From the NCBI RefSeq assembly GCF_020733635.1, contig NZ_JAJFZL010000001.1, positions 1,178,001-1,242,000 of the forward strand: a stretch of DNA of 64,000 nucleotides, in the 5' to 3' direction. Position numbers and translations under genes: made by a program. Origin of the DNA: Nocardia spumae (GTDB lineage Bacteria > Actinomycetota > Actinomycetes > Mycobacteriales > Mycobacteriaceae). This document shows positions 1-64,000 of the stretch, in pieces; position 1 is the first letter of the stretch; every line of letters begins with the position of its first letter. The notes below the pieces were generated by a model. It had not been told where the DNA came from. It ran no database searches and saw only the letters and a program-made list of their open reading frames with translations.

Positions 1-3000
1 ACGCCCGCCTCGTCGGACAGTTTCACCAGCGCGATCACGGTTTCCCGGATGGTGGCCTCACGCAGGGCCACCGCCGCCTGGTAGGCGTCCTGTCCGAGCG
101 TGAGCGCGAGGGATGCGCGATCGCGGGCCTCGACGGTGTGTTCGTGGGCAGCGACCGCGGCGTCGTGTTCGGCGACCGCCCGGGCGAGCGCGGCCTGCGC
201 CTCCCGGCGCTCGCCGGCGGCTCGCTCGCCGGCGGCGACCGCCTCGTCCCGAGCGGCGTGGGCCTCTGCCTGCGCGGCACGCGCCTGCTCACGGGCCGTC
301 TCGGCGTCCTCCCGTGCGGCGCGGGCCCGCTCGTCGGCGGCGCGGGCCCGCTCCCGGGCTTCGCGCGCGCGGTCCCGCTCGGCCAGTGCCCGCTCGCGTG
401 CCTCCCGCGCCTGCTCATGCGCTCTGGTGGTGGATTCGTCACCGGGGACCGTGTTTTCGCGCGTCCGGGTCAGCTGCTCCTCGGCGACGCGCACCTGTTC
501 CTGTGCCGCGCGCACCGCCTCTTCGGCCGCGAGCAGCCGTTTGTGTGCCGCGCGAGCCCGGCGCTGTGCCGCCCGTACCTCCTGTTCGGCCGTGCCGCGT
601 CGCTCGCTCGCGGTCAGCGCTTCCTGTTCCGCGGTGTCGGCGCGCCGACGTGCCTCCCGGGCCGTCTGTTCGGCGGCGCGCGCCTGCGCGGCACGCGATT
701 CCTGCGTGGCCTGTGCCTGCTCCGCCGCGCGGCGGGCGGATACCTCTCGGTTTCGGGCCTGCTCGAGCGAGACTTGCTGTTCGGCCACCGCTTCCTGGGC
801 CTCATCCCGGGTCTTTGCCGAGGTGTTCAGGCGTTCTACTTCGCCTTCGCGGAGCTTCGCGGCACGCTGCTCCTCGCGCGCGATCTGTTCCGCGATATGG
901 CTTTTCGCCTCGGCGGGAGTGGCGTCGGCCGGCACCGGCTGAACGTCGCCCGCCGGGGTCGGGGCCGGGGGCGGTAACGGCGGCATCCCGACCCGGCTCA
1001 CATCGGCCATGACCGGTGTGACATTGCGCGGCGCGTCGAGTTCGGCACCGGACTTCGAGATCTTCGACGGATCGGCATCGCCCAGCGGTGCCGCCGAGGC
1101 TGTGCGCGACTCCGTACCGGCGAGGGCCGGTGTCGACGCCTTGCCGTCCGAGGCCACCGCCGCGGGGCCGGAGGGTTCAGCGAGCTCGGGTCGTGCCGTC
1201 GACTGCGCCTGTGCGGGCTCGTCCCCCGATTGCGGTGCGGCATTGAAGGAGTCGTCGCCGTCGAGCTTCTGTGGCACTTGCCGATCGGGTGCGACAGCAG
1301 CCTTCTGCCCGGGTTCCGGCAGTGCGGCAGCATCTTTCGATGTCTTCGCGGCGACGCCGGGCTCGGCTACCGGGCCGCCCTCGTCGCGTTGCCGCGCGGG
1401 CTCGGGGGTCGACTTCGGTTGCGCCGTAGATTCTTTCGCGGGGAATGCGCCCCGCTCACCGGCGCCCTGCGCGGTGGTTGCGGTGCTCGGCCCGGACTCC
1501 GCGCCGTCCACCGGCCTCGGGTTCGGAACCGGTTCGGCCGCCGGCTTCTCCGCCGGTATGGCGCGGGGTACGACAAGCGATTCGGACCGGTTCGAGATGG
1601 GTGGCGTCGAGGTCTCCGGCGCTGTGGACTGCTGCCCCTGCGCCGGAGGCTCGGTCGACACCGCGGGCTGATCCGCGGCTGTCTTCGGAATCCGAATATT
1701 CTCGGGTGCGACGGCATTGACCGGGCGTTCCGGCAACGAGGTGTGTGCCTTCGCGACCTTCGCCCCCTCCAACTCGCCCGCGCGGTTGCTCTCCCACCAC
1801 GGCCGGCCCGGCAACGCGCCCAACGCCGGCGTCTTGATCGCCGTGCCCGCACTCTCCCCGGTGGGAGAGTTGTGCCCCGGCTTGCCCGACTCGTCGTGGA
1901 CGCTCCGGATCTGGTCCAGGATCCGAGCCACCTCGGGGTTGAGTCCCTGTGCGTCGAGCATCGGTTCCGGCGCGTGCGTGGCCGATTCGTGGTCGACCGG
2001 CCGGGCGAGCAATTCCGGTGCGCGCGTGGACACTCGGATCTGGCGTGCCGAATATGCGGCCGATCCGAGGAAGCCGGTGGTGATGGCCGGGAGCAGACCT
2101 TGAGACACGGTCTTCCAGGTGAATTCGCCACCCGATGCGGCAACGGAGACGGCGGTTCCGGCGACGCCACCCACGAGGCCGGCTCCCGCGCCGATCGTGG
2201 CGGCGCCGCCGAGCTGGAGGAGCATCCGCCGCGCCGCGGTGGAGGCGAGTTCGGCCCGCGCGCTGACCTTCGGTATCAGCCGCTTGCCCAGCCAATGGCC
2301 CGCCACCCCACCGGCGATGCCGCCGGCCAGCCCGGCGCCGGTGGCCACCGCGAACGACTTCAGGTCGAACTTCTCGCGATGCCCCTCGTGGATCTGATAC
2401 GCCTGGATACCGGCGTCGATTCCGCCGACCTGCAGCATCCCGATCACGCCGGCCCGTACCGCCAACTGCATGGCCGAACGTTCCGTGGCGGCGCGAAGCC
2501 CGTGCACGGCAACCCATTCCAGCAGGGCCTTCCAATAGATCGTGAGTGTCCGATCGGTGGCCTGCCGGACGAAGTACTGCTGGGGCACCGCGGTCGCGCC
2601 CATGGTCAAGGCCATACTCGCGAGCGACGCTGTGAGAATGACCCCGAACGCGGCCGCCTGCAGCGTCATGAACTCGCTCTGGGTGGCCTGCTCGTGCGCC
2701 TGTTTGGCGAGACTGTCGCAGTAGTCGGCCTGTGTCCGGAAGCTACCGGCTGTCTTGCGGCACTGATGAACCAGTGATTCACTGGCCTGCCCGCTGCTCG
2801 TCGCCGCGGTCCGGTCGGCCAGGGCGTCCAGCTCTGCGGCCTTGTCCCGGCACCCCGTGGCGGTGTAGTCCCAGTGGTCACCGATCGCTCGCAGACCTTT
2901 TTCGTCGGCGCGCGGGACATAGCCGATGAGACACTCGACAACGACAGGCGGAAGCCCCTGCAGCACATCGAGACTCATCGCCTGCCCTACCTCGCCGCTC

Positions 3001-3047
3001 CCAACAGGCGGCGCACCCGTGTTCCACTCGATCGACGGAGCCATCAT
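1..3047 (-). CDS. N-terminus of a second giant toxin-family protein (gene B), 3' partial
   Basis: The frame starts at ATGATG (3047/3044) and stays open for 1,015 codons to the left edge. A third in-frame ATG at 2978 (residue 24) has GAGGTAGGG just upstream and gives MSLDVLQGLPPVVVECLIGY, which fits the usual start of WXG100/CpnT-like N-terminal domains, so 2978 may be the true start. Residues about 24-140 form the helical WXG100-like domain (P-x-ADE-x-GL, then W and heptads). Residues about 130-345 contain hydrophobic Gly/Ala-rich segments such as GLAGGIAGGVAGHWLG. Residues about 345-705 are a Pro/Ala/Glu-rich linker, and about 710-1015 an Ala/Arg/Glu coiled coil. The final 47 residues align without gaps to gene A at its coiled-coil/SecA-linker boundary (24 identities by hand). 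A SecA-like region should therefore follow off the edge. Likely role: ESX-exported toxin-family protein (inference). Confidence 0.88.
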   Translation of the reverse strand, partial: MMAPSIEWNTGAPPVGSGEVGQAMSLDVLQGLPPVVVECLIGYVPRADEKGLRAIGDHWDYTATGCRDKAAELDALADRTAATSSGQASESLVHQCRKTAGSFRTQADYCDSLAKQAHEQATQSEFMTLQAAAFGVILTASLASMALTMGATAVPQQYFVRQATDRTLTIYWKALLEWVAVHGLRAATERSAMQLAVRAGVIGMLQVGGIDAGIQAYQIHEGHREKFDLKSFAVATGAGLAGGIAGGVAGHWLGKRLIPKVSARAELASTAARRMLLQLGGAATIGAGAGLVGGVAGTAVSVAASGGEFTWKTVSQGLLPAITTGFLGSAAYSARQIRVSTRAPELLARPVDHESATHAPEPMLDAQGLNPEVARILDQIRSVHDESGKPGHNSPTGESAGTAIKTPALGALPGRPWWESNRAGELEGAKVAKAHTSLPERPVNAVAPENIRIPKTAADQPAVSTEPPAQGQQSTAPETSTPPISNRSESLVVPRAIPAEKPAAEPVPNPRPVDGAESGPSTATTAQGAGERGAFPAKESTAQPKSTPEPARQRDEGGPVAEPGVAAKTSKDAAALPEPGQKAAVAPDRQVPQKLDGDDSFNAAPQSGDEPAQAQSTARPELAEPSGPAAVASDGKASTPALAGTESRTASAAPLGDADPSKISKSGAELDAPRNVTPVMADVSRVGMPPLPPPAPTPAGDVQPVPADATPAEAKSHIAEQIAREEQRAAKLREGEVERLNTSAKTRDEAQEAVAEQQVSLEQARNREVSARRAAEQAQATQESRAAQARAAEQTAREARRRADTAEQEALTASERRGTAEQEVRAAQRRARAAHKRLLAAEEAVRAAQEQVRVAEEQLTRTRENTVPGDESTTRAHEQAREARERALAERDRAREARERARAADERARAAREDAETAREQARAAQAEAHAARDEAVAAGERAAGERREAQAALARAVAEHDAAVAAHEHTVEARDRASLALTLGQDAYQAAVALREATIRETVIALVKLSDEAG

Positions 3048-3163
3048 CCCGGTGGAAACGGCATCTTTCCCCGGATGGGAATAACGGCGGCTCGCCTGTA
3101 CCGGGGGTGGGGTACCGGTGCCGCGGCAGTCGGTCGAGCGTCGCTCAGGGAACCTCGGACCTG
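3048..3163. other. Short gap between the two giant genes
   Basis: This 116-nt gap follows gene A's TAA and precedes the first ATG of gene B. I see no T-run and no strong hairpin; GAGCGACGCTC is only a 5-bp stem. No convincing -10/-35 pair is visible. The short spacing and same orientation suggest co-transcription, or a weak internal promoter not recognisable by eye. Confidence 0.5.
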
Positions 3164-6100
3164 TTAGTTGCCCGGTGAATTGCGTGGTGGGCCAGAGACT
3201 TTGCCGTCCTCGCGTGGGGCCTGGTGTTCTGGGTCGTGCGGATGGAGGTTGGTGAGGTCGTCTTCCGTGCCGGTATCGGCGCTCTGAGCTTCTGGTTCGG
3301 AGAATGCCGCGCGCAGCCGCTCATTGGCCGCCACGGTCAACTCCTGGGCGGTCTCCGGTGTGATGTGCAGCAGGCGGCGCACTGTGTCCAGTGGCATGTC
3401 GCCGATGATGTGGAGCATGACAACGGCTTCCGCCAATTCCGAATCGGGGAGATCCGAGAGCGCTTCCCGAATTCTCGCCATCATTGCCGCCGGCACCTTC
3501 ATCGGCTCCGGGGCGGGTGGATTCGCAACCTCACGTCGGGGTCCATGGGGTCCGCCGATCGGCTGTTCCAGTCTTGTGGTCTGAATTGTCGCCAATATCC
3601 GCATCTCGATAACCTTGGCCACCGGGAGGTCCAGCGCCTGAGCGATCTCGGCATCATCGGGAAACACGTCGGTTTCGTCGAAACGTCTGTTGCGGTATGT
3701 ATCGATGCTGACGAGCAGATTTCGTGTTCGGTTGTCCACGTTCGGATAACGGAGCTGGAAGTAGGTCTTGCGCAGGGCGAACTGAGCAGATGACCAAGCG
3801 GCGGCGCCGAAATCGCCTGGCGGAACGAAGTTGTTCGTCGCGACCAGTATCGCGGCACTGGCAATGTTGACGAGCTCGTGGTGCTCGTAGGACAAGTTGG
3901 ACCAGCGGCGTGCCAGCGCGCGTGCGATCCACATGTGTGGTTTAACGATCTGCGTCCTGATTATCCGCTCTTCCTCAGACCCCGGCCGGGCTGCGATCAA
4001 CTTCCAGAACAGGCGTGTCTCGGCCTCGTCGCCCGACGTCGCATCCGTGCGTAGGTAGAAGCGCCGCAACGCCTCGACCAGCGTGTCGTTCGGAATATCC
4101 AGAGCGTCTCGAAGCTCCCGGAGGAAAACGACACCGGGCCTATCGATCCCGCGCTCGATGAAAGAGATCGATTGCTGAACCCTGCCGGCCGGGGCGCCGA
4201 GTTCAGATTGTTTCAGCCCGCGATGAAGTCGTAATGCCTTGACCCAAGCACCGATAGATTCATACACGACCGGATCAGGAATCGTCTCCCCGGCGGGATC
4301 CATCCGATAGTCGTATCCCCACGCCTCGGCGAGTTCGTTCCATGGACCCGCTCGATGCAGTACATGACGGTAGGTCTCCAACATGGCGAGGTCGGTTCTC
4401 GGTGCGCGCGTTCCTCGTTCCTGGTGATCCACTGTCTGGTCGGAGAGTCCGAGCATACGTGCCGCGCCCAATTTTGACAGGTGGTTCACCCGCCGGAAGT
4501 GCGGCAGGTATGTGCCGAAAGAGTCAGCGATATCGAAACTGGGGAAAACCAACAGCTCGCTGGTGACGTCGGAAGTATTCTTGATGAAGTCGTCGCGGTA
4601 GAAGCGCCGCAGTGCCGCGGCCAGAATTTCGGTCGGTACTGCCAGCGAGTCCCGGAGCGTCAGCAATAACGTGACGTCGGGGTTGGTATCGTGCTGCTCG
4701 ATCTTCTTGACCGTCGTCTTACTTCTGCCGATCTGTGACCCGAACTCCTGCTGAGTCATTCTGTGATAGAGCCGGATCGCTTTCAGCCAGTCGTGCTCGG
4801 ATCCGAAGTCGTTCGGATCGGGGGCCGTTTCGCCGGCCGGGTCCATCCGATAGCTGTAGCCCCATGCTCGGGCCAAGTCGTTCCATGCGCCGGCGCGATG
4901 CAGTACACGATCGTAGGCTTGCAGCATGTCGAGCTCATAGGTGGTCGCGCGCACTCCCTCCTCGTGCTCCCGAATCGTATGCTTGGAGTATCCGAAGACG
5001 CGCTCGGCGTCGGCGATCGTGAGATTGTTCATGCGCCGAAAGCTACGCAAATACTCGCCGAGCGACTCGGCAGAATGCAGACTCGGGAATATGAGCGATT
5101 CTCTCGCCAGGTGGGAATAGTTCTCGGCGAGATCGTCGTATGTCACGCCGCGCGAAAGCGGAATCGCCTCGATTACGGCGTCGACAGCCTTTTTCGGCGG
5201 CGCCCCCTTCTCCCAAAGCCTGACGGCGTAATCGGATTTGCCGAGCCGATCGGCCAGCGCCGCCTGCGTCCAGCCCGCGGATTCGCGATGGAAGCGAAGA
5301 TAGTCACCTAGACGCTCATAGCCCTCCGGATACGCGGCTGCGCCGTCCTCGGTCAGCAGCTCGGGGAAATATCGCGCGACTTCGGTATATATCCCGCGCG
5401 CGCCCGGAACCCGGCGCAGCAACGCCCGCACCTGTTTCAGGTCCAAGCCCCCGCGGCCCTGTTCGGCCGCATCCCAGGTCCCCGGCGGCGCGTCCACCAA
5501 TTCATCCATCTGCTCGGGTGGCACTCCGAGATACCGCCGGGCCTTCGACAGCCACGCCGTCACCTCGCGGCCTTCCGAGCCAGGGAACCGGCCCACTTGC
5601 TGAATGGCCTTACTGCTCGCGGTGAGCCTCGCGCGGTCCAGCCACCGCTGCGCCTGTGCCGCGTCGAGGGAATGCATCTCGATGTACTCCGCGAGGCCCT
5701 GCTTGGGGAGCCCGGACCGATCTGCCAGTCGCGACTGATGCCACTGCACGAGCCGCTGCTCCTCGGTCGACTTGTGTGCTCCCCTGGACTGCGCGCTCGG
5801 ATCCCGCGGCGGTTCGGCATCCGCGGGTGCGTCCGTCGGATCGGTTGTGGGTTGCGAAATCTTGCGCCAGGGTGTGGGCTGGGCGGTCCGCGGGGTTGTC
5901 TCCGCGGCGCCGGCGGGGGCTGATACCGGTGTGGTCTGGCCCCACTCCTGTCCGCTGTCGTCGTCATGGTGGAACGCGACCGCGCCATCCGGGAGTCCGG
6001 CGAATCCAGGTCCGCCGACGCGTGGCTGCCGCTGTCGGCGTGGTGCAGGCAGATCGAGGGCGGCGTTCAGGTCGACGTTTCGGCGGTTTGCGGGTCGCGC

Positions 6101-9100
6101 ATGACGAGCAGGGTTCGGCTCCGGAGGAGCCGATGGCTTCGAAAATGTCACATCGACGAGGAGGTGTTCCCCGGCGGGGCCGATCAAATGGTTGATGGTC
6201 ACCTCGGTGAAGCCCATGTCACCGGCCATCTTTCCGGTGAATGTCCGGCGTGCCGCGTCCTCCGGGGATAGCTGCAGATCCTGTCGGCAGGCGTTGAAGG
6301 TGTCGATGTTGTCGGAAAATCTGTCGCCTACCGTCCACGGAGCGCGGATCGCACGCACGTCGGATCCGATGGCGGCCATCATGTCTCGGAACATCTGCTG
6401 GCCCGAAGGGGTGCCGTGCGCCGCCCCGATCTGGAACAAGAGCACACCGTCTAGATCCACCCACCCGTGGACGCCGTCGTACTCGCCGGCCTGGTAGGTG
6501 TTCGAGTAGGTGGCGATCGCGATATCGGCGTGGCGCGCGAGATACGCGGACGGTGTTTCCGGCGCGGGCACGGGGCCCCGCGGGAAGTAGCGTTCGCCCC
6601 ATACGTCATTCGCCAGGGCGCGGGCCGACGCCGGCGCTCCCCGTGAGCCGGACACTTCCCTGGGATACAGCTTCGCCAGGGTCGACCAATCGCTGTCTCG
6701 CAACGGTCCATCAATGGTGCGGGGCGGGTCGAAGTCCAGCGCTGTCGCGGCGCGAGTGGGCCGATCGGGCACGCCGTCGGGGAAGTGCTCGGGGAATCTG
6801 TCGGAGTCGTGTCGGCCGAGTAGTCTGCCCAACGCCTGCTCCGCCGCGTCCCGGTCCGCCGCCTCCACCGGCGAATACACCAGTGCCCGTGTCCGCGCCA
6901 CGACAGCGATCGACCCCGGCACGAATTCGTGGATCATGCCGTCATCGGTATTCGGATCGCGCACCTCGACGACTCTGCGGCCGTCGTAGACGAGCGTCCT
7001 GGCGCGGTCCACACCATCGATGAGCTCCAGCACCACTGCGGTTCGACCGGGGAGTCCATCGCGCATCAGCTGCTCGGCGATCTCGTCGGCCGAACCGAGG
7101 TCCCGCAACTCGGCACCCGGCTTGTCGAGTGCCTCGTATGCTTCCTTGGACAGCGCGCCCAGATCACGCGGCGGATCGGCCCGACCGTCGCCGTCCTCGG
7201 AACTATGCGCCGCGACGTGGCTCCGCGCGTCGTCCGTATCGCTCAGCGCCTTGGAATCTTCGGCTGGCTGATGCGGATCATCCTGCGCGACAATTGGTTG
7301 CGATTGTCCCGGTGTCACGTCGCCGATCGGATCGAGCAGCGGATCCGCGCTGGTGTCGGATTCGGTCGGCTGGGCCGGTGTCCAGTTGTCCCACCACTCG
7401 TCGAACTCGGTCTGCTGGGCCGGTGGCGACGTGAAGTCGTCCCACCAGTCGCCGAGACTGGTTGCGGGCGCAGCCCACTCCTCGTCGCCCGTGTCAAGAT
7501 TCCAGTCGAAGCCCGCGGCCGCGTCGGGTGGTAGTCCGTCGGCAGTCGGGGCACCCCGCTCCGGGGCATCGTCAGTAGGCAGCTCACCCAATTTCCGACG
7601 CATCTCACGCAGTACTCTTTCGGGCGAATCAGGGAACTGTGCCGCCGCCACCAGATACGCGTTGATCAGCTTCTGTGCGTCGGTTGCCTGGCGTCCGTGC
7701 CAGCGCACAGCATTGCGCCCTTCGGCGAAGGCCTCGCCCGGGTGGGGTCGGCCGTCCTCGAAAAAGCTGTAGGCGCTGAGTTCACGCCACAGCCAGGACT
7801 GAAAATCATCGAGGTCGAGGTTCTCGGGACGAGTTGTTCGGACGTACAGCCGTACCAGCTCGGGTAGGAGCGCCTTCCACTCGTCGTTCTGTAATACCTT
7901 CCACATATAGTCCGGCCTGCCGCGCGCCTGGAGTGCGTGGCCCAACTCGTGGCCGACGACGCAACGGACCGCTTGGTCGCGCGGCCCAACCAGGTGACCG
8001 CTGTCGACAAGCGATGCGACCTTGTGTCGGAGCAGGTCTCTGTTTATCGCATATCGTTCCGTCAGAGTGACCCATAGCTTGCCCGATTCCATGTATGTCG
8101 CGCCGATGGTGCCGTCGTCATCCCATTGCAAGACGCCGATCACCAACGGTAAGCCCATCCGGCCGAACTCCTCGGCGTGCCATCGAATTTCCTCGATGAA
8201 CTCCCGGACCGTTTCCACATCGACGTCCGCCATATCGAGACCCTCGGCCTCGATGCCCAAGTCGCGCTCGAGTTCCTCGAGCATCGCCTGTTTCGCCCGC
8301 AGCTGCTCGACCTGAATTTCTGTTGCCGGGCCGGGGAGTTCGGATCTGTTTCGCCGGTCCAACTCCCGAGCTCGATCCAGCAACAGTGTGCGCAGGACCC
8401 GCTGCCCGGCGGTCACGTTCGGCGCACCTCGTTCAACCGCCACGAACGACGTCACCAGGGCATGACGCGTATCCAACGTGCCGTCTTCGCGGAAGCTCTC
8501 CGCGTCGAACTGCTGCCGCAACCAGGCCGCGAACCCGGACTCATCCGTGCCATAGTGTTTCCGCAATTCGCCGAGGGCATGGGCCTCGGCCCGCCATTGA
8601 CCCGTGAACAAGAGTGCATCGGCAAATGCGCTGACAATGGCATTGTGCACCTCCTGCGTCGAAGCGTCGCCGTTGATGCTCAGCGCGATCGATTTCGCGG
8701 CAAGGTAGGAATCCGTTGTTTCCGCTTCTGCGACAGCGGTCGGACGGTCCCCGCTATCGAGTGGCTCGGCTGTGACGGTGGACAGGCCGATGGGGAACCG
8801 GCGCAGCAGATCATGGAATAGTCGAGCGACTTCTCGTGCGTGTTCGATCTTCAGGCCGGTACTGATCTCCAACCCTCTGCCGGGGTGTCTCGCCCCGAAC
8901 GCGCGCGCAACATCCGCGGAAGTGGGATACCGTCGCACGTCGAATTCGGCTCGGGAACCCAGATCTTGAAACCGCTCGATGGCTTCGACGAGACGCCCGA
9001 TACCCGATGATTCGGCTGTTTCTCGGCTCAGACGTCGCAGCTGCGCCAACGGATCACGGGGATCATCGGTCGATTCATCGAACCCCCACCGCCTTTCCGG

Positions 9101-12100
9101 TGCACCGAGGAGCCTGTGCAAGTCATCGTCGAGAATCCGCCGCCCGGCGATATCCGTGTGCGCGGCCATATCGGCGGCTATCCGATCACGGATCCAGCCC
9201 GTCAGCTTCGCCGGTTGCCCGGCGCTGACCACCCTGCGCCAAGTCGCGTCATCCAGGTTGAACAACTCGAGCTGGATGTCGCCGACCGCCGACAGCAGCG
9301 GCTCCCACAGTCGATCCCCTCCCGGGTCGGCCATCCCGAGCAACGCCGCCACCCGCGCACGCGCCCGGTCGACCTCGTCCTTCGTCGCCGGCGGCTGTCC
9401 CCACTCCACGTCGAGTGCCGCGGGTGCTTCCCCGGACAGCGCTCCCGGATCCTGCTGCGCATCGGCCCGACCGTCGCCGTCCTCATTGTCGTACCGTCCT
9501 GATTCCGCCGAATTCCGCAGTGGGCCGAGGACTTTGCCGTCCTTGCGTGGGGCCCGCTGTTCCGGGTCGTGTGGATGGAGGCTGGTGAGGTTGTCGTCTT
9601 CATCGGTGGTGAGGTAGGCGACGAAGGCTTCCTTGATGTTGGGGTAGGTCTGTTTCCAGGTCTCGAGGGTGCGGACGCGGGGGATGCGGTCGGGATCGCT
9701 GGGGTCGGTGTGGGGGTCGTCCGGGTTGGTGATGTTGGTGTCGAAGATGACGATATTGCCGCCGGGTTTGTTGTCGGTGTTGGTGATGGTGAGGGAGTGC
9801 ATTTTCTTGCCGTCGTCAAGCAGCAAGACCGCGGTGTCGGCTCCGTCCTCGAGGTTTCGTACCTTCTCGATGGTTGCGGCGACGGGGTCCTGGGTGTCGG
9901 AGTCGATTGTGACGAGTTGGGTCGCGATGGCTCGGCGAAGGTGTTCGGGGCTCTTTTGCCATTTCTTCGGTGTGGTTCCGTTGTCGAGGCCGAGGGCCCA
10001 GGTTGCCTTGGCTGTTTGGTTGATGCAGTCCAGCAGTTTCCGGGCTTTGAACATCCGGTAGATCGACCAGCCCGCGACGGTGCCGAAGGTCGCGGCCATG
10101 ATTTCGCCGGTGGTTTGGTGTCCCAAGAGCGTCAGTGCGCCGCCGGCGAGCACCGGCCCCAGCGCGAGTCCGCTTCTCGTCGTCATATCGCTGAGGGCCT
10201 TGATTCGGCCGCGCACCGCCGCCGGGGTCGTCCTGTTCATGTAGGTGACGAGCGGCATTTGCGCCACACTGAGGACCGCGTAGGTGCTGGCGAAGCCCGC
10301 CGAGACGACCCAGGGGTTGGGGAAAGCCGCCGCGATCGTCGCGGGCACCGCCACACCCGCGGCCAATCTGGTCGCGAGCAATGAATTGAGACTTGCTTTC
10401 CCCCACCATCTTTCCGGTATCAGACTCCCGGCCGTACTCCCGATCGCACCGCCCATCGCGCTGAGCGACAGCGCAGCTCCCTGCTGCCACCCCGAAATGC
10501 CGGAGTCGGCGATCAGCAACGGAAGGGCTACTGTCTGGGCTCCCAAGTACACATTGCCGATAGCCAGGTTGGTGATGAAAGCCCGCCGCAGCGGGAGGTC
10601 CTTCATGGTATTCGCGCCCTCGGCGATCGACTCGCGCATGTGGACCCAGACGCTCTTCGATGCATCCCGTTTCGGCGCGGCCGGGAAGGCCGGCATCCTC
10701 GACAGTGCCGCCAGATCCACAATGCTCGTTCCGACATTGATGAGGGGAGCCAGCCAGGTCCCGGCTTTCAGTACCGCGGGCGCGAGCCCCCTCCCCAAAG
10801 CTCGGGCGAGGTTGAATTTGACGAGGTTGAAACGGGTCAGCCCGTACTGCGCATTGCCGACCATTCCGATGACCGCGCTGCCGATGGCGTTTCCGTAGAT
10901 CGAGGAGGCCGCTGATCCGGCGAGCGTCGTCCCGATGAGTATGGGGGCGGTGTACGCCGTTCCGGATCCGAGGGCGGCCGCTGCCGCCAGGTCTGCTGCT
11001 ATCACCCCCGCCTGGCTGGCCATCAGCAACTTCTTCGGCTGTGTGTGGTCGGTCAAATGGCCCGCGAGCAGGGCGAGGGCGATTGGTGTCAGCTGGGTGG
11101 CAAAGCCGGCGGCGCCCGCCATTCCAGGTCCGCTGTGTTCCGCGAGGTACAGCATCAGCACCATTTGCGCGAGTTCGGAACCGACATCGTTGATGAGCCC
11201 GGCGCCGAGACGGATGCCGATGTCGAGGTCGTTGCGAACCAGGTGCAGCAGCGAATCGGTGGGCTGCGTCTGCGCGGGGGGTTGGTTCTCGGCGGGGGCG
11301 GGGTCGGAACTGCTCGTGTCCTTGGGAGTTTCGTTCGCGGTGGGGTCGGAACTGGTCGTGTCCGTGGGGTTTTCTTCGAGCACCGTTTCGCCAGTGGCGG
11401 GCGACAGTTCGCCGGCCGTCCGATCGAGCGGCGGCCGCCCGGACGGCTGGTCTGCGACGCCCAGCGGGTGGACGGCCGGCCGTTGTGCCGCGAGATCTTC
11501 CTGATCCGGGGTGCTCGCGGTGGGACTGTCGGCAGGTGTTGGGGTGTGCTGGGGCTCGGGTACGGCGGGTTCGTCTGGGGTGGCTGGTTGTTGGTTGTCG
11601 GGGAGGTTGTGGAAGAACAGGCCGCCGTGTTGGAAGGGGGTGAGGCGTTGTTGTCGTCTGGGCGCGACTCGGTTGCCAGTGGCGTCGTCGAGTTGTGCCA
11701 TGGCGGCCAGGTGTTCGGCCAGGACTTCGTCGGCGATGTCGAGCAGTCGTTGTGCGGTGGCTGTGGTGTCGGCAGGTTGTGGTTCTCGGGCGGCGCGGGC
11801 GTGGACTCTGGCGGTGAGGTCTCGGGCGATTCGTGGGTTGCCGAGTTGGGCCATGAGTCGGTGGTAGACCTGGCTGTTTTCGGTATCCGTGCTGGGTTCC
11901 GTGACAGCCGCCGGTTCCTCGGAATCCGGCCGCTCCGCGATGGGCGGCTCGGTCGGGGGCATGTCGCGTCGCTCGGCCTCAGCGGTGTTGTCTTGTTGCG
12001 TGGGTTGATCGGTGGTCCATGGTGTTTGTGCGGATCCTGCCGTGGCTTCTTCGAGTACGGCGTCGATTGCGGCGAGCGCGTCGGTGCTGCGCCGTACTGG

Positions 12101-15100
12101 TTGCTTGGTTTCTGGTGTCGGAGTGCCGGTTCCGTCGAGTGCGGCGGCGATGCCGTCGAGCGTGCGGCCGGGATCTGTGGGCAGATCGAACGCGGCCCAG
12201 GTGACGGTGCCGAAGCGTCCGAGGGAGACCATTCCGTTTCGGTTGACCGCTTCGTTGGCGAGTAGGTCCCGGAGCCGCGAGATATCGTGCGCTGCGGTGG
12301 GTTGGCGATCGGCGACCGCTACCCGGCATTGCGGGCCCGCCGGTCCCATTTCGATAGTTGCCGAGATGGCGCCTTCACGGTTGTGGCGCAGCAGTAGTTC
12401 GCCGACCAGTGTGTCGAGTAGGCGCCGGGCTCTCCTGCGTGAATCGCCGACCTTCGGGACCGCTTGCTGCACAAGCAGACTGATCGCGTCGGCGACGCGC
12501 CACCGATTTCGTCCCGCGTCGACGGCGACGCGCCATTCGGCATGGGAATGCGGAGCGGTGCCGCCGAACAGGTCGCTCGCGTTGGTCGCCGGATCGGTTC
12601 CGGCCAGCCGGAACAGCTCGGCCAGCCATTCGTTGCCGCCGAAGAACACCGCGGCGGCGTCGGAACTCGGATCCCGCTCGAGCTCCCTGATCGCCAGAAT
12701 CTCCGGATCCCGTTGCACCGAGCGCTGGAAGAGTTCGATCAACGCGGGATTGTCGTCGATTCTCTGATTCGGCCTATTCGCCGTGACGGTAACGACTTTC
12801 GCGCCCGGCTCACCTGTCACCGTCACGTGCATCCGCCACGACTGGTCGAGGCGTTCGCCTGTCCACAGCGCCCGCAGTGTGTGGGTGATCGCTAGTTCGG
12901 CGGCGTCGAGGTGGTCGGAGTCGGTCCAATTGTGGCGCGTCATCTCGCTGCGCACCCGGTCGGTTACCGCCGAGACCGCCGCGTCGACCCCTTGGCCCTC
13001 CGCGGCGGTCCACTGGTTGGCACGGACACCGGATACACGGAGAATCGTCCGGGCGACCGTGCGTGCCTCGGCGCCCTCACCTTCGGTCACCGTCAGAGTC
13101 AGCAGGCCGGACCGCGACACGGTCGCCGACATGGTCATGGCGTGGTGGCCGTCCGGGGCCGCCGCATGGATCAGCGCGTCGACAGCGGTGACCGTGGTCA
13201 ACGTATCAGCGCCGGGCAGGGGTCCGCCGTGTGTGCGCATGAGGCTCTCGGCAAGCTGACCTGCTTCGGACCTCGCGCGCCGCATCGGGCCGAGGTTCAG
13301 CTCGCGCGATTCGACGACCGGGTCCGTGCCGGTCCGCGCGGTGACACTCACTCGGTTGTCGATACGTTCGAAGGTGCCGACGATGGACCGGTGTCCGGCC
13401 GAGTCGTGGACGTGCCAGGTCGTGGCGCCGGACTCCAATGCTCGCAGCAGCTCCGGCGGCAGTTCCTCCCCGGCCCGATAGTGCTCGCCACCCGCCTCGA
13501 TGGCGACTCGCAGCCGTGGACCATCGGGCTCGACAGTCACCCGAATCCGCTCACCCGCCATGGTGTCGGTGATGGCCGCCACGGTCGCGTTCACCGCGCC
13601 GCGCACCGCAGTCGGCCAGAACGGAACTACCTGGTCGATCGCGTCGAGAATCTCCGATCGCACCGCCTCCGGATTGCCGGGATCCACCTGCAGGTCCATC
13701 GGCGCCGGTAGCTCGTGGATGTGCGCGTCGGCATCTTCGTCGTCGGCAGGTGGTCGCTGTGGAGTACGGGAACGGTCACTGACCTCGAGTCGAATCAGGC
13801 CGGGCGCCACTTCGGTAGCGGTCAATGCCAGATCGCCGGTGGAGTCCGCCCGTGCGGCAGCGGCCAGCTGACCGATGACCGCTCGTGTCGCCGCCTCCAG
13901 CTCATCACTCAGATCCCGCGGTTCCGGGTCGATGGCGACCGAATCATTTCCCCCCACTTCATGATCGGCGATGGTCGCGACCAATTCGGCGACCTCTGCG
14001 GAGTCGTCGCCGAGGATCACCGATGCGGTGAAGCTATCCGGTCCGGTCACCTCGAATTCGAAACGATGGCCGTAGAAGGTGAGCAGTCCCAGCGCCGAGG
14101 CCCCGTCCAGACCGCTGGTATCGCGGTTGCGCACATGCAGGCGTAGCCCGAGGACTTCATGGTCACCGACCCGGACGGTGTTCACCACCAGCGTCCCGGC
14201 GGCGCCCGGATGGCCGACGATATTGCCGACCAGGATCTCGGCGAGAATCGCCGGCTGGTCGGATTGCTGTGACGGCCAGACATCTTCACTTGCCTCCATG
14301 ACCAGGTCTATTGCCGTCGCGGTGATCTCGGCCGGGTCCGCATCGGCGCCGATCACCAGTTCCGCAACCAACGCGTCCGCGACGAGGGCGCTCCGCCGCG
14401 GTTCGACCGTCGCCTCGGACACGGTGTTCTCGTGCGACAACCTCCCGGTCCGGGCATCGCGCACAGCGAATTCGATGATGCGGGAGCCGAGTTCGCCGCT
14501 CACTCCGATCACCAGGTCGTATGGTTCGGTGCGATCCGCGTAGTCGGCGGCCGCCGCCCGCACCGTCCGTTCCGCCGCGAGCTTGACTTGTTCTTCCGTG
14601 TCCAGGGGCCAGTCAGCGGTCAGTTCGTGCACGACTCCCCGGGCGGCGGTGATCGTGGTGCCCAGATTCGCCCGCGGGTCCACCGTCACAATGGTCCGCA
14701 CCGCGGACTCTTCCGGCGGCGCATCCTCATTCCCGCGCGCGATGGACGACGAGTCGGTGGCCGGCGTCTCCTGCGGCGCATGTGCGGCCGGGGCCACCGC
14801 CCGCTCCGACCGGCCGCCTACCGCGTGCGCGGTCGGCTGCGATGGGCTCTGATCAGATGACTCGTGACCGTTGTCGTCCGGTGATTCGGTGTCGCTCGGT
14901 GGTTCGGTGATAAGTCCGGACCCACGGCTGCTCCACGGTGTTCGCGGAGCCGGACGTGCCGATTCCGTTGCGGCGTCCTCGAGTTGTGCCATCGCGGCTT
15001 GTTGTTCGGCCGGCGCCGCGGGCCGGCCCGAACCCCCCGCGATGGCCGTTTCGGCCGGGAGCAGTCCGCGCCGTTCGGCCTCGGCGGCGGCCAGCTCGAT

Positions 15101-18100
15101 GATCCGGTTGTGGACGACGGCCTCGCCCTCGGTCGGTGTCAGAGTGTCGACCTCGCCGGCCACCACCGATTCCGCCTCGGCCTCGTTCGTATCGAGAGCG
15201 CCGTCCTTTCGGCGGATGCCGTAGGAGCTGAACTGCACCGCCATCCATGCCCGCAACTCTGCGATGTCATCGGTGCCGTAGGTTTCCTTGAAGTATTTCG
15301 TGACCGCCTCATATGCGCTCGGGGCGTCGATGGGCAGCAGGCTGCGCAGACGATGCGCCAATTCATGAATGGCGAGGCAGTAGTACGCGCGACCGAGGTC
15401 GACGCGTAGTCGTCTGGTATCCGCCTGCACCACCGCATCGGCGTACATCACCGTCGGCGCGGCCAGCCACAATTCGTTGAGCTCGATGTCGTCGGTGGAG
15501 GCATGGCCGAATTCGGCGGAGTCGCCGGGCGCGATCTTGATCTTGGATAGTCCTCCGAGGATCGGGAACCGGGCGAGCATGTGCCGTATGGCCGCGACGA
15601 GCTGACCGGCGACCTCCGCCGTGATGCCGGGGTTGTCGATCCCGATGAGTTCGACGCCGTGGTCGGCCCGCAGTGCGGCGACCAGCGCCATCTTGGCGCT
15701 TTGTTCGATCGGTGTCACCGGGCGATAGGCGGCCGTGAGTCGCTTTCGGCCGTGATACTTCTGGGTCGATGCCCGCGAGGCGGTCTTGGTCAACAGGTCG
15801 TACAGCACCTGCTCCCCGACTGATGCAGTGACCGGATCGTGCTCCATGGCCGAGAAGGCTCCCGCCAGCGCGGCGGCTACATCCAATTCTCCATCGCGAT
15901 CGAGTCCGTAGTCGCGGAACTCGCCGGCATGCCAGGCGTAAGCGTCGCGCGGAGACCATCGCCCCGGACCTCGATGACTGCTCTCGTGGTGGTCGACGAG
16001 CGTCAACTTGGCGTCCCGTGTCGCGGTCAGCCACGTCGCGTTATCGAGTGCGTAGCCGAATTCACGTCGGGTCAACCCGAGGATCGGCTCCTCGACGGAC
16101 CCCACTGCGCGCCCGCTGTTGATCATCGCGGCCCATGTCGGAGCGAAGAACTCCGGGTCGGCTGCGAAGGAGTCGGACAATGTGATCGACCGCGTGTAGG
16201 GATAGCTCGTATCGGTTCCGGCAACATGGTCGCTGGTGGCGAACGGACGTCCCGCCGGGGTAGGACCGAAGCCGACCTGGAGCAGTTGGACATGTGGGTA
16301 TTTCGTCAGCAATTGGTGTATGGACCGAGCGAGCTCACGAACGACTTCCACTGTCACGTCAGGCAATTCGAGCCCGAACATGCGGACGGCATGGCTGCGC
16401 CACAGCTGCGCGGCGACCTCGGCGCCCGTCGTGCAGGATTCGAACGGATCGGCCACGGTCCGATCGAGCGCATCGGCCGCGACGACCGCATCACGTGCCG
16501 CTCGAGCCAGGCGCCGATTCTGCTCACGGAGTTCCTCGGGATAGCCGGGATCGTCGAACGGCAGTCGCTGCTGTGGGGTGGCGATGCGCCAGTGGTGCTG
16601 GAGCCGCCCGTTGTGGATTCGGCGGCTCAGATCCTCGAGGAATTCGCCGGTCGAGATATCCGTTCCGGTATCCAAGGCATCGAGGACGATCGGTAGCGCG
16701 ATCTCCGCCAGACGCAGATGTTCGGACAGGACATCGCGCGGAAGATCCTGGAAGTTCGTGGTGGCCAACGGAACTCGGCTGCCGGCGTGGTGGGCATCGA
16801 TCCATGCCGTGTCGGTCGTTGTGCCGAGAACGGTGTCGTATCCGACGGTTTCGCCGGGGTGTTCGGCGGCCACGACCTCGAACAGTCGAGCCGCCAGCCC
16901 GACGAGTACCGATCGCGGGGGGTGTGCGCGAGCCTCGCTGCTCACCTCCCCGGGGACAGGCACGGAATCATCTGCACCCGAATCGCTCTCGCTGGATTCC
17001 TGATCGCCGTCGGCCGGGTCCACCGGCTCCGCGGACTCGGGATCGGCAGTCGTCGGGCGCGCCGGGTCTGCCGGTGCGGCGGGAGTCTGTGAGCCGCTGT
17101 GCGCTTCGCCGGAACCTTCGTCGGGTGACGTCGCGTCGTTGCGCGGCGGTCCGGTGACGGCGCCGGAGCGGGGCGTGGGCAGATTCTCATCGTGCTCGAA
17201 AATGGCTGTGAGCGAGCCGTTGTCATTCTTCATATAGGCGACATACGCCTTGTCGAAATTGGGATGGGCCTGGCTCCACTTGTCGCTGGTGCGAACGCGA
17301 GGAACTCGACCGAGGCCGTCGACGTCGATGCCGCCGATATTCGTGTCGAAGATGACAGCGGTCCCGGCGACATTGGTGACGAGGTAGGCGTGCAGGCTGT
17401 CACCCTCACCGTGGTCGACGAGGACGACGGCGGTGTCGGCTCCGCCGATGTTGTTTTCGACAGCGTGGACAACGTGCGCGAGAGGGTCGGCGGCCTCGGG
17501 ATCGAATTGTGTTTCCACCAGCTGGGTTTTGATGGCGTTCTGCAGGTGGTTCCATTGGTCTTGGCCGGGCTGGAGCGAGTCGGTGACGAGACCGAGCCCG
17601 CGTAGGGCCTCGATCACCTGATTGATGCAGTCCTGCAGTCTGCGTTCGCGTTCGGTAGCGGCGATCTCGCGGTCGAACCGTGCCTGCCATGCGGCATCCG
17701 ATTCGGTGGTCACTGCCGGATACGGCGTGCCCTCGGTCAGATCGGACAGACGCTGGTGCAAGAAGTCCAGGTAGACCTCGGCTATGGATTCCCCGGGTTC
17801 GGGACCGAAGTGGCTGGTGTTGGTCAGATCGTCGGCGCTCACGCCTCGCATCAGATCGGCTCGATACAGCTGCACGACGCGGTGGATCGCCAAAGCATCG
17901 GCGGTGGCGACCTCATCGGACAGTTCGGCGGCCATTCGTCGCAGCCGGGTAACCACAGACCGGCGATGAATGGCAGTAGGCAGTTCCTCTCTGATCGGCA
18001 GCCGGAGTCGGTCGACGAGATCGTTGAAAAGCCACCCCAGTAGTACATCCAGATCGAAGCGTTCGGGAACGGTGTTCGAATCCGGAGACGAATGGGCGAT

Positions 18101-21100
18101 CACGGAATCCATAATTTTGAGGATGGACCGATGTGCTTTTTCCTTGTTCAGGCGTCTGAAGCGGTCGAAACGATCGACGATATTTCTGCGGTAACCCTCG
18201 AGTACCGCACGCGGTACATCGTGCCTGCGGTAACGAAGATAATCCCCGTCGCGCTCAGCGAATCTCTGGGCGAGGCCGCCCGGAAAATTCCGAGGAACGA
18301 ATTCCAGGCTGTTACTGAAATCGAATGACCGTAGCAGGAAACCCCATTCGGCGGCCAGGTTCTTGCCCTCGTAGCGATCCCACACTGCCGTCAGGAGGTC
18401 GCCTAAGCCTTGGCTTTTCGACGCGGGAAGCCATTTATAGCTGCGCCAGTCGTCGCGTCCGACATATGGTGTTCGGTGTCGGCCGACACCCGGCACGAAT
18501 TCTGCGAGAATCGTATGCAGGCGCCGATCCCATTTCTCGGTTCCAGGAATGTCGATAGCAAGCGCGGTAGCCGCCGGATCCGCGCCGACGCTTTCATAGA
18601 TGATCGGTGCCAAGTCCTCGGCAGCGGCTTGATTCGCGGTCCGGACGATTTTGTCGATCGCCATGAATTTGTTTTTGAAGACGATGAGGTGTACGGACTC
18701 CGACATTGTCCGATCGCCGCGATCACCTTTGAGGAGCCTTCTGGAGCGCGTGCCGGAGGCGACCGCCTCGGTGAGCTTCTCGGAAAAGGGACGGTCGTCG
18801 ACGAGATCAGTCATCCAGAAGCGAGGCTCATCGTTCAGATAGTAGATATCGCCGTTTTCGTCGGCGAATGTTGGATTCTGCGGCGACGCCGGCTCGTCGA
18901 TCACGGTGCCGTCGACCGCGAGCGACACGTGCCGATAGTGGATCGGAATCTGGTTGTGAGCTGCCCAGTTTCGAAGTTGCTTCGGAACCAGCCAGCGTTG
19001 CGGGCCCGGCAGCGGTGAGACGACCAATATCCGATCCGGGCCCACGCCCACACCCTCGGCGGCCGGTTCCAACCCCTCGGCCGCGATAATGTCGCGCGCG
19101 GCAAGGACGGACAACGCGGTTCGGACTGCCGTCAGATATCGATGCGCATCGACGATCATGGGCTTCAGTCGTTCGTAATGGTGAACGGCTTCGGCCAGCA
19201 GTTCATTCTCGTTGAGGACGTCGGCGGCGGTGTCGTCGGCGACTAGCCTGCGCAGGACGGCCATCAGTCGCTGCGCTCGCCAGTCGTCGATGTGCGCGAT
19301 CAGCGGATCGATCACCTCGACGGACTTCGTATGCAGAGGGGTGGTGTCGATGCCCAGCTGTCGCAGTTTCGCGAGCGCCTCGGCGGTCACCTCCGCGACC
19401 CGGCCCCGCGCCTTGTCCAATGCTCGGCGAATCGGCGGTGCGATGGTGTCCGTGGGACGTTGCGGACGGGCCGCGGCAGCGGGGTGCTGGGAGTCGTCGG
19501 GCTGGCCGGGATTGAATCGTGTGACGGTCCAGGGGGTTACCCCGCCGGGGATCGCCCCGACCGCCGGGTCGGCCTCGACGCGGCGTGGTGCGATGTCCAG
19601 GGCGTCGGCGATCTCGTTGCGAGTGGGGGGCATGGCGCCTCGGGCCGGCCGGGTGGCACGCCGCGAGGTTCGTATCTCGATATCCGCGGCCTCGGCTTCG
19701 GCACGCAATCCGGGGAGCGCCCGGTCGAGGTGGTGGTGGTCATGAGGTTCCGCGATGACGATCGCCGGTGCCCGGCCCCGGGTATCCAGCACCAGGGTGA
19801 CGCCCGTGGCCAACGGAATTGTGACGGTCCGGCCCTGCGCGGTGCCGGCGGTCCGACCCGCGGTGAGAATGCCTTGCGCGTCGGCGATCTCATGCGCGGC
19901 GGTCTCCGCGGCGACGGCCGGTCGCGGTGCGAGCTCCCGCACGTCGGGGCCGCGGTAGGCGAACTCGGTCGATCCCGCTGCCAACGCCTTGGCGACCTTG
20001 TCGCACAGGCCCTTCGCCGTCATCGCGCTGGCGTGCGCGAACCAATGCGCGACGACGTTCTCGGCCTCGGTGTTGCCGTACCTGTCGTTCGGTTCCGCGA
20101 TGACGTAGCGCCGGTTGACGCGTGCCATCGGCACCGGGATGGCCATTCCCCCGACGATGATCTCGCGCACCGAGGTCGCCGCGACGCGGCCGGGCTGTCG
20201 GGGATACCGGGCGTCGGCCGCTGTGCGCTCCTGTGTGGCGAGGGTGCGGGCGACCTCCGGTGCGCTGAAGGGGCCCGGCTCTTCCAGGAGCGACTCGAGC
20301 ATCGCCTCGGTGGGCTGGTTGAACCAGCCGCGTTCGCGTTCGGTGATGCGATGACCGATATCGACGATATTGTCCGAAAGGAAGCCGCCCACCCCGCCTC
20401 GGGGATGGTAGAAAGCGTCCGGTTGGCTGAAGGCGTCTGTCCCCAGGGCGGCGAGCCAGCCCGGGAAGTCGGCCCCCTCGAGCGTGTCCAGGTCGGAGTA
20501 GCGCATGTACGACTCCACGAACGCGGCTACCACCGTCTCTTCCGACAACCATCCGAGTCGCAGCGCGGGATCGTGAGCATCGTTCGGATTCGTTGCCGTC
20601 CACAAGGTGCGGATCGTGCCGTCCGGGTTCGGGATCAGCTCGACGAAATCGACTGTGAATCGCCGGGCGTAGACATCGCGGAACCGAGGGTTCTGGTCGA
20701 CGAATTCGCGCAGTGCCGCCGCGTGGCGACCCTCGAAGGCGGCGATCTCCAACCTGGGGCGGGCCCCGTCGCGGTCCAGGACCAAGACCTGGCCGCTGAT
20801 GTAGCCGGTGGTGTTGTCCAGCCGCCTTCTCTCCTCGAGCCGCTGTTCGAGATAGGACCGGGCGGCGGCCGTGTGCAGCTCGTCCGACAGCCGTTGCTTG
20901 TCGCGGACGGCGTGCCGATAGCGCTCGAGCGGTTCGGACAGCCGGCGAATCTCGTCCTCCGCCTGCCGGACCTGCGCCCATTCGCGGGCGAGCGTACCCA
21001 GCACGCGTAGGTGCGCCGGTGGCATGGTCAGCTGATCCAACTGGTCCGGGGCGATCCCCAACTGCTCGGCCAGCGTTTCTCGCGCCGATTGCGCGCGGGC

Positions 21101-24100
21101 GCGCAGGGTCGCCAGTTCCCGGTCGCAGCGAGCCGGGCTCCACGCCTCCGGTGCCCGGCGTTGCGGTACGGGAAGACCCAGCTCGCGCAACAGCGTGTCT
21201 TCGGCCCGCATGCGTTCCGTCGCCAGCTCTTGGGTCGCCTCGTACAGTCGGACCTTGAGTTCGGTGACCCGTCGATACAGGGTGCCGAGCTCACCGATCC
21301 GTGCGGTGAACGATTGGTCTTCCGTTGTGGCCGTGGGGGAATCGGCCGCCGAGGTGGTGGGCGGGCCGGTCTGTTCGGGAGCCGCCGACCGCGACCCGCC
21401 CTCGCCCGACGAATCGCCACCCTTGGAGCCCGACTGCCAGGGGGTCCTGCCGGCCTGGTTGTTGCGCTGCGCCGGGTCGTCTGGTTGACCGGGGTTGAAT
21501 CGTGTGACGGTCCAAGGATTCACGCCGCCGGGGACCGCCCCGATCGCCGGATCCGCGTCGGCTCTGCGCGGTGCGATGTCCAGCGCGCCGGCGATCTCGG
21601 CGCGGGTGGGTGGCATGGCGCCGCGGGCGGGCTGCCGACGCGCCGGAACCGCCGGTCGCCGCGTAGCGATGAGCTGGTCGATACGGTCGACCGTGCGGCG
21701 ATAGGTATCTTCCAATCCCGCTGTCGGCCACATGGCCGCCGTGGCCACGAGACGTTCCCGCCACGACCTCAGCTGATCCGGCGAATCGATGTGCGGTCGA
21801 TCGTCGGATACCAGCCCTTGCACCGCGACGATTTCCCACGGCTCGAAGTACGGCCACAGGATTGCCGTGGCCTGTTTGGCTCGATACCGCTCGAGTTCCT
21901 CGACGGTGGGTAGCTCCGGCAGGCGCGCCACGACCGCCGCGTCGGGAAGGTCTGTCATGACCGGCACCGCCGAGACGGCCGGTGTGGCGCGTGTCCCTTC
22001 CGAGATGAGCCGCGCGCCCGCACGGTCGGGATCGCTCAGTCGCTTGGCGATTTCCCTCCGCAGCGCCGACTCACTGCGGAAGAACCCAGAAGTGGAACGC
22101 AAGAGGGTGGTCGCCTCGAGATACGCCCCGCTGAACGCCTCGGCCATGAGGTCGGCGATGTCGGCGGTTCCGTCCGGCGCCGCGACCGTCCACCCGCTCT
22201 TGAAAGTGATCCCCTCGCGGTATTCGATGGGCACGGGGACATTCCCCAACGGGCCCGCGTCGACCGAGACGAGTTGTCGTGTCGACGCACCGTGGGTCGC
22301 ACTGTCCTCCCAGCCGGAAATCCCTTCCCGCATGAGGTCTACGGCAATCCGAACCGGCTCGGGCAGTAGCCGCCGGGTATTCGCATCGACGGTCGTCAAC
22401 GTGATATCCAGCGGAGCCAGCCAGGCTGTGAGTGTCGGTACCGCGGATTTCGGCGCCGCGGAGGCCGCGCCACGGCTCCGCAGGGCCAGGTAGGCGCGAA
22501 GCAGTCGCCGGTGCAACTCTCGCTGGAACGCGGCCCGATACTCCCGCTCGATCTCCGCGCGCTCCAGCTCCGCCAGCGTGGTGCCCGTCGGCTCCTCCGC
22601 CAACTGCAGGTAGCGGACGCGCCAGCCCTGCCACAGCGCGGGAGCCAGCGATGGGTCCTGTCGCACAGCGGCTTCGAGCGCGCGAATATGCCCGCCTTCG
22701 GGGGCCGCGACCCAGATCTCCGGTTGCTGTCCAGGGAAATGCACCACACCGGGCGCGCAGATCCGGCCATCGCGCACGGCGAGTTCACGCTCGAAGATCT
22801 CGTGTGCCCGGGGAATGAGCCACCGATTGAGCGCCCGATCGTAACGCAGGACGACCGAATCCAGTTCGGCGAGATCTTCGAGTTGGGCGCGCAGTTGCCC
22901 ACGTTCGCGCAACAGCGGTTCCGCCAGCGCCGAACGGGTGTTCGGTTCGTCGTCCCGCAACTGGGCAACCGATACGCCCAGGCTCGCCAGTTCCGACTCG
23001 ACGTGGCCGCGCCGGCTGTGGACGAGTCGGCGCCAAGCCGCGCGGGAACCGTTGTCGGGCAGGGAAAGGCCCAACCGCGACGCCAATTCCGCGCGCCGCC
23101 GTTCCAGCTGGCGCAGGTACTCCGTGGTCGGCTCGAGTGGTTCTCCGGCCGAATCGAACGACGTTGTGTGGAACGCGACGGACCGCCCGGATTCGTCGGC
23201 CGAGTAGGGGGCGATCGTTCCGGTCCGCGGGTCCATCCGAACGATGTGGGCGCCGAAAAGCGCGCCGGTGAAGGAGAAGTCGCCCTGGTGCAATTCGTAT
23301 TCGAGCTGCCCGTCGGGGCCGTTCTCGATTACCGAGACCCAGCCTCGCCGCGGCAGCTGGGACACCGCGTTCGTGATCGATGCGAGGTCGGTGTGGGTGC
23401 TCGGGGTGCCGGCTCGCCGATCGCCGGGCCGGATCGTGGCATCCGCCGAATCCGGGAACGCCTCCGCTGCCACGGCCGCGGCCGCGGCGAACTTCTCCCG
23501 GATCGTCAACGCATGAGTCCGGCCGGTTACCGCATCGGTGGCCGTCACCACGGCGGTGCGGGCACCCGGCCAGCCCGATGAAGTGACCGCCACCGACATC
23601 GATCGCGTCACGCGGCCGTCGTGTGTACCGACGACCTCTGCCAACCAGGTGGCCGCCGCATCCGCCGGACGGTCCGGGCCTGCCCAGGATTCGTCCGCGT
23701 CCCGCAACGCGGCGCGCACATGATCAGAGATCGGATAGAGGCTGGTGCCGGTCCGCACCGGAATGGTGACTCCCCGGGTGGGGTATGGGGTGTCGCCGTA
23801 ACCGACCTCGAATTCCCCGCGTACGCCGGAAGCTTCCACGACGGCCCGGATCTCGGTACCGAACCGGGCCGGCGCGAGCTGCAGCGTGACCGACGCGTCG
23901 CTCGGCATCTCCGGTGAGTAGCCCACACCATCGGCGCGCATTTGCAGCTGCTCCCGCTCGATATGCTGGATCAGCGCGGTAAGGTCCTGCACTCCCGGTA
24001 TGGGCCCCCTGCTCCCGGTGAGTGCGCGCAGGAGATTGTCGAACTCGATCACGTGATCGTGGTTGGCGTCGTAATCGGTGTCCCGCAGCATCATCGCGAT

Positions 24101-27100
24101 CGATATCGTCCGGTCGGAGCGCATCTCGACCTCGATGGTGCGGACCGAGCCCATCGGGATGTGGAATACGCGGCGGCCGTCCGCCATCGCCTGTCCGGTG
24201 AACCTCGAAACCGGTCGACGCGCAGCCGACCTGTGGACACCGGCCTTGTCGGCGAGCGCGGACGCGAACACGCCCACCGCCTCGATTTGCTGAGTGGCCC
24301 AAAGTTGGTCGGTGACCGGCCAATCCGCGGTGACGAGTGGCACGACGCGGTCCGGCTCGCCGGTATGCGATGCGGTCTGCTGTGTATTCGGCTGTCCGTC
24401 GCGTCGCGGGCGAACGGCGCTGACATCGTCGCCCCCGCGGGGGTCGTCGGCGAACACCAGCCAGGGGTTGTCCAGCTGACCGGGGAGCACAGCGGGGGCG
24501 CGGTCGTTCACCACACCGCCGAATGGGTCGTAGCTTTCCACGCCGGGCGCGGTGCCCCGCCCCCGCTGCCGAGCGCCGCCGGATCGAGGCTTACCGTCAT
24601 CGCGGGGGCGAGCGTTGTCCCCGTTGACGCCCTCGGCGGAGCCCGGTCGTGAATTGTCCCGTTGTCCGGGGACGATCGGGGCCAGGCGGTTGTCCGCTGG
24701 ACTGGCCGGAAGAGGCCCTCTCTCCCGGTTCACGGTGTGCTCGTCGTCGCCGCGCGCGGCCGGCACCCGCCTGCGTACCGCCAGGCCGTCACTGACATCG
24801 AGCAGCTGCTGGGCCGTGGCACGGCAGGAGTCGCAGTCCTGAAGATGGGCATCGACTCTGCTGTCGGCCCGCTCGGGCAGTGTCCTTCGTGCCCACGCGC
24901 CGAGCTTGTCCACAGTGTCGCGGCATGATTCGTCCGGGTCTTGCGGAAGGTGCGCTCGCAGGTAAGCCGCTCGTAACTCCTCGAATGCCCGGTGCCGCGC
25001 CACGGTGGCGGCATTGGCGGTGGGCACGCCGATGAGCTGGGCGAGCTCCGCGGCCGGTAGGTCGGGGTTGAGCAGGATTGTCAAAGCCCGCTCGGACACT
25101 GTGGCAAGCGCCCGCCGGACGAGTTTTCGTTCGGCGTCTTCGACTGCCGTATCGACGAAGGAAACACCTCGGTCATAGACCGACATGTCCTCGCTCAATG
25201 TGATTCGTTCGCTGTAGCTCTTCTGCATCGTGAAGGCGTGCCTGCGCAGTGCGGTCAGCACATATGCCCGGAACGCGGTGTCGGGCCCCGAACCGCGAAC
25301 CAGGGCTGCCAACGTTGCGGTGAACGCGTGAGACACCAGCTCGTCCGCGTCCGTGTGCCGGAAATGGCTCCGCGCGTGCCGCCGCACGGCGTCGATATGG
25401 CGCTCGAACAGCGTGCCGAACGCTTGTTTGTCACCGTTGCGTACAGCGGCCATCAGTTCGACATCGTCGCGCGGGTCGTTGTCGGCAGGTGTTGGTGTGC
25501 GCGGGCGCTGCGCCGGTATCACCGTACCTTCGGGGCGCGGGGAATCGGTGCTCTCGGATGCCGCCGTGTCCGGTGCGGCCGGCGTGGACTCCGGCCCCCG
25601 AACCGTCTGGTCCGGAATGAAATCCAACCGGTCGCGGGACGAGTCGTCACCGGTCTCGGCGCGCCCGAGGCGGGTGGTGGGGCCAGGTGCAGGTTGCCCG
25701 TCGACGGCCGCCGGTTGCGTGCGGGGACCGATGAAGATCTCGGGCATGCCGTCGGCCGTGTAGACGATGGCATGGAAGGTCGCGCCCCGCAGCCCTTGTT
25801 CCCGGAGCTCGGCAAGACGTGCGAGCGCTGCGTCACCCCGCAGATCGTGTTCGACGAGCTCGCCGTCGCGATCGGGCCGCACCTCGTGCAACCGAAGTCC
25901 GTCGGCGTCCGTGGTCAGCGTGAGGGTGTGGCCGTCGATGTGGTCTTCCCGCGCCTGCGGTGCCTGCACGGTCAGCAGCGCCAGGGCGGCGGGATCGTCG
26001 GATTCGGTGATGCGGGAGACGAATTCGTCGAGGGTGCCGTCCGTCCATCCGCCGTTCGCGTATTGGGCCAACTCGCGAGGGTGCAAGCCGGTGTATTGGA
26101 GGATGGCCATGGTGTCGGCGTCCGGCATCCGGGCCGGGGTGCTGATGAAATGGCCGCGGATGAAGGCGAGTTCGGAGACACCGCAGCGAGCGGGCACCAT
26201 GGACGCGCCCCACACGGACCCGGATTCGAGTGCCGATTGCACCTCGGCATCGACTTCCGAGTCTGTATCTACCTCCGCGCCACGGGCTTTCGATGATGTC
26301 GCGCCGTGCCGCGCGCGCAACCGCAGGCGCTTACCCCGCGGGCGTGCCGGCTCCGCATTGACGGCGCGTTCTGCCAGATCGCCACGTCCGATCAGGACCC
26401 AGCCGAGATTGTCCAGTCCGCGTCCGGGCGCCCGTCCGTCCTCGTCCGCCCACAGGTAGTAGGAGGAGTGCGGGGTGACTACGTAGCGATCCTTCAGCGT
26501 GGATTGTGCTGCGCCGCCAGGTACTTCGGTGGTGAGCGAGGCCGCGCCGAAAATGGCCGCCGCCGGGCTGATGCCGTGGCCGGCATTGGCGAATCGGCCA
26601 CGCCTGCCGGCTGATTGGGCGCCGACATTGGCGACCGGATCCGCCTTCTCCCACATCACGTACACCGGCACGCCGAAATCATCGGCATGCGTCACGCGAC
26701 GACCGGCCCCGGGAGAACCGGTGAGAATGACCTGGTCGACTTCGCCGGCCAGCCGTGGATCGCCCAAAGCGTCCACTGCCGCGTTACACAGGGTGGTCGA
26801 ACCGTAACTGTGGCCGATAGCGTTGTGCAGCACCGGTACCGGTGCTCCGTCGGGCTGTTGCCCGTAATACTCGCGGGTGGCGTTGAACGCCGCGATTTCG
26901 TGGGCCACGATCTCACCGCCTTCCTCGGCCATCCGCGGTGAGGCAACGGAGAGGTCGGTGGGGCACTGAAAGCCGATGTCGAGGATCGTGGCCACCGAGG
27001 CGCCGGTCGCCCGTCGAGTCGTGATCTCGTACAGGGCCTGCGCGGGAGCGGAACGGCGATGCAGTGTCCGGACCGTGGTCTGGAAGCCGTTCATCATCCG

Positions 27101-30100
27101 GTTCACGATCGCGGCGGAGTCCGCATTGCCGATCGACACGATCACGCGTCCGTTGCCATCGTCAGCTTCGGCGTCGAAGGCGAGTAGCTGGACCGGCGGA
27201 CGACCCGACAGCTTCGCGGCATCGTCCTCGATCGCCATCAGCTGGTGGCGGACGGCGACGAGATTGCGCAACTCCGCGAATTCGGCCTGGGTGAGCGTGG
27301 GATCGGGAACCATGGCCCGCAACTCGGCGGCGGTGCGCTGCACGAGGGCCCGGGCGCGTTCGAGACCGCCGGCCTCCGCGGCGATCGAAGGTTCGTCGGC
27401 CACCGGCCGGCGCAGCAGGAAATGCCGGATCTTACGATCGACCGACAGCCGGTTCGCCCTGTCCCGTACCTCGTAGGGAATGCCGTCGGCGTTCCCGATC
27501 CAGTGCGGATACGTGCGCAGCAGTGCGAATTGCCCATCGGACAGGCCGAGTTCGATCTGCAGGGCCGGCAGGCCGGGACGGTCGGGGAGGCCGGTGTTCA
27601 GTTCCTCCCACCACTGCGCGACCTTGCCGGTGTGCGCGCGGGCGGCGGCGGTGACCTTGTCGGCGGCCACGGTCTGCACCAGGGTCTGCTCGTCGGCATT
27701 CGGTCCGAAATACCGGCGGAGTCCGGTCAGCGCGCTGTCGGCCAGGCGCCGTTCGGCATCGGTCGGATCGGAATCGGCCAGTGGTGTGGCGGGAAGAACC
27801 GGTGCGGCAACGGGTTCAGTCTTCTTACCGCGAGCGGCTCCGTGTTCGCCGAACATGTGCACGACCGGCAGCTGTTCGACGGCGCGGCGACCGGTACGTG
27901 GCCGGATGCCCTCGTCCAACGGGGATGCGGGCACCGAGCCGGAGGCCGGCGCCGGTTCGGCGGTCCGCACTCGTGGTGCGGTAGCGGACGTGCCGACGTG
28001 CGGTACGGCGACCCCCGTGGTCACGACGCCCCGTTCGATTCGGAAAGTGCCGGACATGCGGACCGGTCCGGTCGCCGTGGCGACCCGGGCGTCGAACCGT
28101 CCGGTGGTGCCGTCCGGCCCCGGATGCACTGTGACGGTGATCTGCCGGGGATTCGGTGTGGTCCCGTCCAGCCGAGTCCGCACCCGGGCCAGATTCGCTG
28201 TGGCCGAGGCCAGTACCTGCTCCCAGCGCACTGCGTCGAATTGCGCTGTGAGAGCGGCCACATGGGATAGTTCGCGTTTCGTCGCGGGGGGTTCGGCATC
28301 GGTGGTTTGCCGGTGGTGTGGCCGGGCGTCGAGGCCGATCGCGCTGAACTGGGTGGCATCCGCGATCGCGACCGCGGTGAATCCGTCCGTCTCGGCGATA
28401 TCGCCGACGAGCCGAGCCGGCCACAGCGGCCTGCCGTCGGCATCCAGCTCGATGGGTGCGTTCGCCAGGCCGGCCTGTTGCAGCGCGCGTACGGTGTTGC
28501 GCCAGACATTCAGGCTGGAATTGCCGGTGTCGTCGAAGGATTCGCTGGTGTGCGCCTGTGGCGGCAGGAGGCCGCGCATCGGTGCGGCGGTGGACGCTTC
28601 CGGTGAACCGATGTGGTGCGCGGTAGTTTCCGGGCTCGTGCCGAACGGCTCGCCGGCACCGGTGAGCGCAGTGTCCACCTGAAGGAATGCCTGCGCCAAT
28701 TCGATGCCGAGTGCCTGCTTCGCGGTGAGCGTTCCCGCGCGATGCCGTTCCAGCAGTCCGCTGAGAACGATCTCCACACGCCGCCGGCTGAACTCCGCCA
28801 GCGCCGCACCGCCGACTCTGGTCAACTCCGCTTGCAGAGCGCTGCGGAGCGCGCGCTGCTGCGCGAACCACTCCGCCACGGTGGAGACCTGGCCCGCAGC
28901 GTGCGGCCCCGTCGGTTCGGTCGCGGCCCTCCCCAGGTTCCCCTGATCGGTACCGGTGGAGTCGGTGAGGGAGGACGGCCGGGACGTCGAGGTAGGTAGC
29001 TGTGGTATGTCGGAGAATAGCGATACCTCTTCGACGAGTATCCGTCCGGAAAGGTCGACCTGCAGGAGTACGACCGGGAACTCGGCCGCGCGGTCGTAAT
29101 CGTCTGCGCGCATGAGCAGTTCGGTACGGAATGTGTCGTGATTGTACCGGAGGCCGTCGGGCGACTTCGTGATCGCCCTGATCGCCAGATCCTCCGCCCG
29201 AGCCTTGGCCTGTTGCATATCGGCTTCGATCCGAGCCACCGCGTCGATACTCGCGGCCGACAGGATCGGAGCCAGCTCGAGGTTGTGCTCGGCTGCCTTG
29301 TCTTCGATTCGCTGCCGCAGCAACCGCAGGTCCAGTTCGCCCGCGGCTGCTCCGGCGCGCGTCCACTCGCCGAGCCCCAACATGTCCGCGATGCCGTCGG
29401 CGATCAGCGCGTCGCGAATCGACTCCAGTCGGCGCATGCGCTCTCGTGCCAGGTCACCCAGCTGCTGAATCTGTTGTGCCAGCTCTCCGGTTGGCACGTG
29501 GGGGTGTTCGATGAAATGCGGGGCGGATTGTTCGACGGCCGCACCGGCTGCGTCCGGGTCGATGCCGAACCACATGCCGCGTTGCCGATCGACGAGGCGC
29601 GCGATTTCGTCGAATGTGAAAGGCGCGCCGTAGGGCACTGCGAACGCTCCCGGCTGGGTGCGCCTGCCGTCTTGCTGGGATTCGGTCAGGGCGCGCCAGG
29701 AACGAGCGAATGCCACTGCCGGACCATCGGCGGTGGCGGTCGGGCGTGGTCCCGATGGCGCGGGGATCGGCCCCCGGTCGGCCGCGCGCCGGCGCGCTAC
29801 CTCGTTGCGACGGGCGGCATCACGCCACACTTCGACCGGTGTGAGTCCCCGCAGCAGTGCTTGCAGGGCGTAGGCCGGATGTGTGAAGTCCGCGGGTGCG
29901 CTCATACCGAAGGCGACGTTCGCCTCGGCCAGCGCTTCGATCGGATTGAAAACCGCGCGGTCACCCAGCTGTGGAGCCGCCGGCACGCCCGAGCCGCGCT
30001 GTGCCTGCTTGTGGCGTGCCAGATCCTGGAGGAGCAAAGCCTCCCTCGGATCCCCGGAGATCGCTTTCCACCATGCTGCGAAGACTTCTGATAATGGGAT

Positions 30101-33100
30101 GTTTCCGTCCGGGTGGGCGTCCTCCAGTGCGGACATATCGAAGTCGAATCCGGGTTTGTCTTTCGGCTGCGTCAGCCAATGCCGAAACGCTTCGTAGATC
30201 CGATCGTTCGGATGCGCGGTCTTTTTCCCCAGGCTGTATCGATCGAGTTGATCCAGCCAGTCTTCGAAAGTGACATCGGCGGGTATGGACGGGAAATGTC
30301 CAAGAGTCTGCGAGTCATTCTCGGTCCAGACGCCTAGATCTTCGGTTCGGTGGGATCGTTCCGGATTCTTCAGGCTCTCGAAATATGTCAGCAGGTACCC
30401 GAATGCCTTGGCCTCGATTGATTCCAGAATCTCCTGTCGATCGAAGCTGCGCGCCTTCTGGTCTCGGAGATGGACGATTTCGTGCCGGACTGTGGCGTAG
30501 AGGAGGTCACCTGTCGGATAGTGCCTGAACCCGTTCTCTCCAGGTTGCGAGTAAGTTCCCTTGAACTGCATCTCGTTGAGCACGATCACGCGCACATCGG
30601 GAGCTACCCCCAGTCGTCCCGAGATGGCATCGCTTCCGGGGGCCATCGGAGCGATAACCAGCACATCGATCCCGAAATCCGGATTCGCATGCAGCGATTT
30701 CAACAGGGCTTTTCGCTCGGCAAGTGAAGAATCTACGGTGATACCGTGCTTGTACAGCTCGAAGATCTCGTCGTACTCATCGATGATCGCGCTTCGGACC
30801 GAGAGCGCGGATTCGACCGATAGCTTCTCCAGGCCGAGCACCTCGATGCCGAACGTATCGAATATCTCGCCGGCGATGGCCCTGTTGATGTCACGCGCCG
30901 TCGCGGCCTTCGCTTCGGCGTCGTCCCGCGGTGATCCGGCCCCGGTCTCGTCCGCCGGCCGGTCGGCGCCGAGGTCGTCCTGGCCCAGCGGGCCGAGCAC
31001 CTTCCCGTCTGTACGCGGTGCTTTCAGGCTGGGGTCGTGCGGGTGGAGGTTGGTGAGATTGTCTTCCTCATCGGTGGTGAGGTAGGCGACGAATGCCTCT
31101 TCGATGTCCGGGTAGGACTGTGTGTATTCGTCGATCACGCGTACCCGGGGGATACGGTCGGGGTCGCTCGGATCGGTGTGGGGGTCGTCCGGGTTGCTGA
31201 TATTGGTGTCGAAAACGACGACGTTGCCACCGCGCTTGTTGTCGGTGTTGGTGATGGTCAAGGAGTGCATATCCTTGCCGTCATCGAGGAGGACGACGGC
31301 GGTATCCGCTCCGCCCTCGAGGTTTCGAATATCGGCGACGACCCGACCGACGGGGTCCTCGGTGCCGGGCTCCATTGGGACGAGTTGGGTGGCGATGGCT
31401 CTGCGGAGGTGTTCCGCGCTCTTGTGCCATCTCCTGGGTTTGGTACCTGTTTCGAGGCCGAGTGCCCAGGTTGCTTGGGATGTCTGGTTGATGCAGTCCA
31501 GTAGCCGCCGGGCTTTGAACAGCCGCCGGTACAGCGACCAGCCGGCCACGGTGCCGAATGCCACCGCGGTCGATGCGCTGGCAGCCTGGTTTCCGAGCAG
31601 CACTATCGTGCCCCCGGCAGCCAATGGACCCAACGCGTTCGCACCCCGATTGAGCGCGGTGCCAATGGATCTCACCCGCGCCCGCACGTCGGGCGGTGTC
31701 GTCTTGTTCAGGTATGTACTCAGCTGTGGCCCGGCCATACCGAGGGCCGCCCACGTGGCGGCCAGTCCTGCCGATGCCGCCCAGGGGCCCGTGGTGGTTG
31801 CCGCGAGTATCGCGGGGACGCCGAGTCCGGCCAATCTGGTCGTGAGCAGTGTGTCGAGACTGGTCTTCTCCAGCCACCGCTTGGGGATCAGATTTCCGAC
31901 CACACCTCCTAGCGGGGTGATCAACAACGCTGTTCCCTGCTGCCACAGCGGAAGACCTGAGTTGGTCAGCAGTGACGTGTATTGCAGCCCCTGCACTCCC
32001 AGATACAGATTTGCGACGGCCTGATTGGCGGTGAAACGCCGCCGAACCGGAGAATTCCGGACGGTGCGCATCCCCTCGGCGACAGACTCCCGCACGCTTT
32101 GCTGTTTGTCCGCTTTCGGCTTGTTGTCGGCGTCGGGCATGCGCCGCACCGTCGTCAGATTCGCGACATTGGCACCCAGGCTGATGAGGGCAGCCGGCCA
32201 AGCGCCGGCGCTCAGTGCCGCGGGCGCCAGGCCGTTTCCGAGAATGCGGGTGATGTGCGTCTTCAGGTTGGTGAGGCGGTTCCACCCGAGCTGCGCGGGC
32301 CCGACCATCCCGATGAGCAGGTTGTCGGCGACACTGCCGTAAAGGACGGCAGCTCCCGCATTGACGAGTGTCGTTCCGATGAGGAAGGGAACGGTGTAGG
32401 TCGAACCGGCCGCCAGGTTCACTGCCGCGGCGCCGTCCACCAGCGCCGCCACGGCCAGCGTGCCGGTCATCAGCTTCTTGGGTTGGGCGTGGTCGGCCAG
32501 ATGTCCCGCGATCAGTGCGCCGCCGATGTACGGCAGCTGGGTCGCCCACCCGACAGCACCCGCCAGTCCCGGCCCGCCGTGCTGCATGAAGTACAGCGAC
32601 GTCACTGTCGACATGAGCTCGAAGCTGGCGTCGTTCAGGAACTCGGCGCCGATACGTACCCCTACGTAGGGCTTGTCGCGAACGAGGTGCAGCAGCGAAT
32701 CGTCGTTCGGGGCGGCCCCGGTCTCGTCCGGTTCCGTGTTCGCGGATTCCTGCGGATTCGGTTCGTGCTCCGGGGTTTCCGGTTCACGCGCGGGTGGTCC
32801 GGTGATGTCGGAGTCGAAGTCGGGGGCGATGTGAGATTGCTCTGGTGTGGTGTGGGGTGTGAGAGCGCCGTTCTCGGTGGGGTCGAAGTAGGCGATGTAG
32901 GTGTGTTCGGGGTTGGTGTAGGTGGCTTTCCAGTCGAAGTAGGGCCGGGCTTCGCCGCCGGTGAGCTGATCGTGGATGTAGGTGTTGGTGAGCCCGGTGG
33001 CCGGGTCCGTTTTGCGGGTGATGATGTAGGCGTGTGCGCGGGTGCCCTTGCCGACGATGGCGACGGCAAAGGTGCCGATGGGCTTGCCGCGAAGGTCGTC

Positions 33101-36100
33101 GACGGCCTTCTTCATCGGGTCGTCGGAACGGTCGGGCGTGGTGGGGGGCAGGTGTTGTAGTCCGGCGTTGGTGGCGCGCTGGAAGTGGATGGCTTTGCGT
33201 CCGGCCAGGGGGAGGACATCCAGGCCGTTCTGCCGGAGGATGTCGACGACCCAGGGCAAACACGTGCGGACCTCATCGGGGAGCTCTGTTGAACGGTCTG
33301 CGGCGCGCTGTGTCTTGCGTCGTGCGCTGCCGAGGTGGCTGTCCACGGTGTGCGGACTGACGCCCAGCTGTGCGGCGATCTCCCGGTTCGACAGACCTTG
33401 TTCCGACAACGCGAGGATCTGGCTTTCGCGATTCGTCAGGCGCGGCCGGCGGGGGGTGTCCTGCTCGCCGGGCAGTTCCCTCGGAAGTGCGACGGTGACC
33501 CCGTGACGCTCCGCCAGAAGATTGACCAAATCTCTTGCGGTCGACCACAGTACGGTCGAATCGGTCATCAGGTTCGTCGGATTGCCGGGTGTTGATGCCG
33601 GGCCGGGGCGGGCGGGCAGGAATACGTCGAGTCGCCGCCGCCGATTGAGGGGTAGCGCTGCCAGGACGCGGCGCAGTTCGTCGGTGGAGACCTGTGCCAA
33701 TATCTGAGCGACGGCGGACTCTTCGTTCAGGCCGGCGCTCCGCACTACGAAATCGCGGAATCGGCGGAGGAATTCGGCTGCCGGGCGGTGCTCGCTGATC
33801 ACATTGCGCGCGACGGTGTCGACCCATTCCGCCACGCTCCGGTCGCTGGTCGCGGGAGGACGCGACGCGCGCGCCCAGAATTCCGCGGCTATCCGCGGCG
33901 CCGATGCCTCGCCGATTTCGGTTGCCGCAAGCCGGAATACCGTGTCGGCGAAGTACTGTCGAATCTCGTCTGCGGTGAGGGCCGGCCAGTTGCTCGCGCC
34001 GGTGACGGTGTGGCGGCCCGGACGGACGGCCAGGTAGCCTTCGTCGCGCAATACCCGGTACGCGCGCCGGACGGCATTGACCCGTTCGGGATCGAACAGT
34101 CGCATCAGCAGGCGCGTAGAGGGTAGTGACAGTCCTTCCCGCAGCCCATTGGTCACAATCGATCGGCGCAGTGCGTCCACCAGCCTGTTGCGCCACTGTG
34201 CCCGAGCCGTCTGCGGGTCCGAGGTGGCCTGTTCGATGATCGACAGGACGTCATCGGTCCCGGCCTCGGACAAGGCGGCCGCGAGCTGGGCCCTCGTGTA
34301 GGTCGCCAGTACCGCGTCCTCGCGCGAGTGCACACCCAGATTGGTGTAGATCCGGTCCAAATGGACGCGGACGGTCTCCTCCGAAATCTTCTGGTCGGCC
34401 GCGATCTGCTCATTCGTCTGCCCGATAGCTACCAGGTGGAGAATCCGGGATTGCTGTGCCGTGAGAGCGTCTGCCGTGGCGTTCGCTTCGTCCTCGTGCG
34501 ACCAGTCGGCGTCGTTGACATCCACGTACCCCGCACGAATACCTACGGCCACCATTCCGGTCCGTGCGTCGACCCCGAAGATCTCTCCCACCGCCGCCAG
34601 ACGACGCCGCACGCTGTCCTTCCCAGCGGCCAGACCTCGGGTGGCGGGATGTGTTCGAGCGATGGCGTCGTTCGGCAGGCCCTTCGCGGCCAGCACCAGC
34701 ATCTCGTGTGCGTCGGTGGGCAGCACAGGCGCAACGGGTACCGGCATCGCCGGAAGCTCCGAGACGTCGAGCAGACCGCGGCGCACCGCTTCCGACACCG
34801 CCGCGACCGGATTCGCTACCCGGAGCTTCCGCACGATCTGCCCGGTGTGTCGCGTCACGGTGCCGGGAGACCAGCCGGTGCTGCGGACGATCGCGGCTCT
34901 CGACAGTCCCTGGGCGTTCATTCGGAGGACCGTCAGCTCGGGCGCACTCAGGTTGTCGTGTGTCCCAGGGACCGAGTTCTCGTGTGCCAGTGACCTGGCC
35001 AGGCGGCGTAGCGCACCCGCGGTTGCCGTTCGCACCGCCGCGGGTGACAGGGCAGGAGCCGTCCAGCCCCGCGTACTCAACACCCGCGCGGCCTCCGCGG
35101 GCGACAGGCCCCGTTGGTAGGTGAGCTCCAGGATGCTCTGCTGGATCGGGCTCAGTCGACGGAAGTGTTCGTCGAACTGCGAGGCGGTCGCCCCACCCAA
35201 TGATTCGGCGATCGGATCCGACTCGTCGGCATGTTCGAGTTCGCGGTACGCGGTCGTCAGACCGTCGCGCAACCGCGGATGTTCCGCCTGTCGGTCGGCC
35301 TGCCGCTGCGGTGGGTTGCCGAACCAGGGTGTGCCGTCCGGTCGGTGGTTGAAAGCTATTGCGCCATCGGGGATTCCCCCGTGCATGGGCATGACTCCGC
35401 CGCGGCGACGCGGCTGTTTCGCGGGAATCGCATGCAGATCGCCGGGGTTGGGAGCCGGGACGTAGTGTTCGACGGCACCGCCCGCGGTGGGCGATCCACC
35501 GCCTCGCCGCCGCGACGGATCGGAAGTGGATGTGCCGGTGCCCGTGCCGTCCTCGACGGTCGACGCGTTGTCCGGCCTCGCGGTCGCCGCGTAGCGCGCG
35601 GGGCCCTGGAGCAGGACGGCGGTGAGATTGTCGTTGGTCTGCTGCGCGGCGAGCGCACCCTGGATATATGCCTGCGCCGCAGCGATCAAGGTGCCCGACC
35701 TGGCGTAATCCTGGGCGACCTGCTCGGCTACCGATGCCGCGGTACTACGAGGATTCGACGGGCTGCCCGCGAGGTGTTTGATCGGTCCGTCGGTGAACAG
35801 GCCCACGATTCCGGGACCGGTGACATCGAATACCTGGGGCTGTGGCGGCTGCCATTCCCGTGCCCAGCCCTTACCGAGGCCGGTGAGCGGCTTGTCGGCC
35901 TCCGGGCGGCCCATGGCTTCGCGCTCGGTGTCGCCGAACAACTCCATGTACTGCCGCACGTAGGTGTCGGGCTCGGTGAGTTCCCGGGAGTCGCTGTCGT
36001 CCAAGGGAATCCATACCGCACGCGCATCTCCCCGAGAATCGGTGATGACCTGGGTGGGTGTCACCAATGCCACCACGATGGTGGCTTTGGGAGAGTCCAC

Positions 36101-39100
36101 CGCACTGGATTCGGCGTAATCGGCCTCGATCAGGTCCAGCACTGCCTGCTGGGCCGCCTCGAGCGCCTCCGCTACCACCGCTACCGGGTCCCAGGTGGCA
36201 CCCGCCGCGGCCGCCTCCGCGTGCCGTGTCAGCACATCGGCCGCTGCCTGCGCGCCCGCCTGTGCGGCGAGGTCGCCGCCGGTCGAATGGGCGACACCAT
36301 CGGTCACCGTCGCGAGGGTCATCTGTTCGCCGCCGACCGTCGCGGTCGCGATGCTGAAGTCGTCCTGATTGCGGGAGTGCCGCTGTCGCGCCGATCTGCC
36401 GCCGATATCGGTGACGCCGGCGGCATGGCCCAGATCGACTTCCCGGTGGGTGCGGTCGTCGGCGGTCGCGGCCGGAACCGGTGTGGCAGAGCCACTGTCC
36501 GCATCGGTTGCGACCGGTGCGGCGGGATCGGTCGGAATCAGACGCTGATCCAGATCCTGGACGGCAGCCACTGCGGCCCGATGCCGTTGATCGGCGCGGG
36601 CGGCCTGCTGGTCGAGTTCGGCCGATCTGTCCGCGGTTCGGATCAGCTCGCTGATCAGCCAGGATTGCAGCGGTGACGGATTCGGCGAGTGCGGGGCCGG
36701 GTCGCGCGGGACAGCGCGTATCAGCGAATCGTATTGCTCGGCGCGGTCTTTCGGTGAGGTGTGGCCCAGCACAGTGACGAGCGCGTCGAGCCAATCGGTC
36801 AGTGTGGCCAGTAGTTCGTACCGCTGTACCGATCGATCGAGCTCACTCTCGGATTGCCCGACATCATCGACCCGCTGGGCCGCGTCGGAGGTGTGCTCGA
36901 ACAACTGGGTGTACACCAGGCTCGCCTGCCAGGTGGCCGCGGCATCGAGGCCGGCGAGCAGTCGGACGACGTCATCGCGTCGTGTCGCGTCTCCCGCGGC
37001 AGCCTCCACCGCCGAAACGATCGAACTGACCGTGTCGAGTGCCGATCGCAGCTGGGTCTCGGCGTCGACCGCGGCGCGGGTGCGCGCGACCGCGGCAGCG
37101 GCATCCGACATTTCCTCGACCGCACTCGCGAACTCCGCCAGCAGCGCGGCCCGTCCAGTCGCGGGCGCGTTTTCTTGCTGAGCCGCCCGGAGTTCCGCGT
37201 GACGGGCGCGGATACGGTCGAGTGGCAGTGCGGAGGGTGACGAATCAGGTTGTACGAGGTACGGGTTGGCAGCGGCCTTTTCGTGACCGATGGCCTTTTC
37301 GTGACCGTTGTTCGTGTGTCCGTTATCTCCGGCGATATTCGCCGGGGCTTCCTCCAGACCGCGGGCACGTGCCATCGGTGCCGGATCGATGTCCGGCCCG
37401 AGCAGCGCGGTGACTACCTCCTCGAGGTCGACCTCTTCGTGCCGGAATACCCACTCGTACAGGAAGTCGCCGACGGTGCTGTCGATACCACCTCGTTCGT
37501 CGATCAGTCGCAGGACTCGCCGGCCCACGGTGTGAGCGAGCAACTCGGCCATGACATAGCTGGAGTAGACCGCGCTGTAATTCGTGCCGATGCCCGGATT
37601 GAAGATGTGGCCGAAGTATTGCAGGCGATAGTGATTCGGCATGTCGGGCAGTGCCAGCCCGGCCTGCGCCAGGAACCGCTGCTCCATGTCGCCGACTTGC
37701 CCGCTCGGATTCGATCCCGCGGGTAGTTCGGATGGGGCGAGCAGATGCCACTGCAGATCGACCCACGGCCCGGCGAGTTTGTCGACGGTATCGAACCCCA
37801 GATATGCCTGCGACCATTCCTCGAGCTTTTCGACCTGTGCCGGCGGCAGTGTGGGTGCGAAGTTGCGAACCACTTCCGGGACGGTCAGCAGCATCGGCAG
37901 CAGTATCCCGGGAAACTCCGCGAAATTGCGCGGCAGTCGCCGCACCGATTGTTCGTGAACACCCTCGCCGAGTATGGAATTCAGCACATGCCCGAATTCG
38001 TGAACCACGGATCGCGCGTTCTCCCAGGACAGGCCATTACCCGGGGTGCTCAGGTTGGTGTGCATCATGCGCACGGGAAGCTGTCCGGACCATCCGAGCT
38101 TTCCGATGAGCTGGTCGGTCCATGCACCCGACGATTTGCCGGGTCTGGCAAAGGGGTCGAAGCAGAAGGCACCCATCGGGTGCCCGTCCTTGTCGAGAAC
38201 CTCGAATACGCGGACGCCGTGATCGGCGTCGGGGACGGGAATCTGCCCGGTTCGTTCCACGACCCGGATACCGAACAGCTTCTCGGCTAAATAGAAGGCG
38301 CCATCTTTCAGAACCTTGTCCAGATCGAGATGTTCGCGAATCTCGTTGTCGTCGATTCCGAATTGCGCGGCGAGGAGTTTCCGTCGCGCGTGCGGGATGT
38401 CCCAGGGCTGGAGATGATCGACCCCGATCGCGGCGGCGCCTTCGCGAGCCTCCGCCCTGGCTTTCGCTACCGCGGCCGGTGCGAGCCTGTTGATCACCGC
38501 GACGACTTGCCGGACCTCGACAGGCTCCACCGCCGCTTGGTATTCCGCATGATCGGTGTATCCGAGCAACTGGGCTCGTTCATGGCGGAGGGCGAGTAGT
38601 TCGAGTGCGATCTGTGTGTTGTCCCATTCACCACCAACGCAACGTGCATGCCCGGCCTGCCAGAGCTCCGCCCGCAGCTCCCGGTCGTCGAGTACCGCTA
38701 GTACTGGGCTGAGAACGCGGCTGAGGCCGCCCACCTGCAGTCGGAAGCTGCCTTCGGGATCACCATGCGCAATGGCCGCTTTCCGCGCTGCTGCTATCGC
38801 CGATTGCGACATACCCGACAAGCGGTGCCCGTCGGCCCCAGGGATCACGACACCCTGTGCCTTGTTCGCCTCCACCTGATTGGCTTGGTACCGCGCTTGC
38901 AGGAGCGCCATTCTCGTCTCGATTTCGCCGAGGCGCCCGCGGACCACATCGTCGAGTCCCATCCCGTTGCGGGCGAAATCCAGATACAACCGCCGGAGGT
39001 ACCAGGAATCCTCCTTCGTCAAGCTGAGCTGCGCACGGCTCCTGTAGAGAGTCGCTATGCGCTCGAACAGTTTCGGATTCGTCATCACCCAGCGGCGGTG

Positions 39101-42100
39101 GGCAATCTCTACCTCGCTGAACTCTTCTTCGACCGCGCGGAGTTCGTCACTGTTGTCGGTTTTGGATCTGGTGGCCATCGTGGAGGAGACCAGGGCGAAC
39201 AACTCTCCGCAGGTAGCGAAGGCGCGCAGGGTATTTGCCACACTGGCGGGATCCGAATTGCCCGCAATCGCCTCGATTTCCTGGCGGTGCACACCGATCG
39301 CGTGCTTCAGGGCGGGAAGATAATGGGAAGGCTGCAGCTGCGCGAAATCCGGAATTCCGTAGGGCCGCGCGTGTGCGGTGGCGAACGGGTTCGACTCCTG
39401 CAGGGGCGGGACCACACGAATCCTCTGGCCGGTGGCCTGATTCGGCTGAGACGGCTCGCCACGTCGTTCGGACAGGTTCCTGCGGGGGCGTTCGTCTGCC
39501 TCCTGGCGCGTTTGCGCAGGGGCGGTTTCGGTTGTTGCCGGCTCTGCGGGTGTCACGCTGACATCGGCCGGCCCTTCGATCAGAATCCGCCCCGACGGGT
39601 CGAACAGCACTCGGACCGGGGCATCGCCGTCTTCCGGCGTGAGCATGCTCTCGACCAGGTCCGTTGCCCGGGTGCGAGCCTCTGTCAGACCGTCGTCGAC
39701 GGTCAACATCCAGAACAGGGCGTCCTGCACGGTATCCAGCGCCGGCAAGATGTCCGGGTCGTCTGTTCGCCGCGACAGGTCGTTGGCGCGCTGCCAGAGT
39801 TCGGTCAGATTCAGATCGGTTGCCTGGGCACCGTTACGAGCCCAGTCGGTGAGCCCCAGCAGCTCGGTGAGACTGTCGTTGAGCAGGAGTTCGCGCACCC
39901 ACTCCAGCCGCCACACCCGTTCGCGGGTCAGATCCCCGATCTGTTGAATCGCCTGTGCCAGTGCGTCGGTCGGCACGTGGTCGAGCTCGGTGAAGTGAGG
40001 CCCCGCACCGTCGTCGGCACCGCCGACGGCATCCGGGTCGTCGCCGAGCAGGATCCCCTGTTGCCGGTCGACGAGACGCGCGAGTTCGTCCATGGCGAAG
40101 GGGGATCCCGCGGGCCCGTCCATGACTCCAGCGGTCGCGTTTCGAAACTCCTCTTGTTCGGCCGGGGTTTGCTCACGCCACAGCCGCGCCATCGTCGCGG
40201 CCGGGCCGCCGGTCGCGATCGTGGCGCGGGGGCCGGCCGGGGCGGGAATCGGGCCGAGATCGATGGCTCTGTGTGCCGCAACCGCATTGCGACGGGCGGC
40301 ATCACGCCATACTTCGACCGGGGTGAGGCCCCGCAGTAGCGCCTGCAGTGCATAGGCCGGATGAGTGAGGTCGGTGGGCGCGCTGTGTCCGAAGGCGAGA
40401 TTCGCCTCGGCCAGCGCCTCGCCCGGATTGAATACGGCGAGGTCGCCCATGGCGGGAACCGGCGAGCCGTCCGGGCCGGCATCCTGCGCCTGCTGGTGCT
40501 GCAAATCCTCCAGTATCTCGAGCCACTGCCAGTCCTCGATGTTGTCTATCCACGCGCCGAACAGCTCGGACAGGGAGTATTTGCGGTCCGGATGGGCGCT
40601 CTCCAATTCGCTCAGATCGATCGCGAATCCGTTTTTGGTCTTCGGTTGAGTCAGCCAGTGCCGAAAGACGCTGTACTGCAGGTCGAGTGGGTTCGTACCC
40701 TTGTGCTCTCTGCTGTATCCGGCAAGTTGATCGAGCCACTGAGCGAAGCTCATCTCGGCCGGCAGTGCCGGGAACTCGCCGAATGCCTGCGTATCCTGTT
40801 CGGTCCAATCGCCGAAGGCCGCCGCACGGCGGGCGGACAGCGGGTCCTTGAGACTTCGGAAATGGCTGTACAGGAAACCGAAAGCCTGCTCTGCCATCGA
40901 TCTGTCCGGGGACCCCGGTGGATAGAGGTCCGCGATCGGGTCACGCTGATGAGCGAGTTCGTGACGGACAGTTCCATAAATATGGTTCCCGATCGGATCG
41001 AGTAGCTTGTCCGCGGTCGCCGGCCGAAGTGCCTGTTCGGCCTCCTTCGTCCCCGAGAAGTGGTTTTCGTTGAGGAAGATTATGCGCGGATTCTCGCCGA
41101 TCCCCGGCCTTCCGGAGATTGCGGTCGGTGCGTCGTTCAATGGCACCACAGCGATGAAGTCGGGCCCGTAGTCCGGTGGTTCCACCAGGCTGTCTATGAC
41201 TGCCTTTCGCTCGGCCGGCGATGAATCGACGGTGATCCCGTACTTGTACAGTTCGAGTACTTCATCGAACTCGTCGACAACGGCGTTGCGGATCGACAGC
41301 GCGGTGGCGACCGGAACCTTCTCGAGACCCAACACCTCGATGCCGTAGGTATCGAATATCTCTCCAGCGATCGCGCGCTTGATATTTCGGGCGGTGTGTT
41401 CGTCATAGTTCGGGATACCGGCCGGTGATGTGCTGGCGGTCGGCGCGCTTGCGGGATCGTCCGCGGATCTTTCGCCGGCTTTTCGTGCCGATCCGGTCCA
41501 AGGCCCCGGCGCGGGTTCGGCCGGCGCCTGCTGAGCTGCCGGGCGGGCGTGCGGATCGAAACCTCGATGCTGTGCCACGGCGATCAGGGCGCCCCGGCCC
41601 GAAATACCGAGTTTGTCGATGATGTGGTCGATATAGTTGTCGACTGTGCGTTGGGACAGACCCAGTGCCCGGGCTATCTGTTTGCTCGACAACCCCTTTC
41701 CGACCTCGCGCAGCACGGCCTCTTCCTGACCGGTCAACTTCCGGGTGTACCGGCTCGCGCTCGGATCGTGCGCTATCGCGAGATCGTCCGCGTAGATGAT
41801 GCCGGCGCGCAGCGCCAGCCCCACCATTCCGGCCCGATCCCGAGTACCGAGCTTGTTGCCGAGACCGGTCAGGCAGGTTCGCAATTTGAATTCGCTGAGC
41901 TGCAGCCTTTCCCGGATATCGGGGTTCTTCAGCCCGTCGGCGAGTGCGATCAGGACGGCTGTTTCCCTATCGGTCATGGCGATAGGCGCACCAGCGAGTT
42001 CGGGAAGATCCCCCAGCGCCAGGATTCCGGTGTGCACCGCGACGCCGACGGCGCCGGCTCGGTTCGGCGTCCGGAGCTTTCGCAATATGCGGTCGGTGTG

Positions 42101-45100
42101 GTTACCGACGGTGGCCGGTGACAGCTCGAGCGCCTCGGCGATGGCGTCGGCGGGCAAGCCTTGTGCGATGTATCGCAGAATCGTGGTCTCGTGGTCGGAC
42201 AGCGCACGATCATCGGTATCCGCGGCCGCGACATCCGCCGCCGCGAAGTCGGCGTCGGTCAGCAGGTTGTGTGCGCGCGCGACCGCAACCAGCCCGCCGA
42301 TCCCGCGAACCCCGAGTTGGGCGGCGATCGCATCGAGGTATTCGTACATCTTCCGCTCGGTGGTGCCGATCATCGGCGCGATGCGCTTGACCGCGGTCCC
42401 TCTGGCGAGCTCGCGCAGGATGGTGATGTCGGTGCTGGACAGGCGGGCCAGTTCCGGCGCGGCCGTGGCCTTGCTCGGCGGCTCCGATGCGACGCGACCG
42501 CCCAGATACCTGGCCACACTGCGCAATCCGCGCGTGGCCAGCTCGATGACAGCGGATTCCGGACGGTCCAGTTCAGCCGCGATGGCTGCCCACTCGAGCT
42601 GATCCTGGAACCGTCGTTGCAGAATTTCGCGTGGCGCCGGATCGACGGCCTGGACTGCCTGCCGCAGCTGCGCGGGGCTCGCGGTGGCGATTGCCACCAA
42701 CCGGGGGTCGGTGGCGGCGACGCCGGTCAGGTCTATGAAGGCAAGGACGAACCGCGACCGGAGTTGCTCGAATTCGATATGGCCCTGGGCCACTACACGG
42801 GCGATGCGATCGAACCACACGCCCGGTGCGTCGACCGGCACGGTGGACACCTGGCGTTCGGCCCGGGCGAGAGCCTCGGCCGTGAGGCGCGCGATCGCCG
42901 AATCGTCGTGCACCAGAGCGGCGATGCGTTGCCGCACCTGCTGCCGATAGTGCTCACGCAGACGCGCGAACGCCGTCGCGTCGCCGTCGCGGGCGGCGCG
43001 CGCGAGGTCCGCCGGCGCGCCGAGGTTCGGTTCGTTCGGCCCGGCTGCTCGATCACTGGATTCCCCCAGCGCGGTATCGGTGGGGGAATCCAGGGGGAAC
43101 CACTGGAATGACGGGGCGGGCTGCTGCGATTGCCGCGATGCGGTGGCGCCGGTGCCCGGCACATCTTCGACCAGGATCCGACCGGACAGGTCCACCTGCA
43201 GCAGACGCGCGACCGCCGATGCGCCACGCTGCCGGATGTCCGCCGCTACCGCGGCCGCAAAGTCGTATTCTTCCGCACGGGCGAAGAATTCGACTCGTCC
43301 GTCGTTGTAGCGGGTACCGTGCTGCGACTGGGTGACCTCGGCGATCGCCAACTCTTCCGCGCGAGCCCGAGCCTGGCGCAAGTCCGCCTCGATCGGCGCC
43401 ACCGCGGCGATGTCGGTGGCCAAGAGGGCCAGCGTCAGCTGCGTATCGTAGTCGGCGTCGCGTGCCACCGCCTCGTCGATCCGCTGCTGCAGCAAACGCA
43501 AGTCCAGGTCGGTCGCTACCGCTCCGGCGCGCGCCCACTCGCCGAGACCCAGCACGTCCGAGATGCCGCCGGTCACCAGTGCGTCGCGAATCACTTCCAG
43601 CTGCCGCATGCGCTCGCGGGCCACATCGAGCATGGTTTGAATCTGTTGTGCCAGTTCACCGGTCGGGACGTGGGGGTGTTCGACCAGTGGTGGTGCGGAT
43701 TGTTCGCCGGCCGAACCGACCACATCCGGGTCGACACCCAGCAACAGCCCGTGTTGCCGATCGACCAGGCGTGCGATTTCGTCCAATGAGAAGGGGGCGC
43801 CGTCGGGAACCTGCCACGATCCGGATTCGCTGCGCACGGCGCTCTGCTCTGACTCCGGCTGGGCACGCCACGATCTCGCCAAGTTCGCTGCCGGACCGTC
43901 GACGGTGATGGTCGGGCGGGGTCCCGACGGTGCGGGGATCGATCCGCGGTCGGCTGCCCGCCGGCGCGCGACCTCGTTGCGGCGGGCGGCATCACGCCAT
44001 ACCTCGACCGGAGCGAGCCCTCGCAACAGTGCCTGCAGGGCGTAGGCCGGATGGGTGAAGTCCGCGGGCGCGCTCCTACCGAAGGCGAGATTCGCTTCGG
44101 CCAGTGCTTCGCCCGGGTTGAACACTTCGCGGTCACCCAAGCTCGGGAACGGCCCGCCATCAGGGCCGAGCTCGGTCAGCTGGTGGACCGACAGATCTCG
44201 CAGGAGCAGCTCGGCCAAATCCGGGGACTCGTGAACCTTCTCGGTCCACTTCTCGAATACGGCCCGCAGTGGGTAGTTTCCGTCCGGATACGCCTCCTCC
44301 AGCTCGGACATATCGATATCGAATCCGGGTTTGTCCTTCGGCTGTTTCAGCCAATGCTGAAATGCTTCGAAGGCCGCGTCGGACGGTCGGGGCTTCTTCT
44401 TCACCCTGCTGTATCCGGCGAGCTGATCGAGCCAATCCTCGAAACTTGTATCGGCAGGTATGGCGGGGAATTCGCCGAGAATTTCCGCATCCTGCTCGGT
44501 CCATGGCCCCAGTTGGCCGGTCCGGCGGGCCGTCTCCGGATCCTTCAGACCATCGAAATACGTCAGCAGGAACCCGAACGCCTGTGCCTCGAGTGATTTC
44601 AGTCTGTCCTGTCGATCGGCATGGCGCCCCAATTGGTCTCGGTGATGGGCTATTTCGTGCCGGAACATCGCGTAGGCGGTATCGCCCGTCGGATCGAGCA
44701 GGAGATTACTGCCCTTCCCCGTACCGGGTGTCTGCCGGAGTTTGCTCGCATCGGCGAAGGTGAGCTCGTTGACGAAGATCGTGCGTACATTGCCTCCCAG
44801 TGGCAGCCGTCCGGCGGAGCCATCCACTTTTACGCTGATCGGCACGATGGCGATCACATCCACCCCGAAATCCGGCCGCGTGGGCAACGTTTCCATCAGG
44901 GCTTTTCGCTCGGCCAGCGAGGAGTCCACGGTTATACCGTGCTTGTACAGCTCGAAGATCTCGTCGTACTCGTCGATGATCGCGTTCCGGATCGAGAGCG
45001 CGGTGGCGATCGGTAGTTTCTCCAGGCCGAGAACATCGATGCCGTAGGTATCGAAGATCTCCGCGGCGATGGCCCGCTTGATACCGCGCGAGATCTCGGA

Positions 45101-48100
45101 TTCGCCTGCCGGGGGGCCGATACCGGACGAAGGCCGCGGGATACCGGTTCCGGCATCGCGATCGGAATCGTCGCCGCTGCGACGATTCGTGTCGTCGCCG
45201 GACAATGGGATGGTCGTGTCGTCCAGCGGCACAGCGACGTCGGTGTGCCGGTCGGCGAATGCCTCCCGCAGCAGTGCGGCCGCGCCGGCCGCGATCTCCG
45301 AGACTTTCGACGCCGGTATGCCGAGGCGGTCGCCCACTGCCTGCGCCGTGAGTCCTTCGTACAAGTGAAGGAAGACAACACTCTGCGCGAGGGCCGGGTC
45401 GGGCAGGTCGGCGAGTGCTGCGCGCAGAGTGGCCGAAAATTCCGGACTGGACTCGGGTGATTCGGTGATCTGTTCCCGCGTCGTGCGCGGGCGTGGACCG
45501 GAACGATCATCGGAATCTATGAAATCGCGCGCCGCGGCTACCGTGGTCCGATCCAGATTCAGTTCTCGGGCTAGTCGTCCGTCGTCGATCGACTCAGTGG
45601 AATGGCTGTTCAGATAGGTGTAGACCGCCATGTACTGTTTTCGCGTCGTTCCGTCCATGTACGGGAAACGCCGCTCGAAGAATGAATCGAGTCGAGCGCC
45701 ACGCGCCGCTGCCCACGCGGAAGGAGTGAACGCATCGACCGGTGCGAAATTGGAGATGGCCTGGAGTATCTCCGGGATCGCTCGGGACTGTATATCTTCG
45801 TACTCCTCGGTCGACTCCGACCAGCGCCCTGCGACAGCATTGGGAAGCCATGAGTACTTCTTGTAGATGGCATTCCGGATTCGCTGTTCTTCCGGCGAAC
45901 CCGGCCGGGTGGCGATCAGCTCCCAGAAGAGGCGGTTCTCCTTTTCGTCCACGATCGCCGCGCCCGGCCGCGCGTAGAACTTTTCGATGGCCTGGACGAG
46001 AACGGCATTCGGTAGCCCTAGGTTGTCGCGCAGCGTTCGCAGTACGGGTATGCGCGGTCTGGAGAACCGCTCCATTCTGGATACCGAACTCGCTGCTCGG
46101 CCGGCGCGCACACCGAACTCCGCCTGGGTCAGGCCGTAGTAGCTTCGGAGAGCCCGCAGCCAGCTGTGGATAGTCTTGTGCTCGGCGGGTTCGGGCCGCG
46201 ATCTGGTTTCGGGAGTGGATTGCAGGAAGTGCTGGACTTCGGCCGATTCCAGCTGCGCGTCGACGATATGGATGGTCATGGCGACCATTTCGGAACGCGA
46301 TTTGGCGCCCAGCATCGCGAGGATGCGCCGGAACCTCGCCGGAACGGTCATGGCCTCGTGGCCGATGATCTCGTCCACTTGCGCATCCGACATGCCCCGG
46401 GCTGTCAGGGCCAATAGAGCGATATCCAGAGACGTCAGTCCGGCGGCCGCTACACTCCGGGTTCCCCTGATGATCCCGCCGCGTATCGCGGCCGCGACCA
46501 CTGCCGTCCTGCGATTGGCGACGCCCAGTTTGTCCGCGAGCTTGGCGACATCGTATGTGACACCTTTCATGGTGCGATGGACGAGTTTCGATATTTCCTT
46601 GTCGGTGTAGCCCGCGGCGAGTAGCCGGAGCAGCTCCACCTGGCTCGCGCTGAAATCTCCGATCGACGGCTCATTGCGCGGCGCGGTTTCTCCTCGTTCG
46701 CGATTTCCGGCATTGATGAAACCGGATCGAACAGCGGCCGCCAGCAGCTCGTCTCGGATATCGATGCCGAGCTTGTCCACGATATGGAGCCAGCGATCGG
46801 TGATATCGCTGGTCGACAATCCCCATTGTCCGGCGATATCCTCGTCCGACTTTCCGGACAGGGCCAACCGGAATTGTGCTTTTTCTCCGTCGGACAGTGT
46901 CCGGTACAGCTTCTTGGGAACCACATCAGCCGGCGGGGGCGATGTTTCGTCGAACCAGTGGCCCGCTTCGCTCAGAGCTTTCCGGCGTGCATCCGGATCC
47001 AGCTTCCGGGCGGCATCGAGGAACATTCGTCCGATGTCGGAAACCGTCACTCCCCAGCGTGCTGCCAGGTCCGGATCCGACATACCTTCGGCGGCGAGCC
47101 GGAGCCCTTCCAACTCCGTCACCGACAGTGCGGCCGTGCCGCCCGTTCCGACCGGCTGTGCGGGTGTGGCGGCCGCGAGGGCGAAGGCCAGTTTCCGGAT
47201 CGCGGACCGTAGCGTTCGATCGGTGGCGACATCGTCGATGGCGGCACGTGCGCCGCCGCGCGTGGGCCGGGATCGCAGCAGAGTTGCGCGTTGGCTGTTC
47301 GTCAGTGACCCCAAGGCGCGCTGCAACTCCGAAGCAGGCGCCTCGGCCAGTGAGCGCTCCAGCTCCGATGCGCCGCCCATGCGGCGGTAGAGCGATCGCA
47401 TGCTGTTGCGAAATGCGATGTGAGGGGCGGGGTTCGCCGCGGTGCCGGATTCGCCTGCCGGGGGGCCGGTGATCTCTCGGGATGCGTGGGCCAGGAGGAC
47501 TTCGCTGTCCTCGCGCCGGGTGACCGGTGTGAGCACGCCGGCGGTGCTGGTGAATTTCGCGGTGTAGGCGAAGTCGATTCGGGTGTAACGGGATCGTCGG
47601 TTGGGGTCGTACTCCCGGATGCGGTGCCGGTCGCCGTCGATGAGGGTGTCGTAGATGTATACGGTGCCCTCGGTCTTGGTGAGCAGGTAGGCGTGGGCAC
47701 GGTTGCGGGTGCCGTCCTCCTCGGACGTGCCGACTACGACCACAATGGTGTCGAGTTCGGGGTCGGCGACGAGTTCGTCGTATGCCGAGCGCATCGGGTC
47801 GGGCAGGGAGTTGTCGGGGGTGGCCTGCACGAATCCGGCGGCGATACCGGCTTCCAGACTCGGGAAGTTGATGGGAGTGTCCGGATCGACAGTGGCGGTG
47901 TCGAGACCGAGCATGAGCAGCATGCGCGTCACCCAGGGGACACAGTCGAACACCTCGGGGGGGAGGTCACCGGCGATGCTGTCCTCGTCCGGCGTGTGCT
48001 CGCTCGACGACGATATGGGGCTGACATTGTCGTAGGTCCCGGGTGCCGGGCGCGTCAGGTCGAACCAGGTGGCCTGGCGCCAGGGCCCGGATTCCCCCTC

Positions 48101-51100
48101 CAGAGTGCGCACCCCGGCCCGGATGAACGGTGAATCATCCTGTGTCACAACATGGTCCGGTGGCGCGACGGACTTCTGGTCCGCGGTGACGAGAAGATCG
48201 ACCCGTACACCGTCGCCGGTGGGTTCTACCACCATCGATACCGGACCCTGATGTGTGCGCAGCAATTGTTCGAGCGCGGAGACGATCGAGTCTCGGGCAG
48301 CGGCCGCTGCCGCCGGTGGCCAGTCGGAGATCTCGGCGAAGAACCACGCTCCGGCACGCTGGAGGTCTGCGGCGGACCACAGCGGGTGCGTGGGCGTTCG
48401 GATGTCGAGGGTGTTGTCCGGTGTTGCCGCAATCATTTCCGGCGCTTGCGGGCGCGAGCTCGCGCGATCCTCGGTGGGCATGTCCTCGGCCCAGCCACCA
48501 CCGGATTCCGCCAGCCAGGTTTCCAGCCGGTCGTGCACCGCTGCCAGTGCGGCGGTGGTTCGCACCCGGTCGGCCCCCAGACCCACCGACTCGTAGCGCG
48601 TGCTGACGGCGCCGTCGACCATGGTGAATTCGACTGTGAAAGTCGCTGGTTCACAGCGTGGAACGGTCAGAGCGAAGGTGACCGCGATACCGCCGGGGGT
48701 ACGGGTGGTTTCGGTGACCTGCACCGACGTCCAGAGGTGGCCGCCCCACGGCGCGGGGGCAGCGAAGTATCCGGAGAGCAGCGGTGCCGCATTGGCACCC
48801 AGATCCTGCAGGAAACTGGTTGCGTCCGGCTGTGTTCCGTCGCTGTTCCACAGCGAATCGGTACGGTTGCCGGCCACCGGGGCGCACCGGGACAGATCGG
48901 CACGCGCGGTGTGGAGCGCGTCGAGAACCTGTGCCTGACTGCGGTAGTCGAGGTCGCTGCCCGTCGTGGGCGGGGACAGGTCGAACTCGACGATCGCGCC
49001 CTGGAGGCGCCACATACCCATGCCCACGATGTCGCCGATCGAGCCGCCCTGCGCCAGGTACGCGTCGAATACCTGTTCCTGCCACTCGTTGCCGGTGATG
49101 AGCTCACCGGTCGTCGTCAGCAGGAAACCCTGCGGGCCGGCGGTTGTCACGAGCGTGCCGTCCGCGCGTGCCGGGCGTCCGCGCGGGTCGATACGCAGCC
49201 GTTCCAGCACCACGTCGGGCGCGCCCACGGCAGCGACATACCCCGGAAGCGACATCGGGGCGTATTCGGTGCGGCTCGTTGCCGGCACATCGTCGGCCGC
49301 CTCGGCTTCGATGACGAGGTTCCCCGGCGGGGCGAAGCCGGCGAATTCCACACCCGAGCGGGCCAGCCAGGGTGCGATCAGATCACTGTGGAAGGCATCT
49401 GCCGCGGGGGAAACGAACTCACGGTTGGGTCCGTCTTCGCGCTCGTAGTAGGCGACGGTGCGGTCGCGTCCACGAACCAGATGCAGGGTCAGCCGGCCCG
49501 GCGCCTCGTTGCCGCGCAACGACGTGACCGCGAGCTCCACGACCAGGCCGTTATCGGTGCTGTGCCAGTCGACGAGGTCGACCCAGGAATCGGTCCGGGC
49601 GCCGGAGAACATGTTGACGACACCCGGGTCGCCCGCGATGGCGCCGAGCCCCCGGCGTTCGATCAACTGATCCACGGTGGGGACCTGAGCGCCGGGTTTC
49701 CACAGATAGCCCTCGGTCTCGTTGCGGATGACCAGGTTCTCGGCCGGCACATATTGCGACAGTTCGTACTTCGCTTGCGCCGCGAACCTCGAGCTCACCG
49801 CCGACCGGGGCGCGGAGCGTTGGATCAGGCCGCTGCCGAGTTCGGCCTCGATTCGCCGGCCATCCACCACCTGCCAGCTACCGTATGCGAACGGCACATG
49901 CTGTGGATCCGGGAACGTACTCCACAGCAGCCAATGGTTGCCCGCGGAGGTTCGGATCGTATCCCCGACGAAGAAGAACTGCTCCCACCCGCCGGTGTTG
50001 TAGGGTTCGTCGTTCTCGTCACGCAGCACCCCGTCGGCATCGAAATGCAGGTCGTGGTAGGAGATCTGACGCCCGTCCTCGGCGTTGTAGGACGACTCGT
50101 CTTCCATCTCGACTGTCGCATAACCGGCCCGGCGTGCGGTGGCCGCGGCGGTCTCGGCCGTTCGCTCGGCGGCCGGTCCGCCCGTCGCGGGGTTCGCGGA
50201 GTCGGGCGCGGGCGTGGGCCGCGTTGTGGGCTCGGATTCGGAAGCGTTCTGCGGCAACAGGTCCGAGGCGATCCGTCGCAGGTGGTCCGCGAGCGGATAT
50301 CCGAGCAGATGGGCCGCGAGGATGATCCGCTGTTCGGCCATCGTGGGCGCCGGCAGAGATTGTTTGCGAAGCGTCGTACTCACGTGGTTCTGAGGTCGCT
50401 GCGCCAGCGCCGCGACATCGCGTTGGGTCGGTGTGCGCCCTGCGGGTGCGGTGCCCGAATCGCGGTACCGCGATACCATTTCGGCGAGGTCCGCACGTAG
50501 TGCGGGGGCCGGATCGTCGGCCGAATCCGCGGTCGATGGCTGAGAATCGAAAAGGTCCTCCAGCAGGCCGAGGAGTTCGGTTGTTCGCGGCGAGCCGTCA
50601 GCCCGGGCGAACCGCCGCAGCTCGAACAGCGGATCTTCCTCGTGCAACTCGGCGAGCGGAGCGTCGGCGGAGCGCCCGGCCAGTGCGTCCAGGCGCCGAG
50701 CGAGGGCATTCGCTTCTCCCTGAAATGCCTGCTGTGCCCGCACCAGCTGCTGCTGGCGGCGCAGTGTCGCCTGATCATTCCCGGCAGTGCGCCGGTTGAA
50801 CTTTTCGATTCGATGATGCAGATCCAACGATGCCGCTATCCACCGCGACAGGTCCTCGACATCGATCCCCGCCAGCGCCTCGTCCGACATCGAGACGAGC
50901 GCTCGCTGCACATCGTTCACGGTGATCCGCACCGCCCCGGGCATGACGCGATCGGCGGGCAGCGACAGGAATGCGGCCAGCGCCGCGCGCGATGCGGCCG
51001 ACCGGGCGCCCGCGCCGCCCTCGGCGCTTGCGGGGCCGGGTGGTCCGGTGACGGCTCGGGAGGTGAACTCCGGGTCGACGTTACGGCCGATGCGGGCTTT

Positions 51101-54100
51101 CGGTGCGGGCCGGTGTCCGCGGCTCGGTTCGTTCGCCGGGTTGTCGGGGCCGAGGGATTGGTCGGGTGTCGTGGCGGTGGCGGTGGCGGTGGCGGTGGCG
51201 GTGGCCGTGTTGTCGAGTTCTTCGATCAGGATGCGCCCGGAGGCGTCGATCACCACTCGGCCGGGGAAGTAGCCGCCGTCGGGTGCGACCATGCTCTTGA
51301 CCCAATCCTCTGCCGAGGCGGAGGCATCGGCGAGCTCCTCGTCGAGCGACATCACCGTATCGAGGGCGTTCGACACGGCATCGAGCAGCTGCACCGTGTT
51401 CTGGGTGTGGGCCCGCAGCGCTGCGTCGCCGACTCGTCCACGAAGTTCCCATGCGACCAGATCGACCGCGGCGGCGCCGTTATGAGCCCACTCGGCGAGA
51501 CCCAGCATGTCGACCAAGCCGCTGTCGAGCACCGAATCGCGAATCCATTCCAGCTCGCGTGTTCGTGCGCGGGTCAGGTCGCCCATGCGTTGAATGTCGT
51601 CGGCGAGCTCGCCGGTCGCCACATGCTCGAATTCGACGAATCGAGTCCCGGATCCGTCGTCGACACCGGCGATGACATCCGGATTGTCGCCGAGCAACAT
51701 TCCCAGTTGCCTATCGACCAGCCGCGCGAATTCATCCAGCGGGAAAGGCACTCCCTGGGGTACCGCGTGCATCTGCCCGGTCGGCGACATGAGATATTCG
51801 GCTCTGTCGTCCGGGTGCTGTGTACGCCACTGCCGTGCCGTGGCCGCAGCGGTCCCGTAGGCAGTGATGGCGGCGCGTGGTCCCGATGGTGTGGGGATGG
51901 GGCCGAGGTCGGCGGCTCTGCGCTGCGCGACCGCGTTTCGGCGGGTGGCGTCGCGCCATATTTCAACCGGAGTGAGGCCCCGCAGTAGTGCCTGGAGTGC
52001 GTAGGCCGGATGGGTGAGGTCGGCGGGAGCGTTCGCGCCGAAGGCGAGGTTGGCCTCGGCCAGTGCTTCGGAGGGATTGAATACGAGGCGGTCGCCCAGG
52101 CTGGGGATCGGTTCGCCATCCGGACCGACAGTGTTGGCCAGCTGATCCCGCCTGTCCTCCTGGATCGCTGAGAACTGCCAATCTTCGATATTGGCCGACC
52201 ACACCGCGAACAGCTCCGATAGGGGGTATTTGCTGTCCGGATAGGCGTGCTCCAATTCGCTCAGATCGATATCGAAGCCGCGTTTGTCCTTCGGTTGTGT
52301 CAGCCAGTGCTGAAAGACGCTGTACTCGACGTCGTCCGCATTCGGGTATTTATATGCTTGGCTATATCCGATGAGCTGGTCCAGCCATTGTTCGAAGCTG
52401 GTTTCGGCCGGCAGGGACGGGAAGTCGCCGAATTCTTCCGAATCCTGGTCCGTCCAATCGCCGAAGTCTCCTGTCCGTCGGGCCGATATCGGGTTCTTCA
52501 GGCTCTGGAAATGGCTGAACAGGAATCCGAATGCTTGTTCTTCCAGCGACCTTTCCTCGAACCCGGGCGCGTAGAGTCGCGCGACAGGGTCACGAAGATG
52601 GACCATCTCATGACGCAGGGTCGCGTAGGCATAGTTCCCGGCAGGGTCCAGTAGGTGGCCTGCGGCCACCGGTGGGACGGTCTTTTCGTCTCCGTTCGAC
52701 GCCGGGAAGTGATCTTCGTTGATGAACACCATCCGGGGATTTCCAGCGGTGTTCAGCCTTCCGGCAGATGCCGAATATTCGTTCAATGGCACGACGGCGA
52801 TGAAATCCGGTCCGTAGTCCGGTCGTTCGTCGAGGCTGTCGATGACGGCTTTGCGCTCGGCCAGTGACGAGTCGACGGTGATTCCGTGTTTGTACAGTTC
52901 GAGGATTTCGTCGTATTCGTCGATGATGGCGTTGCGGATCCACAGTGCGGTGGTGACCGACACTTTCTCCAGGCCCAATACCTCGATCCCGTAGGTATCG
53001 AAGATCTCCCCGGCTATCGCCCGATTGATATCGCGCGCGGTCTGTTCGTCATAGTCCGGGAGATCGGCCGGCGCGGTGCGAACGATCGGTTGTCCGGGAT
53101 CGGCCGGTCCGGTGACCTCCTGCGACCGGTGTTCGGGCGCGACAACGGAATCGGCGGGCGCGACGCGAGGTGCGAGACCGTCGGTGGTCGAGTCGAATTC
53201 GATGGTATAGGCGTAGTCGACCTGCTCGTAGGCCGGCTGCCAGGACTCGGTGCCGTCGTCGGCTTCTGCCGGGCGAATACGGTGGTTGCCCTCGATGAGG
53301 TTGTCGGCGACGAAGATGAGCCCGTTGATTCTGGTAGCCAGGTAGGCGTGAGCCCGGCCCTGTCGACCGGCGGCCCGATCCTCGTTCTGGCCGACTACCA
53401 CCACGATGGTGTCGAGAGTGGGGTCGGCTTCGAGCTTTTCGATGGCGAGTCGAGCGGGGTCGTCGATGGCGTCGAGCGCGACCGGGGTGAGACCGGCGGC
53501 AAGGTGATCGGCGAGGTCCGCGGGCAGAATACGGCTGGGGTCGGGGTCGTCCTCGGCCTGGTCGGCGCCGAGCGCGTTGGTCATCCGCGAAATCCACGGC
53601 ACGCAATCGAGCGCCGCTCGCGGAATCCCGGTCGGTTGCGGTCGATCGGTGCGCGCGCCCAACGTGGCCATACCGTTCGACAAATCGCGCAGCACCGCGA
53701 ACAACGGCATGCCGAGTGCGTGGGCGATCTCCGCGGCGGTTCTGCCCTGGGCCCAGTGATCGAGCACGGTGAGCTCGGGTCCGGTCGGCTGTTCGGCTCG
53801 CTGCAAGGCGGACCGATTGCCGGATCGGCCCGGGGGCCGCTCGCCCGCCGGTCGCGGATTCAGCTGGTCGTCGATATCCGACAGCACGCGCATGAGCTCC
53901 GGCAGTGGTGCGGAACGCGTTGCGGCCGAGGGAGGTGAGGCGACGATGGCGGCTCGGGTGCTGTGCAGTATGCGGTCCGCGTGCTCGGATTCGATGGCCT
54001 CCCAAACCTCGGCACCGAAGGGGCCGAGCACCGAGACCAATTCCAGCAGGTTGTCCCGGGTCATGCCCTCCGCGGGCCGATCGGCTTCGGCCAGCTGGCT

Positions 54101-57100
54101 GATGTGCAGCATGAGCGCGGCGATGGTCGCGTTGCGGCGGGAGAGTTCGCGATCGAACAGCCGGATTTGCGCCGCTGCCCTGGCGTGAGCCAGGCGGAAC
54201 GACGAGAGATCCGGTGCGGCAGTCGAGTTCAGTATTCGCGTGAATCGGTCGTACTCGTCACGCCAGCGATCGCGCTCCGATCGGGCGAGTTCGCGCGCGT
54301 CCAGCTGCTGGGCGATTCGCTGTTCGATCTCCGCGTAGGTGGTCGGCCTTGCGACATCGAGGCCGATACCGTGTTGCCGCAACAGCCGGTCGAACTCCGC
54401 CGAGATATCGGCGATGAGCTCCCGATCAGCGGGGGAGAGCTCCCCGAGGTCGTCCTCGACCTCGGGCTGTGCCACCGCTGCCGAGCGGAGCAGATCGGCG
54501 GTGACCGTGCCTGCCTTGTCGACTTGGAGGTAGTAGAAATCAACCTGAATTCCCGACTGCGCCAGCGTGTTCAACGTGGCCGCGGACAGGAACGTATCCA
54601 TGTCCGCGTACGGTGACAACACCGCCAGCCGGTTGCCGTCGAGGGTGGCCCAATTGCCGATCCGCTGGCCGGGCAGTTCTGCCAGCAGCCGCCGGCCCGC
54701 ATCGGCGGCGGCCTGTATCCGGGTGGTGCGCAGCGTATCGGCGCCCATTTCCAGCGCCGCCCGCAACCGGGCCTGATCCGTCTGCCGGGGCGCGGTCAGC
54801 AGGTCCGAATCCGGCGCGAGCGGATATTCCGCGTCCACTTCTCGGCATACCGCGGCGAGGTGATCCGAGGCGATGCGGATCAGCTCACCCCACACGGGCG
54901 CGACGGTGACGGTCTCGGTGTGCGCGACAGCCGGGATCGTCGCCGAATGTGATGGTGTGCCGCTCTGTTCGTCGGCGGCTCGAATCGCGCGCCACGAACT
55001 GTTGCCGATGTGATCGCGGGTTTGCCACAACAGATCTTGCTGTTGCCGAACCGACGCCCGGTCCGACTCCGGCCGATCCTGCACCAGCACTCGGCCGGCG
55101 GCGTCCACCCGCACCTGCTGGGTGGTGACGGTGAGCGGGTGCTGCGTCGAAAGCTCGGCGAGCAGCGGGGGAAGCGCGCTGCGTTGGCCCGGAGATTCGA
55201 ACACCTCGACCCGGCCGTCTCCGGCCACTCGCACATTCGTGCCCAGCGATGGGCCACCCAGTGCTGCCGCGACGGCGTCGACCGCCAGGATTTCGGCTCG
55301 ACCACGGCGTGCGGCGGAGCGCACGCCGAGAACTTGCAGCTCGTCACGCACGTCGTGGATCGCACGTGTCAAAGCGCTCAGCGCATGTCGAATGGCATCG
55401 GGCTGGGCGGTGCGCGTGGCGTCCGCGATCCGACGCTCCAGGTCGGAGACATCCAGGTCGGCTGTCGCCGCGCCGGCGCCCACCCAGGCCCCGAGACCCA
55501 GCGCCGCCGCCAGCCCGTTGTCGGCGGTGAGCAATTCGCGTACCGGAGCCAATCGCGAGGCGCGCGTTCGCGCGAGCTCTGCGACTTCGTGCACCAGCTG
55601 AGCCAGCGGGCCCACCGGGGCGATATCCCATTCGTGGAATCCCGCTGGCACCGTGGGCAATCCATCACGATCCATGATGAGCTGCCGGTCCACCAGCAAC
55701 GGGATGTCGTCGAGGTCGCCGCGCGTCGCGCCGGTGATATCGGGAACCACGTCGGAGACATACTCACCCTGGCGGATTCGCTCCGCCAGGGCCGCGAGAA
55801 ATCCGTCCGGGGAGATACTGGGGCGGAATTCGGTGGCGGCCGGGATCTCACCACGGGCAGCGGCGAAATCGAGCCGACCGCGTCCGGGGTTCCCGGCGAG
55901 GGCGGCGGCCCATCGGCGTTCGGGTTCGCGGGCGAACGCCTGCGCGACGGTGAACCCGTTCCGCAACGCGTAGAGCGCGTATGAAGGGTGCGTGGGGTCG
56001 CTGAGACTCCCATGTTCGTGCGCCTCGGCCAGCGCTTCCTCGGGATTGAAGACGGGCTGGTCGCCCAGCGCCGGGACCGACTCGGGCAGGAACCTGTCAT
56101 GTTTCCGGTCGGCTTGCTCGAGCCTCGCCCTGGTTGCCGGGTCGAGATGGTTCAGCCACGCGCGATAGATGTCGCTTCTGGTGACCGTCCGAGCGCCGTT
56201 GCCATCGACCGGTTCGACGCCGCGTTCGCGCAGCCAGTCGTCGAGTGCGTTGCCCCCCGGCACTGTGCGGCGGTCGAATTCGAGCAGCCAGGCATCGAAT
56301 GCGGCGGTCAGATAATCGTCGTCGCGTCGCTCCTTGCGCTGCCTGCTATATCCGGCCAGCTGATCGATCCACGTATCGAACGACATATCGGCGGGGATAT
56401 CTCCACGCCGGCGCAGACCGGTGAAGTACTCGCTCAGATACGGGAACGACCGGCGCTCCATCCCGTCCTGATCGCTGTCCCTACCAGGCGTTAGTGGGTT
56501 CGCGGTCTGCACCTGTGCGTGAACCAGCTCATGGCGCACGACGTCGTATGCGGCGTTTCCGGTGCTGCGCTGCGTGTGCCCGCTCTGAACGCCCTTCTCG
56601 AAGGAGTCCTGGAAGAATTCCGAATTGCAGAAGTAGGTCTCGTTCAGATAGATGACATGCCGGGATTCGTCCACTGCGGTGCCGATGCCGCCCGACTGCC
56701 AGTGGAACGCCTCGAATTGGGCCATCTTCGGGAGGCCCCTCGGCGCGACGATAACGGCATCCAGCCGGAGGTTCGGGTCCTCCGCCATCGCATCGGCGAT
56801 CGCGTTTCGGATCGACAAGGCAGATTCCACGGTCATGCCGAGTTTGTCCATGCCGATGACTTCGATGCCGAACGTCTCGAAGATCTGGGCGGCGATGGCT
56901 TGGGTGGTGAGAGCGGTCGCCCCTGCCACGGTGCCTGGTGCAGCGGATCGACGCCCGGGGGTGCTGGAATAGCGGACGCTGGGGAGGTAACCGACAGTGA
57001 CGCTGGCAGACCCGAGGTCGGGAGCCTGCGCGAGTGCCTTGTTCCGGTCGGGCTTTCCGGTGACAGCTTCGGATCCGCCGGGGGAAAGCGCGGTGCCCGC

Positions 57101-60100
57101 ATCCTCGGCGGCCGCGCGCCGTCCTGGGGCGATGTCGGTGGACACGGATCGTCGTTCGCCGGCGAGGATCTCCTCGGCGCGCGCGTCGAGGGCGAGAACC
57201 AGCTCCGCCATGGCCTCGGCCACTGTGGCGGCGTCGAGTGCCTTCCGGCCGTCGCGAAGATACTGTCCGACCGACGCGACGGAAACACCCATGTCCGTTG
57301 CCGCCTCGGCCATGGTCTTGCCCCGCGAGATGAGAAGGAAGGCCAGCCGCTGCCGCGGCTGCAGCGCGCGCAGCGGGTCGCTACCGGTTCGTGGTGGGGC
57401 GATGAGCCCCTGTCGAATTCCCTCGGCGATCAAGATCGGCCAGTCCGGCTGGACACCCAGCGTCTCGGCCAGGGAGCCGCGTACGGAACGCAGCTTTGTA
57501 CGGCCCATCGCATCGGCGAGGGCCGCCGTATCGGCTCCCGTGGCCAGTAGTTCGAGAAGCAAGATCTGCTGCTCGCGCATGGTGGGAGGACCGAACGCGT
57601 CCGTCCCGCTGGAGAGATCTTCGAGAGCCGGCAATTCCCGAATCTCCGCGAGCGTTCGTTGCAGACCGATCACCGCGGCGCGAACCAGCGCTGTGGGGCG
57701 GGCCCGGCCGGAGCCGGCTTTCAGGAGGTCGCGGAGTGCCGTGCGGTGTAGTTCGGCGAGCTGCGCGAAGGCCCGATTGAACTCATCTGTTGTCGCATTG
57801 GTGATCGTCGTGTCGAAATAGGCGGCCTCGGTGGGGTTTTCGGCGCTCTCGACGGCGAAGGTGTGAACAGCTCGCCGCAGTTCGATGGTGTCGCGGTGTT
57901 TGGGCAGGATGGCGCGAGTGTGGTGGTCGAGCCATTGTTCGATGGTGCGGTCGCCGATATCGGCGTAGTTATCGACGGCGGCGGTGAGGATTTCGGCGGC
58001 GATATCGGAGGCGACTCGTCTCTCGGCAAGTTGCCGTTGCAGCCAGGCCAGCAGATGGCGGCCCTGCGCGCTGTGCGTGAGCGCGTCGAGTGCGCGGTCG
58101 CGATCGCCCGCGGCGAGATGTTCGGCGATGGCGCGGCTGTCGACCGGAGGCCGGACGTCCAGAGCCTGGATGAGCTTCGCCATGGCGGCGGCCTCGGTGG
58201 CCACATCCAGAGCCGCGAAGACCTCACGCCGCAGTCGGTTCACGACACTGACAGAGAATCCGAGCAGTCCGGCTATCCGAGCCTCGGACAGTCCCTGCGC
58301 CCGGTATCGCACTACCCGCAACTGATCGTCGGTCAGCAATCCGGTGGTCAGATCGGTAATCCGATCCTCCGGTGGCGCGATATGCCCACCGCGGATGCCC
58401 TCGATAACGAGCATATGGTGCTGGGCCGAGGTGCGCAGCGCGTAGGCGAGCCCCTTGATCAGGTCCGCGGGTACCACCTTGCGACGCTGCTTGCGCAGCG
58501 CGGATCCGATTTCGTGGCTCTTGGCCCCTTCGGACAGGAGCCGGAGCACCTGATGCTGAATGTCGCTCAACACCACCGGATTCGGCAAGCGGTGCGGGGC
58601 GGATTCGGATCGGGTGGCGGCGGCGGCGTCGGCGGCCGTGCCCCGTGCGAGCAGGTCGATAGCGGTGATCGTCAGCGCGACGGCCTGCGCTGCCGAATGT
58701 ACGTTGAGCCGCGTCGATATCTTCTCTAGCTGGCTTGCCACCGTCCCGCGGGACGTGCCGAGTTTGTGCGCGATTTCCGCGGCGGTGAACCCGGATGCCT
58801 GGTGGGAAAGAATTGCGATTTGCTGGCGCGAGAGTACTTCCTCGAGGTACTTCGCAACCACGACCCGGTCGAACGGCGGGTGGATCAGGCCACTGCGAAC
58901 ACTCGCGGCGACGATCGCCGTCCGTCGATATGGTTCCGGCAGACCCAAAATCTTGGCCAGCGCGGCTACCCGGTTCTTGACGGTGCCGACCGGGATACCC
59001 GTTCTGGCGGCGATCGCTTCGTTGGTCAGCCCCGCCGCGATATCGGCCAGCAGCGCCCGCTGCGGTACGTCGACGCGTCGAGTGTCGACTCGGACGGTTG
59101 CCGACTGGCGGCGCCGCTCGGATATCGCGTGTGAAAGTATCACCGCCGCTTGAAGTCTGGCCGGATTCATCGCCGGCACCGGCATACGCCGCTCGTGCAC
59201 GCCTCGATATGGTTCGAGGTGTGCGCGCTGCCGCTCGGTCAATGTCTTCAGACCCGCGGTGAATTCCGCGGTGGTGACATCGGTCAGGGCGCCGTCGATC
59301 TGCTCGGATTTCTCCGAGCCAGGGATGGCCGCGATCGCTTGCCGGACGGCGTTGCGGAAATTCGCTGCGGCGAGGTGTTCGGGCAGGATGGCGCGTGTGT
59401 GATGGTCGAGCCATTGTTCGATGGTGCGGTCGCCGATATCGGCGTAGTTGTCGATGGCGGCGGTGAGAATCTCGTCTACGACATCGGATGCGACTCGGTG
59501 TTCACCGGGGAATCTTCCGGCCGACCACCGGGCCAGGATTATGCCCGGCTCGCTGTCGGCCAGCGCACGTTTGGCCTGCTCGACACTTCCGCTCTCGAGA
59601 TGAGTGGCTATGGTGCCGTGCAATGCGACCGCGGCACGGGCACCGGCCCCGCTTGTAGCGGGCCTGTTGACATCGGTGCGGGCATTCGGGCCGAGCGGGC
59701 GTTCCGGGTCCACCGCGGTGACGAGCGCGAAATCCTCTGCGCTGCGGGCTGGTTTGGCGATCCAACTCTCGTCGAGCGGCAGATCCGATGGGCCCGGTGC
59801 CGGTCCCTGTCGACCCGTCGACGTCGACGATTCGCTCGTGGCGGTGGGCTCGGTGGGGGAGCGCCGGGGTGCGGAGAGGGCGGCTTCGCCCGAACCCCGC
59901 GGGGGCCGGACGTCGTCGCTTCTCCGCGGCCCGGGCATTCCGGCGTCGCCCGGCCAGTCCGGGCCGGTGACGTCGATCGCACCCGCGTGAATACCCGCGG
60001 TCACCAGCCCCACCATGGTTCGTATGCCCAGTTTCCGGCTGATATCGGCGATGTGCTCGGCGACCTCGGCCTCGGGCATCGCGAGGATATCGGCGACCGC

Positions 60101-63100
60101 GGCGGGGCTCAGACCGCGCGCGGTGCGGTCCAGAACCGCGCGCTGGCTGTCCGGAATAGCCACCGCCCGTTCCAGTTTCGGTACCGGAAGGGCTGTGAGA
60201 TCGACATCGCCGCGGTGGATGGCGGCGGCTACCGTGGCCGCCGGGGTCGCCGAGTTCAGCTTGTCGGCGATCCGGCCGATGGTCTCGCTCAGCTGCTGGG
60301 GAGTCCATCCGAAGCGGGCGGCGATCTCGGTCTCCGGCAGCTCCTGTGCGATGAGTTCGACGACCACGCGTTCGGCGGGCGTGAGCGGGGCGCCGGCGCT
60401 GGGTACCCGTGCCATCATCGCGACCGACCGCGCCAGCCGGCGCAGACCACCGGCGGCCAAGGTACTGGTCACCGCGGAATTCCACGGTGTTTCGCTGGGC
60501 TCGGAACTATTCCGGATGTACATCGCCTGGTCGACGGACAGTCCGCGCTGGAATCGCATCCGCAGGGCGGTCCGCTGACTGTGCGGCAGTTGTGCGAGGC
60601 AGAGGTCGAGTACGGCCGCGGGCGCGGCGATCAGGGCGGCGGCCACGGGATCGGATTCGTCGACACCTTCCAGCTGCAGATAGGCGCTGACCGCTCTGGC
60701 GCGCAGGAGATTCAGATCTCGGACGGCATTCGGGTCCAGCATCGAGTCGGCGACCCACCCCCAGATCGGATCAGGCTGTGCCGCAGTGTCATCGGCGTCG
60801 TCCGTCCGAGTGCTCGCAGCTACCTCCGGATCGCCGGATTCCGGAGCGGCCGGGGATTCGCCGTCGTTCAGCAGCGATTCCACCTCGGCGGCGTCGAACG
60901 GTGCGAATATGGCGTTCGTCAGTTCGGACAGCGCGCGGCGGTGCTGCGCGGTCGGTTCGGCGCCGAGGTGCAGTGCGGTGAGTGCGTCGGTGGCCGCCGT
61001 CGTATCGGCCAGTCGGCCGAGTCCGTCCAGCAGCGCGTTGTGGGCTTGCTCGACCAGCCAATTCGCGGTGCTGTGGCCCTCCGGTATCGCCCACTGCTCG
61101 TGATGCGCGGTAAGGAATCCGGCGAGCGTGACGGCCCGGACCAGCTGTTGTGCCGGTTCGGTGAGGGCCGCTCCGCTCAGGTCCACACCGAGGGTGTGCG
61201 CGATCTGCTGCACTGTCGCCGGGGCGTACTGACCCATCAGCGTTCGGAACGCCGCGGGCTGCCCGTGCCGGGCCTGCTGCCAGGTCCGCTCGGAGGTGCC
61301 GGACTCGGGTGATTGCTCGGCCCGCCCCGCCGAGGGTACGGGCGCCGGTTGTGGTGGCGGATGCGCCGGTTGGATAGGCGCGGTGCCCTGATTCACGACC
61401 GGTGGTGCGTGGGCCTGATAGGTGGTCCCGTGCCGGGACGACAGCAGATCCGCCTCGACCGCGGCCTTCATGGCCGGAACGGCTTGGTCCCGAAGTACGG
61501 CTTCGGCCGCCGTTTTCGCCTTCGCCGCCGCCGCCACCTCGGCGTGGGCTTCGGGTGTGGCGTGGGCCTGCAGCGCTTGCTCGGCGGCCAGGTGATTCGC
61601 CGACGCCTTCTGATACAGCACGACCTGTTGGACCACACCGTGATCGGCCACTCGGCCTCGGAAATCCTCGGGTGACACGTAGTGCACCGCGGTGCCGGGA
61701 GTGCCCCCGTTCTCCCTGTCGTCACCGGAGCCGCTGCGTCCGGCCCGCCCGTCGATCTGCTCGTTGACTCGTTCCGAATAGGCCGGGCCGCCACTGGCTT
61801 TGACGTCCACTCCGCCCCGCTCGATCGCGGCCGCCGACGGCGACGGGTCGGCGCCGCGGCTGCCGTCCTTATTGGTGATGTAGATGGTGCCGAGGTCGCC
61901 GAACTCCTTGATCTTCTTGATGACCAGAGATTCGGCATTGGCGTTGCTGCCGCCGTGTTCGGCGTAGAACTCGGCATCGACGACGTCGAACTTCAATTCG
62001 AAATGCTCGCCGTGCTGTTGCTTGCCGACTTGGTTGATCCAGTCGACCAGGCCCATTCGCCCGGACTGCTGATCACCACGGATCTCTCCGTTGTCCAGCA
62101 TGACCACCCACTGGGGCCGGCCGGTCTGCCGGAACTTGCCGGTCTTCTCGTCGTAGACGACTTCGGCATCGCGCAGAATGTCGTGGGCCATCTGCTTCAG
62201 TTTGGACTGGGTACTGTCGAGGAATATCGGTTCGGAAACTTTGAGGTTCGAAGCGTAGAACCGGGGCATCTCCGGAACGGGGCCGATCCCGAGTTCGTCG
62301 TAGAGCGCGTTCTCGACGTGCTTGAGTGTTCCGGAGAGTCCGGACGGTTCGAACAGCATCTCACTGCCGATCAATTGCTGGGCCGACATCCGCATCGAAT
62401 GATGTTGTTCGGCACGGACATCGATGCCCTCCTTGAGTTCGACGAACTGCGCGACGCCCTGCCAGCGCACCTCCGACGATTTCTCCCGGTTCCACATCGG
62501 CTTGTCATTGGTGTCCGAGGCCAGGATGCCGATCTTGCGGGTGCTGGTGGGCTCGGCGTCGCCGGTTTTCGCCGCGTTGGGGTCGGCCGGCACCTTCTCC
62601 TCGAAAATGATGTAGTGCGTGCCGCGCTCGACACCCCAGCGGGCATTGGCGGCGTGCGCGAACAGCGCCGCCTCCTCCGTGGTGATCGGCTCGCCGGGGG
62701 CTTTCTCCAGTTTGGCGATAGCCGCGTCGGTGGTGCGGGCCGACCACATACCGCGGGTATTGTCCGGGCGCGCGAAATCCGCTGCGGTGAGGCCGTGTTC
62801 GCGCTCGGCGGTGGTCAGGCGCTCCCACAGGGCCTGCAGTCGTGCCACCTGCTCGGGCGATGCGTTCTCGGACGCGCCGGGAGACAGAACACATTCGGAG
62901 TTGCCGTCGAAGATGGTGTCGAATTCGTCGATGGTGTGCTTACCGGCGGGGAACGGTTCGAAGCGATCGGCCAACCCGTGATCGGCGGCCGCCAGGTCGA
63001 GTTGCCGCTTGATCGCGTCGATCGAGGGCTTCTCGTTCATCCACTGGCGCAGCGCTTCGATTTGGGCCGGATCGGCGCCATGGGCGGCCAGCTTGTCGAC

Positions 63101-64000: not shown

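What the first reader, a model, noticed from the sequence alone, without database searches (positions are those of the whole stretch)
3164..64000. A single open frame of more than 20,278 codons
The reverse frame is open from the right edge to a TAA at 3166-3164, with identifiable folds throughout and intact catalytic motifs across 50 kb. Very few bacterial proteins exceed 20,000 aa. An unconstrained frame of this length would not stay free of stops and keep enzyme motifs.
Basis: seen in the sequence. Interest (0 to 1): 0.95.

Follow-up and report, generated by a model that had tools for sequence, protein, structure and literature searches.

The report
Giant 21,158-residue Nocardia effector-like protein
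One unbroken bacterial gene encodes a protein of about 21,000 residues that starts like a type VII secretion substrate, carries its own SecA-like motor and then a long chain of recombined enzyme and DNA-binding modules, and it belongs to a family of giants found in many Nocardia species.

Summary
The frame is open from the TAA at 3166-3164 to the window edge and continues to an ATG at 66640: 21,158 aa (A). A tandem paralogue of 11,776 aa (B) starts at 2978. It is not an NRPS. A begins with a WXG100_2 domain, then a SecA-like ATPase whose motor residues are invariant in 9 of 9 aligned members. Then follows a mosaic: helix-turn-helix/sigma-r4 arrays, five copies of an HExxH metallopeptidase-like module, an M3/Dcp-like peptidase, two MFS-like domains, a lipase-like domain. 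About 75% of A matches modules elsewhere in A or in nine other family frames. 68 of 118 Nocardia-genus genomes carry the SecA-like module, at least 57 in an open frame of 5,000 codons or more, the largest 33,513. Best reading (0.6): a type VII-linked giant multi-effector protein, growing by cassette accretion, with an in-cis motor. The usual WXG100 and YbaB neighbours are missing at this locus. Secretion, processing, target and expression are untested. A new variant of the actinobacterial giant toxin-like proteins noted in 2012.

The parts
3164..64000 (-). Part of giant ORF A inside the window (residues 881-21158); the gene continues to an ATG at 66640, outside the window, where a WXG100_2 domain (residues 7-135) and a hydrophobic segment (106-124) lie
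61361..63550 (-). SecA-like ATPase module (residues 1031-1760); Walker A G-x-G-K, D-E-x-D, motif V R-G and motif VI Q...R..R invariant in 9 of 9 aligned members
57236..60610 (-). Helix-turn-helix array 1 (GerE/LuxR, sigma70 r4, HTH_23, HTH_24)
55676..56863 (-). HExxH metallopeptidase-like module M1, divergent copy (33% identity to the reference copy)
51671..52963 (-). HExxH metallopeptidase-like module M1, reference copy (residues 4560-4990)
45266..47110 (-). Helix-turn-helix array 2 (GerE, HTH_31, sigma70 r4)
43718..45010 (-). HExxH module M1, copy (58% identity)
41609..42649 (-). Helix-turn-helix array 3 (three GerE stretches, sigma70 r4)
40025..41314 (-). HExxH module M1, copy (64% identity)
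37352..39397 (-). Peptidase_M3 / peptidyl-dipeptidase Dcp-like domain, almost full length, HEFGH (over the Pfam cut-off, far below the NCBIfam equivalog cut-off)
33290..35161 (-). Helix-turn-helix array 4 (GerE x3, GntR, sigma70 r4)
31625..32644 (-). MFS-like domain 1, low hydropathy
30974..31060 (-). Internal copy of the protein's C-terminal tail, at the end of MFS module 1
29549..30820 (-). HExxH module M1, copy (54% identity)
26618..27157 (-). Abhydrolase_8 (lipase-like) domain with GHSYG
24821..24925 (-). zf-HC2-like stretch
21668..27775 (-). About 2,000-aa region (residues 12956-14991) matched in pieces in G002, G010 and G000b; contains the Abhydrolase_8
15311..16387 (-). Second type of HExxH module (two HExxH sites)
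10154..11197 (-). MFS-like domain 2, low hydropathy
9506..9592 (-). Internal copy of the C-terminal tail, 72 of 87 bases identical to the terminal one
7928..8530 (-). HExxH module related to the one at 15311-16387
4091..5314 (-). C-terminal HTH_31/XRE array with sigma-region-like matches, related to the end region of B
3173..3259 (-). C-terminal tail, also found internally twice
1..2978 (-). Start of tandem paralogue B (11,776 aa; ends at window -32352); residues 1-2268 are 51% identical to residues 1-2230 of A

Best explanation
A is a giant multi-domain effector-type protein of a type VII secretion (ESX)-linked family. Shown: one open coding frame; an N-terminal WXG100_2 domain plus a hydrophobic segment; a SecA-like module with conserved ATPase residues; a chain of modules shared, duplicated and reshuffled among family members; WXG100 and YbaB genes beside other members and beside most other WXG100_2 genes of this genome; three EccC loci in the genome; relatives with the same SecA-like module that carry toxin-type domains. 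Inferred: the WXG100_2 end targets the chain to an ESX machine, with partners supplied in trans at this locus. The SecA-like module uses ATP to unfold or thread the long chain across an envelope membrane. The downstream modules (peptidases, lipase-like, membrane and DNA-binding) act as cargo in a target cell, probably after cleavage. The protein grows by adding cassettes at its C-terminus and recombining modules with paralogues.
For: Frame and coding. WXG100_2: 42.9 bits, cut-off 27; 48.7 bits. SecA: the nine-member profile matches solved SecA at E 3.6e-36 in three collinear stretches; Foldseek 3.5e-21, the 36 best rows all SecA; invariant motor residues. Family: 68 of 118 genus genomes with a match better than 1e-20, at least 57 of 118 in open frames of 5,000 codons or more (row listing truncated). 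Partners: upstream of the giant in G007 and G010 a WXG100 and a YbaB gene over cut-off; in G008 a YbaB gene, and a divergent WXG100-like gene just below cut-off. In the own genome 5 of 7 WXG100_2 places have a YbaB match within 600 bases, 4 of them over cut-off. EccC: three loci over cut-off. Relatives: 15 proteins, several with ART, Tox-PL, deaminase, OTU or calpain accessions or names. Shuffling. Tail copies. HExxH: 9 in A, shuffled mean 0.83, maximum 5.
Confidence: 0.6

Rival explanations
1. An intracellular giant scaffold or regulator: helix-turn-helix, sigma-region-like and MFS modules act inside the producer, organising DNA or transcription, and the WXG100_2 end is only a helical bundle.
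For: HTH/sigma-r4 arrays are the commonest recognised cargo of A and related HTH modules recur in B, G007, G010 and G002; sources name several relatives LuxR, GntR or XRE-type regulators; this locus lacks the usual WXG100/YbaB neighbours.
Against: Relatives with the same SecA-like module carry ART, glutamine deamidase, OTU and deaminase accessions; WXG100 genes stand near the giant in G007, G008 and G010; HExxH modules and a lipase-like domain in A.
Confidence: 0.2
2. A domain graveyard: a frame kept open by selection on the N-terminus, accumulating captured but inactive modules.
For: MFS-like domains have low hydropathy (best windows 1.57 and 1.62); several family hits are below Pfam cut-offs; 11 of 30 pieces have no Pfam family; about 25% of A has no match.
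Against: Zero stops where about 489 are expected; codon-position bias over the parts with homologues (with its selection caveat); conserved HExxH and a later Glu in nine aligned M1 copies; in B, HGDANDGN and HNDLYNSN in the two kinase-like domains printed and GSS in the amidase.
Confidence: 0.1
3. A surface-attached giant adhesin or cell-wall protein.
For: Surface attachment is a common role of bacterial huge proteins (PMC11573180, abstract and passages).
Against: No adhesin repeat family in the Pfam scans of A; a signal peptide was not tested. Recognised modules are enzymatic, membrane or DNA-binding.
Confidence: 0.06
4. Assembly artefact.
For: None found.
Against: The contig is 6.98 Mb of a 7.07 Mb genome in 5 contigs, 99.95% complete; giant frames of the same family in other genomes, including a single-contig one; internal repeats are diverged (under 70% aa identity except short ones), so collapse is unlikely.
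Confidence: 0.02

Closest known systems
Actinobacterial giant multi-toxin proteins of Zhang et al. 2012 (PMC3482391, passages; example SACTE_5178, 13,652 aa)
   Same: Over 10,000 aa, several peptidase and other effector domains in one chain, actinobacterial
   Different: The passages I read name lethal-factor-like peptidases, caspases, OTU, ARTs and MCF1-SHE in these proteins, not a SecA-like motor or HTH arrays; A is longer and in Nocardia. Not compared by sequence here
Public proteins P0001-P0015, named e.g. WXG100-like domain-containing, ADP-ribosyltransferase, toxin glutamine deamidase domain-containing or LuxR regulator; 12 of 15 name Nocardia
   Same: Homologous SecA-like module (35-63% identity) in proteins of 5,553-7,893 aa; 8 of 15 list WXG100_2 and several list HTH families
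   Different: Shorter (the search admits 5,500-17,500 aa only); several carry toxin-type domains that A was not found to have
Nocardia brasiliensis 15,203-residue calpain homologue (PMC4631099, passage)
   Same: A Nocardia giant of the same size class with an effector-type domain
   Different: Not compared here by sequence; the passage treats it only as a calpain homologue
SecA preprotein translocase
   Same: Fold and motor residues of the module at residues 1031-1760
   Different: Fused inside a giant; about 16% identity in the structural alignment; NCBIfam SecA scores are far below the equivalog cut-offs
CpnT-type proteins (recalled, not tested)
   Same: A WXG100-like N-terminus ahead of an effector domain (recalled)
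   Different: Far smaller and without a SecA-like module (recalled)

Membership tests
WXG100_2 / type VII-linked protein | WXG100_2 domain over the curated cut-off at the N-terminus | tested here: met
   A 42.9 and 48.7 bits, cut-off 27. B: none at E 0.01, but 39.9 bits
WXG100_2 / type VII-linked protein | WXG100 or YbaB partner gene next to the effector gene | tested here: not met
   None at the A/B locus, although G007 and G010 have both over cut-off, G008 a YbaB, and 5 of 7 WXG100_2 places of this genome have a YbaB match within 600 bases
WXG100_2 / type VII-linked protein | ESX machinery in the genome | tested here: met
   Three EccC loci over cut-off
WXG100_2 / type VII-linked protein | ESX-dependent secretion | not testable with these tools
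   Needs an experiment
SecA motor | Walker A, DExD, motif V, motif VI residues | tested here: met
   Invariant in 9 of 9 aligned members; PDB profile E 3.6e-36
SecA motor | SecA fold | tested here: met
   Model pLDDT 75.2, pTM 0.69; Foldseek 3.5e-21 to a SecA-SecY complex, TM 0.60
SecA translocase proper | NCBIfam SecA equivalog cut-off | tested here: not met
   27.2 bits against 800 for TIGR00963: SecA-like, not a housekeeping SecA
SecA motor | ATP-driven protein translocation | not testable with these tools
   Needs biochemistry
Polymorphic toxin / giant multi-toxin | Several effector-type catalytic domains in one chain | tested here: met
   M3/Dcp-like, five M1 HExxH modules, Abhydrolase_8; activity untested
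Polymorphic toxin / giant multi-toxin | Adjacent immunity gene | tested here: inconclusive
   None recognised by eye downstream of B; the small ORFs were not searched
Lethal-factor-like metallopeptidase (module M1) | HExxH with a downstream Glu in the lethal-factor peptidase fold | tested here: inconclusive
NRPS/PKS | Condensation, AMP-binding or PP-binding domains | tested here: not met
   None in A or B; they are found in the neighbouring + strand ORF

The most novel reading that the evidence does not exclude
A self-propelled secreted giant: the in-cis SecA-like ATPase is a travelling motor that threads the protein's own 19,000-residue cargo through the envelope or into the target cell, and the HTH/sigma-region arrays are delivered nucleomodulins that reprogramme or block transcription there while the peptidase modules cut the chain free.
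Probability: 0.2. Interest if true: 0.93.

Novelty: new variant of a known kind. Interest (0 to 1): 0.72.

Why it matters
It places some very long bacterial proteins in the genus Nocardia as a testable family with a common SecA-like module, often behind a WXG100_2 head, and freely recombined cargo. It raises two sharp questions: how a ribosome and a secretion machine handle a chain of 21,000 to 33,500 residues, and why a secretion-type head would carry its own SecA-like ATPase and DNA-binding arrays.

Tried and rejected
NRPS/PKS, a usual cause of giant actinobacterial frames: no such domain in A or B. Peptidase_M6 probe of the own genome: no match and no control rang, uninformative. Internal separate genes: no excess of SD-like sites before in-frame starts. 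Standalone relatives of module M1: none at E 0.001 among the 7,998 candidates sharing most words (candidates limited to 0.55-1.75 times 431 aa). Sequence profile of M1 against PDB: marginal matches only, best E 0.0083. Foldseek with the M1 model: nothing better than E 1.6. TAL-effector rows rest on a stretch of about 40 residues scoring at most 7.2 bits per repeat and were set aside. The first self-comparison gave no rows and was redone in pieces. NCBIfam gave SecA-type, SMC-type and Dcp/oligopeptidase names, all far below their cut-offs. A single-sequence scan of GTDB contigs confirmed one locus of 32 pattern matches. Paper searches on Nocardia giants or SecA with WXG100 (2 of 2 papers listed, 20 of 39, 20 of 510, 20 of 88, 20 of 135, 10 of 12) showed no listed title or abstract start that describes this SecA-headed family; unlisted papers, subscription journals and preprints were not seen. 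The 2008 'Think big' paper was seen only as cited in PMC11573180.

Full report
OBSERVATION. The reverse frame is open from the TAA at 3166-3164 to the right edge, 20,278 codons. The window lies at G000 contig 1, 1178001-1242000, of a 7.07 Mb, 5-contig, 99.95% complete genome. With the flanks the stop-to-stop frame ends at window 66715 (21,184 codons). The start that aligns with the paralogue's start, behind the same GGCGAGGTAGGG, is the ATG at 66640, so A has 21,158 aa. Directly downstream, B starts at 2978 and runs to -32352, 11,776 aa.

REAL CODING SEQUENCE. From base composition about 489 stops are expected in this frame (log10 P of none about -215); the other five frames contain 138 to 492. 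GC3 is highest in 41 of 42 blocks of 500 codons in A and 21 of 23 in B. Over 20,577 codon pairs at 45% aa identity or more, differences at positions 1, 2 and 3 are 0.315, 0.257 and 0.490. All 17 listed 1,000-residue blocks change most at position 3; five blocks (residues 3001-4000, 6001-7000, 9001-10000, 16001-17000, 17001-18000) had too few pairs to list. Choosing pairs by protein identity favours this pattern, so GC3 and the absence of stops are the stronger evidence. In-frame starts with an SD-like tetramer are not enriched: 43 of 959 against 125 of 2,432 control codons.

HEAD. Residues 7-135 match WXG100_2 (48.7 bits), with a hydrophobic segment at 106-124. There is no W-x-G in the first 160 residues. 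Residues 1031-1760 are a SecA-like module. An alignment of nine members (A, B and seven other frames, one of them in the same genome) keeps G-x-G-K, D-E-x-D, R-G and Q...R..R without exception. The profile matches solved SecA at E 3.6e-36 in three collinear stretches. The predicted structure (mean pLDDT 75.2, pTM 0.69) matches SecA at E 3.5e-21, TM 0.60, and the 36 best rows are all SecA. NCBIfam SecA models score far below their equivalog cut-offs, so this is SecA-like, not a housekeeping SecA. The motif names are recalled knowledge of SecA/SF2 ATPases.

CARGO OF B. SecA-like, HTH arrays, DUF218 (below cut-off), MFS, three APH-type kinase matches over cut-off, part of Bac_transf, LacI and a strong Amidase match. 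HGDANDGN and HNDLYNSN stand in the two kinase-like domains I printed, GSS in the amidase.

MOSAIC EVOLUTION. A and B share their first 2,230 residues at 51% identity, and then modules in different order. Of A, 39.6% is repeated within A and 70.6% matched in nine other family frames; together 75.2%. The longest unmatched stretch is residues 9026-10064, which includes the Dcp-like domain. A tail of about 28 residues at the very C-terminus recurs at the ends of both MFS modules, with 72 of 87 bases identical for one and 52 of 87 for the other. I read these as former C-termini: new cassettes were added behind old ones. Among the ends of the other frames no match is as strong: G000b has a weak internal one (E 0.01), and G010, G011 and G096 weak ones elsewhere; the ends used for G002 and G009 are cut sequence, not true C-termini. 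So the inference rests on A alone.

FAMILY. In 21 genomes (13 of the genus including the own one, 8 of other genera) the single-sequence search rang in 9, all in the genus. With the nine-member profile all 118 genomes drawn from the genus match at E 0.001, because other SecA proteins match at about 1e-11. By my count from that table 68 of 118 have a match better than 1e-20. The listed rows place such matches in open frames of at least 5,000 codons in 57 genomes, 10,000 in 38, 15,000 in 18 and 20,000 in 4 (the row listing is truncated and three of the 68 have no listed row, so these are lower bounds; open frames run stop to stop). Many frames are shorter, for example 2,931 codons in G011. I checked the largest: G096, single contig, 33,513 codons, a GTG at the third codon and a WXG100_2 match below cut-off (22.5 of 27 bits). 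Its GC3 is highest in only 55 of 67 blocks, and only 12% of A matches it. In 150 genomes across the order 4 pass E 1e-20: the own one, one more of the genus, and two of another genus and family, in frames of 16,768 and 9,259 codons. A search admitting proteins of 5,500-17,500 aa found 15; 13 have a source name, 12 of these name Nocardia. Eight of 15 list WXG100_2; accessions include ART, Tox-PL, deaminase, OTU, calpain, GNAT, amidase, Peptidase_M3 and many HTH families (meanings of accession numbers partly recalled). P0011 has WXG100_2, SecA_DEAD, Tox-PL, ART and deaminase accessions and the SecA motifs by eye. The genus name comes from these records and from L015, Nocardia jiangxiensis, 65% identical in the SecA module.

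GENOMIC CONTEXT. I looked at the flanks of five other family loci (G002 and G009 not examined). Upstream of the giants in G007 and G010 stand a YbaB and a WXG100 gene, all over the Pfam cut-off. In G008 a YbaB gene lies directly upstream and a divergent WXG100-like gene (26.5 bits, cut-off 27.3) further off. G000b has an upstream gene with a GCWGDD stretch but no Pfam hit; in G011 neither was seen. In the own genome there are seven WXG100_2 places, all over cut-off. Five of the seven have a YbaB match within 600 bases (four over cut-off, one below), and one of these, the frame of 5,424 codons at 6175738, also has a WXG100 match beside it. The two without are A and B: no YbaB match lies on that part of the contig, and the nearest WXG100 match, below cut-off, is at 981264, over 160 kb from B. 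Three EccC loci exist at 5.42, 6.11 and 6.14 Mb.

MECHANISM. Shown: a single coding frame, a type VII-type head, a SecA-like ATPase with conserved motor residues, shuffled cargo with peptidase and lipase-like motifs, and the WXG100/YbaB neighbourhood of related genes. Inferred: export by an ESX machine with partners in trans here; ATP-driven threading by the SecA-like module; release of modules by cleavage; action on another cell. Rivals: intracellular scaffold/regulator, domain graveyard, adhesin, artefact. The HTH-rich cargo and the missing partner genes at this locus are the strongest points against my reading.

KNOWN WORK. Zhang et al. 2012 (PMC3482391, passages) describe actinobacterial proteins over 10,000 aa with lethal-factor-type peptidases, caspases, OTU, ARTs and MCF1-SHE, the longest in their set 13,652 aa. 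PMC4631099 (passages) mentions a 15,203-residue Nocardia brasiliensis calpain homologue. PMC11573180 (passages) surveys huge proteins, does not contain the word Nocardia in its main text, and cites Omnitrophota proteins as among the largest reported. PMC12419801 (passages) mentions gigantic Omnitrophota proteins. PMC3751702 (passages) names an NRPS as the longest CDS of N. cyriacigeorgica GUH-2. In the listings of my searches I saw no paper on a SecA-headed WXG100 giant family. I file it as a new variant of the actinobacterial giant toxin-like proteins.

Noticed in passing
window -72998 to -48201 (+ strand; contig 1105002-1129799): An NRPS frame of at least 8,266 codons (Condensation, AMP-binding, PP-binding), open at the left end of what I fetched.
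   Followed up: partly
G096:C1:2509810-2610351 (L044-L049): A related frame of 33,513 codons without a stop in a single-contig 6.4 Mb genome, larger than the finding itself.
   Followed up: partly
30974-31060, 9506-9592, 3173-3259: The C-terminal tail of A recurs inside it at the ends of both MFS modules, like fossil C-termini.
   Followed up: partly
31625-32644 and 10154-11197: MFS-like domains with unusually low hydropathy; lowered hydrophobicity is, from recall, a trait of secreted membrane effectors.
   Followed up: partly
G000:C1:5221829-5247022 (L034, L035): A third giant of 8,397 codons in the same genome, with the SecA-like module and five HExxH sites, but a head not among the WXG100_2 matches.
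   Followed up: partly
G184:C4:6251197-6252849 and G171:C2:69125-70774: Family members in another genus and family of the order, in frames of 16,768 and 9,259 codons.
   Followed up: no
G000:C1:6175738-6176976: A WXG100_2 frame of 5,424 codons with a YbaB and a WXG100 match beside it, without a listed SecA-like match.
   Followed up: partly
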